Part shown: piece by piece, positions 1-64,000 of the stretch | Layout of the letters: each line of letters opens with the position of its first letter | Numbering within the stretch: position 1 is the first letter of the stretch | Origin: Spirosoma sp. SC4-14 | Lineage (GTDB): Bacteria; Bacteroidota; Bacteroidia; Cytophagales; Spirosomataceae | Assembly (NCBI RefSeq): GCF_037201965.1 | Contig: NZ_CP147518.1 | Coordinates: forward strand, 2,231,001 to 2,295,000 | Direction of reading: 5' to 3' | Length of the DNA stretch: 64,000 nt | Position numbers and translations under genes: made by a program | The notes under the pieces: generated by a model | What the model saw: the letters and a program-made list of their open reading frames with translations, nothing else | Databases searched by the model: none | Told to the model about the DNA's origin: nothing

Positions 1-671
1 AAAATCAGCCGAAGAAAAAAGAAAGGAAAAACAGCAACCCGAAGCCTTGTTAGCAAGGGCAGGCAAAGGGCGCTAAACGTAGCTGAAAGAAGGCTTGGGA
101 AGAAAAGCAGGGAGGAAGAAAACGAGTAACTCGCCCGAAGACTGATAAGAACAAGGGCATCCCGATTACAAAGGATTGAGCTAATGTCGGCCTCACGCTC
201 CGGCTGGGTATTTGAAAAGTAAGCCTGATGGTGAAGTTGCGCTCCCGATTCTGTTGCCTGAACGGGTAAGACCGCAAAAAGCCAGACAGCCCCAAAAACA
301 GCCGTTAATTTTAGCCATTGCGGTATGTAGGGAGCCGTTTTGCTCATTGTGCTTTGTCTTAACAAAATACGGTCTTATTCCCCAAAAGCGCAACATAGAT
401 TCAGCTTACAAAGCACGAGTTACCATTGTGGCTTTGCTAAAATAAAAGGCAAGCCAGCGTATTATCTGTACCGTTTCATGAAGAGCGAAAACGGCCACAG
501 GAGCGTGGCTGCAATGGCCCGATGCCAGTCTGCCTTGTTCGGAGTGGGGCTGAGCGTCCTGGAGCAATACCAGGCAAATAGCGCAATAGTGAGTATCCAT
601 TCCATATGGTCTGCGATTTGAATAGATTGTCAATATACTGCTAAATTCGCTTGAGTAGGAAGTCTCCTTGT
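1..671. other. No supported gene; possible edge of a mobile region
   Basis: Short open frames exist on both strands here, but they overlap each other, have no recognisable domain and no convincing starts, so I do not call a gene. The sequence has a different texture from the rest of the window (purine-rich, with many AAG/GGA runs in the first 150 bases). I have a faint recollection of similar non-coding stretches near conjugative transposons of Bacteroidota, but nothing in the sequence proves this. Confidence 0.3.
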
Positions 672-1220
672 TTACTCGCCCAGAAAATAAAATTTAAAAT
701 GACCAGAGATTGGCTGCCAAAAGTGATCATATCGGGCCGATAGAGGTGGCCCAACCACCCAACGGGGCTTAGGCATTGGGACTTCTTCAAATTCAAAACC
801 TTCTTTCAGAACAAGCTCCTCGGTTTGGGCTTTCTCCTGTGCTTTCTTTCGGGCCGCTTCAATCGTATTCTGGAGAAACTGTTCCTGATCCCGTTTCGAA
901 AATGTACTGCTGAGTACAGTTAAGGCTAGTTCAGGGTGGCTATCTCTGAATTTTTCCACTAGCTGATAACTGGCCGGTGTTAGCATGATTTTATAGGAAG
1001 GATAAGTGTATTCGAATTCCGTATGGAGTTTGCCCGGATATGGACCTTCATGCTCCAGCTTGTTGTCGGCTAAAAAACGGAGAAATGCAGCCTCCGCTGT
1101 CGGAAGATTCTTCGTTAGGGATTCCTGATCACTAAAATAGAAAACGGTACTAAACTGAATGCGTTCTGGAACGAAACGATCGGATCGCTCCAGAACGACG
1201 ACGATTCTTTGTGAGCTCAT
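672..1220 (-). CDS. Hypothetical protein, 182 aa
   Basis: I do not recognise this protein. It starts MSSQRIVVVLERSDRF, has no signal peptide or membrane segment and looks cytosolic and mixed alpha/beta. Residues about 115-145 are a charged, Lys/Glu/Ala-rich stretch (EAARKKAQEKAQTEE) that should form one long helix. The C-terminus is rich in Pro and aromatic residues. It stands alone, with the next gene on the same strand about 130 bp downstream of nothing obvious in common. The ATG at 1220 is the first available start. Codon use resembles its neighbours, which supports a real gene. Confidence 0.6.
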   Translation of the reverse strand: MSSQRIVVVLERSDRFVPERIQFSTVFYFSDQESLTKNLPTAEAAFLRFLADNKLEHEGPYPGKLHTEFEYTYPSYKIMLTPASYQLVEKFRDSHPELALTVLSSTFSKRDQEQFLQNTIEAARKKAQEKAQTEELVLKEGFEFEEVPMPKPRWVVGPPLSARYDHFWQPISGHFKFYFLGE

Positions 1221-1349
1221 TGGGCTGAGCAGTTGTTGATATGGTTGTGGTCTATTGTCTGAAACAGCGTATTGTAGTTTCTTAAACTCAAACGACTAAC
1301 TAGCTATGAAGGCTGATCGTATAGATTGCCTGTAGGTATCGATTCATTC

Positions 1350-2018
1350 TTATAACTGGTATTTCAACTGCATTTGAAGGCTCAACTGATACGAGTGATA
1401 ATACGAATAGGATGGATGAGAATCCAGATTGTACTGAAGCATTGGCTGGGCCAGCAACGAGAGTCGATCAGAAAGGCCATAGATAATTCCGGCACCAAGC
1501 AAAGGTGTAAACGTTACTGTCTTGCCAAACTTTAGGGGGACTTCGGTACCATTTATAGTGGCGTAGCTGGTTGCTCTGAAATCGGCGGAAGCACCTGCTG
1601 AAAAATAGGGAGAAAGCCGCTTCATAGAGGATCGGAAATTAATCATTACCGGAGCTTTATAGGCATAATTGAATGGACGTGAATTGGCATAGTTGACAGT
1701 ATAATCGACACCATTGGTCGATAAATCGATAGTGGACGATACCGTTTGTGTTGCCCAAAGCCCTGCTGAGGCTGACCATTTGGGCGTAAAATTATAATGG
1801 CCAAGCAGACCAATCGAATAGCCAACGCCATGTGCGTGCTCAACGATGTCTATTGGTTGAGAGCCGGGAGTAGTAACGGGTCCGATTACTTTAAGGTCCG
1901 TTTGTGCATACACCGGAGCCGCACTGACAGATACTGAAAAACGGTGCTGTCCGCAAACAGGTTGTAAGCTGCCCAGCATACCAGTCAGGATGAGCGCAAA
2001 AAAGTAGTTAAGTTTCAT
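1350..2018 (-). CDS. Outer-membrane beta-barrel protein
   Basis: Predicted secreted outer-membrane protein of about 222 residues. The ATG at 2018 is chosen because it places a clean signal peptide first (MKLNYFFALILTGMLGSLQPVCGQ, cleavage near residue 22-24); an in-frame extension to 2087 would put 23 charged residues in front of it. The mature part has alternating polar and hydrophobic short strands, many Tyr/Ser/Asn, and ends in a strand (SLQMQLKYQL) typical of small 8-stranded OmpA/porin-like barrels of Bacteroidota (PF13568-like). Substrate or role unknown. It is monocistronic. Confidence 0.7.
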   Translation of the reverse strand: MKLNYFFALILTGMLGSLQPVCGQHRFSVSVSAAPVYAQTDLKVIGPVTTPGSQPIDIVEHAHGVGYSIGLLGHYNFTPKWSASAGLWATQTVSSTIDLSTNGVDYTVNYANSRPFNYAYKAPVMINFRSSMKRLSPYFSAGASADFRATSYATINGTEVPLKFGKTVTFTPLLGAGIIYGLSDRLSLLAQPMLQYNLDSHPSYSYYHSYQLSLQMQLKYQL

Positions 2019-2559
2019 AATTCGACGAGTTGGTTTGGTGTGTACGAATAGGTTCGCCATAGAACTTCGTTTCTGAACGAGGATCAATCGGCATGGGTAT
2101 GGACAATGGAAAAATGGGTAGGCTATATTACTAAATATGTTGGTTCGTGGTATTAAAAAAAGTCTTGCTTTTTAAGCAACTAGTAAAAAACATGGTAACC
2201 GCTCATAGTCTGACATTAAAAGTGACTTACGCTTGATATTCAGTGGCTTATAGGAGAATAATAAAATTATCTACTGGATTAATCCTGTGATATTAGAAAA
2301 GTGAAAATTATAATATAAGATTTCTTGGAATAGATAAAAAGCAAAACTAAATTTTGCCGTAATTGAATCTTTCGGAATTAACTATGAATTATACGGTTGT
2401 TTCGAGAACTGGAAGTGGGTAGGTACTCCTGCCATTGCTCAACGCCGTTGGCATCCTGTTAAAGTCCAGACAATTGTTGATCGTATTACCCAGTTTACGC
2501 CTACCAATAATTTAGTTGCTCCCTTATTTAACCACTCTAATCAAACTAGTACACCCCCT
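2019..2559. promoter_or_regulatory. Intergenic region upstream of the ammonium transporter
   Basis: About 540 bp without a gene, AT-rich in its first half (2100-2360). Positions 2384-2398 (ATGAATTATACGGTT) are repeated exactly at 4630-4644, which lies upstream of the XRE regulator gene, and both copies are followed by a similar TTCG..AACTG. It could be a shared binding site or decayed sequence. No firm promoter was identified. Confidence 0.35.
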
Positions 2560-4011
2560 ATGGAGACAAAAAAAAATCTACGTACAGCCTCTAAACTTCT
2601 CGCCCTGGTAACTGTGTTGCTTGTGAGTGCAACCCGGACCTATGCACAAGGTACGTCTACCAGCACACCCGCTCTGTCGCAGGATGTGGCTAACATTATC
2701 TGGCTTTGCCTGGCGGCCTTCCTTGTATTCTTTATGCAGGCTGGCTTCGCTATGGTAGAATCGGGACTGACACGCGCCAAGAACTCAGTAAATATCATGA
2801 TGAAGAATTTGCTGGATTTTTGCCTGGGGGCTGTATTGTTCTGGGCTATTGGGTATGCTATCATGTATTGTAGTGGAGACTATAATTTCCTTGGTTTCGA
2901 TACGGCCCTGGCCTTTCTGGGGTCGGCCAATGCGCCAACCGATGCCGCAGGCTATAGCACGAGTGCCGCCTGGTTGTTTCAGGTTGTCTTTGCTGCTACG
3001 GCTGCTACCATCGTGTCGGGTGCTATGGCCGAGCGGACGAAGCTGATTTCCTATCTGATTTATTCGTGTATTATTTCAGCGATCGTTTACCCAATCAGTG
3101 GCCACTGGATTTGGGGCGGTGGCTGGTTGAGCGATATGGGCTTCCGCGATTTTGCAGGTTCTACCGTTGTTCACTCTGTAGGTGGTTGGGCTGCTCTGGC
3201 AGGCGCTATGGTTGTAGGGCCGCGTCTGGGTAAATACAACAAAGATGGTTCTGTTAATACCATTTTGCCCCACAACATGCCGTTGGCGGCTTTGGGCGTG
3301 TTTATTCTGTGGTTCGGCTGGTATGGTTTTAACCCCGGTTCAACCCTGACAGCGGTTGCGGGTGTATCGCACGTGGCCGTAACAACAACGCTCGCTGCAG
3401 CTACCGGTGCTATTGGCGCTATGATTGTATCATGGATTACGTTCAAAAAGCCCGATTTGTCAATGACGCTCAACGGCGCACTGGCTGGATTGGTCGGCAT
3501 CACGGCTCCCTGTGCTTCGGTCAGTACCGTAAGTGCGGCCATTATTGGTCTGATAGCGGGTATTCTGGTATTTTATTCCTGCCTGTTTCTGGAGAACAAA
3601 GCTAAAATCGATGATCCGGTTGGCGCTATCAGCGTACATGGTGTGTGTGGTGCCTGGGGTACATTAGCCGTAGGCCTTTTCGGGCAGCGTTCCATCGATA
3701 TTCAGTATTGGGCCGAAGATACGGCCATTCAGGATGGTTTATTCTTTGGGGGAGGATTTAGCCAGCTCTGGCCACAACTGGTGGGCGTTGGCGTAGTTCT
3801 GGTTTACTCATTCGTTGTGATGTTTGTGGTTTTTCAGATTATCAAGGCTACCGTTGGCCTGCGGGCAAGCGATGCCGAACAGCTCGAAGGGCTGGATCTG
3901 GGCGAACATGGCAACACCGCTTATGGCAACTTCGTGCTTGAGCCAACGGGTCCCGGTGCTATCATTAACCATACAAATGGTAAAGGAGTAGCGGCTGTAG
4001 AAGGTCTTTAG
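2560..4011 (+). CDS. amt: Ammonium transporter (Amt family)
   Basis: Conducts ammonium/ammonia across the inner membrane for nitrogen uptake. 483 residues; an N-terminal signal peptide (residues 1-30, ending RTYAQ) is followed by the Amt fold of 11 membrane segments, starting NIIWLCLAAFLVFFMQAGFAMVE. The conserved pore histidines are visible in VVHSVGGWAALAGA (about residue 208) and ISVHGVCGAWGTLAVG (about residue 357), and the family signature DFAGSTVVH is intact. No P-II (glnB/glnK) gene lies next to it, which is unusual because the two are often paired. A strong terminator follows at 4044. Identification is secure. Confidence 0.95.
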   Translation: METKKNLRTASKLLALVTVLLVSATRTYAQGTSTSTPALSQDVANIIWLCLAAFLVFFMQAGFAMVESGLTRAKNSVNIMMKNLLDFCLGAVLFWAIGYAIMYCSGDYNFLGFDTALAFLGSANAPTDAAGYSTSAAWLFQVVFAATAATIVSGAMAERTKLISYLIYSCIISAIVYPISGHWIWGGGWLSDMGFRDFAGSTVVHSVGGWAALAGAMVVGPRLGKYNKDGSVNTILPHNMPLAALGVFILWFGWYGFNPGSTLTAVAGVSHVAVTTTLAAATGAIGAMIVSWITFKKPDLSMTLNGALAGLVGITAPCASVSTVSAAIIGLIAGILVFYSCLFLENKAKIDDPVGAISVHGVCGAWGTLAVGLFGQRSIDIQYWAEDTAIQDGLFFGGGFSQLWPQLVGVGVVLVYSFVVMFVVFQIIKATVGLRASDAEQLEGLDLGEHGNTAYGNFVLEPTGPGAIINHTNGKGVAAVEGL

Positions 4012-4043
4012 GGCCTACAGTACTGTGTAGTAGATTGCTGAAT

Positions 4044-4097
4044 AAAAAGGAAGGTGCAACTAGCCTGTATAAGCAGTAGTTTGCACCTTCCTTTTTT
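4044..4097 (+). terminator. Intrinsic terminator of the ammonium transporter
   Basis: A perfect 16-bp stem pairs AAAAAGGAAGGTGCAA (4044-4059) with 4081-4096, with a 21-nt loop. The A-rich and T-rich outer ends would let it act in both directions, serving amt (+) and possibly limiting read-through into the convergent small gene at 4152. Confidence 0.85.
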
Positions 4098-4151
4098 GGG
4101 AAATATGCGCCGACGATCAATAGTCCGTCGACTCTTTTGTAGAGAATTTTA

Positions 4152-4436
4152 TTAATTCCAGCGCGGATTGGTGATCAGAATAAGTAATATAAATAGCCCG
4201 TAAAGTGCACCGGGAATAGCCAGTACTGAAAGCAGAACTTTGGCCCATAGCCCATACTGATGGGTTTGCAACCAGTAACTACCGATCATAATGACGCCAA
4301 CCGCAGCCAGAATAAAGAACCAGAGGCCCGCGTTAAACGAGCTTACTGTGCCATCGGCCAGACCGATAAAAAAGAAGTAAAAAATGATCAGGGCAATAAT
4401 GGCGTCAAAAGCCCACAAGATCCAGAAAAAAGTCAT
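4152..4436 (-). CDS. Small multi-pass membrane protein, 94 aa
   Basis: Unrecognised integral inner-membrane protein. Three hydrophobic segments are evident at about residues 2-25, 36-55 and 64-88, with short polar loops; there are no conserved catalytic-looking residues. The start is the ATG at 4436 (MTFFWILWAFDAII). It converges with the ammonium transporter and shares its terminator. Similar short proteins are common and uncharacterised in Bacteroidota; no function is proposed. Confidence 0.6.
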   Translation of the reverse strand: MTFFWILWAFDAIIALIIFYFFFIGLADGTVSSFNAGLWFFILAAVGVIMIGSYWLQTHQYGLWAKVLLSVLAIPGALYGLFILLILITNPRWN

Positions 4437-4722
4437 GATTTAGGTATCGTTTAAAAAAAAGAGGAAGGCCCGTTTCCCGACTGCGGAAATTTGCTCCGCT
4501 AAATTGAAGGTGATCGTCTCAAAAAGCTATCAGGAATTAATAATTGGTATCGTTAAGTAAATAACCTGCCGATTATGGGCTCTACTATGCCAACATAAGG
4601 GTATGCTTGCCCGTCGGTAACCACTCCCAATGAATTATACGGTTCAATTCGCAACTGTTTTGTAATTTTACCCATTCGCTGTTGCCAGAAGAGCCACAGT
4701 TTCGCTTCAGAACCTTTATCCT

Positions 4723-6222
4723 TTGAATTTACCTGCTGATCATATTCGCCTGTTATTTGGCCTGAAAATGCGCCAGATGCGTCTCGATAGAGGTTTGTCT
4801 GTGAGCGAGTTGGCTCAGCAATCGGGTTTGTCAGTATCCTACGTTACTGAAATCGAAAAGGGCCGCAAATACCCTAAAGCCGATAAGATTTCTGCCCTGG
4901 CTAATGCTATGCAGGTCGATTACGACACGCTGGTTTCGCTGAAGCTGAGCAAAAAACTCGAGCCAATTTCGGATCTGCTCCGGTCTAAATTCCTGACCGA
5001 AATTCCACTCGAACTCTTCGGTATCGACCCCTCGGATCTGCTCGAACTACTAGCCGAAGCACCGGCTAAAGTTAGTGCTATGATTCGGACATTCATGGAT
5101 ATTGCACTGAGCTATAACATGAGTGTCGAACGGTTATACCTAACCATGCTGCGTTCGTATCAGGAAATGCACGATAATTATTTCCCTGAGATTGAAGCCG
5201 AAGCAGAGCGATTTCTGAATGAGTTTGCGCCCGTAGCTGCTCACACAACCGAACAGCCCGTTGGTGAAGCTCTGCTAACAAATCTGCTTAAAACGCGCTA
5301 CGACGTACATATTGAGTATTTCGACCCGCTCAGCCAGCCCGAACTGGTATCCTTACGGTCGGTTTTCCGGCCCGAACATCGGCGGCTTTACCTCAATGTG
5401 GCACTGACATCCGAGCAGCGGTCGTTTATTCTGGCGCGTGAAGTCGGATTTCAGTACCTGAATCTGAAAAACCGACCTTATACCTATTCGTGGGTTGAAG
5501 CCGACTCGTTCGAACAGATTCTGAACAATTATAAGGCGTCTTATTTTGCCGGAGCCATTCTAATTCGACGCGATGTACTGGTGTCGAAACTGACTGAGCT
5601 TTTCGCGCGCGATACATGGAGTAACGATGCCTTTCTGCAACTCATTACCGAATTTGGCTCAACGCCCGAGCGCTTCTTCTACCGGCTCAGCAATGTGTTG
5701 CCCAGCCATTTTGGCATCGATCAACTGTTTTTCTACCGATTTAATCATACGGCCGGTCAAACATCATTTCAGTTGACCAAAGAAATGCACCTGTCGCGTC
5801 AGCAGGGGCCGCGCGGCATTGTCGATGAGCACTTTTGCCGCCGGTGGATTGCCTGGACTATTTTGCAGGAGCTACAATCGTTGCAGCAGACCAAAGGTTT
5901 CGATGGTACGCTCTGCCGGGCGCAACTTTCCGAATATGCCGATTCGGGACTTCAATACCTGATTATTTCAGTTGCGCACCCGTTTCAGCCTCAATTTCAG
6001 CAGAATATCAGCGTGTCGATGTGCTTTGCGGTGAACGACGCCCTGAAGCGAAAAATGAAATTCATGAACACCTCGCCCGACGAAATACCGTTTCGGGTGG
6101 TTAACGAAGCCTGCGAACGCTGCGGTATTTTCGATTGTCGGGAGCGCGTGGCGGCTCCGGTTGTTCTCCAGAAAAAACGCCAGTTTGCCGGTATGAAAAA
6201 GGCAATGGAAAATTTGCGGTAA
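4723..6222 (+). CDS. XRE-family regulator with IrrE-like and DUF2083-like domains
   Basis: Transcription factor of the RamB/short-chain-acyl-regulator type, 499 aa. Residues about 10-65 are a helix-turn-helix (LSVSELAQQSGLSVSYVTEIE). The middle (about 195-260) is an ImmA/IrrE-type domain in which the zinc HExxH motif has degenerated to REVGFQ, as usual in this subfamily, so it should sense rather than cut. The C-terminus carries CERCGIFDC, the cysteine motif of DUF2083. The start is a TTG at 4723: the first ATG (4768) would remove residues IRLLFGLK that precede the HTH in relatives, and an in-frame stop lies at 4663. Actinobacterial relatives control glyoxylate-cycle and propionate genes; that aconitase lies two genes away fits a carbon-regulation role, but this is inference. 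Confidence 0.85.
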   Translation: MNLPADHIRLLFGLKMRQMRLDRGLSVSELAQQSGLSVSYVTEIEKGRKYPKADKISALANAMQVDYDTLVSLKLSKKLEPISDLLRSKFLTEIPLELFGIDPSDLLELLAEAPAKVSAMIRTFMDIALSYNMSVERLYLTMLRSYQEMHDNYFPEIEAEAERFLNEFAPVAAHTTEQPVGEALLTNLLKTRYDVHIEYFDPLSQPELVSLRSVFRPEHRRLYLNVALTSEQRSFILAREVGFQYLNLKNRPYTYSWVEADSFEQILNNYKASYFAGAILIRRDVLVSKLTELFARDTWSNDAFLQLITEFGSTPERFFYRLSNVLPSHFGIDQLFFYRFNHTAGQTSFQLTKEMHLSRQQGPRGIVDEHFCRRWIAWTILQELQSLQQTKGFDGTLCRAQLSEYADSGLQYLIISVAHPFQPQFQQNISVSMCFAVNDALKRKMKFMNTSPDEIPFRVVNEACERCGIFDCRERVAAPVVLQKKRQFAGMKKAMENLR

Positions 6223-6416
6223 GTCTCGCTTTGGGGTCATTGGCAATTCGTCATCAGGTAAGTGGCTGACTATAAATACCCTTTTTCAGTTTGTAAAATA
6301 GCTTCATTTTTGTATTTATTATTTTTAAAAATAGTTATTTGCCTGCTGACATAGGGTTGTCACTAGCTGCTGCGTTCTTTGTGAAAAATTAAGTTTCACA
6401 CAAAAACAGCAAAGAA

Positions 6417-6776
6417 ATGACAACTCTTGAGGTTGCCCAGCGCTATGTAGAATTAGATAAACAAGGTTTGTCGCATCAGATTCAGCCGGAGCTTTATGCC
6501 GACGATTGTGAGAGTATTGAGCCAATGGGTTTCATGGGTGGCCCTCAGCATGTAAAAGGAATAGACGCACTCCGGGAAAAAGCGAAGCGTTTCGGCGAAA
6601 TGATCGAAGAAATGTATGGTGGTTATTGTTCGGAGCCGATCGTTGGTGGAAATTTTTTCAGTGTAGCAATGGGCATGGACGTAAAAATGAAAGGTCAGCC
6701 TCGTATGCAGATGGATGAAATTGCCGTTTTTGAAGTGAAAGATGGCAAAATCGTTAAAGAACAGTTCTTCTTTTAA
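6417..6776 (+). CDS. SnoaL/NTF2-like protein
   Basis: A 119-residue cytosolic protein with the NTF2/SnoaL-like cone fold: an N-terminal helix (LEVAQRYVELDKQG), the typical LYADDCESIEP strand, a helix IDALREKAKRFGEMIEE and a final beta-sheet ending VFEVKDGKIVKEQFFF. The VFEVKDGKIVxE ending is characteristic of the family. Members are small hydrolases, isomerases or binding proteins, so the substrate cannot be told. Free-standing gene with ATG at 6417. Confidence 0.75.
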   Translation: MTTLEVAQRYVELDKQGLSHQIQPELYADDCESIEPMGFMGGPQHVKGIDALREKAKRFGEMIEEMYGGYCSEPIVGGNFFSVAMGMDVKMKGQPRMQMDEIAVFEVKDGKIVKEQFFF

Positions 6777-6802
6777 GTCGTAAGTTATTCGTTCATTTCG
6801 TT

Positions 6803-6829
6803 ACCGCAAAGAGCGCTAAGGTCGCAGAG
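6803..6829. repeat. CGCAAAGAGCGC-type intergenic word
   Basis: The stretch reads as a CGCAAAG/GCGCTAAGG word repeat. The same wording recurs at about 55100-55160 downstream of the NCS1 permease, where CGCAAAGAGCGC and TAAGGT again occur together. It looks like a dispersed low-complexity element. Confidence 0.4.
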
Positions 6830-6921
6830 AGTGAGTACTTAGCGAACGTCGCATTTTACTCGGCGACCTCTGTAGCAAACGCCTTATTTTTACCAGAATC
6901 CAGACCGGGGAGTCTGCCAGC

Positions 6922-6959
6922 ATAAAATAAAAACGGCCAGCTACTGATAGCTGGCCGTT
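6922..6959 (-). terminator. Intrinsic terminator of the aconitase gene
   Basis: A perfect 12-bp stem (AACGGCCAGCTA at 6932-6943 with 6948-6959) has a 4-nt loop. Read on the minus strand it is followed by a T-rich tract (from the AAAATAAAA on the plus strand), so it ends the minus-strand aconitase transcript. Confidence 0.85.
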
Positions 6960-6984
6960 CTACTATACGAGGAATCTGAAAAGA

Positions 6985-9252
6985 TTACGCGTTCTGTTTC
7001 ATACGGATGATGTTCAGAGCAGCCCCTGCTTTGAACCATTCGATCTGGCCTTCATTATAGGTATGATTAGCCAGAAATTCGTCGGTTGTACCATCGGCAT
7101 GGTGCAGAACGATTTCGAGCGGACGACCAGGAGCAAACTCGGTCAGACCTTCAATATCGATCGTATCATCTTCCTGAATCTTATCGTAATCAGCAGGATT
7201 GGCAAATGTTAGCGCCAGCATACCTTGCTTTTTCAGGTTCGTTTCGTGAATCCGGGCAAATGAGCGCACCAGAATGGCCCGAACGCCCAGGAAGCGAGGT
7301 TCCATAGCTGCGTGCTCACGCGATGAGCCTTCGCCATAGTTTTCATCGCCCACCACAACCGAACCAACGCCAGCCGCTTTATAGGCCCGTTGAACTGCCG
7401 GTACTTCGCCGTATTCGCCGGTAAGCTGGTTTTTAACACTGTTGGTTTTCTCGTTGAAGAAATTCACGGCACCAATCAGCATGTTGTTCGATATATTGTC
7501 GAGGTGGCCACGGTATTTCAGCCACGGACCCGCCATCGAAATGTGGTCGGTCGTACACTTTCCTTTTGCCTTGATCAGTAATTTCAGGCCTTTCAGATCC
7601 GTGCCTTCCCAGGCTGCAAACGGAGCGAGCAGTTGCAAACGATCAGACGTTGGGCTAACAATAACCTGAACTCCCGAGCCATCTTCGGCCGGAGCCTGAT
7701 AGCCAGCATCGTCAACGGCATACCCTTTTATGGGCTGCTCAATACCGGCTGGTTCGTCGAGTTTCACCTGCTCACCGTTTTCGTTGGTCAGCGTGTCGGT
7801 CATTGGGTTGAAAGTCAGATCACCGGCAATAGCAAACGCCGTTACAATTTCGGGAGAAGCCACAAACGCGTGCGTGCTGGCATTGCCGTCGTTACGTTTT
7901 GCAAAATTCCGGTTGAACGACGTAATGATCGAGTTCTTACGGGTTGGATCGTCCATATGACGAGCCCACTGACCAATGCAGGGTCCGCAGGCGTTAGCCA
8001 GTACAACACCACCAATTTGTTCGAATGTATTGAGCAAACCGTCGCGCTCGGCCGTAAACCGAACCAGTTCAGAACCGGGCGTCACCGTGAACTCCGCTTT
8101 TGCTTTCAGATTCTTAGCCGTAGCCTGAGCCGCAATCGAAGCCGAACGGGTCATATCTTCGTAGCTGGAGTTTGTGCAGGAGCCGATCAGACCAACTTCC
8201 AGCTTTTCGGGCCAGTTGTTTTCTTTAACGGCTTTGGCGAAGTTCGATAGTGGCCAGGCCAGATCTGGGGTGAACGGACCGTTGATGTGTGGTTCCAGCT
8301 CCGACAGGTCGATTTCGATCAGTTGATCGTAGTATGAAGCTGGATCGGCATAGACTTCATCATCCGACCGTAGATCAGCTTTAACCGCATCCGCTGCATC
8401 AGCAATGTCGGCGCGGCTGGTCGCTTTCAGGTAATTTGCCATTTTCTCATCGTAAGCGAAGATCGACGTCGTAGCACCAATCTCAGCTCCCATGTTACAG
8501 ATAGTGCCTTTACCCGTTGCCGACAGGCTTTCTGCGCCTTCGCCAAAGTATTCAACGATGCAGCCCGTACCACCTTTTACGGTCAGGATACCTGCTACGC
8601 GCAGAATAACGTCTTTTGCCGATGCCCAGCCGCTCAGTTTACCGGTTAGTTTGACACCGATGAGTTTCGGCATTTTCAATTCCCAGGCAAGGCCAGCCAT
8701 CACGTCGCAGGCGTCGGCACCACCAACCCCAATAGCGATCATGCCCAGCCCACCCGCATTTGGTGTATGCGAGTCGGTACCGATCATCATACCACCAGGG
8801 AAGGCGTAGTTTTCGATCACCACCTGGTGAATAATACCAGCACCGGGCTTCCAGAAACCGATACCGTATTTGTTCGAGATCGACGACAGGAAGTCGTAGA
8901 CCTCTTTGTTTTTGTTCTTGGCAACGTCCAGATCCTGTTCTGCTCCTACTTCGGCCTGAATGAGGTGATCGCAGTGAACCGTTGACGGAACCGCTACTTT
9001 AGGCCGGCCTGCCTGCATAAACTGAAGCAATGCCATTTGTGCCGTTGCATCCTGCATCGCTACGCGGTCTGGCGCAAAGTCTACATAGGCCTTCCCCCGC
9101 TCGAACGCCTGGGTAGGCGTGCCCGCAAAAAGGTGGCTGTACAAAATCTTCTCCGACAGAGTCAGCGGTCTGCCCACTGCCTGCCGGGCTGCTTCCACGC
9201 GTTCGCCGAGGTTAGCATACACGCGCTGAATCATGTCTAAATCAAAAGCCAT
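6985..9252 (-). CDS. acn: Aconitate hydratase
   Basis: Interconverts citrate and isocitrate in the TCA cycle (cytosol), 755 aa. The three [4Fe-4S] ligands are visible in [14 protein letters not shown] and [10 protein letters not shown]; the substrate-binding [11 protein letters not shown] and the C-terminal swivel domain with [15 protein letters not shown] and [16 protein letters not shown] are intact. The ATG at 9252 ([20 protein letters not shown]) is chosen because it matches the usual N-terminus of the mitochondrial-type family; the open frame extends to 9411 but the extra 53 residues look like untranslated leader. It has its own terminator. The glyoxylate-cycle-type regulator at 4723 is nearby. 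Confidence 0.95.
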
Positions 9253-9549
9253 AGCAAAATAGGATAACGGGATTACTGAAAGGTATAACTCTATAGAAAT
9301 AACCAAGGAATTCGCAAAATGGATTCCGGTTCGTGGCTCAAAATTAGAAGATTCTGCCGCGTTTTGGAAATAATCTGCCAATGAGTCGTTACAATCTGTC
9401 TGGAGGGGCAAACAGTTCGGCCATTTCCTTAGTTTGATAGAGGCCAGGTAATAAACTCATTATTTCACCATTCTACTGAAGTAATTGTGTCTTTTTCGAG
9501 TAATTCCATTTAATTAAGGCCTTAAACAGACACACAGACACCTAATTTT

Positions 9550-10014
9550 ATGTTTAAAAAGAACGCCTTACTCTCTATTGCGGCCCTGTTGGCCCTGGGA
9601 ATGACGTTTATGTCGTGTAAAGACGAAGAGAATCCAACAACCGTCCCGACAAGCACACGGCTAACCGCTACTTTAAACGGAGCCAGCGAAAAACCAAATT
9701 CGACAACGTCAACGGCGGCCGGTACCTTTGTTGGCGATCTGAACACAACAACGCGCGTGTTGAGTTATACGGTTACCTACACTGGGCCGTTCTCATCATC
9801 GCTAACGGGAGGCCATATTCACCGGATTACGAAGGCCGACGGCACTGGCCCAGTAGAAATTCCGTTCAGCAGCCTGACGTCGCCCATTACGGGCACAACG
9901 GGTGCGTTGGCCCAAACAAAGGTCGATAGTATGCTAAATGGATTCTATTACGTCAATCTGCACACCTCAACGTATCCTGCTGGCGAAATTCGCGGTGATA
10001 TTAAGAAACAGTAG
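9550..10014 (+). CDS. CHRD-domain lipoprotein
   Basis: A 154-residue predicted lipoprotein. The signal peptide MFKKNALLSIAALLALGMTFMSC ends in a lipobox with Cys at residue 23, followed by an acidic linker (KDEENP). The rest is one CHRD domain (about 37-154): TATLNGASEKPNSTTSTAAGT at the start, then GGHIHRI and, near the end, FYYVNLHTSTYPAGEIRG, all hallmark strings. CHRD proteins are extracellular and of unclear function (chordin-like). It converges with the aldolase gene and shares the hairpin at 10019. Confidence 0.88.
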   Translation: MFKKNALLSIAALLALGMTFMSCKDEENPTTVPTSTRLTATLNGASEKPNSTTSTAAGTFVGDLNTTTRVLSYTVTYTGPFSSSLTGGHIHRITKADGTGPVEIPFSSLTSPITGTTGALAQTKVDSMLNGFYYVNLHTSTYPAGEIRGDIKKQ

Positions 10015-10018
10015 TTTT

Positions 10019-10096
10019 AAAATAGTGAAGAGTGAAAAGTGAAGAATAAGGCTGACGCTTTTTGTTTATTCTTCACTCTACACTCTTCACTATTTT
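10019..10096. terminator. Long bidirectional hairpin built from GTGAAGA words
   Basis: Left arm 10019-10049 pairs with right arm 10066-10096 at 29 of 31 positions, with a 16-nt loop. Each arm is itself a run of GTGAAGA/AGTGAA words. The right arm overlaps the last codon and stop of the minus-strand gene at 10090. With A- and T-tracts at its ends it should terminate both convergent genes. Confidence 0.85.
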
Positions 10097-11520
10097 TTTC
10101 GTCTTCCTTCCAGAATTCGGTAAAACGAACGACTGCGGATTTCGGCTAGTGTCAGGCCCGTTGCCAGGGCTTCTTCTTCCGATATAGCCCCGCAATTCAT
10201 GGCTTTCAGGAAGAAATTGAGCAGGCCCTGACCCGTGGCGGCATCATCAAAAATGTCTTTCGTTAGGGTCGAAATCGCGGCCCGTTCCACGAATGTTTTC
10301 AGCCGGAATACCGCATCATCGTAGCTGCTCAGAAAAAAATTGTAGGTAGCTGCGTAGCGCATCGGCAACTGAGCCGGATTCAGGTCCCAGCCCTGATAGA
10401 ACCCGTTGATTAGCGAATGCATGGTATGATTGTAGCCAATTTTCCAGGCATGATGTACTGATAGGCGGTTTTCAGCCTGTTGTTCAAACGTCAGATCGTC
10501 TCCCCGGTGTGGTCCGATGGGCATGACATTGGTAGCACCATCAGACAGGAAAATACCCGTGCCGCCCAGCGCTACTTTGGTCATGTGGTGAGCAAAATCG
10601 CAGACAGGGTGGTCCATTGTCTGATATTTAGCCGTGATGCCGCACGATGCCGTATAATCGTAGGTACCAAAATGCGCGGCAATGCACCGGCCTTCGCTGG
10701 CTTTGATAATACGCATCAGCGGGTTGCGCCCTTCCTCGTCCATGATGATCTGCGTGGCCTCAACCATCGTTTCCATTTTCAGTGTGCCGGGAGCCAGGTT
10801 GTTGGCTTTTTCGAGCAGTTCCAACAGCCGAACCATCGTTATAACTTGCTCCGGGATGGTCACTTTCGGAAGCATTACGACAAAATTGTTCGGTAATACA
10901 CCGCCCGTTTTGTCGAGTAGGGTCGACAGAAACAAGTCTAAGGTACGTACTCCGCGAAATTTCAGGTCTTCAGTAAATGGTTTGATCCGAATGCCAATAA
11001 ATGGCGAGAGTGTTTTATTTTTCATACCCTCGGCTACTTCGAAGGCAGCCTGCACAGCGGTTGCATCTTCTTCGTTGTCGGGGCGGTTGCCGAAACCGTC
11101 TTCAAAGTCGATGCGAAAATCTTCGACCGGTTCGGTTCTGAGTTTCTGAACAATCTTGTTATAGACCGAATAAGCAAGCCAGGCGGGGTGTTTCCGTCGT
11201 TCTGTTTCGGTCATCTCATCGAGTCGTTCGGTCAGATCAGCGATGTCTTTGCGCAGATGCGGCAGTTTATCGTAGCCGTCGAGTTGCAGCACATTGGCCA
11301 GTACAACAAAATTAGGCGAATAGGTTTGCAGGTTTTTCAAGGCAATTTCGCCCATGCGTACGCACGTATCCGACTTAAACAGATTCGCTCCGCCATATAC
11401 GGTATGTACTGGCTGACGGTCGGGTTTATCGCCGGGGTAGGTTGCCTGAAAGGCCAGATTGGCAGGTTTCAGGCTGTCGAGTAATCGGGTTTTATCGCTT
11501 TCCTGAATGGTGAATTTCAT
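10090..11520 (-). CDS. HpcH/HpaI aldolase-citrate lyase family protein (DUF6986-like)
   Basis: A 476-residue TIM-barrel protein of the CitE/malyl-CoA lyase superfamily. Recognisable pieces are RIDFEDGFGNR (acidic metal-binding segment), IGIRIKPF, VVMLPKVTIPEQV, KMETMVEATQ (metal-binding Glu) and IAAHFGTYDYTASCG. It is longer than CitE or malyl-CoA lyase. Its place directly downstream of the urate-degradation genes, in the same direction, suggests it handles the C2 product glyoxylate (for example condensation to malate), but the exact reaction cannot be read from sequence. Similar proteins are often mislabelled as PEP kinase or malate synthase. Confidence 0.75.
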   Translation of the reverse strand: MKFTIQESDKTRLLDSLKPANLAFQATYPGDKPDRQPVHTVYGGANLFKSDTCVRMGEIALKNLQTYSPNFVVLANVLQLDGYDKLPHLRKDIADLTERLDEMTETERRKHPAWLAYSVYNKIVQKLRTEPVEDFRIDFEDGFGNRPDNEEDATAVQAAFEVAEGMKNKTLSPFIGIRIKPFTEDLKFRGVRTLDLFLSTLLDKTGGVLPNNFVVMLPKVTIPEQVITMVRLLELLEKANNLAPGTLKMETMVEATQIIMDEEGRNPLMRIIKASEGRCIAAHFGTYDYTASCGITAKYQTMDHPVCDFAHHMTKVALGGTGIFLSDGATNVMPIGPHRGDDLTFEQQAENRLSVHHAWKIGYNHTMHSLINGFYQGWDLNPAQLPMRYAATYNFFLSSYDDAVFRLKTFVERAAISTLTKDIFDDAATGQGLLNFFLKAMNCGAISEEEALATGLTLAEIRSRSFYRILEGRRKK

Positions 11521-11647
11521 ATAGTTGGTGTTTTGATTCAGCCTTGAGTGAATGTCTTTCTAATCTTTAGGTGATTGGCTATTCAGATCTTTATTATTCA
11601 CTTGGGTAAGCCGCTCACTCAATCACTCATTCACTCAATAGTAATTT

Positions 11648-11980
11648 TCACGAACCACGATAGGTTGAAAAGCCAAACGGGTTCAATAATAAAGGTACGT
11701 GGTAATGTTCGCCGGTTTTTATCGAAAATATGATTTCGACGAAAGGGTAGAAACTGGCAACACCCAGTCGGTCGAAATAGGCCTGGGTTTCGAAGCGTAG
11801 CTTGTAGATGCCCGATGGAATGGCTTCGGCCAGTAAATCGCGAATCCTGCCGTCATCGTCGGTGTGGCCGCTGGCGAGTTCGGTCCAGTCCGTTGCCTGT
11901 TGCTGGTATAAACGAATGGCTACATGGCTGGCCGGTTTACCGAGCGTAGTGTCGAGAATATGGGTCGTAATGGGGCTCAT
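11648..11980 (-). CDS. uraH: 5-hydroxyisourate hydrolase
   Basis: Hydrolyses 5-hydroxyisourate to OHCU, the second step of urate breakdown. 110 residues, transthyretin-like fold; the N-terminal THILDTTLGKPA (catalytic His) and the C-terminal signature YRGS are both present, as is HYHVPLLLNPFGFSTY. No signal peptide, so cytosolic. It overlaps the upstream uraD stop by 4 bp, showing translational coupling. Confidence 0.95.
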   Translation of the reverse strand: MSPITTHILDTTLGKPASHVAIRLYQQQATDWTELASGHTDDDGRIRDLLAEAIPSGIYKLRFETQAYFDRLGVASFYPFVEIIFSIKTGEHYHVPLLLNPFGFSTYRGS

Positions 11981-12483
11981 GCGATCAGTAATTTTTCCAG
12001 ACGAATTCGGGTAATTTTGTTTTGCTCCTGCATCGCAATCTGGATTTCATCATCGGGCAAATTAGGGAGTCGTGCTAGCAGAATGTCCAGCATTTCGTTG
12101 GCCGATTTGCCCGTGGCGCATACAATAAAGATATACCCGAATTTTTCTTCATAAAGCCGGTTTCCTTCGGCTAACTGTTTCAGAACCGCTTCCGAAGCCG
12201 CCGAAACGCCCGCCTGTTCGCCCGATGCCCAGGCTTTGGTATTGGCGAATTTTTCGCGCAGGGAATTGATATCGCCAATTTTGGGGTGGTGTTCGAAGGC
12301 TTCCTTCCAGTCTCGTTCAGAGCAGGCAAACCAGATTACGTCGGACTGTTCGAACAGTTCTTCGCGACTTTCGACCGGGAAGAGTTTAGCCATTTCGTTG
12401 GCCCAGGCCGTCGAACCACAACACGTTGTCAGAACTGCTTTTAGCCGGGCAACCGGGAGTTCGTTTAGTTCGGGTAGGGTCAT
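11977..12483 (-). CDS. uraD: 2-oxo-4-hydroxy-4-carboxy-5-ureidoimidazoline decarboxylase
   Basis: Decarboxylates OHCU to (S)-allantoin, the third step of urate degradation. 168 aa, all-helical. The active-site segment EAFEHHPKIGD and the downstream ASGEQAGV (family SxEQ) motif are present. It overlaps allE by 4 bp (12480-12483) and uraH by 4 bp, so the three genes form one tightly coupled operon on the minus strand. Confidence 0.95.
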   Translation of the reverse strand: MTLPELNELPVARLKAVLTTCCGSTAWANEMAKLFPVESREELFEQSDVIWFACSERDWKEAFEHHPKIGDINSLREKFANTKAWASGEQAGVSAASEAVLKQLAEGNRLYEEKFGYIFIVCATGKSANEMLDILLARLPNLPDDEIQIAMQEQNKITRIRLEKLLIA

Positions 12484-13226
12484 ACGGATGTCGGAAAACG
12501 ATTGACATTTTTATAATAAATATACACTGCCGGTTCTTTGCCCATTGCCGTAAACCACTGCTGGCAGTAGGGAGCCATCCAGATCGAATCACCTTTTTTG
12601 ATAGGATACCAGTCTTTGTCGAGCATATATACGCCCTGTCCCTGCAAATAAATGAGCCCATGTTCCATAATATGTGTTTCCACAAATGGTAGATGGCCGC
12701 CCGGATCGTAGGTGAAAATATTAACGGCCATATCAAACGACAGCGTATCGGGTAGCAATACCTGCAATCGCAGGGCCGGATCGCCCAGATACGTGGGGCC
12801 GTCGACCTTGGCGGCATCCCCAAAAATTACGGATGGAACGTCGTAACCGGCAAGCTTTTCGTAGACCTTATGGAATGTCAGGAGTTGAGTTCCCGGTGTT
12901 GGGTTTTCGATTCGATATTCCTTGCCAACAGGAATGTACACAAACTGCCCTTTAGAAAGTGTCTGGCTTTCTCCATCGACCGTTGCGTGGCATTGCCCGT
13001 CGATGACATAGAAAAACAGTTGAGCTACGTTGGTTGCGCCCGTCAGAGTGCCATTCTCGTTTAGCGTGATGAGTGTCTGGCAGAGGTTGGCACCCATTTG
13101 TTCATTGATGATGACATTGACGGTGCAGTTGTCCCAACCCGGAACGCGGCTGTTGATATAGCCATCGGGGCTGATAATGGCATGATTGCGTTTAACAACA
13201 GACCGGGTAAGTGCAGAAATTTCCAT
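12480..13226 (-). CDS. allE: (S)-ureidoglycine aminohydrolase
   Basis: Bicupin enzyme that turns (S)-ureidoglycine into (S)-ureidoglycolate with release of ammonia. About 248 aa. The first cupin covers roughly residues 45-115 (QFVYIPVGKEYRIENP), the second 155-240, with the metal-binding ETHIMEHGLIYLQGQG. The start is the ATG at 13226 (MEISALTRSVVKRNHAIISPDG); the 3-codon extension upstream would need a TTG. It heads the allE-uraD-uraH operon and follows allC on the same strand. Confidence 0.92.
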   Translation of the reverse strand: MEISALTRSVVKRNHAIISPDGYINSRVPGWDNCTVNVIINEQMGANLCQTLITLNENGTLTGATNVAQLFFYVIDGQCHATVDGESQTLSKGQFVYIPVGKEYRIENPTPGTQLLTFHKVYEKLAGYDVPSVIFGDAAKVDGPTYLGDPALRLQVLLPDTLSFDMAVNIFTYDPGGHLPFVETHIMEHGLIYLQGQGVYMLDKDWYPIKKGDSIWMAPYCQQWFTAMGKEPAVYIYYKNVNRFPTSV

Positions 13227-13257
13227 AGATTTCAAGAGCTGGTCATTGGATACTGGT

Positions 13258-13286
13258 CATTAGTCATCAGTATCTACTGACTAATG
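13258..13286. repeat. CATTAGTCA word hairpin
   Basis: A 9-bp perfect stem (CATTAGTCA at 13258-13266 with 13278-13286) lies in a run of GGTCATTGG/GTCATTAGTCAT words between allC and allE. It belongs to the word-built intergenic hairpins seen at other gene ends in this window. Confidence 0.55.
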
Positions 13287-13304
13287 AGACAAATGACAAT
13301 AAAA

Positions 13305-14537
13305 TTAGCTTTCAATTAGACGTTGCAAGAATAAATCGGCTACCCGTAAGGTGGCAGCCATATCGGTCAGTTCGGTATTTTCCAGCGGATTGTGACTAAT
13401 GCCTTTATAGCATCGTACAAACAGCATGGCTACCGGCGCTACCTGCGAAATCGGAACGGCATCGTGCCCGGCACCGCTCACGAGCCGAACCACATCGTAC
13501 CCACTGTTGTCGATGGCCTGGGCGAGTAGATTACTGAGTGCCGGGTCGCAGGCAACCGGAGCCGTTTCCTGAATAAGCATCCAGTTGATAGCTACAGCAC
13601 GTTTTTGCCCAATCGACAAACAGATTTGATGTAGGCTTTGGTACGCTTTGGTTAGGGTTATTTCGTCGTTGCTGCGGACATCCAGACTGCAAACGACTTC
13701 GCCCGGAATAACGTTACTGGCTGAATTGACTACATGCAATTTCCCAACCGTAGCCACCAGATCTGGCTGGCTGCCGGCCAGTTTTTCAGCCTCCAGCGCA
13801 AATTCGGCGGCTGCACACAGCGCATCCTGACGCATCGCCATGGGTACCGTTCCGGCATGACCCGCCATACCAAGAAACGTAATTTCGATACGCTTCTGTC
13901 CGGCAATGGCCGTTACAACGGCTATGGGAATGTTGCGTTCGTAGAGAACCGGCCCCTGCTCAATGTGGATTTCAAAATATCCGAGCCAATCGTCTTTCAG
14001 AATTGCGGATGCGGTTAGCTTGTCTGCATCGCCACCGATTTGTGCTAGTACGTCTTTCAGGGGTATGCCATTGGCGTCTGGTTTGTCGAGCAACTGCTTG
14101 TCGAATAGTCCGGCTACCACCTTGCTGCCAAGATAAGTCGTGTGAAACCGAACCCCTTCTTCATCGCTAAAGGCAATCAGTTCGAGATGAAACGGCAACG
14201 GCTTGTCCAACTTGAGGTGTTTAACCAGATCGAGGGCCATAATTATTCCCATTGGCCCGTCGAATTTTCCGGCATTCACGACCGTGTCCATATGCGAAGC
14301 CAGCACAAAGGTTTTTGCGTTGGGATCTGGGCTGATAAGCCGCCCCCGCACATTGCCAATGGCATCGGCCTGCGTTTGCAAACCGATGGCCTGCATCCAT
14401 TCCTGAATCAGCCCAGATCCCTGCCGAAAGGCTTCGGTACCGAACGTACGCGTAATACACGAAGGATCTTCGCTGATGGCAGCCAGTTGGTTGATTTTTG
14501 TCAGTACGTTTTCTGCCCGTTCTAAATAAGTATTCAT
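13305..14537 (-). CDS. allC: Allantoate amidohydrolase (M20 family)
   Basis: Zinc-dependent amidohydrolase that converts allantoate to (S)-ureidoglycine, CO2 and ammonia. About 410 aa. Metal ligands are seen in LASHMDTVVNAGKFDGPMG and in SDEEGVRF; the dimerisation/lid domain contains GMAGHAGTVPM, and SGAGHDA lies near the C-terminus, all typical of the allantoate/ureidoglycolate/carbamoylase group. The ATG at 14537 (MNTYLERAENVL) is preferred over a TTG three codons upstream. A ureidoglycolate hydrolase role is possible because the group is hard to split by sequence, but AllC is favoured by the neighbours. Confidence 0.88.
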   Translation of the reverse strand: MNTYLERAENVLTKINQLAAISEDPSCITRTFGTEAFRQGSGLIQEWMQAIGLQTQADAIGNVRGRLISPDPNAKTFVLASHMDTVVNAGKFDGPMGIIMALDLVKHLKLDKPLPFHLELIAFSDEEGVRFHTTYLGSKVVAGLFDKQLLDKPDANGIPLKDVLAQIGGDADKLTASAILKDDWLGYFEIHIEQGPVLYERNIPIAVVTAIAGQKRIEITFLGMAGHAGTVPMAMRQDALCAAAEFALEAEKLAGSQPDLVATVGKLHVVNSASNVIPGEVVCSLDVRSNDEITLTKAYQSLHQICLSIGQKRAVAINWMLIQETAPVACDPALSNLLAQAIDNSGYDVVRLVSGAGHDAVPISQVAPVAMLFVRCYKGISHNPLENTELTDMAATLRVADLFLQRLIES

Positions 14538-14610
14538 GCTGTTCAAATCAGCGCCAGCAAACCAGCCGCATTAATTATATAAGAACAGCCTGGTTTGTTG
14601 GCATTAGCGA

Positions 14611-15066
14611 TCATTTGTCATCGCCGTGATAAATTGGCTTATCATTCATTCTGACTACGTATCCTTTCCAGAGAATAATTTCCAGACTGTCTTTCGTCCA
14701 GTGCTGATTGCCTTTCTCTCCTGTTTCGGTTAACACAAGTCCTTCGGGCCGACCCGGCAAAAACAATTCGGCCTGCTTCCGATCTGTGCTGAAAAGCAGA
14801 AACGCTGCTGCGCTATCGGCGCTGTTTTCGGCAATTGATTGTAATTTTATTTGTTCGAATACCCGAATACAGTCGTTCCTGACCGGCGACCATATATAGC
14901 CCGCTGACCCAATGCAGCCATGTTCGTCTTTGTCATTTCCCACTACAGTTGAGGTGGGTTGGGCGCTGGCTGAGTCGGCAGTAGCTTTTTCATTTTTCTG
15001 GGTTTGGCTATTGTTGCATGACGCGAGCCATGAAACAGCCAGCAGGAGTACGGCAGTCGATTTCAT
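14611..15066 (-). CDS. Small lipoprotein in the allantoin cluster
   Basis: A 151-residue predicted lipoprotein of unknown function. The signal peptide MKSTAVLLLAVSWLASC ends in a lipobox with Cys 17, followed by a Ser/Thr/Asn/Ala-rich linker to about residue 45. The mature domain begins GCIGSAGYIWSPVRNDCIRVFE, a segment I have seen in hypothetical proteins of this phylum, with two cysteines that could form a disulfide. It lies between allC and allB in the same direction, so it may be co-transcribed, but no link to purines is visible. Confidence 0.7.
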   Translation of the reverse strand: MKSTAVLLLAVSWLASCNNSQTQKNEKATADSASAQPTSTVVGNDKDEHGCIGSAGYIWSPVRNDCIRVFEQIKLQSIAENSADSAAAFLLFSTDRKQAELFLPGRPEGLVLTETGEKGNQHWTKDSLEIILWKGYVVRMNDKPIYHGDDK

Positions 15067-15096
15067 AATAAACGTTACGGTGAAAAAATAAAACGG

Positions 15097-16437
15097 TTAA
15101 AGCTGATTCAGAACAATAGATCCCATTTGTTCCTTGAGGAAACTTCCGGCACCAAATACGCATGTGCCTGCCAGATACGTTTGCTCGACCACGCCATAAA
15201 GCGGCTGATGCAGATACGGCGTCATTTTGTGTCGGTGAAAAATAGCATCTTCCGTAACTATGAAGGACTGGTTAGGATTCCAGACAACCAGATCGGCATC
15301 ATAACCCGCTGCAATTTTCCCTTTCGTAGCTGCCAGACCAGCTAGTTGTGCCGGTTTTTCGGAAAGCCAGTTTGCTATATCGGTTACAGAAAAACCACGC
15401 TGTCGGGCGGCTGTCCACAAAACGGGCAAGGCCAGTTGGAGCGACGCAATACCGCCCCAGGCTTTCAGGAAATCGCCATTTTGCATATGTTTCAAATCGG
15501 GTGGAGCAGGGGAGTGGTCGGTAGCGACAAAATCGATAATACCTGCGCCAAGCGCTTGCCACAGGCGGTCGTTGTTGGCTCGTTCGCGGATGGGCGGAGC
15601 ACACTTAAACTGTGTTTGCCCATCGGGAATGCTTTCTGCATCGAAAAATAGGTAATGCTGGGCTGTTTCAACCGTTAGCGGCAAACCATGCTGTTTCGCT
15701 TTGGCAATGGGCTGGATGGAATTGGCCGACGATAGATGGACAATATGGGTTCGGCAATTGTATTCTTCGCACAACCGGATCATCAGGGCAATGGCATTGT
15801 CTTCCCACGCTTTCGGGCGCGACAACAGGTAGTTCTGATACGAACGCACATCGCCCGTTGCCAACAATTCGTTGGTCGATAATTCGCAATGAACCAGCAG
15901 AGGCAGGTTGTAGCGGGCAATGATGGGCATGGCTTGCCGCAGATCGGCTTCCGTAACGTTCGGGAAATCGTCGATGCCGGAGTGCGTCAGAAACGCTTTA
16001 AAGCCCAGCACGCCTTTGTCGATCAGTGGCTCAATATCGTTGGCGTTGCCCGGAACTACACCACCCCAGAAACCGCAGTTGGTGTGAAGCTGACCACGGG
16101 TGGCTGCTAATTTTTGTTCAAAAGCGGCTACAGTGGTGGTTACGGGCGACGAGTTGAGCGGCATATCGACCAGCGTTGTTAGCCCACCGGCAAGGGCAGC
16201 TCGGGTGGCCGTATCGAAACCCTCCCAATCGGTACGGCCCGGTTCGTTGATATGAACGTGCGGATCGATTACTCCGGCCATCAGCACATTGTCCTGTATG
16301 TCGATCACATTGTCCGAAAAGCCTGTGGGCAGTTCGGAGCGAACGTCGGCAATCTGCCCATTCTTTATCAGAACTACCGCTGGCCCGAGACCATTGGGTG
16401 TGATCACGTTTTTTCCTTTGATGGCGAAGTCAATCAT
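15097..16437 (-). CDS. allB: Allantoinase
   Basis: Cyclic amidohydrolase opening the allantoin ring to allantoate. 446 aa, urease-fold TIM barrel. The binuclear metal site is visible: HxH in GVIDPHVHINEPG, the carboxylated Lys in LGFKAFLTHSG, His in LLVHCE and THIVHLSS, and the Asp in FVATDHSPAPP. Divergent from the uricase gene with 133 bp between the two starts, so a shared control region is likely. The start ATG at 16437 (MIDFAIKGKNV) fits the family. Confidence 0.95.
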   Translation of the reverse strand: MIDFAIKGKNVITPNGLGPAVVLIKNGQIADVRSELPTGFSDNVIDIQDNVLMAGVIDPHVHINEPGRTDWEGFDTATRAALAGGLTTLVDMPLNSSPVTTTVAAFEQKLAATRGQLHTNCGFWGGVVPGNANDIEPLIDKGVLGFKAFLTHSGIDDFPNVTEADLRQAMPIIARYNLPLLVHCELSTNELLATGDVRSYQNYLLSRPKAWEDNAIALMIRLCEEYNCRTHIVHLSSANSIQPIAKAKQHGLPLTVETAQHYLFFDAESIPDGQTQFKCAPPIRERANNDRLWQALGAGIIDFVATDHSPAPPDLKHMQNGDFLKAWGGIASLQLALPVLWTAARQRGFSVTDIANWLSEKPAQLAGLAATKGKIAAGYDADLVVWNPNQSFIVTEDAIFHRHKMTPYLHQPLYGVVEQTYLAGTCVFGAGSFLKEQMGSIVLNQL

Positions 16438-16570
16438 GGAGCTCGTCGTATTGCGTAGCGTAAACCAGGGTACTTATTCAGTAGACTTACGAACTTGCTG
16501 TCGTTGATTAAAAATAGGAAATTAATATGTATACTAGGGGTCAATACTACCTAAAACAGCCGAAACAACC

Positions 16571-17413
16571 ATGAAGCATGTTCTTAAAAAAAATGCCTAC
16601 GGCAAGAATGCCGTAAATCTTTCGAAAATTATTCGGCATGCTGACTATCATGAATTCAGACAGATTTCTGTCAGTATTTCATTAGAAGGTGATTTTGAAA
16701 CCGCACACACCCTGGGCGACAACAGCAGGATTTTGCCGACCGATACGCAGAAAAATACGGTGTATGCGCTGGCAAAAGATCATTTTACTGACTCCATCGA
16801 ACACTTTGCGCTCTATTTAGCTAATTATTTCGTTTCGACAAATCCGCAGGTGTCGCAGGCTAAAGTCGATATTGTTGAATTGCCATGGACGCGTATGACC
16901 TTCGATGGCGAATTGCACCATCATGCCTACATAGGTGGCAGTTCAGAGAAACACACGACAAGGGTAGTGCAAACGCGGGAAGGTGTTTCCATCTGTTCGG
17001 GCCTGAACGGTCTGCTCATCCTGAAAACGACGGACTCGGGTTTTGAGGGTTACATTAAAGATCAGTATACGACGCTGAAAGAAACCGCCGACCGTATTTT
17101 TGCCACGCAGTGCGAAGCTACCTGGGACTACACGTCAACCGATCTGGATTTTACGGCCACCTTTGCAACCATCCGCGAAGCCTTGCTGAAAACCTTTGCG
17201 CATCATAAAAGTCTGTCGGTTCAGCAAACCTTGATGGCGATGGGTGAAGCCGTATTGAATGCTGTGCCGGATGTAAGTGAGATTAGTTTAACGCTACCCA
17301 ATAAACACCATATTCTGTTTAATCTGGAGCCGTTTGGGATGGAAAATAAAAACGAAATCTTCATCGCCACCGACGAGCCCTATGGCTACATTACGGGAAC
17401 GGTGAGCCGGTGA
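16571..17413 (+). CDS. pucL: Factor-independent urate hydroxylase (uricase)
   Basis: Oxidises urate to 5-hydroxyisourate with O2, giving H2O2; no cofactor. 280 aa, two T-fold domains. Signature pieces are ILPTDTQKNTVYALAK (catalytic Thr), the strand FDGELHHHAYI, the substrate-binding FATQCEATWDY and the C-terminal LPNKHHILFNLEPFGMENKNEIF. Transcribed away from allB, with a word-type hairpin behind it. Together with uraH, uraD, allB, allC and allE it completes the path from urate to ureidoglycolate. Confidence 0.96.
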   Translation: MKHVLKKNAYGKNAVNLSKIIRHADYHEFRQISVSISLEGDFETAHTLGDNSRILPTDTQKNTVYALAKDHFTDSIEHFALYLANYFVSTNPQVSQAKVDIVELPWTRMTFDGELHHHAYIGGSSEKHTTRVVQTREGVSICSGLNGLLILKTTDSGFEGYIKDQYTTLKETADRIFATQCEATWDYTSTDLDFTATFATIREALLKTFAHHKSLSVQQTLMAMGEAVLNAVPDVSEISLTLPNKHHILFNLEPFGMENKNEIFIATDEPYGYITGTVSR

Positions 17414-17487
17414 TTTATTTAGTGTAGAGTGAAAAATAGTTTTAATGGATGCAGAGCTATTTTTCACTCTACACTCTTCACTAAATA
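17414..17487. terminator. Word-built hairpin after uricase
   Basis: The left arm (from TTTATTTAGTG at 17414) pairs with the right arm ending 17488. The right arm carries one extra 7-bp AGTGAAG-type word that the left arm lacks, so the hairpin is bulged by exactly one word. Likely transcript end for uricase. Confidence 0.75.
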
Positions 17488-17608
17488 AACCTCTTCGCTA
17501 AACACGGCTAAAATCTCATACCGATTGGATAATCTGGCGCACTGTTCGAATGGATAAATGTGTTTCCTTTGTTTCTGAATTTTCCTGTAAGCTTATTCAA
17601 TCAATTTC

Positions 17609-18622
17609 ATGGAGTCATTAGTGTGTATCGAACCGCGACAGTTTGCCTATAAACAGATCGAAAAACCCGTACTGACGGCCGGAAATGCCATTGTCCGAAT
17701 CCGGCGTATTGGTATTTGTGGAACCGATCTGCACGCGTTCGAAGGTACACAGCCGTATTTTAGTTATCCTCGTATTCTAGGGCATGAACTGGCCGGTGAT
17801 CTGGTCGAAGCTGATGGTGCCCCCGATTTTATGCCTGGCGAAGCGATTACGTTTATTCCGTATTTCAATTGTGGCTACTGCATTGCCTGTCGGTCGGGTA
17901 AGCCTAATTGTTGCGTTCGTATTCAGGTTTCGGGTGTGCATATCGATGGGGGAATGGTCGAATACCTTTCTGTGCCATCCTATTCGCTGGTACATGGCGA
18001 TGGCCTGAGTCACGACGAACTGGCGCTGGTAGAACCATTGGCCATTGGTGCCCACGGCGTTCGTCGGGCCGATGTGCAACCGGGCGAAAATGTGCTGGTC
18101 GTTGGAGCCGGACCGATTGGCCTGGGAACAATGGAGTTTGCCCGTATTGCTGGTGCCAACGTCATCGCGCTCGACATTAATGAATCCCGGCTGGCGTTCT
18201 GCAAGAACCGCTTAGGCGTTAGTCATACTGTCAATGCATTATCACCTGACGTTGCTGAGCAACTCTCAGTCATTACCAATGGTGATATGCCTACCGTTGT
18301 GATCGACGCGACGGGGAGCCTTCGAGCCATTAATACCGCATTTGCTTATATGGCGCATAGTGGCCGGTATGTGCTGGTAGGCTTACAGAAAGGCGACATC
18401 AGTTTTTCGCATCCCGAATTTCACAAACGCGAAGCCACGCTCATGAGCAGCCGCAACGCTACCCGCGTCGATTTTGAGCACGTGATTGCCAGTATGAAAA
18501 AAGGCCTGGTCGATCCCACCACCTACATTACTCATCGCGTTGGTTTCGACCAGATTCAATCTGAATTTGAGAGCTGGCTCGATCCCGCCAACGGCGTTAT
18601 TAAAGCGATAGCGTCTTTTTAG
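17609..18622 (+). CDS. Zinc-dependent alcohol/polyol dehydrogenase (MDR family)
   Basis: Medium-chain dehydrogenase of 337 aa. Catalytic zinc ligands appear in GICGTDLHAFEG and GHELAG; the structural zinc loop CGYCIACRSGKPNCC is complete; the NAD(P)-binding Rossmann motif is VVGAGPIGLGTMEFA, followed by IALDINESR which suggests NAD preference. Overall it resembles L-galactonate/L-gulonate or threonine dehydrogenase-like enzymes; the substrate is not certain. Whether it oxidises a purine-derived compound such as ureidoglycolate is only a guess from its place downstream of uricase. ATG start at 17609. Confidence 0.82.
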   Translation: MESLVCIEPRQFAYKQIEKPVLTAGNAIVRIRRIGICGTDLHAFEGTQPYFSYPRILGHELAGDLVEADGAPDFMPGEAITFIPYFNCGYCIACRSGKPNCCVRIQVSGVHIDGGMVEYLSVPSYSLVHGDGLSHDELALVEPLAIGAHGVRRADVQPGENVLVVGAGPIGLGTMEFARIAGANVIALDINESRLAFCKNRLGVSHTVNALSPDVAEQLSVITNGDMPTVVIDATGSLRAINTAFAYMAHSGRYVLVGLQKGDISFSHPEFHKREATLMSSRNATRVDFEHVIASMKKGLVDPTTYITHRVGFDQIQSEFESWLDPANGVIKAIASF

Positions 18623-18634
18623 TGAAGAGCTTAG

Positions 18635-18700
18635 TTAGTGAAGAATGAAGAGTGAAGAATAGCTCCGCATCCTTTGAAATTATTCTTCATTCTTCACTAA
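18635..18700. terminator. Word-built hairpin between convergent genes
   Basis: Right arm 18681-18700 is the reverse complement of the left arm from 18635, except that the left arm (to 18661) has one extra AGTGAAG word. It sits between the convergent dehydrogenase and nickel transporter genes and should stop both. Confidence 0.78.
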
Positions 18701-18703
18701 ATA

Positions 18704-19405
18704 TCACCATTCCAGAAACACCATACCGGCACCGCAGAGGAACAGGGTGATGCCTGCCAGTGCGTGCATATAGCGTTCGAGTTTGTCAGTTTTCAGGAAG
18801 GAAAATCCGTAGTAGCCGAGCAGGACCAGCGCGAGCATCGTGATCAGGGTACAGAGCGTATACACGCCGATTAGTAGCAGCATACCCATCCACGAGTGTT
18901 GGACTGCGGGAAAATAAAGAAGAGGGATCATCGGCTCACAGGGGCCCAGCACAAAGATGACAAACATAACCCAGGGCGTTACTCTGAATCGCTCCTGAGG
19001 GTAAACTGCCCGACCATGTTTATGCTGGTACACATACATCGCTCCATCGTCGTAGATATCGACGTGTTTGTGGGGGCGGTTCTGATAAGCGCGATACACA
19101 CCCCACAAGCAATAGACAAACCCAAAGGCCAATAGGGCCCAGCCTGCCATGCCACCGCGTATGGATTCAAACCAACTGATTCTGGCGACCGACCAGCCCA
19201 CCGCAGCTCCGCCTAACCCGAGCAGTACCGAACTCCAGACGTGGCCACAACCGCATACGAGCGTCCAGCCTATGGTTCGTGTCAGCGACCAGCCGCGGGC
19301 TCTGGCCAGTGCAATAAATGGCACATAATGATCTGGCCCCGTAAGTGTGTGCAGAAATGCGATGGTGAGGGCAGTAAGCACCAGTAGCTGATTTTCAGGC
19401 TGCAT
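18704..19405 (-). CDS. UreH-like nickel transporter / sulfite exporter family membrane protein
   Basis: Inner-membrane protein of 233 aa with about six membrane segments. The first carries HTLTGPDHYVPF, the histidine/aspartate metal motif of UreH/NiCoT-type transporters, and a second conserved segment is TLVCGCGHVWSSVLLG. Its start overlaps the end of ureD by 11 bp, so it is the last gene of a ureG-ureD-ureH operon, and a nickel-supply role for urease is the natural reading. Related proteins (TauE/SafE-like) move other substrates. Confidence 0.82.
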   Translation of the reverse strand: MQPENQLLVLTALTIAFLHTLTGPDHYVPFIALARARGWSLTRTIGWTLVCGCGHVWSSVLLGLGGAAVGWSVARISWFESIRGGMAGWALLAFGFVYCLWGVYRAYQNRPHKHVDIYDDGAMYVYQHKHGRAVYPQERFRVTPWVMFVIFVLGPCEPMIPLLYFPAVQHSWMGMLLLIGVYTLCTLITMLALVLLGYYGFSFLKTDKLERYMHALAGITLFLCGAGMVFLEW

Positions 19406-20198
19406 TGGTTACGGCTTTCGGTTGCGGCAAAAGGTTAGCAATGGTTTTTAGACAAGTGTGTAATTGCTCGGCCCGATGGCCAAGGAGTCTAATAACCAGT
19501 CCGTTGACTGGTGCCGCCGTAACGCCGAACAGAACATCAGATTGCTGATTAAGATAGTCGTGTAGGGTGTTGCTGAGCGTGCTTACCGGCGCTTGTTGAT
19601 GGAGGTAGAGCAGGTTGGCCTGATGCGTGAACCCTTCCATCTGGCCAATAGCCTGTACGTTCATCCGATCAGGTTCGACCAAAAGATTTTCTTTGACAAC
19701 TAACCGCTGATTGAGCCATACCTGCGTCAGATTATGGTAACGCGAAAAGTGGAAGACTTCGCCGTTGAGCTTACGACCACAGGTAAGTACTTCGCCCCAG
19801 ATTAAACTACTCGAATCGGTCATGTCGATGCGGTTAATGGCCGAAAATCGGGAAGCTTCATGGGGTACTGTAGGATGAGGCAGGTAACAAAATGCAGAGT
19901 TGGCCGCCAGTCTAATCTGCGTTTGCTGCGAAGCTCCGAGCTTCATGCTAAACAGCCGTTGATAAGATTGAGTCTGTAGCTCCAGCGCACAATTCTCGGC
20001 TACATCAACCTGTATCTGATAAACGTCGCCCTCTAAAATACCCGGCGACGAGCTCATCAGCATTAGTTTCAGCAGATTCGACCGTTTGTCTTCAGTGACA
20101 TTGGCAACTTTAAACGGTGGCGTAAAAAACGCTTTTTTAAGAACGGTTCTGTCTTCCCGATGGGCGGTCTGAATGTGTAGCTTGGCCTTCATCGCCAC
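19395..20198 (-). CDS. ureD: Urease accessory protein UreD
   Basis: Scaffold that binds apo-urease and, with UreF and UreG, delivers nickel. 267 aa, beta-rich. Recognisable UreD pieces are [16 protein letters not shown] (family SPGGLxxGD), [14 protein letters not shown] and the central [15 protein letters not shown]. It overlaps ureG by 10 bp at the 5' end and the transporter by 11 bp at the 3' end. No ureABC, ureE or ureF lies in this window. Confidence 0.92.
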
Positions 20199-20827
20199 AA
20201 TTTAGGCTCTTCAATAGTTTCGAGTAAGGCATATCGCCGTATCCAGTCAATCACACTGTCGAGTCCTTCGAGGCTCATCAGGTTGGTGAATATAAACGGC
20301 TGGCCGTTGCGCATTCGTCGGGCGTCGCGCTCCATCACGTCCAGATTGGCGTTAACGTAAGGTGCCAGGTCTATTTTATTGATAATCAACAGGTCGGAGC
20401 GTGTGATGCCGGGCCCGCCTTTACGGGGGATTTTGTCGCCTTCGGCCACGTCGATCACAAAAATGGTCACGTCGGCCAGATCGGGGCTAAACGTAGCCGA
20501 GAGGTTATCGCCACCACTTTCGATGAAGATAATTTCGATATCGGGAAATCGCTGGGCCATTTCGTCAACTGCTTCCAGATTCATGCTGGCATCTTCGCGA
20601 ATGGCCGTATGCGGGCACCCTCCGGTTTCGACACCAATAATCCGTTCGGGGGGCAGCAGGCTATTCTGCGTCAGAAACTCGGCATCTTCTTTGGTATAAA
20701 TGTCGTTGGTGATAACGCCAATGCTATAGTGCCTGGTCATTTGCCGCGATAGCCGCTCAATCAGTGCCGTTTTTCCTGACCCTACCGGCCCGGCCACGCC
20801 AATTTTTATGTAGTTTCTTGATGTCAT
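20189..20827 (-). CDS. ureG: Urease accessory GTPase UreG
   Basis: SIMIBI-class GTPase that powers nickel insertion into urease. 212 aa. Walker A is GPVGSGKT; the family motif [13 protein letters not shown] holds the Cys-Pro-His metal site; [17 protein letters not shown] and NKIDLAPYV complete the G motifs. There is no His-rich N-terminal extension. It is first in the ureG-ureD-ureH operon; the gene upstream (20994) is unrelated, so the urease subunits must be elsewhere or absent. Confidence 0.95.
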
Positions 20828-20993
20828 GGATTGATGTCACAAAATAGCCACCCACCAGTATCGGGGTTCACCCTCTAATTTAAGAAATAGCCGAGAGAGT
20901 TCCGTTCTGCTCCATAGTAACAACACATTCGCTATTGTCGCTCCAACTTGTAGTAATGATACCAGCAGGCCAGGTCTCGCGTTGCGCGCCCAA

Positions 20994-21458
20994 TTATCGT
21001 AAGTTTAATTTCATGCCTTCGTGGGTAGCCACGAAGCCCAGTGATTCGTAGAAATGAACAGCTTTAGGGCGTTGTTTATCCGTTGTCAACTGAAGCATAT
21101 AACACCCTTGCTCGCGGGCTCTTTCAATAGCGTAGGTAAACATTGCCGTTCCAATACCTTTGCCACGATGAGTTGAATGAACTCTTACGGCTTCAATCTG
21201 AGCGCGGAGGCCGCCCTGATGGGTTAGGTATTGGATAAACGTCAACTGGAATGTACCTACGGGTTTGCCGTTCAATTCGGCCAGGGTCAGCTCCTGATTC
21301 GAATCCTTTATGATTCGTTCAAAGGCTTTTATGTATGCTTCGGGAAGGGGTAGCTCCAGCTTTTCGCGCATAGACCCCAGTGGATCATCGGCCAGCATTT
21401 GTACAATTTCTACTAAATCATTCGCTGTTGCTAATCGAAAGGTAAGCTGTTGATTCAT
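20994..21458 (-). CDS. GNAT-family N-acetyltransferase
   Basis: About 154 residues with the Gcn5 fold. The acetyl-CoA loop is HSTHRGKGIGTAMFTYAIERA (RGxGIG), followed by CYMLQLTTDKQRPKAVHFYESLGF, the standard C-terminal motif. The ATG at 21458 (MNQQLTFRLATANDLVEIV) gives the usual N-terminus; an earlier ATG at 21482 adds 8 residues overlapping a T-rich region. Substrate unknown. Runs with topA but is separated from it by the topA terminator, so it is probably expressed separately. Confidence 0.85.
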   Translation of the reverse strand: MNQQLTFRLATANDLVEIVQMLADDPLGSMREKLELPLPEAYIKAFERIIKDSNQELTLAELNGKPVGTFQLTFIQYLTHQGGLRAQIEAVRVHSTHRGKGIGTAMFTYAIERAREQGCYMLQLTTDKQRPKAVHFYESLGFVATHEGMKLNLR

Positions 21459-21480
21459 ATAACATCTGCTTTGTTGCAAC

Positions 21481-21514
21481 AAAAAAATCCCGCAGCGGGT
21501 AGGCTACGGGATTT
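21481..21514 (-). terminator. Terminator of topA
   Basis: AAATCCCG at 21485-21492 pairs with CGGGATTT at 21507-21514; two or three further pairs extend inwards. Read on the minus strand a run of T residues follows. It ends the topA transcript just before the acetyltransferase gene. Confidence 0.78.
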
Positions 21515-21520
21515 ACTGAT

Positions 21521-24190
21521 TTACTTTTTCGACGCTGTCTTTTTTGCGGTTGCCGTCGTCTTTTTCGTTGTTGTTTTTTTTGCCGCAGTATCGCTGGCTT
21601 TCGCTTTTGTGGCACTGGCTTTTTTGGCCGGTGCTTTGGTGGATGCCGGATCGTCGCCCGCCAATTGCAGGCAATCGTCGAGCGTCAGGCTGGCCGGGTC
21701 AACATCTTTGGGAATTCGGATATTCCGTTTACCCACTGCCAGATACGGCCCATACTGACCATTCACAACTTTCACCGCCGGATTTTCCGGAAATTCTTTA
21801 ATATACTTATTCGCTTCAATTTGCCGTTTGGCCTGGATCAGTTCGATCGCTCTCTCCAGCGTTATACCCGCCAGCGACTCATTCCGGGGCAATGAAATGT
21901 ATTTATCTTCAAACTTTACATAGGGTCCAAAACGACCTTTCCCGGTTGTAACGGGCTTGCCTTCAAAATCGCCAAGTGTTTCGCTAACCGACTCGGCCCG
22001 TTTGGCCTGAATCAGTTCAATGGCGCGGGGTGCATCGATCGAATAGGGGTCGTCTTCGCGAGTGAGTGAAACATATTTGTCGTCGTGCTTCACATAGGGC
22101 CCAAACTTTCCGATGCCAATAACCATCGGTTTATCTTCGAAGAAGCCGATTTCGCGGGGCAACGCAAACAGGTCTAAGGCTTCCTGCAAAGTAATGGTTT
22201 CAATGAGTTGCCCATCGCGCAGGTTGGCAAAGCGGGGCTTTTCTTCATCGCTGGCTTCGCCAATTTGAACATAGGCTCCATAGCGTCCCAGCCGTGCCGA
22301 CACGGGCTTCCCCGTTGCCGGATCAGCGCCTAAAACACGTTCGCCGGTTTTGAACGACACCCCCGATGCTCCCTGAATATCTTCGATACTCTTATGGAAG
22401 TCGCCGTAAAACTCTTCCAGCATTTTCTTCCAGTTCATCCGCCCATCTGCAATTTCGTCGAACTCTTTTTCGACTGTAGCTGTGAACTGGTAGTCGACAA
22501 TATCAGGAAAATATTCAACCAGAAAATCGTTGACAACAATACCCGTGTTGGTCGGAAACAACTTGGCTTTTTCGGAGCCAAAGGTCTCTTTGCCACTGGT
22601 TTCTCTGATCTGGTTGTTCTGTAAGGTAAACTCCTGATACTTACGCTCCTGGCCTGGTTTGTCCTGCTTAATTACATAGCCCCGGTTAATAATTGTGGAA
22701 ATTGTTGGGGCATAGGTCGATGGGCGGCCAATACCCATTTCTTCCAGTTTTTTTACCAGCGACGCTTCGGCATAACGCGGTTGCGGACGCGAAAACTTCT
22801 CGGTTGCCTTCATCTGCCCAAGCGCCAGCGGTTGGCCAATGGTTAGGGGAGGGAGCATTCCTTTGGCATCTTCGTCGCCATCTTCGTCGTCTTTCGACTC
22901 CAGATAAACGCGCAGAAAACCATCGAATTTGATCACTTCGCCCTGTGCCACCAGCTCATTGGGGAAATTGCGTGGCTGAGCCAGAGTATCGATAAACGGA
23001 CTGTCGTCCACATGAGTCTGTATTGTTGCTGTTGCACCATTGGCAAACCGGATACCGATCGTAACCGTTGTCCGCTCCAGTTGAGCATCGGCCATTTGCG
23101 AAGCAATCGACCGTTTCCAGATCAGTTCATACAATCGTTTCTGATCCCGATCGGCTCCGGCATTGCGGTCGTTGAAGTTGGTAGGCCGAATGGCTTCGTG
23201 TGCTTCCTGTGCCGACTCGTTTTTAGTCTTAAACTGCCGGGTCTGTACATATTGCGGTCCAAATTCAGTTTCGATTTCGGCCTTGGCTTTATCGATTGCT
23301 TCCTGCGACAGGTTTGTTGAATCGGTACGCATGTAGGAAATCTTACCGGCTTCGTACAGATTCTGTGCTAACCGCATGGTGCGATCGACCGAAAAGCTAA
23401 GCTTACGCGAAGCTTCCTGTTGGAGAGTAGACGTGGTAAAAGGCGGAGCTGGTGATTTTTTGGCAGGTTTTACTTCCAGATTTTTGATCGTAAAGGTAGC
23501 CCCTACACAGGCTTCGAGAAACGCACGCGCATCGCCTGCGGTGGCAAAGTTCTTCGGCAATTCGGCATTCAGAACTTTAGTGCCATCGACAATAAACTGG
23601 GCAGTAACCTTAAAAGACGATTTTGACTGGTGCCTATCGATCTCGCGTTCCCGTTCGACAACAAGCCGCAGCGCAACCGATTGCACACGACCTGCCGACA
23701 ATCCGGTGCTGCCGCCTTTGATCTTACGCCATAGAACGGGCGAGAGTTCGTAACCGACCAGCCGGTCGAGCACGCGCCGAGCCTGCTGCGCATTAACCAG
23801 ATCGACATCAATGGTGCGGGGGGTTTTAATGGCATTCTGGATGGCATTCTTAGTGATTTCGCGAAAAACAATTCGTTTCGTATTGTCACGCAGGCCCAAT
23901 GCTTCTTTCAAGTGCCAGGAAATGGCTTCTCCTTCGCGATCATCGTCAGTAGCAAGCCATACTTCATCGGCCGACTTGGCTAATGTTTTGAGTTCACTGA
24001 CCAGCTTTTTTTTATCGGGCGAAATTTCATAAGACGGTTGGAAGCCATTGGCTACGTCTACGGCCAGCCCATCTTTGGGCAAATCGCGAACGTGGCCAAA
24101 ACTGGACTTCACCGTAAAGTCCTTACCCAGATAGCCTTCAATGGTTTTCGCCTTCGCCGGCGACTCCACAATGACTAAGTTTTTCGACAT
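21521..24190 (-). CDS. topA: DNA topoisomerase I
   Basis: Type IA topoisomerase relaxing negative supercoils; 889 aa. The Toprim domain starts NLVIVESPAKAKTIEGYLG with the acidic DDDREGEAISWH; the catalytic tyrosine is in GKISYMRTDSTNLSQEA. The C-terminal third has repeats of the GKFGPYVKHDDKYVSL type (TopA-C repeats) rather than zinc ribbons, and ends in a basic Lys/Ala/Thr tail (from about residue 850), usual for Bacteroidota. ATG at 24190. Confidence 0.96.
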   Translation of the reverse strand: MSKNLVIVESPAKAKTIEGYLGKDFTVKSSFGHVRDLPKDGLAVDVANGFQPSYEISPDKKKLVSELKTLAKSADEVWLATDDDREGEAISWHLKEALGLRDNTKRIVFREITKNAIQNAIKTPRTIDVDLVNAQQARRVLDRLVGYELSPVLWRKIKGGSTGLSAGRVQSVALRLVVEREREIDRHQSKSSFKVTAQFIVDGTKVLNAELPKNFATAGDARAFLEACVGATFTIKNLEVKPAKKSPAPPFTTSTLQQEASRKLSFSVDRTMRLAQNLYEAGKISYMRTDSTNLSQEAIDKAKAEIETEFGPQYVQTRQFKTKNESAQEAHEAIRPTNFNDRNAGADRDQKRLYELIWKRSIASQMADAQLERTTVTIGIRFANGATATIQTHVDDSPFIDTLAQPRNFPNELVAQGEVIKFDGFLRVYLESKDDEDGDEDAKGMLPPLTIGQPLALGQMKATEKFSRPQPRYAEASLVKKLEEMGIGRPSTYAPTISTIINRGYVIKQDKPGQERKYQEFTLQNNQIRETSGKETFGSEKAKLFPTNTGIVVNDFLVEYFPDIVDYQFTATVEKEFDEIADGRMNWKKMLEEFYGDFHKSIEDIQGASGVSFKTGERVLGADPATGKPVSARLGRYGAYVQIGEASDEEKPRFANLRDGQLIETITLQEALDLFALPREIGFFEDKPMVIGIGKFGPYVKHDDKYVSLTREDDPYSIDAPRAIELIQAKRAESVSETLGDFEGKPVTTGKGRFGPYVKFEDKYISLPRNESLAGITLERAIELIQAKRQIEANKYIKEFPENPAVKVVNGQYGPYLAVGKRNIRIPKDVDPASLTLDDCLQLAGDDPASTKAPAKKASATKAKASDTAAKKTTTKKTTATAKKTASKK

Positions 24191-24786
24191 AGTTGGTGTT
24201 CAGGTTGATGATACCTCCTCTGCTATTTTCGCATCGACCGGGCCAAATATAGACGCAAAAGCCTTACTTGTGCAACCTGCCAAGTTTTATGGAACCAAAT
24301 GAGAGGAGGAAATTATATAGGTATGTAACAATATATAATAAATCAACGTTCGGATTTTTATCGAGAGATTCTGTAACGTAGCTGACGAGTGTAAGATAAA
24401 ATAGCTACAAAACCGGCTGTCTTACAGAAGCTAACCCGAAATAAACATGCGCTGCAGGCTGATTCACTGGTAGTGTTTATATTCACTATTAATCATTAGC
24501 TACACATCTCTCCATGTATGCCAGCAACTGGCAATAAATTTCTCAATTAGTCTGAATGTAATCATACTGAGCTTAGCGTTTCTTCCTGTTAAGTCTACTG
24601 AGTTACCCATTGCCTATCGTCCAGCAAGGTAACGATCCTTAATGTAGTGTAACCGATGCTGATACACCTGTTTGCTAAAGGAAAGGATACGGTATCCGGC
24701 ATTTGTAAATAATTTAGATATATTTAATACATTTGATTTTAATCCCTTAATAGCAAAGATTCATTTTTAATTAGACGCATATATGT
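24191..24786. promoter_or_regulatory. Divergent control region; promoter for the LytS gene
   Basis: About 600 bp between topA and the histidine kinase gene with no ORF. At 24702-24705 (TTTG) and 24728-24735 (TACATTTG) there is a good match to the Bacteroidota promoter (TTG, N17-23, TAnnTTTG; spacer 22), about 50 nt before the ATG at 24787. The rest is AT-rich and shows no further structure I could support. Confidence 0.5.
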
Positions 24787-25989
24787 ATGTCGAACGGACT
24801 AGAGCCTAACAATTGGCTAAATTCTCCCATTCTTCATCAGGGCTTATACGCGAGTGGACGAGGGCGCTTAGCTATGCATAGCATATTCTGGGGGTTTATG
24901 TTCCTGTTTATGCTGTACACCTATAAATGGCTGGTCAATGAATCTTCTTTAATTTTTATCCTGGCCCTTAGTGGTACAACCATCGTACTGGCAAGCTACT
25001 ATTTTGTTGCCCACTATTGTTTACCTCTACTGTATCAAAAACAATGGCTACGGCTTTTAATGCTAGTAGTGGCCTTATACATTGTTCAGACGGCGTATAA
25101 TTATTACTCATTTGTGTGGGTTGCCACACACTATAATGTATTTACAAAAATTGCAGATAACCTCGGAGGCAATGGAATACTGCATGCGCTGACACAAAGC
25201 AATACCTTATTAATTAACTGGTCGTTTACTCTATCGTCATTGACGATCCCGGTAGCGCTGAAAGTAGTGAAAGACATTTTGATGGCGCGAACCAAAACTG
25301 CCGAACTGGAGCGGGATAACATACGGCTGGAACTGCAATTTCTACAAGCTCAGATTCAGCCTCATTTTGTTTTAAATTCGATCAATAGCGTTTATTCGGT
25401 AGTGGCCGGTACCGACGATGAAGCTGCAACGATGCTTCTACGTCTGTCGGCCTTGCTACGGTATGCGCTTCACGAAACGGCTAACCCAACCGTGTCATTG
25501 GATAAGGAAGTCGAATTTCTCCGCGAATACATTGGGCTGGAGGCCGTTCGTCAACATGAACGCACTACGCTCTCGTTTCAAAATGAAGGCTCTGTAGAGG
25601 GGTATCAAATTCCTCCGCTTCTGCTGGTAACCTTTGTCGAAAATGCCTTCAAACATGGGATCAATGCAACTTATCGGCAGGCCTGGGCTAATGTACGGCT
25701 GCAAATTCAGGAAGATGGTATATTGAATTTTCAAGTAGAAAACTCAAAGCCTCCTCTTGATGTACAACAACGAAACAATAAACGCACTAAAGGTATAGGT
25801 CTCGAAAATACACGACGTCGGCTTAACTTATTATTCCCAAAACGACATCAATTACTAATAAAAAATGACCCCGAAACCTTTACGGTCAATCTGACACTTA
25901 ACCTTGAGCGGACGAAACCCGCGTCGACAGAGACATTCCTAACCCAACAAAATGTAATCACCACACTCAATGGAGCAACGCACATATAG
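24787..25989 (+). CDS. LytS-type sensor histidine kinase
   Basis: Membrane sensor kinase of 400 aa. Four membrane segments lie between about residues 30 and 165, followed by a coiled linker (ARTKTAELERDNIRLELQF) and a His_kinase domain: the phospho-acceptor is H193 in QIQPHFVLNSIN, then the ATPase N-box VTFVENAFKHGI and G-box KGIGLENTRRRL. It overlaps the response regulator gene by 20 bp. Together they stand at the head of the RiPP cluster and probably sense a membrane or peptide signal; the ligand is unknown. Confidence 0.93.
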   Translation: MSNGLEPNNWLNSPILHQGLYASGRGRLAMHSIFWGFMFLFMLYTYKWLVNESSLIFILALSGTTIVLASYYFVAHYCLPLLYQKQWLRLLMLVVALYIVQTAYNYYSFVWVATHYNVFTKIADNLGGNGILHALTQSNTLLINWSFTLSSLTIPVALKVVKDILMARTKTAELERDNIRLELQFLQAQIQPHFVLNSINSVYSVVAGTDDEAATMLLRLSALLRYALHETANPTVSLDKEVEFLREYIGLEAVRQHERTTLSFQNEGSVEGYQIPPLLLVTFVENAFKHGINATYRQAWANVRLQIQEDGILNFQVENSKPPLDVQQRNNKRTKGIGLENTRRRLNLLFPKRHQLLIKNDPETFTVNLTLNLERTKPASTETFLTQQNVITTLNGATHI

Positions 25990-26719
25990 CTGTCTGATTG
26001 TTGATGATGAACCTCTTGCCCAGAATTTAATTGAAAAGTTTGTGGCCCGATTATCATTTTTAAAACTAATCGGAAAATCGAACCATGCGGTGGCAGCTAT
26101 AGACGCCATTCATCAGTTTCATCCAGACATTATTTTTCTGGATATCACGATGCCCGAAATGACAGGATTTGAGTTGCTACAGACTTTAACCGCCAATCGG
26201 CCTCAGATCATTATGACAACCGCCCACTCTGAATATGCGGTTGAAGGATTTACCTATAACGTAACCGACTATTTAATTAAACCCATTTCGTTTGAGCACT
26301 TCCTGAGAGCGGTAAACCGCTCCATAGGCCGAATCAACGGTACAACAACAGCCATACCAACGGAAACAAAAGCCGCAGATGGGCAATACTTCTGGATCAA
26401 GGAAGGTACCAAACTTCTACAAATCAATACCGACGACGTGATCTTTATGGAAGGGCTTAAAGATTATGTTAAGGTACACCTGGTTGACCGGGTAGTGGTT
26501 ACCTACCTAACGATGACCAAAATGGAAGAACTGCTTCCAAAGGGCCAATTTCTTCGCATCAATCGCTCTTATCTGGTACGCAAGAAAGCCATACGAGCCA
26601 TTCATGGAAATACGATTGAAACACTTTCGAAACACGAACTAGTGATGGGTAGCAGTTACCGAAATTCGGTTCTGGAATCGCTGCGTGATACATTTATTGG
26701 ACGCACAACACCAGAGTAA
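25970..26719 (+). CDS. LytTR-family response regulator
   Basis: Response regulator of 249 aa: receiver domain (about 7-120) with phospho-acceptor D58 in DIIFLDITMPEM, conserved DYLIKPISFEHF, then a LytTR DNA-binding domain (about 140-245; SYLVRKKAIRAI, ETLSKHELVMGSSYRNSV). Such regulators bind pairs of 9-bp direct repeats spaced one helical step (21 bp) apart. Exactly such a pair lies 6 bp after its stop, and three more copies lie at 30167, 32019 and 45732, so it is the obvious regulator of the RiPP cluster. Confidence 0.94.
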   Translation: MEQRTYSCLIVDDEPLAQNLIEKFVARLSFLKLIGKSNHAVAAIDAIHQFHPDIIFLDITMPEMTGFELLQTLTANRPQIIMTTAHSEYAVEGFTYNVTDYLIKPISFEHFLRAVNRSIGRINGTTTAIPTETKAADGQYFWIKEGTKLLQINTDDVIFMEGLKDYVKVHLVDRVVVTYLTMTKMEELLPKGQFLRINRSYLVRKKAIRAIHGNTIETLSKHELVMGSSYRNSVLESLRDTFIGRTTPE

Positions 26720-26725
26720 ATTCAT

Positions 26726-26791
26726 TTAGTCGAGAATATCACCTACTTAGTCTAAACAAATTGTTCGGCCTACCAGAATAGTCTACGTTTG
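26726..26791 (+). promoter_or_regulatory. LytTR operator and promoter, site 1
   Basis: TTAGTCGAG (26726-26734) and TTAGTCTAA (26747-26755) are separated by 12 nt (21-bp period). A perfect TAnnTTTG box, TACGTTTG, starts at 26784, 29 nt after the end of the second repeat, and the precursor peptide start is at 26827. Three further copies with the same geometry are described at 30167, 32019 and 45732. Confidence 0.8.
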
Positions 26792-26826
26792 AATGTTCCT
26801 TATTTCTAAACTTAATTTTTTCTATA

Positions 26827-26970
26827 ATGAAAACAGCTACGCACAATTCGCTCACACCAACACTCAATAAAAAACGAGTGCATCACCTTACCAAATCTGC
26901 TCATCAGACAACCAACCCTAAACGATCTACGACTATAACCGGAACAGGAACAATCGCCACAAGCTTTTAG
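26827..26970 (+). CDS. Candidate lanthipeptide-type precursor without cysteine, 47 aa
   Basis: A small ORF just ahead of lanB. It reads MKTATHNSLTPTLNKKRV... and ends ITGTGTIATSF. The N-terminal half carries TLNKKRVHHLTK, which resembles the L-x-L-x-K-K-x-x-x-x-L leader of Bacteroidota class I lanthipeptides. The C-terminal half is rich in Thr/Ser (STTITGTGTIATS, nine hydroxyl residues in 13) and has no cysteine, so lanthionine rings cannot form. It lies between a LytTR promoter and an attenuator-like hairpin, both consistent with a precursor gene. It has no double-glycine site. Confidence 0.75.
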   Translation: MKTATHNSLTPTLNKKRVHHLTKSAHQTTNPKRSTTITGTGTIATSF

Positions 26971-26986
26971 TAGGACAATGGTTTGC

Positions 26987-27021
26987 AAATCACACCGGAT
27001 TTAAATCTGGTGTGATTTTTT
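26987..27021 (+). terminator. Attenuator-like hairpin between precursor and lanB
   Basis: AAATCACACCGGATTT (26987-27002) pairs with 27003-27018, the sixteen pairs including one G-U, followed by a T-rich tract. In lanthipeptide operons a weak terminator between precursor and modifying enzyme keeps the precursor more abundant; this position (16 bp after the precursor stop, 23 bp before the lanB start) fits that use. Confidence 0.8.
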
Positions 27022-27040
27022 ATTCTTTCAATACGCGAGT

Positions 27041-30000
27041 ATGATTAGTATAGCATCTAGTTTTTATCTACTCCGCCTTCCTGCTCTTCCTTTTCAATCC
27101 GTAAAAGTGGAGGCTATCGCCACCTCTTTACAACATCTATGGGAAACTACAATTCTGGCCGAAGCCGTGTTTGTTGCCTCCCCCGAGCTATATCAGCAAG
27201 TTAGTAACCATATTTCTTTAAAAGGCTGGCCACTCTCCAATGCGCTGTTCCATTCGTTGGTAAAATATGCGCTGCGGATGAGCAGCCGAGCTACCCCTTT
27301 CGGTCTGATGTCAGGCTTCTCGGTAGGTCAATTAGCCGAATCAACCCGGGTCAGCATCAATTCAGAACAAGTCGTTGTTCGACACCAACGGCTCGATATG
27401 GATTGCATGGCGGGCTTGATTCGGCACATTAACAGCGATATTACGATAAAAAAACAACTCCTTTTTTTCCCGAACAACAGTCGCTATACCGTTGGCGACG
27501 AACTCCGCTACACCGAACGGGACGATACAGGCTTAAGCCGCCACTACTTTATTAGCTCGGTTAGCCAAACGGACTATTTAACCGATTTACTACAACGAAC
27601 GGAAACCGGAGCATCCCTGGAACACCTGGCCTGCCTGCTCAAGCAGGCAGGCGCTCCCTATCAAACAGCCCGTGCCTTTGTTGATGAACTCGTCGATAGT
27701 CAATTGCTGGTAAGTGAACTAGAGCCAATGCTTACAGGTCCTTCCATGATCTGCCGGTTACGCGAACGTCTTGCTCAACTACGGGGAAGTCATTCTCTTG
27801 TAAATAGATTGAGCCAGATTGAACACCTCCTCAGTTCGACAACGGCTGACTCAAGAGACGTTTACCAATCTGTAGAGAATCTAATAGCTGGCTATACAGG
27901 ATCAACTGTACCTCAGCGGCTTATTCAAACTGACACATCATTGAATACACCTGACAATCAGATTAGTCAGAACGTTATTCAGACGATTCTTAGCCAACTG
28001 GCAGAGCTAAAAGACGTAAACCAATCATCTGTCACTACACAGCTCACCGACTTTAGCCGACGCTTTCGGGAACGATACGATCAGCAGGAAATTCCCCTAC
28101 AACTGGCGCTGGATAGTGATTTTGGTATTGGTTACGGCAACTCATCGGGCGATCAGGCTAACTATACTCCTCTCTTAGATTCATTAACGATTCCTCCTGC
28201 CAATTCGCCGACCCAGTTTCTTTTAGGGCCTTATGAACAATTGGTGCTGAGCAAGTTCAGCCAGGCTTTAAGAGCGAATGAACCCGTCATAGTACTAACA
28301 GCCGATGATCTGATTCCATTAGAGGGTTCAGGCGTTCCGTTTGCCAGTAGTTTTTATGTTTTAGGCAATCTCCTCAGTGCATCGGCTGCAAATCTGGACC
28401 GTGGCGATTTTCAATTCAATATACTATCTGCTGAGGGCCCTTCGGCCGCTAACCTTCTGGGGCGGTTCTGCGCTCACTCGCCAGAGCTAACCAACCAGGT
28501 AAAACGCTTGCTCAAGCGCGAAGAAGAAGAACAACTCGATGCAATTTTTGCCGAAATAATTCACTGGCCAGATGATAGGCTGGGAAACATTCTGGTGCGC
28601 CCTGTTCTTCGTGACTATGAGATTCCCTATATCAGCCAGGCTTCGGTAGACAAAGACCATCAAATACCACTCGATGATTTACTGCTTTCAGTACAGGCAG
28701 ATGGCCGATTAGTATTACGCTCGAAGCGATATGGGAAAGAAATTATTCCCCGATTATCGACAGCTCACAATTACCACACAGGCTTAAGTACGTATCAATT
28801 TTTGGCAGATTTGCAGCGGCAAAATCAGGCAACGCACCTTGGCTGGCAGTGGGGGGCCTTAGATAATCAGCCATTTTTACCCCGAGTTACATACAAAAAT
28901 CTTATCCTGTCGCGCGCACGCTGGATACTTCGCCAGCACACCCTGCCAACGAATTCGCTCAACGAATTTATAGCGCATCTGTCCATACACTATAAGCTTC
29001 CCAAATGGATTGCGATTGCTGACGGAGATAATGAATTGGTGCTTGATTTAGAGTCGCTTATCGGACAGCAGTTGTTATTGGACGAATACCGTCGGCGATC
29101 TCCGTTACGAATTATAGAATGGGTGGCTACTCCCGACCAATGTTGGATAGCCACCAAAGACGGCTCCTACGTAAACGAGCTGGTTATTCCGTGTGAAACC
29201 AGAACAACGCCAGCTCCTTTATTTAATCAAAACAGATTTTCAACGGCCTGGGGCGCGGCTGAACCTGATTCCTTTTCCTACACTCGTTCCTTTGACCTAG
29301 GCAGCGAATGGCTCTACGTAAAACTCTATATGGGCGTACAGCCAGCCGATGACTTGCTAAAAACAGTAATCGGGCCATTTATTGAACAACTAAAAGCCCA
29401 AAACCAGATCGAACTTTTCTTTTTTATTCGCTATGCAGATCCTGATACGCATCTACGTCTGCGTTTTTATAGTACGCGTCCTCAATTTTATACCTCTGTT
29501 CTCGAACAGCTTTATCAACTCCTGGCACCTTACCGACAATCAGGGGTTATTTATCGGGTACAAACCGATACCTATGAGCGGGAAATAGAACGCTACGGCG
29601 CTAGTGCGATCGTCGATAGTGAGCAATTATTCGACGTCGATAGCCAGGCAATTCTGGACTATCTGAAGGATGAAATCAGTTTACAGGATCGTTGGCTTTT
29701 TGCCCTTCAAAGCTGCGATGCGTTGCTAAACGATTTTGGATTGAGTATTCAGGCTAAAGTTGGCTTGCTACAGCAGTTACAACGTCAATTTTTAGCCGAA
29801 CACCGAGCCGATAAAACGCTCCGCAAAGAACTGAACGATCGCTACCGAAACGACCGGTCTATAATTGATCAGTTACTTTCTGGCGGCTTATCCGAAGGGT
29901 CAAACCTGAATGCCGCATATCTACAGACGCGCTCCCGGCAACTCCAGGCCATTATTGATCGAATTAAGGGCAACATCCAGAATACTAGCCACCAACCAGC

Positions 30001-30139
30001 AGAATATTCGCTAATTGCCAGTTATCTGCATATGAGTTTGAATCGCCTGTTTATTTCCCAGCAACGCACGCACGAGATGGTTATTTATCATTTTCTGGCT
30101 CGATATTATGAGTCACAACAGGCTCGGCAATGCCGCTAA
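27041..30139 (+). CDS. lanB: Lantibiotic dehydratase, full length
   Basis: Dehydrates Ser/Thr in a precursor peptide, using glutamyl-tRNA. 1032 aa, so glutamylation and elimination parts are on one chain. The N-terminal domain holds YALRMSSRATPFGLMSGFSVG, the LanB signature; ALDSDFGIGYG and the middle strands belong to the same domain; the C-terminal thiopeptide/SpaB_C domain (about 750-1025) has WLYVKLYMG, IGPFIEQL, FFIRYADPDTHLRLRF. No lanC cyclase gene was found in the window. The likely substrate is the Cys-free peptide at 26827. Confidence 0.93.
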   Translation: MISIASSFYLLRLPALPFQSVKVEAIATSLQHLWETTILAEAVFVASPELYQQVSNHISLKGWPLSNALFHSLVKYALRMSSRATPFGLMSGFSVGQLAESTRVSINSEQVVVRHQRLDMDCMAGLIRHINSDITIKKQLLFFPNNSRYTVGDELRYTERDDTGLSRHYFISSVSQTDYLTDLLQRTETGASLEHLACLLKQAGAPYQTARAFVDELVDSQLLVSELEPMLTGPSMICRLRERLAQLRGSHSLVNRLSQIEHLLSSTTADSRDVYQSVENLIAGYTGSTVPQRLIQTDTSLNTPDNQISQNVIQTILSQLAELKDVNQSSVTTQLTDFSRRFRERYDQQEIPLQLALDSDFGIGYGNSSGDQANYTPLLDSLTIPPANSPTQFLLGPYEQLVLSKFSQALRANEPVIVLTADDLIPLEGSGVPFASSFYVLGNLLSASAANLDRGDFQFNILSAEGPSAANLLGRFCAHSPELTNQVKRLLKREEEEQLDAIFAEIIHWPDDRLGNILVRPVLRDYEIPYISQASVDKDHQIPLDDLLLSVQADGRLVLRSKRYGKEIIPRLSTAHNYHTGLSTYQFLADLQRQNQATHLGWQWGALDNQPFLPRVTYKNLILSRARWILRQHTLPTNSLNEFIAHLSIHYKLPKWIAIADGDNELVLDLESLIGQQLLLDEYRRRSPLRIIEWVATPDQCWIATKDGSYVNELVIPCETRTTPAPLFNQNRFSTAWGAAEPDSFSYTRSFDLGSEWLYVKLYMGVQPADDLLKTVIGPFIEQLKAQNQIELFFFIRYADPDTHLRLRFYSTRPQFYTSVLEQLYQLLAPYRQSGVIYRVQTDTYEREIERYGASAIVDSEQLFDVDSQAILDYLKDEISLQDRWLFALQSCDALLNDFGLSIQAKVGLLQQLQRQFLAEHRADKTLRKELNDRYRNDRSIIDQLLSGGLSEGSNLNAAYLQTRSRQLQAIIDRIKGNIQNTSHQPAEYSLIASYLHMSLNRLFISQQRTHEMVIYHFLARYYESQQARQCR

Positions 30140-30166
30140 GGACTTATAAACGAGCAGACACCCGCC

Positions 30167-30232
30167 TTTGTCGAGTTGATGGGAACGTTAGTCTAAATTT
30201 TTAAGGAATTCCAATCAGTAGGGCTAAACTTG
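30167..30232 (+). promoter_or_regulatory. LytTR operator and promoter, site 2
   Basis: TTTGTCGAG (30167-30175) and TTAGTCTAA (30188-30196) with N12 between; a -7-like TAAACTTG starts at 30225, again 29 nt after the second repeat. It precedes the precursor at 30263. Confidence 0.8.
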
Positions 30233-30262
30233 TTTCAACAAACACATAACACACCCTTTTCA

Positions 30263-30466
30263 ATGAAATCATTTCTGGAAAAGTTTATGCCAAAGGCAAT
30301 GGCTGATTCAGTCAATCGTAAGCTGCAAAGCAATGAAATCGAACTTTTATCCGACGAGTTATCCTTAAAAGTGCGCGGGGGCGATAAAGATTACTCGCCC
30401 ACATACGAGCATGAAGTAGAAAAACAAAGCAAGTTTACTGATCCTTCTATTCTACTAAGGTTTTAA
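30263..30466 (+). CDS. Double-glycine RiPP precursor, 67 aa
   Basis: Starts MKSFLEKFMPKAMADSVNRK (ATG 30263; an upstream ATG at 30230 adds 11 residues and is less likely). The leader ends DELSLKVRGG at residues 39-40, a double-glycine site for a C39 peptidase exporter. The 27-residue core begins DKDYSPTYEHE and ends TDPSILLRF; it is rich in aromatic and charged residues, with no cysteine. It is the first gene of the second LytTR-controlled unit, upstream of a radical SAM enzyme. Confidence 0.72.
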   Translation: MKSFLEKFMPKAMADSVNRKLQSNEIELLSDELSLKVRGGDKDYSPTYEHEVEKQSKFTDPSILLRF

Positions 30467-30585
30467 CAGTTGTTTGAGTGAGCGATTTGACCGCAGCAGG
30501 TATATGCGCAACTACTAATGCTAAACACTTATTAGCGGCATAAGTCTTCTGTCTTTCAAAACCAAAACGTATATACCATATCGTT

Positions 30586-30771
30586 ATGAAGTGGAAAAAT
30601 GTCTTTTCATTACCGAAACGCAAAAAAGTTCGTCGAAAAATCTTGGACCACCTAAGCGAAGCTGATGGCCCAATCGATGCCAATCAGGTAACTGGTGGCA
30701 CTCCATCGACACCCGGACAGCCAGAAGTAGGATGGCTCAAGAGCGAAGCTTCTGGTACGCCAAAAATGTAA
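30586..30771 (+). CDS. Double-glycine RiPP precursor, 61 aa
   Basis: Begins MKWKNVFSLPKRKKVRRKIL; very basic N-terminus. A Gly-Gly site follows NQVT at residues 37-38, leaving a 23-residue core TPSTPGQPEVGWLKSEASGT plus PKM. The core has one Trp in WLKS, a Trp-x-Lys spacing that radical SAM cyclophane synthases can cross-link (inference). Its stop is 14 bp before the start of the radical SAM gene, so the two should be co-translated. The leader length (38) matches the five precursors further downstream. Confidence 0.68.
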   Translation: MKWKNVFSLPKRKKVRRKILDHLSEADGPIDANQVTGGTPSTPGQPEVGWLKSEASGTPKM

Positions 30772-30785
30772 CAATCGGGTTTGAC

Positions 30786-32012
30786 ATGAGAAAGCATCGT
30801 CATCCGCAGATAAAAGGCCTGGTTATTAAGGTAGCCAGTCGATGCAATTTAAATTGCTCCTACTGTTACGTTTACAATCAGGGTGACACTACCTATCAAT
30901 TACAGCCGCGCTTCATGTCGGGCGAAACCGTTTCGTTGCTGCTGAAGCGTGTTGGCGATTATTGCCGAAGGCACCGATCAAGAACATTCCGCTTTATTTT
31001 CCACGGGGGCGAGCCACTGCTCGTCCCCGTTTCGTTTTATTATGAGTTTGTCGGAAAAGTGACTAGCTACCTGCCCACTTACACAACGGTTAGTTATTTT
31101 GTTCAGACGAATGGGGTTTTACTAACCGATCGGTGGTGCCAGGTGCTGGGTGAGCTGAATATCCAGATTGGCATTAGCCTGGATGGAGACCCACAAACCC
31201 ATAATAAATACCGGGTCGACCACAAAGGGCAAGGTTCTTACGAAGCAACCATTCGGGGGCTACGCAAAGCCCAGGCTCACAAAGCCGTTCGCTATGAGCC
31301 TGGTATTTTAGTAGTTATAGATCCAGGCAGTGATCCCGCCAGTTTTTTAGAGCAAATGGTCAGGTTAAAGATTAGCTCGCTGAATCTGCTTTTTCCCGAT
31401 GGAACGCACACGAACCGGCCTCCTCATTTACCGCTTCATTCATTAGAAACACCTTATGCAGATTGGCTTGTTCAGGTCTTTGATAAATGGTTGCAACTAC
31501 CGGTATCGGAACGGCCTTCCATTCGTTTATTCCAGCAACTTATCAATCTAATTCTTGGCTTTACGCCAGCCGCTACCGTTGTTGGACGCAAACCGGGTGT
31601 TTTTCTGGTTATTGAAACCGACGGTAGCATTGAAGCTGAAGATTCACTGAAAGTCTGCCAGCCCGGCATTACCAAGGAAGGACAGCATCTACAGACGCAT
31701 ACCCTGGAATCGGCTCTGGCAGCCCCCCTCGTTACCCAATGCGCGCACAGCCGGTCAGCCTTACCAACCAAATGCCTGCCTTGCCCCATTCGAAATGTTT
31801 GCGGAGGAGGGTTTGTCGTACATCGCTACCATCCCGAGAATGGATTCGACAATCCGTCGGTTTATTGCCGGGACTTGCTCAGGCTTATTACCCATATTCA
31901 AACCACAGTGCTGGCTACTTTACCACGCTCGTTAGTAGAAAACTATTCCGTTCGACCGTTGCCGTTCGAACAGGCCCTGGAGATCTTAAGCAAGTCAAAC
32001 AGCGAGAGTTGA
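30786..32012 (+). CDS. Radical SAM/SPASM peptide maturase, FxsB/cyclophane-synthase-like
   Basis: 408 aa. The AdoMet iron-sulfur motif is C20-C24-C27 in KVASRCNLNCSYCYVYNQGD, followed by FIFHGGEPLLVP; the C-terminal SPASM region has CLPCPIRNVCGGGFVVHRYHPENGFDN with a further Cys. The NGFDNPSVYC ending and CSYCYVYN start match the FxsB/GrrM-type group that forms C-C bonds between aromatic and aliphatic side chains. The ATG at 30786 is preferred: the earlier start at 30732 lies inside the precursor gene. Acts most likely on the precursors at 30263 and/or 30586. Confidence 0.88.
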   Translation: MRKHRHPQIKGLVIKVASRCNLNCSYCYVYNQGDTTYQLQPRFMSGETVSLLLKRVGDYCRRHRSRTFRFIFHGGEPLLVPVSFYYEFVGKVTSYLPTYTTVSYFVQTNGVLLTDRWCQVLGELNIQIGISLDGDPQTHNKYRVDHKGQGSYEATIRGLRKAQAHKAVRYEPGILVVIDPGSDPASFLEQMVRLKISSLNLLFPDGTHTNRPPHLPLHSLETPYADWLVQVFDKWLQLPVSERPSIRLFQQLINLILGFTPAATVVGRKPGVFLVIETDGSIEAEDSLKVCQPGITKEGQHLQTHTLESALAAPLVTQCAHSRSALPTKCLPCPIRNVCGGGFVVHRYHPENGFDNPSVYCRDLLRLITHIQTTVLATLPRSLVENYSVRPLPFEQALEILSKSNSES

Positions 32013-32018
32013 TTCGAA

Positions 32019-32084
32019 TTTGTCGAGTATATCGAAAGCTTGGTCTAAAGAATTTTTGGATTGCTACGATAGCCTGCATCTTTC
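32019..32084 (+). promoter_or_regulatory. LytTR operator and promoter, site 3
   Basis: TTTGTCGAG (32019-32027) and TTGGTCTAA (32040-32048) with N12 between. At the fixed 29-nt offset the -7 position (32077) reads CATCTTTC, a weaker box than at the other sites. It lies 7 bp after the radical SAM stop and upstream of the five tandem precursors. Confidence 0.72.
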
Positions 32085-32090
32085 ACTTGT

Positions 32091-32139
32091 TAAACACATG
32101 CGCTGCCTATAAGGCGCCACAAGCGGCCTAATGTGTTTA
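32091..32139. promoter_or_regulatory. Leader hairpin before the precursor array
   Basis: TAAACACAT (32091-32099) pairs with ATGTGTTTA (32131-32139); the 31-nt loop holds a second short stem (GCC/GGC). It lies in the transcript leader just before the first of the five precursors, where it could stabilise the mRNA or act in control. No poly-T follows, so a terminator is unlikely. Confidence 0.45.
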
Positions 32140-32167
32140 TAGTCAGTTCACTTTAATTCCTAAAACA

Positions 32168-32362
32168 ATGGCAAGTAAATCATTGAAACAGATTGTAAAT
32201 CAACTGAAAAGCAGTGATCCTGAGACAACCGAAGGCTTTTCTGAGCTTACGCCTGAAGAAGCCGAAGAACTGGCCGGTGGGCTAACCGACATTGGCCTGA
32301 ACGGAGCCTGCGGCAACAAAGGTTGCCCAACAACCAACACCAGTTGTGGGCAGTCGCAGTAG
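32168..32362 (+). CDS. Cys-rich double-glycine precursor 1 (64 aa)
   Basis: Leader of 38 residues starting MASKSLKQIVNQL and ending FSELTPEEAEELAGG. The 26-residue core contains NGACGNKGCPTTNTSC, cysteines at 48, 53 and 60, and a Pro after the second Cys. First of five tandem paralogues between two radical SAM genes. The core is Asn/Gly/Thr-rich and hence open to dehydration, cross-linking, hydroxylation or glycosylation by the enzymes in the cluster. Confidence 0.88.
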   Translation: MASKSLKQIVNQLKSSDPETTEGFSELTPEEAEELAGGLTDIGLNGACGNKGCPTTNTSCGQSQ

Positions 32363-32413
32363 CATACACGCTGTTTCAGAGCATTTCTTCACAATTTATT
32401 TTATCTCAAAAAC

Positions 32414-32596
32414 ATGGCTACTAAATCGTTAGACAAAATCCTGAACCAACTCCCCGCCAGCGAGGGCGAAGAAACAGAAGGATTCTCGGAAATCAGCCCC
32501 GAAGAAGCCGAAGAACTGGCTGGTGGCCTGACCGATATAGGTGTTAATGGCGCCTGTGGCAACAAAGGCTGCCCCATATCAAACTCAGGCTGTTAG
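32414..32596 (+). CDS. Cys-rich double-glycine precursor 2 (60 aa)
   Basis: Same plan as precursor 1: 38-residue leader (MATKSLDKILNQLPASE), Gly-Gly site, then a 22-residue core with NGACGNKGCPISNSGC, cysteines at 48, 53 and 60. It ends exactly at the third Cys. The leader is almost identical to that of precursor 3 while the core differs at two or three positions, as expected for selection for core diversity. Confidence 0.88.
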   Translation: MATKSLDKILNQLPASEGEETEGFSEISPEEAEELAGGLTDIGVNGACGNKGCPISNSGC

Positions 32597-32710
32597 CGAT
32601 CGGGATAGTGACTTATACGATCGGGTATAGCAGAACTTGACTAGTCAAGCACCCTATCGGCCTACCAGCACGCAGCGTTTATTCATTCTATTTTATTTTT
32701 AAACCAGATT

Positions 32711-32896
32711 ATGGCTACTAAATCGTTAGACAAAATCCTGAATCAGCTACCAGGCAACGAAGGCGAGGAAACGGAAGGGTTCTCAGAAATCACTCCTGAA
32801 GAAGCCGAAGAATTATCGGGGGGGCTTTCCGACATTGATGTTAATGGTGCCTGCGGCAACAGAGGATGCCCGGTGTCAAATACAGGATGTAAATAA
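32711..32896 (+). CDS. Cys-rich double-glycine precursor 3 (61 aa)
   Basis: Leader MATKSLDKILNQLPGNE ... EELSGG (38 residues), then a core with DIDVNGACGNRGCPVSNTGC and a final Lys. Cysteines at 48, 53 and 60. It differs from precursor 2 mainly by Lys to Arg and by IDV for IGV. The upstream gap (32597-32710) carries no gene. Confidence 0.88.
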   Translation: MATKSLDKILNQLPGNEGEETEGFSEITPEEAEELSGGLSDIDVNGACGNRGCPVSNTGCK

Positions 32897-33027
32897 GGGT
32901 ACTCACCAACGACTGGGTTCGGGTTAAGCAGCCCATATTCCCCTACAGGTATGCAAATTCAGGGAAATTAATCTGACCACCCTTGTTCAACTTTCCCAAT
33001 CAACCACAATTCAACCAGTAAAAAAAC

Positions 33028-33219
33028 ATGGCTACTAAATCGTTAAAACAAGTCCTGAACCAGTTGACCAGTAAAGACGGCTCTGAAAGCGAAGGCTTCT
33101 CAGAACTATCGCCCGAAGAAGCCGAAGAACTGGCTGGCGGCCTAACCGATATTGGTGTTAATGGTGCCTGCGGTAACAAAGGCTGCCCAACCACTAACTC
33201 AAGTTGCGGTAAATCGTAA
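33028..33219 (+). CDS. Cys-rich double-glycine precursor 4 (63 aa)
   Basis: Leader MATKSLKQVLNQLTSKDGSE ... EELAGG (38 residues), core NGACGNKGCPTTNSSCGKS with cysteines at 48, 53 and 60. Its core is closest to precursor 1. A hairpin follows at 33226. The conserved EGFSELSPEEAEELAGG leader end shows it is exported by the same C39 transporter. Confidence 0.88.
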   Translation: MATKSLKQVLNQLTSKDGSESEGFSELSPEEAEELAGGLTDIGVNGACGNKGCPTTNSSCGKS

Positions 33220-33225
33220 AGTTCC

Positions 33226-33264
33226 CTGCGCCATGCGGGGCAAGCCTGTACTCGTATGGCGCAG
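33226..33264. terminator. Hairpin after precursor 4
   Basis: CTGCGCCAT (33226-33234) pairs perfectly with ATGGCGCAG (33256-33264), 21-nt loop. It follows the stop of precursor 4 by 7 bp and could serve as processing or partial termination site. No clear T-tract. Confidence 0.5.
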
Positions 33265-33351
33265 CCCTTATATCCTGCTAAAGCAGGAATCTATCCTCCA
33301 GCATACGATTTTCTTTCCCTAAAAAAATAACAAATCATCTGTCATATCGCC

Positions 33352-33531
33352 ATGACCAATAAATCTCTGGAAAACGCTATTAAACAAGTAGGCCAATCGT
33401 CCGCCGAAGAAACGGAAGGATTCTCAGAAATTACTCCCGAAGAAGCCGACGAACTAGCCGGAGGATACAGTGGTGAAAAAAATACGGGCTGTCCTGTGTA
33501 TAACACGGGTTGCCCCAGTCCTGCCGCTTAA
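33352..33531 (+). CDS. Cys-rich double-glycine precursor 5, divergent core (59 aa)
   Basis: A short ORF (59 aa). Leader MTNKSLENAIKQVGQSS ... EEADELAGG is again exactly 38 residues, but the core differs: YSGEKNTGCPVYNTGCPSPA, with only two cysteines, each followed by Pro. The ACGN block of the other four is missing. It lies 82 bp before the second radical SAM gene. The two Cys-Pro pairs make it the best test case for a prolyl hydroxylase. Confidence 0.83.
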   Translation: MTNKSLENAIKQVGQSSAEETEGFSEITPEEADELAGGYSGEKNTGCPVYNTGCPSPAA

Positions 33532-33612
33532 CCTTTTCCTACTGGCGTTACTCATTATCATTCACATTCGTTTTTCACCCAATCCTTCCCGTTTTCTAAT
33601 CTTTTTGATGCT

Positions 33613-34974
33613 ATGAACTTCAAACGATCACACTATTTGGTCATCACCGATCCTATATCGGATACGATTCCTAAACGAATGTTATTAGCAACCCGTACGG
33701 CCCGAACCCTCGTAATCAACGAATCGCTCCATACGAAACTACAAAACGAGGATTGGGACGAAATGAATGACAATGACTTTGACAAACTGCGTCAGATCGA
33801 AGCTATTGTACCAGCAAATGAAAATGAATTACAAACCATTATTGGCCGGAACAAAGCCGCAGTAGCCGATGGGAATACCTTATATCATGTTATTCAGCCA
33901 ACGGCAATGTGCCAGTTAGGATGCGGCTACTGCGGCCAAAAACATACTAAAGACTACGTCGGGGCCGCATCGTCAGAGTTGATCCTGGAACGTATCGAGA
34001 GCAAATTTTCGCTCAAGAATTACAGGCATGTCGAAATTGCCTGGTTCGGTGGGGAGCCGCTCATGGCCTATGCTCAAATTCGCGAACTGACGCCTAAACT
34101 TAAAGCACTAGCCAGGCAATATAATTGCACCTATAGTGCCAAGCTGGTCACCAATGGCTTAAGTTTAAAGGAGCCTATTTTCCTGGATCTGGTCCAGAAA
34201 TATGGTGTTAATTCAATAGAAGTGACGTTAGACGGTACTGCCGAATACCACGACGCCCGGCGGCATACGAAAGAAGGGCTTTCAACATTCAACCTCATTT
34301 TCCAGAATCTGGTAAAGATTTACAATCGTTCTGATTTCAAAGAGTTGGCCTGCCCGATTTCCATACGGTGTAATGTCGACGAACGTAATAATGAGAGTGT
34401 TGTTCCGCTCATCAAATTACTAGCCAAGCACAATTTGCAGGACAAAATTGCTTATTTCTACGTAGCGCCGATTCATGCCTGGGGCAACGATGCTCATAAA
34501 CTTTCGTTGGAAAAACAGGTTTTTGCTGAGCAGGAAATTGACTGGATTGTCGAGCAATTTAAACACGGTTTTACTCCCTCCCTATTACCCGGTCTGAATC
34601 CGGTGGTTTGCCTGTCGGTGACGCCCGACGCCGAGGTTTTCGACGCTTTTGGTAACGTGTTTGACTGCACAGAGGTGCCTTATGTGGAAAGTTATGAAGG
34701 AACAGAATATGTACTGGGGAATATCAACAACGGCTTAAACTCCTTATCAAAACACCGCACCCTATTGAGTTTCAATGATGAAATAATGGACGGAAAATAC
34801 CCCTGTACGTCATGCCAGATGCTGCCCGTATGTGGCGGAAGCTGTCCCAAATCGTGGCGGGAAGGTATGGCCGCCTGTCCAACCAATAAATTCAATATCA
34901 AAGACAAGTTGCTGATGCATTATGCCATTAAAAAGAGTGGCAAGGAAGAGTTTGTTGCCATGATTGCCGACTAA
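33613..34974 (+). CDS. Radical SAM/SPASM peptide maturase
   Basis: 453 aa. A ~90-residue N-terminal region with no cysteines (possibly a leader-binding RRE-like part) precedes the AdoMet motif C100-C104-C107 in QPTAMCQLGCGYCGQ, then FGGEPLMAYA. The C-terminal SPASM part contains CTSCQMLPVCGGSCPKSW and a later Cys. This is a different subfamily from the enzyme at 30786. Its position right after the five Cys-rich precursors makes them its likely substrates, possibly forming thioether (sactipeptide-type) or C-C links (inference). Confidence 0.88.
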   Translation: MNFKRSHYLVITDPISDTIPKRMLLATRTARTLVINESLHTKLQNEDWDEMNDNDFDKLRQIEAIVPANENELQTIIGRNKAAVADGNTLYHVIQPTAMCQLGCGYCGQKHTKDYVGAASSELILERIESKFSLKNYRHVEIAWFGGEPLMAYAQIRELTPKLKALARQYNCTYSAKLVTNGLSLKEPIFLDLVQKYGVNSIEVTLDGTAEYHDARRHTKEGLSTFNLIFQNLVKIYNRSDFKELACPISIRCNVDERNNESVVPLIKLLAKHNLQDKIAYFYVAPIHAWGNDAHKLSLEKQVFAEQEIDWIVEQFKHGFTPSLLPGLNPVVCLSVTPDAEVFDAFGNVFDCTEVPYVESYEGTEYVLGNINNGLNSLSKHRTLLSFNDEIMDGKYPCTSCQMLPVCGGSCPKSWREGMAACPTNKFNIKDKLLMHYAIKKSGKEEFVAMIAD

Positions 34975-35068
34975 CGCATCAGCTATACCTCGCCCTGCTT
35001 CCAGCTTCTATCACATCGATTTTGCTTACCGTCCCTAGCCTGGCACTAACCAAACAGATAAGCATTGT

Positions 35069-36085
35069 ATGGACCCTACTCAGCCCTATTTACAGCAATT
35101 TATTAATACACTATGGACATTCGACAAATCGGATACCGACGAGGAATTATTGCAGACGGGCTTGTTTGCCGACATTCTTGCTCGCTTAAGCCGTGCTTAT
35201 GTTGGGTCTCAGTGGCGAGCCTTAAGCTATCTGTGGGATAAATATGAAACAGGACTTAAACTATCTCGCGAAGGAAAGTTGAATGGTGCAGAGCAGGCGT
35301 TTGCTGAAGCCAATGAGGCTTGCCACCAATTGAGTAGCAACCCGTCGTTCGGTCAACTGGTGCAGGTAGCAGCCTTGCCAGCAATTGCTTATCTGCGCTA
35401 TAAAGAAGCCCGTTATCAGGAAGCCGAATCGCTCCTAATTGCCTCAATCGATAGCGACGCTCAACTGCTTTCTGAAGGCTTTTATATTCTGGAATATCAC
35501 CGTGTTCAGCAGTTGCATAACCTGGCCCGGCTCTACTTCCGCCAGAATCGTCTGGAAGATGGCGCACAAATGATTGCCGAAGCGCTGCAATTTATTATCT
35601 ATGGTCATAAGCCATCGGTTGGAAATGGCAGTGGCTGGCAGGAACAGAATACCGCGCAAATTCCAGCACAACTTTCGTCCGACATGCTGTTTCAGCTCAC
35701 AAACGAAACCGCAGGTTTGTTTCTGGCTTATCCCGACCGAAACAGGGAATTATGTCAGATTGCATTCCGGAATTTAGCCTTCGCCGACGCCCATACCGAT
35801 GATGAAGATATTTTGCAACAGTGGTTCTGGCTTAAAGAGATCTATGCCAAAGATCAGTTCAACCGGTTTTTGCAGGAGAGCCTAGTGTTTTTAGTAACGC
35901 AGCCCAACCGCTTCGACTCCTGTAAGCTGTCGATTTTGATGGACATCGCAGAGGGCGTAAACCAGCGCGATGCATACACGATGACCATCAACGAAGCGAT
36001 TCAGCATTTTATAAGTAAGCTACAGATAAGCAAAAAACAACACGAAACCTGCTCTATCTTCTTTCGACAATTAACCGACAATTAA
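35069..36085 (+). CDS. TPR-like helical protein, 338 aa
   Basis: Cytosolic, all-helical. Helix pairs such as LSREGKLNGAEQAFAEANEAC, RYKEARYQEAESLL and NLARLYFRQNRLEDGAQMIAEAL look like three or more tetratricopeptide repeats (about residues 60-180). No catalytic motif. It follows the second radical SAM gene in the same direction, 94 bp away, and may be an assembly or regulatory partner of the peptide maturation enzymes. I cannot assign a family name. Confidence 0.6.
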   Translation: MDPTQPYLQQFINTLWTFDKSDTDEELLQTGLFADILARLSRAYVGSQWRALSYLWDKYETGLKLSREGKLNGAEQAFAEANEACHQLSSNPSFGQLVQVAALPAIAYLRYKEARYQEAESLLIASIDSDAQLLSEGFYILEYHRVQQLHNLARLYFRQNRLEDGAQMIAEALQFIIYGHKPSVGNGSGWQEQNTAQIPAQLSSDMLFQLTNETAGLFLAYPDRNRELCQIAFRNLAFADAHTDDEDILQQWFWLKEIYAKDQFNRFLQESLVFLVTQPNRFDSCKLSILMDIAEGVNQRDAYTMTINEAIQHFISKLQISKKQHETCSIFFRQLTDN

Positions 36086-36249
36086 CCAATTCTTTGGCAG
36101 TACATGCCCCTTATCCGATTACAAAGAGTCTGATCCATATTTGCTCTCTCCTATATCGCTCGTTATAAGGCACGAAACCGCCCTGGAAAATCTGGCCGAA
36201 TCAAGGCATATCAAGTGATGAGTAAATGAGATTTTTAAACTAATCGACC

Positions 36250-38688
36250 ATGAAAACAATACAGCGAGTAAGTATAATCGCAGTTTTGACGCTGGGCCTC
36301 CTGACTAGCCTATGGGGACAGACTCCAGGAAATGTTGCAATAACGGGCACAATTAAAAATACCGATAACAAAGCGGTTGAATTTGCTACCGTTATTCTGA
36401 AATCGGTAAGTGATTCGACATTGACTAAAGGTGTTTTGGCCGATACGGCAGGCTATTTCGAACTGGCAGGTATTAAACCAGGTCAATACATCCTCAATGT
36501 CTCGGCGCTCAACTACGCCACCTTTACATCTAACGCTCTCTCTCTTTCCGATACAACAAAAACCGTTAGCCTGGGCAGTTATACACTTACGTCCGATACC
36601 AAAACCTTACAGGAAGTAGTTGTGAAAGGCGAACGTCCCGTGGTTGAGCGTGTGCTCGGCAAACTGGTGCTGAATGTTTCAAACTCATTTTTTAAAACGG
36701 CAACCAATGCGCTGGACGTTTTAAAAAAGGCTCCGGGTATTCGCATTGATCCGCAGGGAGCCATAACCATCAAAGGGTCGGTGACACCCGTTGTTTATAT
36801 CGACGGCAAACAGCTTCCGCTAACAGCCGAAGAACTCAAAAACTTATCGTCGGAAGACATTGATCAGGTAGAAGTCATTGCCAATGCATCGGCCCGCTAC
36901 GATGGCGAAACCAGAGCCGTTATCAATATTAAACTCAAGCGCGACAAAACGCTGGGGTTGAAGGGAAGCGCCTATGCTGGTGCTTTCATCAATCGTCACT
37001 ATAGCGGCTACGAATCGGGCATCAGTGCGAGTTTTAAAACACCACGCTTCATGTATTATGGCCGTGTAGGCTATTACGAAAACAACGATTTTTTACGGGA
37101 GGTGGGTCATCGGATCGTACAGGATAATTCGACCCGTACAACCTTCGACAGCGACGCCTTTACACACTGGCGCAACCGCCCTCTTTCTTATCAGAGTACC
37201 ATCGACTACACCATTAACCAAAATAATACGATTGGAGTAATGGTCAAAGGAACGGATAACCGGCAGCGCGACCTCACAACCAACAATACGCTTATCCTCA
37301 CCGAGTCGGGAAATACGGGCAACCCGCTGCAACAACTCCTGCCTACCAATACGCTGACTCAGGCTCATCCAACCAACATTGCCATTGACGCTAACTATAG
37401 AAGCACGTTAAGTCCGGCAGGAAATCAGTTGTCGGTAAATCTGGATTATGCCAGCTACAATACCCAAAAAACGCAGGATCTCCGTAGTAATTATGCCGGT
37501 GACAGCGGCAGTTCGCTAACGTTTCCGTCCGTATTGCTGGGGCAGTTTCCTTCCAGTATTTCGATTAAATCGGCCAAAGCAGACTACTCGCACCCTCTCG
37601 GCAAAACCGCTAAACTGGATTTTGGAGCCAAAATAAGCCACACGCAAACCGATAACGAACTCATCTACGACACGCTGGCTGCATCGGGCCTACTAATCAG
37701 AGATTTACAGCGTAGCAATCATTTTTTGTATAACGAGCATATCGTAGCCGCCTATGGGTTGTTCAGTAAAGAGTTTACGAAAACCAGCTTCGAAGCGGCC
37801 CTACGAGTCGAACAAACCCAATCAGAAGGCAACTCGCTGACTCTCGATAATGTCGTAAAACGGCAGTACATGCGCTGGCTCCCCAGTTTTCAGCTTCAGC
37901 ATAAGTTCGATGATCAGCACAGTATTGCCTTTGGGTTTTCGCGAAAGCTCAGAAGACCGTCGTTTTACGAACTCAACCCGTTCCAGTTTTATACGAGCCC
38001 CTTCGAATATTCGGAAGGTAACCCTTTTCTATTGCCAATGACCCGAAATACGACGGAGCTTTCGTATACGCACAAAGACATTACCCTTACCGCTACCTAT
38101 CGGATAGACCGGGATGTAATCGCTCAGATGCCTATTCAGGATATAGTTACCAAAGTAATTCGTTATACCCGCACAAATCTCGACAAAAACCAGGTAATAG
38201 CCGTCGACGTAACAGCCCCCTTTACAATAAACAAGTGGTGGAAGATGCAGCATACGGCCGTTGTTTACTATGTAAGAACAGTATCGGCTTTTCAGAACAG
38301 CAGCTTCGATAATCGGGCTTTGAGCTTCATTCTGAACGGACAGCAGGTTTTTACACTACCGAATGGCTATACACTCGAGTGTAGCTACGACTACAGCGCT
38401 CCAAGTGCCAGCCAGTTTTATCGAAATAAAAGCTATGGCACAGTCAATTTCAGCCTTCAGAAAAATGTGCTTAAGGGGGCTGGTAATATCCAGATCAACG
38501 TTTCGGATGTATTCAACACCTATCGTGAGGCTTTCTATGGTCAGTACGAAGCGGTAAATGTATCGACACTCCAGACCCGCAATGTGCAGCAAGGTTCTGT
38601 ACGGTTCACCTACAATTTTGGTAAGTCGACCTTTAATCGTAAAAACCGTACATCGGGTAGCTCTGAAGAAGAAAATCGGGCCCGTTAA
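36250..38688 (+). CDS. TonB-dependent receptor-like outer-membrane protein
   Basis: 812 aa. Signal peptide (1-23; ending SLWGQ), a carboxypeptidase-regulatory-like domain (about 30-110; VAITGTIKNTDNKAVEFATVIL), a plug region (LQEVVVKGERP to VIANASARYDGETRAVINIKLK) and a large barrel of the OMP_b-brl_3 type ending in VRFTYNFGKSTFNRK. No SusD partner follows. In RiPP clusters of Bacteroidota such receptors may take up or release the product or its metal complex; here the role is inferred only from place. Confidence 0.85.
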   Translation: MKTIQRVSIIAVLTLGLLTSLWGQTPGNVAITGTIKNTDNKAVEFATVILKSVSDSTLTKGVLADTAGYFELAGIKPGQYILNVSALNYATFTSNALSLSDTTKTVSLGSYTLTSDTKTLQEVVVKGERPVVERVLGKLVLNVSNSFFKTATNALDVLKKAPGIRIDPQGAITIKGSVTPVVYIDGKQLPLTAEELKNLSSEDIDQVEVIANASARYDGETRAVINIKLKRDKTLGLKGSAYAGAFINRHYSGYESGISASFKTPRFMYYGRVGYYENNDFLREVGHRIVQDNSTRTTFDSDAFTHWRNRPLSYQSTIDYTINQNNTIGVMVKGTDNRQRDLTTNNTLILTESGNTGNPLQQLLPTNTLTQAHPTNIAIDANYRSTLSPAGNQLSVNLDYASYNTQKTQDLRSNYAGDSGSSLTFPSVLLGQFPSSISIKSAKADYSHPLGKTAKLDFGAKISHTQTDNELIYDTLAASGLLIRDLQRSNHFLYNEHIVAAYGLFSKEFTKTSFEAALRVEQTQSEGNSLTLDNVVKRQYMRWLPSFQLQHKFDDQHSIAFGFSRKLRRPSFYELNPFQFYTSPFEYSEGNPFLLPMTRNTTELSYTHKDITLTATYRIDRDVIAQMPIQDIVTKVIRYTRTNLDKNQVIAVDVTAPFTINKWWKMQHTAVVYYVRTVSAFQNSSFDNRALSFILNGQQVFTLPNGYTLECSYDYSAPSASQFYRNKSYGTVNFSLQKNVLKGAGNIQINVSDVFNTYREAFYGQYEAVNVSTLQTRNVQQGSVRFTYNFGKSTFNRKNRTSGSSEEENRAR

Positions 38689-38801
38689 TTAAGAAAATGA
38701 GTGAATTAGTGATTGAGCGAATGACCTATTTATCTACAGTAAATTCTGTATTCGATTAATCTAATTTAACTCTGCGTAGATGCTTAATTCTGTCGTCAAT
38801 A

Positions 38802-39824
38802 ATGGAATCAACACTCGTTTATTCGCCCGTTCAATGCCCCAATGTGCTTGCATTACAACAGTTTGTGCAAGCGCTCTGTGGCTCCGTTAACCGTAGTCTC
38901 GTTCGCTCGGCTGTTGAACAACTTCCTCGCTTTCCGATTGTATCACTCAATGATATTAACAAATTGCTCCAGTCTTGGCAAATAGACACTACTCTCTTCA
39001 AAGCACAGTCATCGCTACTGGCCAAACTTGAGGGGCCTTTACTGGGGCACTGCATCTGGCCCGATGGCGATCGGTATTTCGTCGTTATTCACAACGTTGA
39101 ATCTGGTCTGATTCATTATTTCTCTCCTTTCCGGGGCGAAATAGCCGAACCACTGGAAAGCTTTGAACAGCATTGGAGCGGAGCCTTACTCGTAGCGGCT
39201 GCGGATCTTAATCTGCTTACGAACCTGGTTGAGTCAGACGATCAGGAATCCATAGCCGCAGCGATCTATCAACAGAACAACGTTCGCCTGTTCGATCATT
39301 TCTTTACGGATGACGAATGTGATTTTATCGTTCAATATGCCGAACATGATCAGTTATTTGAACCAAGTCTTGTCGAATATACGGATAATCAAAGCACTTT
39401 ATCGGAATCGAGAACCAGCTATTCGGCCTTTCTAAAAGATCGCACGAATCCGGTTTTTCAATCCATCTACGAAAAAGTAGCAGCCGTGCTGGATGTCAGT
39501 GATCAGTACATCGAACATCTCCAGTGCGTTCGCTATGGTCAGGCCCAGCAGTTTAAACCCCATTTCGACTCGGGCGATACCAACCATCGGATCCATACAC
39601 TGCTGGTTTACCTGAACGATGATTTTGAAGGCGGAGAAACGTTTTTTCCTGAACTGAACCTAAAAGTGCAGCCTCAGAAAGGCCGGGCGCTTTATTTCCT
39701 GAATCGGGATGAAGACGACGCCGTTTTGCTCTATTCGGCTCACGCTGGCCTTCCTGTAGATCAGGGCGTTAAATATGCCTGCAATATCTGGGTGCGCAAT
39801 CGCCCGATTCCCATTCGCTCATAA
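38802..39824 (+). CDS. Pseudo-C39 domain fused to prolyl 4-hydroxylase
   Basis: 340 aa, two domains. Residues 160-335 are a 2-oxoglutarate/Fe(II) prolyl 4-hydroxylase: H254 and D256 in FKPHFDSGDTNHRIH, distal H314 in YSAHAGLPV and K324 in GVKYACNIWVR, with FEGGETFFPEL. Residues 1-140 resemble a C39 peptidase domain: GHCIWPDGDRYFVVIHNV lines up with the CILHWNQEHFVVLYDV of the exporter at 42666, but the catalytic His is Tyr 92 and the DP pair is Ser-Pro 108-109, so it should bind leaders without cutting them. It would therefore hydroxylate prolines of leader-bearing precursors, all five of which carry Cys-Pro. Domain identity of the N-terminus is by eye and less certain than the hydroxylase. 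Confidence 0.8.
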   Translation: MESTLVYSPVQCPNVLALQQFVQALCGSVNRSLVRSAVEQLPRFPIVSLNDINKLLQSWQIDTTLFKAQSSLLAKLEGPLLGHCIWPDGDRYFVVIHNVESGLIHYFSPFRGEIAEPLESFEQHWSGALLVAAADLNLLTNLVESDDQESIAAAIYQQNNVRLFDHFFTDDECDFIVQYAEHDQLFEPSLVEYTDNQSTLSESRTSYSAFLKDRTNPVFQSIYEKVAAVLDVSDQYIEHLQCVRYGQAQQFKPHFDSGDTNHRIHTLLVYLNDDFEGGETFFPELNLKVQPQKGRALYFLNRDEDDAVLLYSAHAGLPVDQGVKYACNIWVRNRPIPIRS

Positions 39825-39852
39825 GCCAGGTGTCTTAATCCCTTAAAATGCC

Positions 39853-40617
39853 ATGAACACATCACTATTCAGTCAGTTTGTAGTCAGCCTTGCTGTAGGA
39901 ATCTGGTCTTGTCTTATCAATCCATACGAATTGGTTTCTATTGCAGAATCCAACCTCGCCAAAGAGGTCGATAGCACACGGGCGTTTTCTGTCCAGCCCT
40001 TCGAGCGAATCAAAATAACCGACGCATTTATTGTCAACATAAAATCGGGAGAGCAATTTACGGTCAATGCAACGGGTAGTTCCAGCGACATAAATAGGCT
40101 GGATGTACGTACTAAAAAAGGGTTGTTAACGATTACGTATAAACCTGTTGCTGCCTCTAAAAAAGAGGAAGATGTTATCATTAATCATGAATGGGTCAAT
40201 ATTACGGTTACGCTTCCAGTGCTTAAGGAAGCAACATTTGAAAAAGCGTCGAAATTCAACATCGACGGCTTTGGCCGATTAGGCTCAGTAGAATTGTTTG
40301 CCAACTCATTAGCCAGCGGTACAGCTACTCTTAAGGCTGAACGACTTAAACTCAACCTCCAAAGCCATGCTGCTGTAACGTTGCTTGGGGAGACCTCGTA
40401 CCTTGATGCCGATCTGCAAGGCCAGTCGGAATTAACGGCTGGTGGTTTCAAAACCAGGCAGGCAATGCTGGCTGTAAATGGCATGAGCAAAGCCAATGTC
40501 TTTGTCAGTGATAAGCTCCAGGCAACGGCCAGCGGATCGAGCACAATCTACTATCAGGGTAAGCCAGAGACCACCCTTGCTCAAAATGACTTTAGCCAGA
40601 TTCGGGAATACCGGTAG
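39853..40617 (+). CDS. GIN-domain secreted protein (DUF2807)
   Basis: 254 aa. N-terminal hydrophobic signal (FVVSLAVGIWSCLINP), then a GIN/DUF2807 beta-helix: RAFSVQPFERIKITDAFIVNIKSG starts the domain, and repeated strand runs (ATFEKASKFNIDGFG, SLASGTATLKAERLKLNLQ, ASGSSTIYYQGKPE) follow. Common in Bacteroidota, proposed to be extracellular adhesin-like. It sits 28 bp after the hydroxylase gene in the operon; a role in immunity or surface display is possible but not shown. Confidence 0.85.
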   Translation: MNTSLFSQFVVSLAVGIWSCLINPYELVSIAESNLAKEVDSTRAFSVQPFERIKITDAFIVNIKSGEQFTVNATGSSSDINRLDVRTKKGLLTITYKPVAASKKEEDVIINHEWVNITVTLPVLKEATFEKASKFNIDGFGRLGSVELFANSLASGTATLKAERLKLNLQSHAAVTLLGETSYLDADLQGQSELTAGGFKTRQAMLAVNGMSKANVFVSDKLQATASGSSTIYYQGKPETTLAQNDFSQIREYR

Positions 40618-40685
40618 GCGTTTCAATTCCTGTCCGACATTAGAAAGCCGTTTTCATACGTGTAAGAACTTTGCCGAAACCCATC

Positions 40686-41702
40686 ATGCGTACTGCCATT
40701 GTCACTACCCTTCGAAACGCAGAAGCTACACTGTCTTATTTTGTAGCCTACCATATGGCTATCGGGTTCGACCATCTGTTTCTTTTTTTCGATGACCCGA
40801 ACGATCCGCTTTTCGAACAGTTCAACCATTGGCCGGATGTTACGGCAATACAACACAATAGCCTACTAAAAAAACTGTGGCTTCGAACGAAATCCGCAAC
40901 CAGCAACTATGCATTTGCGCAACGGGAAGTGATGGCCCGTCAGATCATGAACGCAGAGATAGCTGCCATGCTGGCATTCGATATGGATATTGACTGGCTA
41001 GTACACATTGATGCTGATGAGTTGTTTTACTGTTCGGGTTCTTCCGTAAAGGATCATTTCAACGCACTGTCCGATCAAAACATCAACGTTGTTCGGTACC
41101 TCAACCATGAGGCTATTCCCGAAACACCGCATATTACCAACTTCTTTACAGAGGTTTCTCTTTTTAAGCGCAACCGAGGGTCGTTCGATGCACATCAGAA
41201 AGATGTTTTTCGGAATCAGATTAAGCTGCCCACGCCCTATTTCCATTTTTATGACAATGGCAAATCAGCAGCTCTGGTCACCAGACAAACGCGGCCGATG
41301 GGTGTTCATGAATTTGAACCGGGCGCTAGCGTTATCCATGCTATAAATGCCCCCTGCATACTTCACTTTCCGTGTTGTGGCTACACGCACTTTCTGGCGA
41401 AGTACAAAACACTGGGACAGTTTACCAACAAATGGTTCGACCGGGGCGACGACATTATTGACATTGCACCCGTTCATATTCTATCCAGAGACACAGTAAG
41501 CACAGATAATGACTCGGCAATCCGCCAGTTTTACGACGAGGTCTATATCCAACGTTACGCTGCATATACCGCAGCGTGCCTGGCCGAAGGAATATTCTTT
41601 CGGCTCCGGTTACCGCAGCTAACGAGCCTAATCCACCATCAGTTAGCGGAAAGCCATGAATGGGCAGGCTCCGTCATAAACCGAACGTCGACTTACCAAT
41701 AG
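40686..41702 (+). CDS. Glycosyltransferase, GT2/GT92-like
   Basis: About 338 aa, cytosolic. Starts MRTAIVTTLRNAEATLSYFVAYHMAIGFDHLFLFFDD; MDIDWLVHIDADELFY is the metal-binding DxD segment (IDADELF), matching the GT92/PF13704 group. The ATG at 40686 is preferred to a TTG at 40671. In the middle of the RiPP operon, it may attach sugar to the modified peptide; the acceptor cannot be deduced. Confidence 0.8.
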   Translation: MRTAIVTTLRNAEATLSYFVAYHMAIGFDHLFLFFDDPNDPLFEQFNHWPDVTAIQHNSLLKKLWLRTKSATSNYAFAQREVMARQIMNAEIAAMLAFDMDIDWLVHIDADELFYCSGSSVKDHFNALSDQNINVVRYLNHEAIPETPHITNFFTEVSLFKRNRGSFDAHQKDVFRNQIKLPTPYFHFYDNGKSAALVTRQTRPMGVHEFEPGASVIHAINAPCILHFPCCGYTHFLAKYKTLGQFTNKWFDRGDDIIDIAPVHILSRDTVSTDNDSAIRQFYDEVYIQRYAAYTAACLAEGIFFRLRLPQLTSLIHHQLAESHEWAGSVINRTSTYQ

Positions 41703-41758
41703 TCTGTCGCGAACGCTTCTGATGCATTGTGAAGGCAACCCATATATTATTCAACCCT

Positions 41759-42583
41759 ATGCAGGACTCTCCTCTGATTTCGTGCCTTTGTGTTACTCAT
41801 AACAAACCCGAATTACTGAAACGGGCCATCCGCTGTTTTCAGCGTCAGAGTTATCCGCATAAAGAACTAATTATTGTTTACGAAGACGGCGACATGGCCT
41901 CGCACAATCTGGCCATGTCCATTCAGTCGGATACCATTCGTCCTGTTATGATCACCAACCAGCCTAAGCTGACATTGGGCCAGCTACGGAATATTGCGGT
42001 CGATGTCTGCAAAGGCGACTATTTCTGTCAATGGGACGACGACGACTGGTATCACCCACTACGAATTGAGTTGCAATGGCAGGCCATTCGTCGGAGCAAT
42101 AAACCCGCCAGCGCCCTCACCTACTGGCTAATGTTCGATACATTAACCGGTGATGCTTACTGTTCCCATCATCGGATTTGGGAAGGCAGCATTCTGTGTA
42201 AAACCGACATAGCCTGCACCACAATCCGGTACCCGGATTTTGAGAAAGGCGAAGACAATCTGTTCATCCATCAACTGTATACTACCTACGGCATATGTCA
42301 TTTGCCGCTTCCGTTTCTCTATATATATACCTACAATGGGCGCAATACCTGGGGTTATGACCACTTTATTAGCCTTTTCGAAAAGGCCAATAAGTTGTCT
42401 CGTTATAGCTCAGAAATTATACGGCAGACCCTGGATGAGTCTCAACCTGATTCATTACTAAAAGATGATAAGTTGTTAGATGAAATAGAGCATGTAATTT
42501 TCAGGAATCACCTGCCATCATTTCCTCCGGTTTCAGACCCCGGCTCTTCCTTTAGGCGGTTTGGCAGTGCCGGCGAATCCTGA
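41759..42583 (+). CDS. Glycosyltransferase family 2
   Basis: About 274 aa. The GT-A fold starts SPLISCLCVTHNKPELLKRAIRCFQRQSYPHKELIIVYEDGD, and the nucleotide-sugar motif is the run DDDDW in FCQWDDDDWYHP. The ATG at 41759 is chosen over an upstream GTG at 41729. Second glycosyltransferase of the operon; SunS-type peptide S-glycosyltransferases also belong to family GT2, which makes peptide glycosylation a fair hypothesis. Confidence 0.85.
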   Translation: MQDSPLISCLCVTHNKPELLKRAIRCFQRQSYPHKELIIVYEDGDMASHNLAMSIQSDTIRPVMITNQPKLTLGQLRNIAVDVCKGDYFCQWDDDDWYHPLRIELQWQAIRRSNKPASALTYWLMFDTLTGDAYCSHHRIWEGSILCKTDIACTTIRYPDFEKGEDNLFIHQLYTTYGICHLPLPFLYIYTYNGRNTWGYDHFISLFEKANKLSRYSSEIIRQTLDESQPDSLLKDDKLLDEIEHVIFRNHLPSFPPVSDPGSSFRRFGSAGES

Positions 42584-42665
42584 AAATGGCCTGCCTCAGA
42601 AGCTTAATTTCTCCAGCCATTTCTAATCAACGATTACACGTTTGTTCTAAATCCAGCCTATCGTT

Positions 42666-44981
42666 ATGGTCTCCCGGTATAAATACTTTCGTCAGCTCGA
42701 TTTTATGGACTGCGGACCTACCTGTCTAAAAATGGTAGCCGCGCATTATGGCAAAGACTATTCGCTGGATTACCTTCGAGCCAACTCCTATATTACCCGT
42801 TCGGGCGTTAGTTTATTGGGAATCAGTGATGCCGCCGAACGCATTGGCTTCAAAACCCTTAAAGCCAAACTTTCGTACCGGCAACTGACTGAAGAAGCGC
42901 CCCTGCCCTGTATTTTACACTGGAATCAGGAGCACTTTGTAGTTCTATACGACGTTCGAAAGACCGGCTGGAACTGGTTGCCGGGCCGAAAACAGAAATC
43001 GGCGGATCGGCTGGTCATTGGCGACCCCGGCCACGCACTCGTAACGGTCGACAAAGACACGTTTATGAAATGCTGGTCGGGCACGGCCGACGAAAAGGGC
43101 ATTAGTTTACTGCTTGAGCCAACCCCCGAATTTTATCAGTTAAAGGAAGAAACGCAGCAACGTTCTACCGGATTTCATTTTCTGTTCGAATACCTCACCC
43201 CCTACAAACGCTACATTACGCAGGTGCTGCTGGGCATGCTTATCGCCAGCATTGTGAGCATGGTATTTCCGTTTCTTACCCAAAGTCTGGTCGATTATGG
43301 AATTCATCGCCATAATCTGAATTTCATCCACCTGATTTTACTATCGCAACTCCTGTTGTTTATTGGCAACATTGCCGTCGATCTGATTCGTAACTGGATT
43401 CTGCTTCATATCAGTACCCGCGTCAGCGTTACCATTATTTCGAATTTTCTGGTGAAGCTGATGAAACTGCCTATCAATTTTTTCGAATCGAAAAACATAG
43501 GCGACATTTCGCAACGCATTCAGGATCATCACCGAATCGAAACATTTCTGACCGGTGCTACCTTAAACACACTTTTTTCGGTTGTCAACCTGCTTATTTT
43601 CTCCATTGTATTAGGCACCTATAGCGGTCAGCTATTAGGTATTTTTGTTATCGGCAGTGTCATTTCCATCGGCTGGATTACCATATTCCTGAATCAGCGA
43701 AAAGATCTGGATTACCGGCGTTTTCAGCGAATGCGCGAAAATCAAAACACGATATACGAACTGATTACGGGCATGCAGGAAATTAAACTGAACAACTGCG
43801 AAAAAGCCCGGCGTTGGGAATGGGAACGAATTCAGGCCAAACTCTTTAAGATCAATATTAAAGGCCTGGCGCTGGAGCAATATCAGGAAGTAGGCTCTTC
43901 GTTTGTTACGCAACTGAAAAATATACTGATTTCCTACATTGCTGCCACCCTGGTTATCGACAATCAGATTACACTCGGTGTTATGCTGAGTATCTCCTAC
44001 ATCATTGGGCAAATGAATGGTCCACTGAGTCAGTTGATGTCGTTTATGCGGAGCATTCAGGATGCCAAAATCAGTTTAGACCGGCTGGGCGAAGTTCATA
44101 ATAAACCCGACGAAGAACTGGATGAGGAGCGGTTGTTAAGCCGGCCAATTGCGTTATCGCCCGATGGCCCATCGGTGATTTCGGAAGGATACTTCGACGA
44201 CGACCGCATCTCGGCCGTTTATGGTCATCCGCATCAAAACCGGGGCATTAATTTGCGAAACGTATCGTTCCGTTATGGAGGGCCCAATTCTACGCTTGTT
44301 CTCAACGACTTAACACTTCACATTCCTGAAGGCAAGGTTACTGCCATTGTTGGTACAAGTGGCAGTGGTAAAACAACCTTGCTTAAGCTTCTTCTGAAAT
44401 TTTACCCGCCCGCCAGCGGAGAAATCATTGTGAATGGAAGCAGCCTTACCGACCTGTCGGCCCGCGAATGGCGTAAATCGTGCGGAACGGTAATGCAGGA
44501 TGGCTATATTTTCTCCGACACCATTGCCCGTAACATTGCAGTTGATGGACAAAAGATTGATGAAGATCGGTTATGGGATGCCGTTCGGGTTGCCAACCTG
44601 CAGGACTATCTGCGCAAAATTCCGCTCGGGTTTACTACAAAAATTGGTAACTCCGGCGCTGGTTTAAGTGGTGGACAACGACAGCGGATTTTTATTGCCA
44701 GAGCCGTCTACAAAAATCCGTCCTACATTTTTTTTGATGAAGCCACCAGTGCTCTCGATGCCAACAACGAGCGAATTATTATGGACAATCTGGACCAGTT
44801 TTTCAAAGGAAGAACGGTTGTTGTGATTGCCCACCGGCTCAGCACGGTTAAAAATGCCGATCAGATTATTGTACTCGATCATGGCCAGATTAAGGAAGTA
44901 GGTAATCATAGCCAGTTGACTGCCCGCCGAGGATTTTATTACGAATTAGTAAAGAATCAGTTAGAACTAGCCGACGCTTAA
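42666..44981 (+). CDS. C39-peptidase ABC exporter (bacteriocin type)
   Basis: 771 aa, bifunctional: cuts leader peptides after Gly-Gly and exports the core. The C39 peptidase (1-150) has catalytic C16 in FMDCGPTC, H90 in NQEHFVVLYDV and D120 in VIGDPGH. The membrane domain follows (about 165-460, six segments), then the ATPase: Walker A GTSGSGKTT, Q-loop, LSGGQRQRIFIARA and IFFDEATSALD. It is the only exporter in the cluster and matches the double-glycine sites of seven precursors. Confidence 0.95.
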   Translation: MVSRYKYFRQLDFMDCGPTCLKMVAAHYGKDYSLDYLRANSYITRSGVSLLGISDAAERIGFKTLKAKLSYRQLTEEAPLPCILHWNQEHFVVLYDVRKTGWNWLPGRKQKSADRLVIGDPGHALVTVDKDTFMKCWSGTADEKGISLLLEPTPEFYQLKEETQQRSTGFHFLFEYLTPYKRYITQVLLGMLIASIVSMVFPFLTQSLVDYGIHRHNLNFIHLILLSQLLLFIGNIAVDLIRNWILLHISTRVSVTIISNFLVKLMKLPINFFESKNIGDISQRIQDHHRIETFLTGATLNTLFSVVNLLIFSIVLGTYSGQLLGIFVIGSVISIGWITIFLNQRKDLDYRRFQRMRENQNTIYELITGMQEIKLNNCEKARRWEWERIQAKLFKINIKGLALEQYQEVGSSFVTQLKNILISYIAATLVIDNQITLGVMLSISYIIGQMNGPLSQLMSFMRSIQDAKISLDRLGEVHNKPDEELDEERLLSRPIALSPDGPSVISEGYFDDDRISAVYGHPHQNRGINLRNVSFRYGGPNSTLVLNDLTLHIPEGKVTAIVGTSGSGKTTLLKLLLKFYPPASGEIIVNGSSLTDLSAREWRKSCGTVMQDGYIFSDTIARNIAVDGQKIDEDRLWDAVRVANLQDYLRKIPLGFTTKIGNSGAGLSGGQRQRIFIARAVYKNPSYIFFDEATSALDANNERIIMDNLDQFFKGRTVVVIAHRLSTVKNADQIIVLDHGQIKEVGNHSQLTARRGFYYELVKNQLELADA

Positions 44982-44984
44982 ACT

Positions 44985-45719
44985 ATGCCAGTCGAACGTT
45001 TACAGGGAATTATTAATCGCCACGATACGCACAGTGACGAGATGCAGGAAATCATCGGTCATGTTCCGCATTGGCTTATTCGATGGGGAAATCTGGTTAT
45101 TTTCGTTGTCGTGACGATTTTGATCTTTACTTCCTACACAGTGCGTTATCCCGATATTATTACAGCACAGGCACTGATCAACGCCCGTGAGCAACCGCAG
45201 AAAATTACATGGTTCATTACAGATCCCAATATTACCTACCGGCGGGCCGTAAACGACGCCCAACAGGTTAAAGTTGGCGATACGCTGCTGTCGGAGATTG
45301 ACGGAAATCGAAAAATAATAACCCCTGTGCGGGCCAAAGTTTCGGGTCGCACGTATCTGTTGAAAGGAGTTGACAACAATCCCAAAGCGTTTATGCTGCT
45401 GGTCGTCCCTCCAGTTACGAAATACGAAGTACAACTTAAACTACCCGTAAAGGGAGCTGGGAAAATTCATATCGGTCAGCGTGTACTGATCCGGCTTGAT
45501 GCCTATCCGAGCAACGAGTTTGGTTTTGTTGAAGGAAAAATTGCCAGTATGGTGCCGGTCTCGCTGGATAATCATTATCGGGCCAATGTGACCCTAACGC
45601 ATGGCCTGACAACCAATACGAGCCATACGCTACCCATACAACCGCTCCTACAGGGAACAGCGGAGGTTATGCTGGACGATAAGCGATTATTTGATCGGAT
45701 TTTCAATACCATTTTATAG
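44985..45719 (+). CDS. HlyD-family periplasmic adaptor (short)
   Basis: 244 aa membrane-fusion protein: one N-terminal membrane segment (about 25-48; WGNLVIFVVVTILIFTSYTV), then a short biotinyl-lipoyl/HlyD part (VGDTLLSEIDGNRKIITPVRAKVSGR) and a beta-barrel region (KIHIGQRVLIRLDAYP). It lacks the long alpha-helical hairpin of classical HlyD, so it is a compact version. The start is 3 bp after the exporter stop, indicating a tight pair. Confidence 0.88.
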   Translation: MPVERLQGIINRHDTHSDEMQEIIGHVPHWLIRWGNLVIFVVVTILIFTSYTVRYPDIITAQALINAREQPQKITWFITDPNITYRRAVNDAQQVKVGDTLLSEIDGNRKIITPVRAKVSGRTYLLKGVDNNPKAFMLLVVPPVTKYEVQLKLPVKGAGKIHIGQRVLIRLDAYPSNEFGFVEGKIASMVPVSLDNHYRANVTLTHGLTTNTSHTLPIQPLLQGTAEVMLDDKRLFDRIFNTIL

Positions 45720-45731
45720 GTAATTCAGGAA

Positions 45732-45797
45732 TTAGCCGAGTAAATCGGGTGGTTGGTCTAATTTCTTTACGCCTGAAGCCTGAGTCGATTACTTTTA
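45732..45797 (+). promoter_or_regulatory. LytTR operator and promoter, site 4
   Basis: TTAGCCGAG (45732-45740) and TTGGTCTAA (45753-45761), N12 between; a -7-like TACTTTTA starts at 45790, once more 29 nt after the second repeat. It precedes the receiver-like gene at 45829. Confidence 0.75.
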
Positions 45798-45828
45798 GTC
45801 ATTCACTCAGGGCAATTTTTTAATACAG

Positions 45829-46218
45829 ATGGAACAGCAACCTGCCCAGAAAATCACTTGTGGTATTATTGAAAAGGCTGCTCTACACAGGGCGTTAATC
45901 AAGCATTTTATTGACCGAAAACCAGAATTGGAATTAGTATGGGAGTGTGAATTTCAGGAGACAGCTCATTCGTATTTTGAGTATAAAGTACCTGACATTT
46001 TATTTCTCCAGCTTCGGCACATACCCGTATATGTTGATCCGCTTTTACGACCAATACTTACCTATCATAAGGGTATTGTGGTTGCCACAGGCTATTATCC
46101 CGAAGAAGTTGGCCAGCTACCCTTTCCAGTAATCGCTTATCTGCAAAAACCTTTTTCTTACGAACAGTTTGCTGGAGCCATTGAACGTTATAAGGCGATG
46201 CGCACAGTGAACAACTGA
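45829..46218 (+). CDS. Degenerate receiver-domain protein, 129 aa
   Basis: A stand-alone receiver-like protein. It starts MEQQPAQKITCGIIEKAALHRALIKHF and keeps the late receiver lysine segment IAYLQKPFSYEQFAGAIERY, but the phospho-acceptor region reads VPDILFLQLRHIP, where the usual Asp (L-D-I in the LytTR protein) is Gln. No DNA-binding domain follows. It may compete with or titrate the LytS/LytTR system as a pseudo-receiver. It is under the fourth LytTR operator, which makes feedback plausible (inference). Confidence 0.75.
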   Translation: MEQQPAQKITCGIIEKAALHRALIKHFIDRKPELELVWECEFQETAHSYFEYKVPDILFLQLRHIPVYVDPLLRPILTYHKGIVVATGYYPEEVGQLPFPVIAYLQKPFSYEQFAGAIERYKAMRTVNN

Positions 46219-46227
46219 TGTACAGCC

Positions 46228-46303
46228 CTAAAAGGTAAAAACCTTTTAGAGTTAACTTAGAAGTATTACTGTGTTTTTCTGCCCGGATGGATTCCATCCG
46301 GGC
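46228..46303. terminator. Two hairpins between convergent genes
   Basis: CTAAAAGGT (46228-46236) pairs with 46241-46249 around a 4-nt loop, and GCCCGGATGG (46281-46290) pairs with 46294-46303 around a 3-nt loop. They separate the receiver gene (+) from the GH88 gene (-) and probably end both transcripts. Confidence 0.65.
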
Positions 46304-46311
46304 TACCGATT

Positions 46312-47493
46312 TTATGACTTAGCTCCGTGCTTTTTCCGTAACGCATCGTACCGCAGCAGCCCTTCCAGATAATAATAGTCAGCGTAGATTAATGGGGTAT
46401 CCACTTCGCTTTTTCCGGGTTTATGGCCAACGCTATGCTTGAGAATGAAGTTATTGTTCTCGCCCAGCGTTGCTTTATAAGCTGGCCCCGCGAGGCTTTG
46501 TAACATTTGTACTGCCGACTGATAGTAGGTTTTAGCCGATGGGCCGCCATAAGTCGATAATTCGAGCAGCGCCGATGCGGCAATGGCACCTGCCGACGCA
46601 TCGCGTTCTTCGTTTGGAATATTGGGCGCATTGAAATCCCAGTACGGAATTTTGTCGGCGGGTAGATTTGGGTGATTCAGGTAAAAATCGGCGATGTGCC
46701 GGGCCTGATCCAGATACTTTTTATCCTTTGTTTCGCGATACATAACGGTATAGCCATACAACCCCCAAGCCTGGCCGCGTGCCCATGCTGAGCCGTCGGC
46801 TGCTCCCTGAGCCGTTTTTTTGGCGGCTACCGTTCCATCGGGGTTATAACAAATCACATGGTAGCTGCTATAGTCGGGGCGGAAATGGTTCCTGAGCGTG
46901 TTGTCGGCATGAGTAATGGCGATGTTTTGAAACTCTTTATTTCCTGATTTACGGGCGGCCCAGAACAAAAACTCCAGATTCATCATGTTGTCGATGATTA
47001 CTGGGTAGGAATACTCCTGAAACTTGTTCCAGGATTTGATCAGGCCAACCTTTGGGTCGAACCGGGTCGACAACGACTTGGCACCTGTTAGCATAATAGG
47101 CACATAAGCTTCGTTTTTCGTAAGCTTATAGCCATTGCCAAATGGGCAGTAGATCATAAAACCCAGATCGTGCGTGCCCGTATTGTATTGCTCTTTTGCC
47201 ACCGCCATTGTCCACTTTTGAGCCGCGTCTTTCCAGGTCGGATTTTTCGTGCGTTCATAAATGAACCAGAGCGAGCCACCAAAAAAACCGCTGCACCACC
47301 AGTCGGACTTCATATCGCGGATGCTACCATCGGGATTGGTCGATTGTGGAAATTTGGTTGTGTCGGGGTGCGTTTGCAGCATTCGTTCATACTGCTGAGT
47401 CGCAAAAGCAAACTCTTTGTCGACATCGATCGGTGTCTGCGCAACGGCCGACATCGTAACGAGGGTAAAAACACTAAGCAAATACCGTTTCAT
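46312..47493 (-). CDS. GH88 unsaturated glucuronyl hydrolase
   Basis: Removes the unsaturated uronic acid left by polysaccharide lyases (from pectin, heparin- or ulvan-like chains). About 393 aa; signal peptide MKRYLLSVFTLVTMSAVAQ, so exported. The family's (alpha/alpha)6 barrel motifs are seen in DMKSDWWCSGFFGGSLW, VIIDNMMNLEFLFWA (catalytic Asp) and GAADGSAWARGQAWGLYG. The ATG at 47493 is chosen because it begins the signal peptide; an upstream in-frame ATG at 47547 would add 18 residues read from a hairpin. Follows kduI on the same strand. Confidence 0.92.
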   Translation of the reverse strand: MKRYLLSVFTLVTMSAVAQTPIDVDKEFAFATQQYERMLQTHPDTTKFPQSTNPDGSIRDMKSDWWCSGFFGGSLWFIYERTKNPTWKDAAQKWTMAVAKEQYNTGTHDLGFMIYCPFGNGYKLTKNEAYVPIMLTGAKSLSTRFDPKVGLIKSWNKFQEYSYPVIIDNMMNLEFLFWAARKSGNKEFQNIAITHADNTLRNHFRPDYSSYHVICYNPDGTVAAKKTAQGAADGSAWARGQAWGLYGYTVMYRETKDKKYLDQARHIADFYLNHPNLPADKIPYWDFNAPNIPNEERDASAGAIAASALLELSTYGGPSAKTYYQSAVQMLQSLAGPAYKATLGENNNFILKHSVGHKPGKSEVDTPLIYADYYYLEGLLRYDALRKKHGAKS

Positions 47494-47515
47494 GAAAAGG
47501 AGGGGTTTATGGTTT

Positions 47516-47587
47516 ACGGTATTCGGTTTACGGTTGCTCCGCATCAAAGCCAGCTAACAGGCGGAGCAACCGTAAACCGAATACCGT
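47516..47587. terminator. 27-bp perfect inverted repeat between kduI and GH88
   Basis: Arms 47516-47542 and 47561-47587 are exact reverse complements, loop 18 nt, built from GGTTTACGGT words. It is immediately at the kduI stop (47588) and may end or modulate the kduI transcript. Confidence 0.75.
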
Positions 47588-48418
47588 CTAACGTAAGTCA
47601 TTGATTGCGATCATATCCATATCGGCATAGTCCATATTTTCGCCCGCCATTCCCCAGATAAACGAATAATTGGAGGTGCCACAGCCTGAATGGATAGACC
47701 AGGGGGGCGACACAATAGCCTGATGATTGGCCACCATCAGATGCCGGGTTTCGGTTGGCTGACCCATCAGATGTACAATGCGATGGGCGGGGTCAAGATC
47801 AAAATAAAAATAAGCTTCCATGCGTCGGTCGTGTACGTGCGAAGGCATCGTATTCCAGACACTTCCGGGCTTCAGAATGGTAAGCCCCATAACTAATTGG
47901 CAACTCGGTATACCATCGCGATGGATATAGCGGTAAATGACTCGCTCATTAGCCGCTTCCTTTGAACCCATTGGTGCCGAAAAAACGTCGGCCTGGGCTG
48001 CCTTTCGGGTTGGATAAGTGGTATGAGCCGGAGCCGACAACAGATAAAACAAGGCGGGAGCATCTGCTTGCTGACTGCTAAATGTTACCTCCTGACTACC
48101 CCGGCCGATATAGAGGCAATCCAACTTAGCGAGTTCATACAACTGCCCATCTACCGCGATAATTCCAGTGCCTCCCACATTGATTATGCCCAGCTCTCGC
48201 CGTTCCAGAAAGTAATTGCTTTTAAGTTCGTCGTACGTTTTTAGCGCAACCGGCGAACTTACCGGCATAACACCACCCACAATAACGCGATCGAAATGGC
48301 TGTAGCAAAGTTGTATTGTATCGGGGGAAAAGAGCGTTTCGATCAAAAAATGCTCACGAAGCTCATCGGTGCTAAACCGACGTGTTTCGTTCGGACCAAC
48401 AGCATAGCGTACCTGCAT
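47588..48418 (-). CDS. kduI: 5-dehydro-4-deoxy-D-glucuronate isomerase
   Basis: Isomerises the unsaturated uronate released by GH88 to a 3-deoxy-hexulosonate, the step into the KDG pathway. 276 aa cupin. The zinc site is in MPSHVHDRRMEAYFYFDL (His, His, Glu) and the distal HSGCGTSNYSFIWGMAGEN. The ATG at 48418 (MQVRYAVGPNETRRFSTDELREHF) fits the family exactly. It stands just before the GH88 gene in the same direction. Confidence 0.95.
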   Translation of the reverse strand: MQVRYAVGPNETRRFSTDELREHFLIETLFSPDTIQLCYSHFDRVIVGGVMPVSSPVALKTYDELKSNYFLERRELGIINVGGTGIIAVDGQLYELAKLDCLYIGRGSQEVTFSSQQADAPALFYLLSAPAHTTYPTRKAAQADVFSAPMGSKEAANERVIYRYIHRDGIPSCQLVMGLTILKPGSVWNTMPSHVHDRRMEAYFYFDLDPAHRIVHLMGQPTETRHLMVANHQAIVSPPWSIHSGCGTSNYSFIWGMAGENMDYADMDMIAINDLR

Positions 48419-48616
48419 GAATAATTCAGAAATAGTTTATGGTTATAAGTAGCAAGGTTTCGCGGATAAGTACCATTTTTGGCGATTGTTCAGGTGTTTA
48501 GGCTACACAATCGAGATGCCGAATCGCGCGGTATTTACTAGCTTTTTACAGAATATTATCTGAATTATTCAATCTATCAAAACAACAAAGCATAGAGATC
48601 CCTACTTTATCAGCAC

Positions 48617-48658
48617 ATTTTTTATGCAAACGATACCGCAACCGTTTGCATAAAAAAT
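48617..48658. promoter_or_regulatory. Perfect inverted repeat with LacI-type operator halves upstream of kduI
   Basis: ATTTTTTATGCAAACG (48617-48632) is the exact reverse complement of 48643-48658, with a 10-nt centre. Inside, 48637-48650 (CGCAACCGTTTGCA) matches the LacI-family consensus TGNAANCGNTTNCA at all but the first base. It lies about 200 bp upstream of kduI. The remaining intergenic DNA 48419-48842 shows no gene. A terminator reading is possible but less likely because no convergent gene ends there. Confidence 0.5.
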
Positions 48659-48842
48659 AGTAGCTATTTGTTCTGTACTATTTTTACCAGGCATAGGTTC
48701 ATATGGTCTTTGGCTTTCTTTTAGGAAGAATTTCTGGACTCAGAATGCCACAACCAGGAATTTTTACATTTTCCGATTAGACCCAGTCTGCCACGGACCA
48801 TGAGCAGAAAGCCGCTCACCTGGTGCCAGACAAGTGGTATTA

Positions 48843-49316
48843 TTAGTTTTTGAGCAGATTCAGATCGGGCTGGGCGTACTTATACACTTTGAAATACAGC
48901 GTCGTTTTGGTCTGGTAAACCCCTTCTATCTTTGAAATTTCGTTAATGAATTCGACCAGGTGGTGGTTGGTAGGGCACATTACATCTACTTCCAGATCAT
49001 AGTCACCGGATGTGCTGGCCAGAAAACTAACTTCGGGCATCCTGGATATTGTCTGAGCTATCTCTTCCTTCAACGTTGCGGGTCGTACATATACGGCTAC
49101 ATGCGCATAGGCTCGGAAACCCACTTTTTCGGGGTCAACACGCCCTACTATACTAATTATACCTTCCTCAATCAACCGATTTAGCCGAGTGCGTGCCGTA
49201 CCGACGGATACATTCAACTGTTCGGCAATTTCGGTAAATGACATTCGACCATCTTTCTGCAAACAGGATAAGATAGAAAAATCGAGATCATCCAGTATGC
49301 TACTATTCTTTTCCAT
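48843..49316 (-). CDS. Lrp/AsnC-family transcriptional regulator
   Basis: 157 aa: winged helix (about 10-60; LDDLDFSILSCLQKDGRMSFTEIAEQLNVSVGTARTRLNRL) and the RAM ligand-binding domain (about 75-150; VGRVDPEKVGFRAYAHVAVYV, SFLASTSGDYDLEVDV). Divergent from the methylmalonate-semialdehyde dehydrogenase gene and the whole pyrimidine operon. It is the natural candidate regulator of that operon, as Lrp types respond to amino acids such as beta-alanine (inference). Confidence 0.92.
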   Translation of the reverse strand: MEKNSSILDDLDFSILSCLQKDGRMSFTEIAEQLNVSVGTARTRLNRLIEEGIISIVGRVDPEKVGFRAYAHVAVYVRPATLKEEIAQTISRMPEVSFLASTSGDYDLEVDVMCPTNHHLVEFINEISKIEGVYQTKTTLYFKVYKYAQPDLNLLKN

Positions 49317-49323
49317 TTATGTG

Positions 49324-49340
49324 GTTTTGTTTGACAAAAC
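49324..49340. promoter_or_regulatory. Lrp-type palindrome in the divergent promoter
   Basis: GTTTTGT (49324-49330) and ACAAAAC (49334-49340) form a perfect 7-bp inverted repeat with a 3-bp centre, 15-17 bp in size as typical for Lrp/AsnC sites. It lies 7 bp upstream of the regulator start and in the shared intergenic region with the dehydrogenase gene. Confidence 0.6.
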
Positions 49341-49424
49341 TATTGCTAATATTTGATACATAAATAAATAATTTTTAGTTTGCACCTCTTATTTCTGCAA
49401 AAAATGCAGCATAACAACAAAACC

Positions 49425-50882
49425 ATGAAATATTTGCCCGTTCAAAATTATATAGATGGAGACTTTGTCAGTGCTTCTGCCAACCGCCTGCTCGACGTTA
49501 TTTCGCCTGTAGATGGCTCCCATCTGTCGACAGTTCCACTATCAACAAGTGCTGATCTGGATAAAGCAGTACAAGCGGCCAGCGCTGCCTTCCCGATCTG
49601 GAGCCGAACCACTATAAAAGAGCGGGTACAGGTCTTTTTTCGATATAAGGCGCTGTTAGAAAAGAATATAAAAGAACTGGCTTTGCTGGTGCAGGAAGAG
49701 AATGGCAAAACCTACGAGGAGGCTGTTGCAGAAATTGAAAAAGGAGTGGAGTTGGCGGAGTTTGCCTGTTCGCTTCCGCAGTTAATTCCTGGCGAAGTTC
49801 TCGAAGTGAGCAAAGGCGTAGAGTGCCGAACCGAGCACGTACCGTTGGGAGTGGTGGCCAGTATTGTGCCGTTTAATTTCCCGAGCATGGTGCCGAACTG
49901 GACAATTCCCAATGCTATAGCCCTCGGAAACTGTATGATACTAAAACCGTCGGAAAAAGTGCCGCTGAGTGTTGGCCGACTGGCGGGGTTGTTGCAGGAA
50001 GCGGGCTTACCCAAAGGTGTATTCAACATTGTTCATGGTGATAGTGAAGTAGTGAACGCTATTTGCGACCACCCTGCCATTGAAGCGGTTTCGTTTGTTG
50101 GTTCCACGAAAATTGCCAAACTGGTATATCAGCGGGCAACGAGCAATTTCAAACGGTGTCTGGCGCTTGGTGGAGCAAAAAACCACCTGATTGTGCTGCC
50201 CGATGCCATTCCGGGCATGACAGCCCAAAATATTACCGCATCGATGGCGGGTTGTGCCGGACAGCGTTGCATGGCTGCTTCGGCAATGGTGGCTGTCGGT
50301 CCGGTTGACCATATCATCGAAAAATTGTGTGAAGAAGCGCAGAAAGTGGTACCCGGTAAAAATCTGGGTGCTGTCATCAATCGGGCATCGAAAGAGCGAA
50401 TCGAGCGATACATTACCGAAGCCGAACAACAGGGGGCCAAAGTGTTGGTGGATGGCCGGAACCCCAAAGTAGAAGGTAAGGAAAAGGGTACGTATGTTGG
50501 TCCTACGGTTATCGACTTTGTGAAACCCGACATGGCTATTGCGCAGGAAGAAATATTCGGACCGGTAATCAGTATTATGCGGACGAATACAGTTGACGAA
50601 GCGCTGGCCATTGAAAATGCGAATCCCTACGGAAATGCGGCAGCGGTTTTCACCCAAAACGGCGGTATGGCACGCTACGTCATGGATAAAGCCAGTGCCG
50701 GTATGGTGGGTGTCAACGTAGGTGTGCCCGTTCCGCGTGAACCGTTCTCTTTTGGCGGCTGGAACGAAAGCCGTTTCGGTGTTGGCGACATTACGGGCAA
50801 AAGCTCTATTGAATTCTGGACAAAACTTAGAAAAACAACAACAAAATGGAACCCCGAAGCGGGAATTAACTGGATGAGTTAA
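49425..50882 (+). CDS. mmsA: Methylmalonate/malonate-semialdehyde dehydrogenase (CoA-acylating)
   Basis: Converts malonate semialdehyde (from beta-alanine) to acetyl-CoA with NAD and CoA. 485 aa aldehyde dehydrogenase. Cofactor/catalytic parts are VPFNFPSMVPNWTIPNAI, the GGAKNHLIVLPD glycine region and the catalytic Cys in CAGQRCMAASAMVAVG; PVPREPFSFGGWNESRFG is the usual C-terminal string of MmsA. The ATG at 49425 (MKYLPVQNYIDGDFV) is preferred over TTG 49380 and ATG 49404. First gene of the pyrimidine operon, opposite the Lrp gene. Confidence 0.92.
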   Translation: MKYLPVQNYIDGDFVSASANRLLDVISPVDGSHLSTVPLSTSADLDKAVQAASAAFPIWSRTTIKERVQVFFRYKALLEKNIKELALLVQEENGKTYEEAVAEIEKGVELAEFACSLPQLIPGEVLEVSKGVECRTEHVPLGVVASIVPFNFPSMVPNWTIPNAIALGNCMILKPSEKVPLSVGRLAGLLQEAGLPKGVFNIVHGDSEVVNAICDHPAIEAVSFVGSTKIAKLVYQRATSNFKRCLALGGAKNHLIVLPDAIPGMTAQNITASMAGCAGQRCMAASAMVAVGPVDHIIEKLCEEAQKVVPGKNLGAVINRASKERIERYITEAEQQGAKVLVDGRNPKVEGKEKGTYVGPTVIDFVKPDMAIAQEEIFGPVISIMRTNTVDEALAIENANPYGNAAAVFTQNGGMARYVMDKASAGMVGVNVGVPVPREPFSFGGWNESRFGVGDITGKSSIEFWTKLRKTTTKWNPEAGINWMS

Positions 50883-50893
50883 CAAACCTAATC

Positions 50894-50912
50894 AAGCCCC
50901 CTTGGGGGGCTT
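50894..50912. repeat. Short G/C hairpin between mmsA and the aminotransferase gene
   Basis: AAGCCCCC (50894-50901) pairs with GGGGGCTT (50905-50912), 3-nt loop. Similar CCCC/GGGG hairpins occur at about 53391 and 56544 in this operon, so it is a recurring local element. Confidence 0.55.
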
Positions 50913-50920
50913 ATACTACT

Positions 50921-52267
50921 ATGCTAGATACAATCTCACTTACTGAAACAGAAGAAATTCTACAAGAGAATTTTGATTCGACCGTGTTTGTCTGGAGTAA
51001 ACAAAAAGGGATTTCTCCTATTGCGGTCAAATACGCGAAAGGAGTTTATCTGTACGATTACGACGATAAACGGTATATCGACTTTTCGTCGGGGCTAATG
51101 AACGTCAATATCGGTCATGGTAATCAGCGGGTTACAGAAGCCGTTGTTCGGCAAATGCAGGAAGTGAGTTATGTGACGCCCTACTGTGTGACGAAAGTGC
51201 GGGGTGAATTAGGTAAGAAACTTGCCGAAATCTGTCCTGGCGATCTAAACAAGGCTTATTTCACACTTTGTGGGGCAACTTCAATTGAAGCTGCCATCAA
51301 ACTGGCGCGATCATACACCGGGCGGCATAAAATTATTAGCCGTTACCAATCCTACCATGGCGCTACTTACGGTGCTCTGTCGGTTGGTGGAGACCCTCGT
51401 AAACTACCCGACGATTCTCAGCAGTCGCCCAACTTTGTTCATGTCGATATTCCGTATCGGTACCGATGGAATCATGATGAAGCCAGTATGTTAGCCGATT
51501 CTGTAGCGCAGCTTGAACGAATCATTTCGTATGAAGGACCCGGAAATGTAGCGGGCATTTTGCTGGAAGGGGAGTCGGGTACATCGGGTTGTTTGCAATA
51601 TCCGGTTGGTTATTTAAAAGCCGTTCGCGAGATCTGCGACAAGTACGGTATTTTGCTCATTATCGATGAAGTAATGAGTGGTTTTGGCCGGACAGGCAAG
51701 TGGTTTGGATTTGAAAATCATGGCATTGTGCCCGACATGGTGACGATGGCCAAAGGTATTACGGCTGGTTATCTGCCATTTGGGTGCCTGATGGTTACGG
51801 ATAAAATTGCGGCCAAATACAACGATACTGTTCTGGCTACGGGCATGACCTATAATGCACATCCGGTTAGTTGTGCGGCTGCACTGGAAACCATCAAAAT
51901 TTATGAAGATGAGAATCTGATTGAAAATGCGGCTGAAATGGGGCGCTACGTTGCCGGGCAGGCTGAGCTAATGAAACAGAAACATCCCTGCATCGGCGAT
52001 TTCAGAACGACAGGTTTGCTGGGCTGTTTTGAGATTGTCAGGAATCGGGAAACCCGCGAACCTATGGCCCCTTTCAACGCAAAACCTGATGAAATGGCGG
52101 TCATGAGCAAAGTCGGAGCCAAACTCAAAGAGTTAGGCATGTATACCTTCGTTCGCTGGAGTTATGTGTTTGTGGCTCCTCCGCTCTGCGTAACAAAAGA
52201 ACAAATCGACGAAGGGTTAGCCATCATCAGCGAGGCCCTGAAAATTGCCGATGAATATGTCAGTTAA
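50921..52267 (+). CDS. Class III aminotransferase (beta-alanine:pyruvate/2-oxoglutarate type)
   Basis: PLP enzyme of 448 aa. The fold-type I pieces are NVNIGHGNQRVTEAVVRQM, DEVMSGFGRTGKWFGFENHG and the PLP lysine in MVTMAKGITAGYLPFG. It transfers the amino group of beta-alanine to give malonate semialdehyde, the substrate of the mmsA product directly upstream. Exact amino donor/acceptor is inferred from the operon. ATG start at 50921. Confidence 0.85.
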   Translation: MLDTISLTETEEILQENFDSTVFVWSKQKGISPIAVKYAKGVYLYDYDDKRYIDFSSGLMNVNIGHGNQRVTEAVVRQMQEVSYVTPYCVTKVRGELGKKLAEICPGDLNKAYFTLCGATSIEAAIKLARSYTGRHKIISRYQSYHGATYGALSVGGDPRKLPDDSQQSPNFVHVDIPYRYRWNHDEASMLADSVAQLERIISYEGPGNVAGILLEGESGTSGCLQYPVGYLKAVREICDKYGILLIIDEVMSGFGRTGKWFGFENHGIVPDMVTMAKGITAGYLPFGCLMVTDKIAAKYNDTVLATGMTYNAHPVSCAAALETIKIYEDENLIENAAEMGRYVAGQAELMKQKHPCIGDFRTTGLLGCFEIVRNRETREPMAPFNAKPDEMAVMSKVGAKLKELGMYTFVRWSYVFVAPPLCVTKEQIDEGLAIISEALKIADEYVS

Positions 52268-52314
52268 CAAAAGGCTACAAAGTCAATCCTAAAACACTCA
52301 ACACTTGGACAATT

Positions 52315-53370
52315 ATGCTCACAAACAGACGCAAATTCATAGAAACATTTTCGATTGGTACGGCCTCCGTCTTACTACCCATTGGAACGTTTGCGTCTGT
52401 AAAAGAAACATTGAATAAAGCTGATTCTGCAAAACGAATTATTTTGGATAGCGATACCGCTACCGACGATGCACTGGCGGTTTTGATGGCAGTAACATCG
52501 CCAAAACTGAAAGTCGAAGCCATAACTATTACCTGTGGTAACGTAGGGTTTGAGCAGCAGACAAAAAATGCGCTTTACACGCTGGAAATGGCCGGAAAAT
52601 CAGGGCAAATTCCGGTTTATCAGGGATCGGCGCGGCCGTTGGTTCGGCAGGTACACGGCAATGCAACCTACGTACACGGAAGCGACGGCATGAGTGATGC
52701 TCATTTTCCCGATCCAAAACAGAAGCCAGAAAAAGAGCATGCCGTGGATGCCATCATTCGATTGGTCAATGCCAATCCCGGCGAGCTATCTCTTGTGGCC
52801 ATTGGTCCGTTGACCAACGTAGCACTGGCCATTTTGAAAGACCCTTCCATCGTGAAGAAAGTAAAAGAACTGTATTTCATGGGGGGATTTTACAAGTTCT
52901 ACGGGAATATAAATCCGGGGGCTACCTACAATGCCTGGGTCGATCCTGAGGCTGCTCGGGTAGTGTTTCAGTCGGGGATTCCAATTACAACCGTCGGGTT
53001 TGATGTAAGTGTAAAGAGTTCGGTATTTACCGATGCTGATTACGAGAAAGTGGAAACGTTAGGGACGAAATATGCTGATTTCTTTCTGAAAATCAACCGT
53101 ATTCGTCGGATGTATTGCAAGGAGCATCAGAAAATGAATGGCTCGAATCACCCCGATGCCATCACCATTGCCGCTGTAATTGACCCCACTATCGTTACAG
53201 AAAAAATAACCCGGTTTGTGGATGTCGAAACCCGGGGAGAACTGACCCTTGGAGCGCTGGCGATTGATGAATTGGGGGTGTGGGGTAAGCCCCCAAACAC
53301 CACCATCTGTGTGGAAGCCGACGAAGCCAGGTTCAAGAAAATGGTCTTCGATACATTGAGAATGAGCTAA
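52315..53370 (+). CDS. Exported nucleoside hydrolase
   Basis: Splits nucleosides into base and ribose. 351 aa; the N-terminus NRRKFIETFSIGTASVLLPIG is a twin-arginine-like signal, so the enzyme should act in the periplasm. The calcium site is DSDTATDDALAVLM; also EAITITCGNVG, GPLTNVALAI and NPGATYNAWVDPEAARVV fit the inosine-uridine family. Provides uracil and ribose for uptake by the permease that follows. It is followed by a tandem repeat at 53473. Confidence 0.92.
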   Translation: MLTNRRKFIETFSIGTASVLLPIGTFASVKETLNKADSAKRIILDSDTATDDALAVLMAVTSPKLKVEAITITCGNVGFEQQTKNALYTLEMAGKSGQIPVYQGSARPLVRQVHGNATYVHGSDGMSDAHFPDPKQKPEKEHAVDAIIRLVNANPGELSLVAIGPLTNVALAILKDPSIVKKVKELYFMGGFYKFYGNINPGATYNAWVDPEAARVVFQSGIPITTVGFDVSVKSSVFTDADYEKVETLGTKYADFFLKINRIRRMYCKEHQKMNGSNHPDAITIAAVIDPTIVTEKITRFVDVETRGELTLGALAIDELGVWGKPPNTTICVEADEARFKKMVFDTLRMS

Positions 53371-53472
53371 ATAGTTTGTAAGTTACAAAGCCCCTAGCCC
53401 CAACGGGGCCAGTGCTGCCGCTACCAGAGTTACGGACTTTGGCAGCCAATTGGGTAGGCGACAGTAACCGGA

Positions 53473-53616
53473 CATCGGGCTGCCGAAGCATCGGACTGCC
53501 GTTGCATCGGACTGCCGTTGCATCGGACTGCCGTTGCATCGGACTGCCGTTGCATCGGACTGCCGTTGCATCGGACTGCCGTTGCATCGGACTGCCGTTG
53601 CATCGGACTGCCGTTG
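53473..53616. repeat. 16-bp tandem repeat (8 perfect + 1 degenerate copy)
   Basis: The unit CATCGGACTGCCGTTG occurs eight times perfectly in tandem from 53489 to 53616, preceded by a degenerate copy at 53473-53488. The array is flanked by a 9-bp inverted pair AAGCCCCTA (53388-53396) and TAGGGGCTT (53625-53633). It lies in the gap before the permease start at 53647. Translated frames through it are not genes. Repeats of this kind expand and contract easily. Confidence 0.95.
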
Positions 53617-53646
53617 CAGTGTGTTAGGGGCTTAAACAACCGAAAA

Positions 53647-55134
53647 ATGGAAACCGTAGACGAATCATCGGCGCTTTATAGTGAAGATCTGGCCCCCATT
53701 CCGGCATCGAAACGGACATGGGGAACCTGGAATTATGCGGCCTTATGGATTAGTATGAGTCTGTGTATTCCCACGTATATGATGGCCAGTTCGCTCATTG
53801 AAGGCGGGATGAACTGGTGGCAGGCCATTCTGACCATTTTTCTGGGAAATACCATTGTCCTGGTTCCGATGATTCTGAACGGTCATGCCGGGGCTAAATA
53901 CGGCATCCCCTTTCCGGTGCTGGCACGAGCCAGCTTTGGTACTAGTGGAGCAAATATACCAGCAATGCTACGTGCCATTGTAGCCTGTGGCTGGTTCGGT
54001 ATTCAGACCTGGCTTGGTGGTTTTTCGTTATACCAGATGCTTCGGTTGTGGATTCCATCGCTGGAGACATTGCCCGGCATATTTCCGGCTTCGTTTGGTT
54101 TGCAAACGGGACCAGCCATTTGTTTTCTGTTGTTCTGGCTGCTGAACATGTATGTCGTTTATCTGGGTGTCGAAAGCATTAAGAAGCTTCTCATTTTCAA
54201 AGCGTTCTTTCTGCCAGTTGCTGCTCTTGCCTTGCTCTGGTGGGCCATATCGGCCGGAAATGGATTAGGACCCATCCTTCAGCAGTCGTCCAAATTTGCC
54301 GATTCATCGGCGTTCTTTGCGTTTTTCTTTCCGGCCTTAACCGGGATGGTAGGCTTCTGGGCAACACTCTCGCTGAACATTCCCGATTTTACCCGGTATG
54401 CTACCAGCCAGCAAGCGCAGATCAAAGGGCAGGCCATTGGCTTACCACCGTCTATGACCTTGTTTTCGTTCATAGGGGTAGTCGTTACCTCGGCTACGAC
54501 AATCATCTATGGGACTACGATCTGGGACCCGCTGATTTTGGCCGGAAAATTTGAAAACAAACTACTGGTCAGCATAGCCATGATCTCGGTGGCAATCTCC
54601 ACATTGGCCACCAATATTGCTGCTAACATTGTCAGTCCCGCCAATGATTTTGCCAACCTGGCACCATCAAAAATTGATTTTCGAAAGGGGGGATACATTA
54701 CAGGACTGATCGGTATACTGATCTTCCCCTGGAAATTAATTGCCGACCCCACAGGCTTCATTTTTACGTGGCTGGTTGGGTATTCCAGTCTGCTCGGGCC
54801 GGTGGGTGGTATCATGATCGCCGACTATTTCTTCCTACGGAAACAGAAACTGGTGTTGACCGACCTCTATAGCACGACCGGGATTTATAGTTTCAAAAAT
54901 GGATTTAATTCATCGGCCGTCATTGCGCTGCTGGCGGGTATTATCCCGAACATTCCTGGTTTTCTGACGACTATCCAGGCCATTCCGGCCGACAGTGTAC
55001 CGACCTGGATTTCACAGCTATATAACTATGCCTGGTTCGTCGGCTTTTTCCTGAGCGGTGGTGTCTATCTGGGATTGATGCGGAGTAGTTTCTCAACCGC
55101 AAAGAACGCAGAGGTTTTCGCAAAGAGCGCATAA
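53647..55134 (+). CDS. NCS1-family nucleobase permease
   Basis: Inner-membrane transporter of about 495 aa with 12 membrane segments. Family motifs: WNYAALWISMSLCIPTYMMASSLIEGG near the N-terminus, GIPFPVLARASFGTSGANIPAM, and the later SLNIPDFTRYA and NDFANLAPSKIDF. Probably carries uracil, allantoin or hydantoin-like substrates; with the neighbours uracil is the best guess. The ATG at 53647 is taken as start; an open frame upstream runs through the tandem repeat and is not used. The last dozen residues (AKNAEVFAKSA) are encoded by a dispersed repeat word. Confidence 0.92.
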   Translation: METVDESSALYSEDLAPIPASKRTWGTWNYAALWISMSLCIPTYMMASSLIEGGMNWWQAILTIFLGNTIVLVPMILNGHAGAKYGIPFPVLARASFGTSGANIPAMLRAIVACGWFGIQTWLGGFSLYQMLRLWIPSLETLPGIFPASFGLQTGPAICFLLFWLLNMYVVYLGVESIKKLLIFKAFFLPVAALALLWWAISAGNGLGPILQQSSKFADSSAFFAFFFPALTGMVGFWATLSLNIPDFTRYATSQQAQIKGQAIGLPPSMTLFSFIGVVVTSATTIIYGTTIWDPLILAGKFENKLLVSIAMISVAISTLATNIAANIVSPANDFANLAPSKIDFRKGGYITGLIGILIFPWKLIADPTGFIFTWLVGYSSLLGPVGGIMIADYFFLRKQKLVLTDLYSTTGIYSFKNGFNSSAVIALLAGIIPNIPGFLTTIQAIPADSVPTWISQLYNYAWFVGFFLSGGVYLGLMRSSFSTAKNAEVFAKSA

Positions 55135-55160
55135 GGTTCGTAAAGAACACAAAGAAAGAC

Positions 55161-56543
55161 ATGTCAATACTTATTAAAAACGGTCGGGTTATTACGGCGG
55201 CTGAGGATTACGTTGCGGATATTTTTATTGAGGGTGAAACGATCTCGGCCATCGGTAAGAATTTACCCATTCAGGCCGATACGGTGATCGATGCGTCGGG
55301 AAAACTAGTTTTCCCGGGTGGTATCGACCCGCATGTACACTTGTCGATGCCGTTTATGGGTACCTTTTCGAGCGATACGTATGAAACCGGAACGCGGGCG
55401 GCATTATTTGGTGGAACAACGACTGTCATTGATTTTGTGCTGCAAAAACAGGGGTATTCACTGAAAGAAGCCCTCGCCGACTGGAATTCCCGGGCCCGTG
55501 GCACGGCCGTTGGCGACTACAGTTTTCACATGGCTGTCACCGATTTCACCGATGAGTCGAAGTCCGAAATCAAGGATATGGTTGAGAACGAGGGGATTAC
55601 CTCGTTCAAAACGTTCATGGCTTATAAAGGGGCTTTGATGATCAACGACAGCCAGATGGTTGGCCTGATGCAGGAGGTGAAAAAGCAGGGCGGCATGGTA
55701 ACGGTTCATGCGACCAACGGCGATATGATCGATTACCTGATTGCCAAACATCGGTCGGAGGGCAAACTATCTCCGCTTTACCATTATCTCTCACAGCCTG
55801 AAGTGACCGAAGCGGAAGCAAGCTGCCGCTTTACCGATCTGGCCGATTACACCGGCTGTCCGGGCTACATCGTACACATGACCTGTGAGGGAGCGTTGAA
55901 TGGCGTTCGGAATGCTACCCGACGTAACCAGAAAGTTTTTGCCGAAACCTGTATTCAATACCTGATTCTGGATGCGTCATTGTACGAGCAGAATTTTGAG
56001 GGGGCAAAGTGGGTGATGAGTCCGCCCTTGCGGGAGAAAAAAGACCAGCAGGCGCTCTGGGCTGGTATCAATCAGGGATTGGTGCAGGTAGTCGCAACCG
56101 ATCACTGCCCGTTTATGTGGGAACAGAAACTGATGGGCAAGGATGATTTCTCGAAGATTCCGAATGGGCACCCGGCTATCGAAAATCGCATGGAGTTATT
56201 GTACAGTGAGGGCGTAAACAAAGGCAAAATCACGCTAAACAAGTACGTAGAAGTAGCTTGTACGAACCCGGCCAAAATCTTCGGTATGTTCCCTAAAAAA
56301 GGAACCATCGGAATCGGCAGCGATGCCGATATTGTGATTTTTGACCCGAACGAAAAGCATACCTTGTCGGCCAAAACCCACCACATGAACGTTGACTACT
56401 CTGGCTACGAAGGCTGGGAACTAACCGGCAAAGTCAAGACCGTTCTGCTACGCGGCACCGTCGCTATTGACGACAATAAATGCCTGATCGACAAAGGCTT
56501 CGGTCAATTTATAAAACGAAATAAAGTAAGTAATAAAATCTAA
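55161..56543 (+). CDS. hydA: Dihydropyrimidinase/hydantoinase
   Basis: Opens dihydrouracil to N-carbamoyl-beta-alanine, cytosolic. 460 aa cyclic amidohydrolase. Binuclear metal site: HxH in GGIDPHVHLSMPF, carboxylated Lys in SFKTFMAYKGALMIND, His in VTVHATNGD and IVHMTCEGA, Asp in VATDHCPFMW. Middle gene of the reductive pyrimidine pathway, next to the beta-ureidopropionase gene. The start ATG at 55161 follows a repeat word. Confidence 0.94.
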   Translation: MSILIKNGRVITAAEDYVADIFIEGETISAIGKNLPIQADTVIDASGKLVFPGGIDPHVHLSMPFMGTFSSDTYETGTRAALFGGTTTVIDFVLQKQGYSLKEALADWNSRARGTAVGDYSFHMAVTDFTDESKSEIKDMVENEGITSFKTFMAYKGALMINDSQMVGLMQEVKKQGGMVTVHATNGDMIDYLIAKHRSEGKLSPLYHYLSQPEVTEAEASCRFTDLADYTGCPGYIVHMTCEGALNGVRNATRRNQKVFAETCIQYLILDASLYEQNFEGAKWVMSPPLREKKDQQALWAGINQGLVQVVATDHCPFMWEQKLMGKDDFSKIPNGHPAIENRMELLYSEGVNKGKITLNKYVEVACTNPAKIFGMFPKKGTIGIGSDADIVIFDPNEKHTLSAKTHHMNVDYSGYEGWELTGKVKTVLLRGTVAIDDNKCLIDKGFGQFIKRNKVSNKI

Positions 56544-56582
56544 CCCCCTTGGGGGCCAGGGGCTTTTAAACCCAACGTAAGC

Positions 56583-57449
56583 ATGCCAAGACTAATTAAA
56601 TCGGGATTGATCCAGATGAGCCTGCCGAAGACCGAAGGCGAAGGCACGATTGACGAAATTAAAGAAGCGATGGTGCAGAAGCACATACCGCTCATTGAAG
56701 AGGCCGGTCAGAAGGGCGTGCAGATTTTATGTTTGCAGGAAATTTTTAATACACCCTATTTCTGTCCGGGGCAAGATAGTGCCTGGTATGCTTCGGCCGA
56801 ATCAGTTCCTGGTCCTACCACTGAGCGGATGGCTGAATATGCTAAAAAGTACAATATGGTGATGATTGTTCCGGTTTACGAAAAGGAGCAGGCTGGCGTA
56901 TTGTACAACACCGCTGCTGTTATCGATGCGGATGGTACGTATCTGGGCAAATACCGCAAGAACCATATCCCGCATACATCGGGTTTCTGGGAGAAATTTT
57001 TCTTCAAACCCGGCAATCTGGGCTACCCGGTCTTCCAGACTCGCTATGCCAAAATCGGCGTTTACATCTGCTACGACCGCCATTTCCCCGATGGGGCCCG
57101 GTGTCTTGGCCTGAACGGTGCCGAAATCGTGTACAATCCGTCGGCAACGGTAGCCGGACTATCGCAATACCTCTGGAAGCTCGAACAACCGGCTCATGCA
57201 GCCGCCAATGGTTATTTTATGGGCTGCATCAACCGCGTCGGTGAAGAAAAGCCCTGGAATCTGGGTCGGTTCTACGGTACTTCCTATTTCGTGGACCCAC
57301 GCGGTCAAATCTTCGCCCAGGCTTCGGAAGATAAAGACGAACTCCTCATTGCCGAATTTGACCTCGACATGATCGACGAAGTACGCAGCGTCTGGCAGTT
57401 CTTCCGCGACCGCCGACCCGAGACGTATAAGGAATTGGTAGAACTGTAA
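56583..57449 (+). CDS. Beta-ureidopropionase
   Basis: Hydrolyses N-carbamoyl-beta-alanine to beta-alanine, CO2 and ammonia. 288 aa nitrilase-superfamily enzyme: catalytic Glu in CLQEIFNTPYFCP, Lys in YRKNHIPHTSGFWEKFFF and Cys in GVYICYDRHFPDGARCLG. NPSATVAGLSQYLWKLEQPAHAA fits the carbamoylase group. Its stop is followed by a long hairpin at 57460. Confidence 0.93.
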   Translation: MPRLIKSGLIQMSLPKTEGEGTIDEIKEAMVQKHIPLIEEAGQKGVQILCLQEIFNTPYFCPGQDSAWYASAESVPGPTTERMAEYAKKYNMVMIVPVYEKEQAGVLYNTAAVIDADGTYLGKYRKNHIPHTSGFWEKFFFKPGNLGYPVFQTRYAKIGVYICYDRHFPDGARCLGLNGAEIVYNPSATVAGLSQYLWKLEQPAHAAANGYFMGCINRVGEEKPWNLGRFYGTSYFVDPRGQIFAQASEDKDELLIAEFDLDMIDEVRSVWQFFRDRRPETYKELVEL

Positions 57450-57459
57450 CGCAATGATG

Positions 57460-57531
57460 AATTATGAATGATAAATGATGAACGAAACAAGTCAACTGTC
57501 ATTCACAATTCATCATTTATCATTCATAATT
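57460..57531. repeat. 23-bp perfect word-built hairpin before preT
   Basis: Left arm 57460-57482 and right arm 57509-57531 are exact reverse complements (ATGAATGATAAATGATG words). Twenty-four bases of the left arm and 12 of the right side are repeated at 60222-60266 after preA. It sits between beta-ureidopropionase and preT. Confidence 0.8.
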
Positions 57532-57537
57532 ATCAAC

Positions 57538-58878
57538 GTGGCTATTCTCAACAACCGACTTACGACTGAACAATACGAGCAAAACTTCAGTGACATTCAC
57601 CCGCCGTTTGAGTCACGCGAAGCGGCTCTGGTGGAAGCAAATCGCTGTCTGTTTTGTTACGATGCTCCCTGCATCAAAAGCTGTCCGACGAGCATCAATA
57701 TCCCGAAATTCATCAAGCAGATTACCACCGATAACATTAAAGGTTCGGCCTATACCATTCTGGACGCCAACATCATGGGGGGCGGTTGCTCGAAAGTCTG
57801 CCCCGTTGAGAAGTTGTGCGAAGGCTCCTGCGTATACAATCTGCTCGAAGAACCACCCATTCCGATTGCCAAACTGCAGCGGTATTCGACCGAGAAAGCG
57901 ATTGAGCAAAAATGGCCATTGTTTCAGCGGAAGCCTTCTGTCGGCAAAAAAGTGGCCGTGGTCGGGGCTGGACCGGCGGGATTGAGTTGCGCTCACGTAC
58001 TAAGCCGCGAAGGAGTCGATGTAACGATCTATGAAAAGGAAAGCAAAGGCGGTGGCCTAATGACCTACGGCATTGCAGCCTACAAAGTGACTCCGCAGTT
58101 CTGTGAGGATGAGGTGAACTTTATCACATCACTCGGCGGCATTACCATCAACTACGATCAGGAACTGGGGCGAAATGTGACGCTTGCCGAGCTACAGGCT
58201 AACTACGATGCTGTTTATCTGGGCATCGGCGTTGGTGTTGCCCGGCATTTGGCTATTCCCGGCGAAGATTTGGAAGGGGTTGAAGACGCTATCCGATTCA
58301 TTTACGACATCCGCGAAAAAGGGTATCCATCCGTTCCGGTTGGCGATAAAGTAGCCGTGATTGGACTAGGCATGACCGCCATCGATGCCGCTACGCAAGC
58401 CAAACGGCTGGGTGCCAAAGAGGTAACCATCGTTTATCGTCGAACACAGGCCGAAATGCCAAGTACCGAAGTAGAATTGAACCTGGCAAAACTGGACAGT
58501 TGTAACATCATCTGGCTGGCATCGCCCAAAGAAATACTAGGCGAAAATGGCCGGGTAACACAACTGGTTTGCAACGTTATGGAACTGAGTGTACCTGACA
58601 ACAGTGGCCGCCGGACACCGGTCGAAACGGGTGAAACCATCACGCTGGATGTCGATATGGTCATTAAAGCCGCCGGACAGATTCCCTATGAAGAACTGGT
58701 TAGCAGCAACCAGCTCACAAACTGGTCTGGTAAACTAGCCATCAACGACAATTGCGAAACCAACATCCCCGGTGTTTTTGCCGGTGGCGACTGTGTAAAC
58801 GGCGGCAAAGAAGTCGTCGACGCCGTACAGGCCGGTAAAGACGGAGCAAGAGCGATACTGAAAAAAATGATAGAATGA
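57538..58878 (+). CDS. preT: NAD-dependent dihydropyrimidine dehydrogenase subunit PreT
   Basis: Reduces uracil/thymine with PreA; the flavin/Fe-S electron-input subunit. About 446 aa. N-terminal Fe-S ligands CLFCYDAPCIKSCPTSI and CSKVCPVEKLCEGSC; FAD/NAD domains with VVGAGPAGLSCAHVLSREG and VIGLGMTAIDAATQAK. The GTG at 57538 (VAILNNRLTTEQ) is chosen: the ATG at 57475 would translate the hairpin arm. The last codons, including the stop, fall inside the next hairpin at 58866. Confidence 0.93.
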   Translation: MAILNNRLTTEQYEQNFSDIHPPFESREAALVEANRCLFCYDAPCIKSCPTSINIPKFIKQITTDNIKGSAYTILDANIMGGGCSKVCPVEKLCEGSCVYNLLEEPPIPIAKLQRYSTEKAIEQKWPLFQRKPSVGKKVAVVGAGPAGLSCAHVLSREGVDVTIYEKESKGGGLMTYGIAAYKVTPQFCEDEVNFITSLGGITINYDQELGRNVTLAELQANYDAVYLGIGVGVARHLAIPGEDLEGVEDAIRFIYDIREKGYPSVPVGDKVAVIGLGMTAIDAATQAKRLGAKEVTIVYRRTQAEMPSTEVELNLAKLDSCNIIWLASPKEILGENGRVTQLVCNVMELSVPDNSGRRTPVETGETITLDVDMVIKAAGQIPYEELVSSNQLTNWSGKLAINDNCETNIPGVFAGGDCVNGGKEVVDAVQAGKDGARAILKKMIE

Positions 58879-58935
58879 CTGAATGATAGAATACTGTCCA
58901 TTTTTATCATTCTATCATTCAGTCATTCTATCATT
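58866..58935. terminator. 27-bp perfect hairpin at the preT end
   Basis: Arms 58866-58892 and 58909-58935 are exact reverse complements (AATGATAGAATGACTG words). The left arm covers the last preT codons. It lies 15 bp before preA. It may modulate the preT/preA ratio. Confidence 0.8.
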
Positions 58936-58949
58936 CAATCATTAAAATT

Positions 58950-60218
58950 ATGGCAGACTTAAGCACAAATTTCCTCGGGATCAAATCGCCGAATCCGTAT
59001 TGGCTGGCGAGTGCTCCGCCTACGGATAAAAAATATAATGTCCTGCGGGCGTTTGAAGCCGGTTGGGGCGGAGTGGTTTGGAAAACGCTGGGATCTCAGA
59101 TCAAAAACGTGTCATCACGCTATTCGGCGGTCGATTATAACGGCACCAAAGTGATGGGGTTCAACAATATCGAACTGATTTCCGACCGACCCCTCGATAT
59201 CAACCTGCGCGAAATTGCCGAATGCGTTCGGGAGTTTCCCGACCGGGCGATGGTTGTGTCGCTAATGGCCGATAATACCCGCGACAAATGGCATGAACTG
59301 ATTGCCCAAGTGGAAGATACAGGCGCACACGGGCTTGAATTGAACTTCGGTTGCCCGCATGGCATGACTGAGCGCGGCATGGGTGCGGCCGTTGGGCAAG
59401 ACCCGGAAATTGCCAAAATGGTGGTCGAATGGGTCATGGAAAAGGCCACAATACCAGTTATTACCAAACTGACCCCCAACGTTCATTCGGTAGTGCCAAC
59501 GGGCCGGGCGTCGGTTGAAGGAGGCACCAACGCGCTCTCGCTGATTAATACCATTCAGTCTGTAACGGGTGTCGACCTGGATACCTTTGTGCCAAATCCA
59601 TACGTAGCCGGGAAATCGGTATATGGTGGGTATTGCGGTCCGGCCGTAAAGCCAATTGCCCTGAAAATGCTGACGACCATTGCGCAGGACCCGGTTACAT
59701 CGCGCGTACCGATTTCGGGTATTGGTGGTATCAGTACCTGGAAAGATGCCGCCGAATTTATGCTGCTGGGCGCTACATCGGTACAGGTATGTACGGCCGT
59801 TATGAAACATGGTTTTCGGATTATCGACGATCTGTGCGACGGACTCAACAACTGGATGGACGAAAAAGGTTTTAAAACCATTTACGACTTCATCGGTAAA
59901 TCGGTGCCGACCATCACGCATTGGGAAGATCTCGACATTAATTACCACATCGTTGCCAATATCAACCAGGATAAATGCATTCACTGCGGCCTATGCTACA
60001 TTGCCTGTGAAGACACCTCGCATCAGGCCATCAGTCTGACCTACGGAAAGCCATATAACACCTATTCGATCATCGAAAATGAGTGTGTAGGCTGCAATTT
60101 GTGTAAATTAGTATGTCCTGTCGATAGCTGTATAACGATGGTTGAGCAACGCAAAGGCGACGAATACCTGAACTGGAAAGAATTCCAACGGCGCGGACTA
60201 CCCCTGAACGATCATTAA
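58950..60218 (+). CDS. preA: NAD-dependent dihydropyrimidine dehydrogenase subunit PreA
   Basis: Catalytic subunit reducing uracil to dihydrouracil. 422 aa: an FMN-binding TIM barrel (NFGCPHGMTERGMGAAVGQ, VSGIGGISTW-like PISGIGGIST, active-site Cys in VYGGYCGPAVKPIALK) and a C-terminal double ferredoxin (CIHCGLCYIAC and CVGCNLCKLVCPVDSC). Starts ATG at 58950. With PreT it begins the breakdown that ends in acetyl-CoA via mmsA. Confidence 0.95.
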   Translation: MADLSTNFLGIKSPNPYWLASAPPTDKKYNVLRAFEAGWGGVVWKTLGSQIKNVSSRYSAVDYNGTKVMGFNNIELISDRPLDINLREIAECVREFPDRAMVVSLMADNTRDKWHELIAQVEDTGAHGLELNFGCPHGMTERGMGAAVGQDPEIAKMVVEWVMEKATIPVITKLTPNVHSVVPTGRASVEGGTNALSLINTIQSVTGVDLDTFVPNPYVAGKSVYGGYCGPAVKPIALKMLTTIAQDPVTSRVPISGIGGISTWKDAAEFMLLGATSVQVCTAVMKHGFRIIDDLCDGLNNWMDEKGFKTIYDFIGKSVPTITHWEDLDINYHIVANINQDKCIHCGLCYIACEDTSHQAISLTYGKPYNTYSIIENECVGCNLCKLVCPVDSCITMVEQRKGDEYLNWKEFQRRGLPLNDH

Positions 60219-60221
60219 CTA

Positions 60222-60266
60222 ATTATGAATGATAAATGATGAACAGAGCTACACAAATGATCATTC
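60222..60266. repeat. Truncated copy of the 57460 word hairpin
   Basis: The 24 bases at 60222-60245 equal 57460-57483, and a shared TCATTCACAATT follows as in the first copy, but the right arm then diverges, so the hairpin is broken. It documents copying or spread of the element. Confidence 0.65.
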
Positions 60267-60316
60267 ACAATTGATGTGAGTGCCTAAGAAAGTCTAAAAT
60301 TAATTGAGTTAACGTT

Positions 60317-61732
60317 TTGATTTCCTTCATTTTAAATAATAAAGAAGTAAGTACGACGCTGCCGCCCGGAACGACGGTGCTTGATTTTGTGCGCTATCAT
60401 CACTACCTGACAGGTACAAAAATTGGCTGTCGGGAAGGCGATTGTGGGGCCTGTACGGTGCTGGTGGGCGATAGTTCGACTGGGGAGTTACGCTATCAGA
60501 CAGCTACGTCCTGCCTGATGCCGTTGGGGAATGCCCACGGAAAACACATCGTTACAATTGAAGGCATCAACATGGATGACCTGAATCCTATTCAGCAGGC
60601 CATGGCCGACGAATCGGCTACACAATGCGGGTTTTGTACGCCCGGTTTTGTGATGTCGCTGGCGGGCTTTTGTCTGAGTAATAAAACGGCTACTACGCAA
60701 AATGCCATTGCGGCTATAGATGGTAATATCTGCCGCTGTACAGGCTATAAGTCTATCGAGCGGGCAGCTGCTCATGTGGCTGAATTGGTAGGGTCACGAA
60801 CAGAAGAAACACCAGCGCAGTTTGTGGCAGATCGTGGAATTTTGCCGTCGTATTTTGCTACGATTCAGGAGCGATTGCAGGCTTTGCGGTTAAATTTAAA
60901 TGGTGAATTAAAGAACGACAATCCATTGGCGCAACGGGTTGGCGGAGGAACAGACGTTTACGTACAGAAACACGACGAAATCAGGGAAGCTTCCATTCAG
61001 TTTCTGTCCGATAATATAGCGCTGAAAGGTATCCGTCAGGATGGTAATCAATGTGTTATTGGCGCTGCGACGACTGTTACTGACTTGGTAGAATCGCCTG
61101 TGATACAGCGCTATTTTCCTGATTTTAAGGCCTACACAAAGCTGGTTTCATCGACGCCAATCCGCAATATGGCGACCATCGGCGGTAACTTTATCAATGC
61201 TTCACCAATTGGCGATTTTACGATCTTTTTCCTCGCACTGGATGCCCGGCTTACATTGACGGATGGGGTAACGACTCGCGAATTGCCATTGAGAGAATTG
61301 TATCTTGGCTATAAAACGCTCGATAAACGCCCTGATGAATATCTCGAACAGATTTGCTTTCAGTTGCCGGGTTCATCGACTCGATTCAATTTCGAGAAAG
61401 TCAGCAAACGGACCCATCTGGATATCGCCAGTGTTAATTCGGCCATTCAGCTTACGGTTGATGACGATAAGATAACATCAGTAAACTTGTCGGCGGGTGG
61501 CATTGCGCCCATCCCAAAGCGATTAACGAACACCGAAGCGTTTTTAACGGGGCAACCGATCACTGAAGCATTAATTCTCGAAGCCACAAACGTAGCCCAA
61601 ACCGACATCGCGCCCATTAGCGACGCACGCGGAACCGAAACCTATAAAGGGCTTTTGCTCAGTCAATTAATAAAAGCCCATTTTATTAAGTTGTTCCCCG
61701 AATTGAAGGCGGAACAGTTGGTGGTTGGATAG
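60317..61732 (+). CDS. xdhA: Xanthine dehydrogenase small subunit (2Fe-2S and FAD)
   Basis: 471 aa: two N-terminal [2Fe-2S] clusters (GCREGDCGACTVLVGD; CGFCTPGFVMS and CRCTGY), then the FAD domain (RVGGGTDVYVQKHDE, ATIGGNFINASPIGDF) and a C-terminal flavin lobe. It passes electrons from the molybdenum subunit to NAD. The start is the TTG at 60317 (an in-frame stop is at 60305 and no ATG is near). The partner subunit begins at 62985, 1.25 kb away beyond an inserted transposase gene. Confidence 0.93.
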   Translation: MISFILNNKEVSTTLPPGTTVLDFVRYHHYLTGTKIGCREGDCGACTVLVGDSSTGELRYQTATSCLMPLGNAHGKHIVTIEGINMDDLNPIQQAMADESATQCGFCTPGFVMSLAGFCLSNKTATTQNAIAAIDGNICRCTGYKSIERAAAHVAELVGSRTEETPAQFVADRGILPSYFATIQERLQALRLNLNGELKNDNPLAQRVGGGTDVYVQKHDEIREASIQFLSDNIALKGIRQDGNQCVIGAATTVTDLVESPVIQRYFPDFKAYTKLVSSTPIRNMATIGGNFINASPIGDFTIFFLALDARLTLTDGVTTRELPLRELYLGYKTLDKRPDEYLEQICFQLPGSSTRFNFEKVSKRTHLDIASVNSAIQLTVDDDKITSVNLSAGGIAPIPKRLTNTEAFLTGQPITEALILEATNVAQTDIAPISDARGTETYKGLLLSQLIKAHFIKLFPELKAEQLVVG

Positions 61733-61750
61733 AATGTAAAGGCATTTCTG

Positions 61751-62132
61751 CCGCCCCTTCAGGGCTGTTACTCGGGTTAACGTGGCCTGTTTTCTATAAT
61801 AATGTCATCCCTTCGGGATTAATGCAGTCAATGTCATAGCAAATGTGAAGGGCTGACTCCAGAAAACAGAAAGTCTGTCAGGAGTATATCAGCAATAAAA
61901 ACCCCGCAACAAAAAGCTTGAAAAGCTGCTGGTTTTATAGAGCCAACCACGCGTTAATAACCCAGAGCCCCGGAGGGGTAACAATATTGTAGCAGAAAAG
62001 CAAACACCTAATCAAAACCCCGAAGGGGGTGACAATATTATAGCAGAAAGACAAATGCCATACAAAAGCCCTGAAAGGGCGGCAGGATTATAGCAGAAAG
62101 GCAACACCGTAACATAAGCCCCGACGGGGCGA
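61751..62132. repeat. REP-type palindrome array, left copy
   Basis: First an inverted pair of units (about 61751-61822: CGCCCCTTCAGGGC ... TCATCCCTTCGGGATT), then a direct array of about 50-bp units, each a CCCCGAAGGGG-type palindrome followed by an ATTATAGCAGAAAG string. Positions 61974-62132 are repeated with one mismatch at 62765-62923. REP arrays beside a transposase of this type are the usual pattern. No gene lies in 61733-62142. Confidence 0.8.
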
Positions 62133-62142
62133 CATTTTAACT

Positions 62143-62607
62143 ATGGCTGGTACATACTCTCAGATTTATATACAGATTGTATTTGCGGTAAAAGGCAGAG
62201 ACAATTTAATTAGGAAAGATTGGAAGGACGATTTGTATAAATACATTGCCGGAATCATAAAAGGGAAAGACCAAAAACCAATAATCGTAAATGGAGCAGC
62301 CGATCACGTTCATATTTTTGCTGGTTTGCGGCCATCGATGTCTATTTCGGATTTGGTAAGGGATATCAAGAGCAATTCCTGCAATTTCATTAATGACCGT
62401 AAATGGGTAAGGGGTAAGTTTTCATGGCAGGAAGGATATGGCGCGTTTTCGTATGGGCAATCGCAGGTTGATTCCGTCTATCAGTACATCCTGAATCAGG
62501 AAGAACATCATAGAAATCGTACATTTAAAGAAGAATACCACGAGTTTTTGAGAAAATTTCAGATTGAATTCGACGAAAAATATTTGTTTGATTGGATTGA
62601 GGAGTAA
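62143..62607 (+). CDS. IS200-like transposase, REP-associated (RAYT type)
   Basis: 154 aa Y1/HUH transposase. The HUH pair is HVH in GAADHVHIFAGL, and the catalytic Tyr lies in SVYQYILNQEEHH. Basic helices surround it. It is preceded and followed by REP-type arrays, so it looks like a RAYT that copies or binds those palindromes rather than a classic IS200 with only its own ends. It sits between the two xanthine dehydrogenase genes. ATG at 62143. Confidence 0.88.
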   Translation: MAGTYSQIYIQIVFAVKGRDNLIRKDWKDDLYKYIAGIIKGKDQKPIIVNGAADHVHIFAGLRPSMSISDLVRDIKSNSCNFINDRKWVRGKFSWQEGYGAFSYGQSQVDSVYQYILNQEEHHRNRTFKEEYHEFLRKFQIEFDEKYLFDWIEE

Positions 62608-62610
62608 ATG

Positions 62611-62923
62611 GTGTCGCCCCTTCGGGGCTTTACTCGTGCTGGCATGGTCTTTTGCTATAATAATACCATCCCTTCGGGATTTACATTTTTGAAAAGATTT
62701 AGTTTAAATAAGCCTGAAAGGCTAACAGCATTATAGAAAAAGGAAACTGCAACAAAACCACTGAAGGGGTAACAATATTGTAGCAGAAAAGCAAACACCT
62801 AATCAAAACCCCGAAGGGGGTGACAATATTATAGCAGAAAGACAAATGCCATACAAAAGCCCTGAAGGGGCGGCAGGATTATAGCAGAAAGGCAACACCG
62901 TAACATAAGCCCCGACGGGGCGA
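62611..62923. repeat. REP-type palindrome array, right copy
   Basis: Again an inverted unit pair (about 62611-62690, diverged from the left pair) and then a direct array whose last 159 bp (62765-62923) equal 61974-62132 except for one base. Similar units end just before the molybdenum-subunit gene. No gene is present in 62608-62984. Confidence 0.8.
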
Positions 62924-62984
62924 TATATACAAGCTCCCCTATGGTGCGGAGACATAAGATTGGGCGACATAGAATTGACAAACA

Positions 62985-64000
62985 ATGAAAAATATAGATT
63001 CCAGAACGCATGTACGGGGCGAATCGGTGTATCTGGACGATATTCCGCTGATCCGAGGGACTTTGTTCGGAGCTGCATTTGGCTCGCCAGTAGCGCATGG
63101 TGTGATTAAAAAACTGGATTTATCGGCAGCGGAGGCTATGCCCGGCGTGGTCAAACTGTTCACGTACAAAGATGTAACGGGCGAAAATCAGATTGGTGGC
63201 ATCATTCCTGACGAGCCGTTGCTGGCCGAACAGCACGTCCACTACTGCGGCATGCCGATTGTATTTGTCGTGGCCGAAAGTGACGAGATCGCCCGTGCCG
63301 CCGTCAGGAAAATTACCGTCGACATCGATCCGTTACCCGTTATTACCGACCCTCGCGAAGCCCAGGCAAAAGGAGAATTGATTGTAAAGCCAAGGACCCA
63401 TAAACTGGGGGATACCACAATGGCCTGGGCGCAGTGTACGCATATTTTTGAAGGCCGAACGGAAACCAACGGGCAAGAGCACCTGTATATCGAAACCCAG
63501 GGAGCTTATGCCGTTCCGCAGGAGAATAACGGCATCAAACTCTACTCATCAACGCAGGGTCCTACGGCTGTGCAACGGGCCGTTAGTCGGTCGGTGGGGC
63601 TGGCTATGCACCAGATTGATGTCGATGTAACGCGGCTGGGTGGTGGGTTTGGTGGCAAAGAAGATCAGGCCAATATGTGGGCCGCTCTGTGTGCATTGGC
63701 GGCCCACGTACTCCGTAAGCCCGTTAAATATTCGCTGCACCGGATGGAAGATATGGCCATGACCGGCAAACGGCATCCCTATTCGTCGGACTTTAAAATC
63801 GGACTCGACGACGATCTGAAGATCATTGCCTACGAAGCTACGTTCTACCAGAATGCCGGTGCGGCTGCCGATCTGTCGCCAGCGGTGCTGGAGCGTACCT
63901 TGTTTCACTGCACTAATACCTATTTCATTCCGAATGTAACGGCCACGGCCTATAGCTGTCGGACACACCTACCGCCCAATACGGCGTTCCGGGGGTTCGG
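62985..64000 (+). CDS. xdhB: Xanthine dehydrogenase molybdopterin subunit, partial at window end
   Basis: Open from ATG 62985 (MKNIDSRTHVRGESVYLDDI) to the window edge with no stop, 338 codons visible. It contains LGGGFGGKEDQA, the molybdopterin motif, and IETQGAYAVP and other family strings. Together with xdhA it would oxidise hypoxanthine and xanthine to urate, the substrate of the cluster at 10-17 kb. The 3' part lies outside the window. Confidence 0.93.
   Translation, partial: MKNIDSRTHVRGESVYLDDIPLIRGTLFGAAFGSPVAHGVIKKLDLSAAEAMPGVVKLFTYKDVTGENQIGGIIPDEPLLAEQHVHYCGMPIVFVVAESDEIARAAVRKITVDIDPLPVITDPREAQAKGELIVKPRTHKLGDTTMAWAQCTHIFEGRTETNGQEHLYIETQGAYAVPQENNGIKLYSSTQGPTAVQRAVSRSVGLAMHQIDVDVTRLGGGFGGKEDQANMWAALCALAAHVLRKPVKYSLHRMEDMAMTGKRHPYSSDFKIGLDDDLKIIAYEATFYQNAGAAADLSPAVLERTLFHCTNTYFIPNVTATAYSCRTHLPPNTAFRGF

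Follow-up and report, generated by a model that had tools for sequence, protein, structure and literature searches.

The genome of Spirosoma sp. SC4-14 (GCF_037201965.1, NZ_CP147518.1) was found to carry one conserved locus in which three peptide modules have a common C39 exporter and are likely switched together by a LytS/LytR pair. Its new part is a predicted enzyme in which a dead C39 domain would hold precursor leaders for a prolyl 4-hydroxylase (P4H); we give this reading a probability of about 0.6. The window, meaning the whole stretch of 64,000 nt analysed (positions 2,231,001-2,295,000, forward strand), contains the locus as a block of 22 adjacent genes starting at 24787 with LytS/LytR, and at least three kinds of modified peptides are its predicted products.

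Most of the 22 genes were found adjacent to one another in three other genera, and synteny comparison showed that their order is conserved. Four precursor families keep their slots in S. linguale, in two Runella genomes and in Rhabdobacter. Seven precursor pairs from two Runella species show 48 synonymous versus 9 non-synonymous differences. Judged from these sequences, the small precursor ORFs are genes under purifying selection, which, together with same-slot recurrence in other genera, rules out chance ORFs. The sequence-only reading had listed eight small ORFs, seven with a double-glycine end. All eight exist, and Gly-Gly is found in seven, after 38 residues in six and after 40 in the ORF at 30263, while that at 26827 has none. 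Profile matches bore out its LanB, two radical SAM/SPASM enzymes, P4H fusion, two glycosyltransferases, C39-ABC exporter and TonB-dependent receptor; its HlyD adaptor is present, but it is short (244 aa) and covers the C-terminal part of TIGR01843 only. Absent from that list were LytS/LytR from 24787, a TPR protein (35069), a DUF2807 protein (39853), the lack of LanC and four paired repeats in intergenic gaps. No Rfam match reached gathering score, PHROGs gave none with pA1 and pL, and PADLOC with four proteins returned generic 2OG and weak viperin-like matches only.

The candidate regulatory genes and sites, and the small receiver-like gene at the end of the locus, are:

24787..25989, forward strand: LytS-type histidine kinase (PF06580), with an orthologue heading the locus in S. 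linguale, Runella, Rhabdobacter and Dyadobacter
25970..26719, forward strand: LytR response regulator with a LytTR DNA-binding domain (PF00072, PF04397; 77% to S. linguale), candidate locus regulator
26726..26755, forward strand: LytTR-type paired direct repeat before pL, exact match to TTDGTCKA-N13-TTDGTCKAA
30167..30196, forward strand: LytTR-type paired direct repeat before pB, exact pattern match
32019..32048, forward strand: LytTR-type paired direct repeat before pA1, exact pattern match
45732..45761, forward strand: fourth LytTR-type paired direct repeat, one mismatch to the pattern
45829..46218, forward strand: small receiver-like protein RR, with an orthologue ending the locus in S. 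linguale, Runella and Rhabdobacter

RR was named from the resemblance that its relatives show to LytR in blastp, since no Pfam family reached the cut-off. The available part of PMC4847170 describes LytTR promoters as having paired direct repeats, each 9-11 nt long and separated by 11-13 nt, close to the gene of a LytTR regulator. All four sites agree with this, having 9 bp units, a 12 bp spacer and a 21-bp period with a LytTR regulator gene nearby, and LytR would bind them. Five exact copies occur in the genome, three in the locus and two in a second LytSR/LanB locus. In S. linguale the paired repeat stands at the same three places, before each module, and no counterpart of the fourth was found there. 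Strong repeats precede only pL in Runella and Rhabdobacter; weaker sites, at a level also reached by chance (15/18), lie in the pB slot of both and in the pA slot of Rhabdobacter. Scans for sigma-70 promoters and terminators gave no excess over shuffles, and a Bacteroidota-type promoter pattern occurs five times on the forward and twice on the reverse strand versus 2.05 per shuffled strand. Because the same putative site precedes the first precursor of each module, the modules are likely switched on together by LytS/LytR. A single locus under common regulation, or two or three pathways interleaved around one exporter, had been offered earlier as alternatives; the two fit together, as each of the three modules has its own precursors and its own LytTR-type repeat. 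That proposal was said to fail if the precursors were not conserved or if the genes belonged to unrelated operons under separate regulation; the precursors are conserved, and the units have the same putative regulator site.

Module 1 comprises:

26827..26970, forward strand: pL (47 aa), Cys-free, Thr-rich putative LanB substrate without Gly-Gly, in a conserved slot
26987..27018, forward strand: terminator-like hairpin between pL and LanB, a 14-bp stem then a T-run, from a scan overall no better than shuffles
27041..30139, forward strand: LanB, full-length lantibiotic dehydratase (PF04738 4-649/649, PF14028 1-255/255)

Seven loci that have LanB have the pL slot filled, as do two further Spirosoma stretches (L132, L133). 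Cys is found in the last 20 residues of none of nine pL sequences, and the tails are Thr/Ser-rich in all nine. A leader signal of class I lanthipeptides is present in some relatives: the motif LxLxKx5L, reported for Bacteroidetes LanAs in the accessible text of PMC7268733, is strict in 3/9 and incomplete in the pL of the window, and the Rhabdobacter pL scored 19.1 bits against NF038153 (cut-off 22), the window's own pL having no NCBIfam match. A LANC_like search found none in the locus, the only one in G000 lying at 5.91 Mb, and none in two Runella genomes. Among eight genomes it found none in G291, G292, G294 and G359; the fusion locus of G059 contains one, and the matches in G293 and G295 are weak and partial, on other contigs or far away. 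As LanC is missing and the pL core is free of Cys, no lanthionine is expected, and module 1 was not classed as a lanthipeptide pathway. LanB would instead dehydrate Thr/Ser of pL to give a linear dehydrobutyrine peptide. Lacking Gly-Gly, pL may not be a substrate of the shared exporter. Module 1 resembles the class I lanthipeptide systems of Bacteroidota, namely the pinensins (as named in part of PMC7268733) and RuiABC of Runella limosa (in part of PMC9993889), in its full-length LanB and in the LxLxKx5L of some pL relatives, and differs from them in lacking LanC and in its Cys-free pL core.

Module 2 comprises:

30263..30466, forward strand: pB precursor (67 aa from an inner ATG; mechanical ORF from TTG 30230), with a 40-aa leader ending GG and a core DKDYSPTYEHE...
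30586..30771, forward strand: pC precursor, with a 38-aa leader ending GG and W-L-K in the core
30780..32012, forward strand (mechanical start 30732): rSAM_FxsB, radical SAM/SPASM enzyme of the FxsB/YhhB/XyeB cyclophane group (NCBIfam)

The pB core start DK[DE][YF] is conserved in Spirosoma, Runella, Rhabdobacter and G359. Scores of 332 bits for NF041707 (cut-off 445) and 326 bits for TIGR04269 (cut-off 370) lie below the family cut-offs, and rSAM_FxsB is thus a relative of the FxsB/YhhB-type cyclophane (triceptide) maturases and not a member. Triceptide cores contain a three-residue motif starting with an aromatic residue. Such a motif, aromatic-x-[K/E] (W/F-x-K/E), is present in 8/8 pC sequences examined, the bond itself being predicted: the enzyme would tie the pC Trp to the Lys/Glu two residues on, and would also modify pB. 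Among known systems, the best scores and the pC motif liken module 2 to FxsB/YhhB/XyeB and to DarE, which forms the darobactin Lys-Trp bond (part of PMC9055067); unlike in FxsB/YhhB/XyeB, the enzyme falls below every curated cut-off shown, and its two precursor families match no known precursor model.

The genes of module 3, and with them those of a TonB-dependent receptor and a DUF2807 protein, are:

32168..32362, forward strand: pA1 precursor, GG after 38 aa, three Cys, GCP
32414..32596, forward strand: pA2, GG precursor
32711..32896, forward strand: pA3, GG precursor
33028..33219, forward strand: pA4, GG precursor
33352..33531, forward strand: pA5 precursor, two Cys with Pro directly after each
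33613..34974, forward strand: rSAM_C, radical SAM/SPASM maturase nearest TIGR04463 and CefB (NCBIfam)
35069..36085, forward strand: TPR-like helical protein (AlphaFold2 pLDDT 90.6, all helical; 10 relatives at E<=1e-5)
36250..38688, forward strand: TonB-dependent receptor / OMP_b-brl_3 barrel (PF14905, PF13715; 36-65% in syntenic loci)
38802..39824, forward strand: C39-like (about residues 9-146) and prolyl 4-hydroxylase (about 155-337) fusion (PF03412 and PF13640)
39853..40617, forward strand: DUF2807 head-GIN-domain protein (PF10988)

rSAM_C, 66-80% in syntenic loci, scored 184 bits for TIGR04463 (cut-off 525) and 134 bits for NF038107 (cut-off 600), below both. A 51% relative adjoins peptides in which Cys recurs at intervals of about five or six residues, which, with these nearest families, is its likeness to the Cys-every-fifth maturases TIGR04463/CefB, the low scores being the difference. 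It would cross-link the pA cores at Cys. The TPR model had no PDB match at E<=0.001, the best being TPR solenoids; the protein may, as a guess, be a scaffold, and the TonB-dependent receptor could likewise be guessed to be an outer-membrane port or an immunity/uptake protein. DUF2807 relatives also occur near rSAM_C relatives in L131 and L147.

In the P4H half of the fusion the residues for iron and 2OG are invariant in 46/46 sequences and the prolyl 4-hydroxylase fold was recognised; HxD...H we take to be the iron triad and the Lys 2OG-binding. The N-terminal half has the C39 fold, supported by two rows of a fold-match list made up mostly of P4H chains and by sequence profiles. Its protease His position is Tyr (His in 3/46) and the Asp position Ser (Asp in 0/46); near the nucleophile the window's fusion has C12, with Cys also in 15/45 relatives (16/46 in total). 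The Cys-His-Asp triad of C39 peptidases is therefore incomplete, the Cys position being uncertain. Relatives in plasmid records are P4H-only, 0/17 covering 80% of the fusion. The C39-like domain would hold the leader while the P4H half oxidises a core proline, in pA probably the Pro just after Cys. Elsewhere in the genome, a C39-like domain heads a membrane, thioredoxin-like protein beside Gly-Gly peptides, so the domain may be a general adaptor.

Downstream lie:

40671..41702, forward strand: glycosyltransferase GT_A (PF13704)
41729..42583, forward strand: glycosyltransferase GT_B (PF00535)
42666..44981, forward strand: C39 peptidase / ABC exporter (PF03412, PF00664, PF00005; 89% to S. linguale)
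44985..45719, forward strand: short HlyD-like adaptor (244 aa; TIGR01843 partial; 68-75% in Runella, Rhabdobacter and S. linguale)

The exporter would cut at Gly-Gly and export with the adaptor. The glycosyltransferases are accessory, being found in S. linguale and not seen in the Runella and Rhabdobacter loci. A GT_A relative occurs within the stretch examined around the fusion in 5/14 other fusion loci versus 0/31 controls; counting against the link, in G040 it lies 8.5 kb away and on the opposite strand. This association, with the conserved and the lost residues of the fusion, suggests leader-guided hydroxylation and then glycosylation: where GT_A is present, a sugar would be added to the new hydroxyl on Pro.

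Pro makes up a median 0.083 of GG cores in nine fusion loci versus 0.052 in 23 controls (one-sided p 0.019), a weak enrichment given that the loci are related and several controls Pro-rich. The rule used found precursors in 9/13 fusion loci and 23/24 controls and missed 2/7 GG precursors of the window, and the controls include L132 and L133, which hold pB relatives of the same system. Pro is present in 30/30 case rows (two Rhabdobacter duplicates and one antisense ORF among them) versus 31/37 control rows, and some cores at rSAM_C loci without the fusion contain it too (L151, L153). As support for the role of the fusion the enrichment was set aside as too weak to carry the claim.

This weakness, and the bacterial P4Hs with EF-Tu in their entry titles among the fold matches, would suit a fusion in which the C39-like half serves just for docking to the exporter or is still an active peptidase, and the P4H half modifies a non-Pro residue or a protein such as EF-Tu, in the manner of other bacterial P4Hs. 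We consider this unlikely: the protease His and Asp are lost, 13/14 other fusion loci (the exception being G096_C39) have a relative of LanB, of the C39 exporter or of one of the radical SAM enzymes in the stretch read, and several have, close to the fusion, precursors whose cores contain CP, PTPTP or CPP. About as improbable is that LanB acts on the Cys-rich pA to form thioether rings, pL being a signal or regulatory peptide of LytS/LytR. The pA cores do contain Ser/Thr and Cys, LytR is followed by pL in all the loci read in which pL occurs, and the pL of L132 directly precedes pB with no LanB within the 19 kb read. Against this stand the missing LanC in the locus and in the two Runella genomes, the leader signal of some pL relatives, the Thr/Ser-rich tails of all nine pL sequences, and L131, where Cys-rich precursors adjoin an rSAM_C relative in a stretch that contains no LanB.

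A single combinatorial assembly line, with enzymes of different modules acting on the same precursors, seems more doubtful still. The four precursor families and core enzymes are kept together in five genomes of three genera; yet the leaders of the families differ, the L132 and L133 stretches have pL, module 2 and the exporter but no module 3 (pA, rSAM_C, fusion), and L147-L149 have rSAM_C relatives with none of LanB, the FxsB-like enzyme and the fusion. L132 and L133 also leave the stronger reading, of single peptides bearing all modifications, unsupported. That modules occur apart elsewhere could also mean unrelated operons adjacent by chance, which is strongly disfavoured by the repeat that precedes all three modules, with three corresponding sites in S. 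linguale, by the single exporter and by the order conserved across genera.

Many RiPP tailoring enzymes locate their substrates via RRE domains (part of PMC7470986), and a C39-like half that served an oxygenase as leader handle would offer a further route by which enzymes are directed to Gly-Gly leaders. Like the HlyB CLD, which keeps a substrate-recruiting role, and in the setting of the LahT/PCAT1 peptidases (part of PMC6363468), it has a C39 fold without the full catalytic triad; unlike them it is joined to an oxygenase and not to a transporter. Proline hydroxylation of bacterial RiPPs, as predicted here, is ascribed to MibO (a P450) and PesO (alphaKG-HExxH), enzymes of other folds, in the available part of PMC13060819, which names no canonical Fe/2OG prolyl hydroxylase for RiPPs. 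No description of a C39-like/P4H fusion was found in the accessible portion of the open-licence PMC literature.

A leader-guided canonical prolyl 4-hydroxylase, if true, would be a useful peptide-engineering tool, LanB without LanC on Cys-free peptides offers a test of linear dehydropeptides, and the paired repeat can be used to search genomes of the family for peptide genes under common control. The predicted two-step logic, P4H then glycosyltransferase, recalls the plant peptide hormones with hydroxyproline-O-glycosylation (part of PMC11253845); the locus differs in being bacterial and, by prediction, leader-guided, its glycosylation being proposed only. In a bolder reading, which we put forward tentatively and with the odds against it, Cytophagales may make cross-linked, Hyp-glycosylated peptides as a bacterial counterpart of these hormones, a dead protease serving as leader handle for a collagen/plant-type P4H and a glycosyltransferase capping the hydroxyl, together with a cyclophane peptide and a dehydropeptide made by LanB alone, all under one LytTR switch.

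The peptide locus occupies positions 24787-46218 of the window (2,231,001-2,295,000 of an 8.1-Mb genome), with every gene on the + strand and no gap larger than 164 bases. It comprises three peptide modules and one C39 exporter.

Gene order of the peptide locus (24787-46218, + strand)
Head: LytS and LytR, then precursor pL, lantibiotic dehydratase LanB, precursors pB and pC, and radical SAM/SPASM enzyme rSAM_FxsB
Middle: five pA precursors (pA1-pA5), radical SAM/SPASM enzyme rSAM_C, a TPR protein, a TonB-dependent receptor (TBDR) and a C39-like/prolyl 4-hydroxylase (P4H) fusion (38802-39824)
End: a DUF2807 protein, glycosyltransferases GT_A and GT_B, the C39-ABC exporter, a short HlyD-like adaptor and RR, a small receiver-like protein

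Just 3' of the locus, 46312-50882 carries genes for a GH88-like hydrolase, a KduI/IolB-family protein and an AsnC/Lrp regulator, all on the - strand, followed by an aldehyde dehydrogenase gene on the + strand. These look like genes for sugar-acid use and have no visible link to the peptide locus.

The finding is real and conserved. Conservation of the gene order in other Bacteroidota, which the sequence-only reading had proposed as a check, was borne out in S. linguale, where no locus gene is missing, the order is unchanged and pA is present in two copies, and in Runella zeae, Runella sp. MFBS21 and Rhabdobacter roseus, which share the arrangement LytSR-pL-LanB-pB-pC-rSAM_FxsB-pA-rSAM_C-TPR-C39ABC-HlyD-TBDR-fusion-RR. 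The precursor ORFs are likewise conserved, and purifying selection is seen in the Runella precursor pairs (48 synonymous vs 9 non-synonymous differences in seven genes). Four precursors and four enzymes compared between the window and S. linguale each had pN lower than pS, with synonymous sites near saturation. Dyadobacter sp. CY261 and a genome taken as D. chenwenxiniae (G359) share the order LytSR-pL-LanB-...-pA-rSAM_C-TPR-fusion-TBDR-C39ABC-HlyD, after which come large GT2-type enzymes, an assignment demonstrated by PF00535 for CY261. A Cytophagaceae MAG has parts of the locus, split over two contigs.

Within the genus the fusion was found in 4 of 36 genomes, and within the family in 10 of 200; both domains aligned in 5 of 291 genomes of the order, and in a phylum sample of 395 genomes the window's own fusion was the sole one. 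Relatives of rSAM_C at E<=1e-90 occur in 12 of 220 family genomes. All eight genomes with rSAM_C at an identity of at least 67% also hold the fusion, seven of them coming from the family fusion search and one (G901) added since its contig coordinates are those of fusion locus L055.

In module 1, pL is 39-47 aa long, and its last 16 residues include five to eight Ser/Thr, while Cys is absent from the last 20 in all nine sequences. Gly-Gly occurs in one of the nine, that of Rhabdobacter, which scored 19.1 bits against the NF038153 class I leader model (cut-off 22), the highest of the three relatives scanned; the window's own pL had no NCBIfam match. Each of the two Runella genomes has one LanB, and no LanC was found in either. 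A linear dehydropeptide is the more likely product of pL, rather than a lanthipeptide, because the pL tails are Cys-free and Ser/Thr-rich and Runella has LanB without LanC. Against this reading of the module, one Spirosoma locus (L132) has pL with no LanB in the 19 kb read. Hybrid rSAM/LanC areas that have LanC without LanB are described for Bacteroidales (PMC10352776), the reverse of the present locus.

In module 2, the closest models to rSAM_FxsB are YhhB, FxsB and XyeB, described as cyclophane-forming, and its resemblance to all three is below cut-off. The motif W/F-x-K/E is present in pC in 8/8 sequences, and no NCBIfam precursor model reached its cut-off for pA, pB or pC. In G359 a short rSAM_FxsB remnant (L085 9113-9484) lies near pC and an intact relative adjoins a pB about 17 kb farther on, so that module 2 may have decayed and then been replaced; the stretch from CY261 showed no rSAM_FxsB.

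The sequence-only reading had offered either one regulated locus or interleaved pathways with one exporter. This holds, chiefly in its second form, and the evidence for a common switch comes from sequence. In the stretches read, two Spirosoma genomes (L132 and L133) carry pL-pB-pC-rSAM-C39ABC-HlyD and lack pA, rSAM_C and the fusion; the fusion was not found elsewhere in these genomes.

As to the switch, a scan sought pairs of 9-bp boxes at a distance of about 21 bp, with a score of at least 16 of 18 and 20 shuffles. The window gave four sites on the + strand, preceding pL, pB, pA1 and RR, and none on the other strand, vs 0.25 per shuffle. S. linguale has sites at the matching places before pL, pB and pA and lacks the fourth (RR); Runella has a tandem array and Rhabdobacter a single site before pL. 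In CY261, sites precede pL and pA and also follow LanB; in G359 they precede pL, pC and pB. The pB slot of Runella and Rhabdobacter, and the pA slot of Rhabdobacter and G359, show sites only at 15 of 18, a score that shuffled windows reach about twice each. The gap after LytR contains one or more TTnGTC[TG]A boxes in each of eight sequences. Exact matches number five in the whole genome, three at this locus and two at 5.77 Mb, within a second LytS-LytR-RR-LanB peptide locus (L143 about 8109-10144; G000:C1:5766108-5768143). With one mismatch permitted there are eight sites vs 14 for a backwards control pattern, and therefore a one-mismatch site alone carries little meaning. LytTR sites are given as repeats of 9-11 nt with spacers of 11-13 nt (PMC4847170, PMC6193735). 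We infer that the LytR of this locus would bind the repeats. A further Gly-Gly peptide with a LytTR-type repeat upstream lies between HlyD and a TonB-dependent receptor at L132 12198-12407. Between pL and LanB lies a terminator-like hairpin, which would fit production of the pL precursor in excess over LanB; terminator-like sites in the region were not commoner than in shuffles.

In module 3, the pA cores contain two to four Cys, and Pro follows a Cys within three residues in 21 of 22 cores, a count with chance level uncontrolled and with R. zeae excluded as near-identical to MFBS21. In a genome taken as S. sordidisoli (G406), an rSAM_C relative (51%) adjoins two peptides with Pro-free cores and Cys at intervals of about five or six residues, with no fusion beside them. 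The cores of these peptides (L131 6107-6634) are N-rich, and further neighbours are a C39 exporter and a DUF2807 relative. The fusion-free rSAM_C loci L151 and L153 have cores with Pro, and therefore Pro alone cannot separate the groups.

Of 14 other fusion loci, five have a GT_A relative, at 863 bases from the fusion in S. linguale, overlapping it in G059, and at 8480 bases in G040 (taken as Xanthocytophaga), 1338 in L057 and 13 in G096. The 14 loci derive from 15 sources, an upstream Rhabdobacter piece that holds no fusion being excluded. No GT_A relative was found in 31 control loci having a C39 exporter or rSAM_C without the fusion (Fisher p 0.0016, which is optimistic because loci share descent and stretches are unequal in length). 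In the G040 locus L046, a Gly-Gly precursor (about 1939-2178) with a long PTPTPTPTTPTPTP tail has the fusion, a GT_A relative and LanB nearby, and is a good substrate candidate for proline hydroxylation.

Relatives of the two halves of the fusion also occur in other settings. Blastp matches to its C39 half were ORFs in L116, L117, L120, L121, L123 and L126. At L047 9931-11592 (G000:C1:1.806 Mb), beside Gly-Gly peptides, a protein of 553 aa begins with a C39-like domain and also contains a membrane and thioredoxin-like portion, which by eye we take to be VKOR-like. In Chitinophaga sp. G-6-1-13, a P4H relative (P0046, 584 aa) that aligns with 89% of the fusion at 37% runs on into an alpha/beta hydrolase domain.

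Examples of RiPP proline hydroxylation are MibO and PesO (PMC13060819), and searches of open-licence PMC papers found no peptide pathway described as having a C39-P4H enzyme. The most novel element of the locus is the fusion enzyme together with its tie to a glycosyltransferase, the chemistry being predicted.
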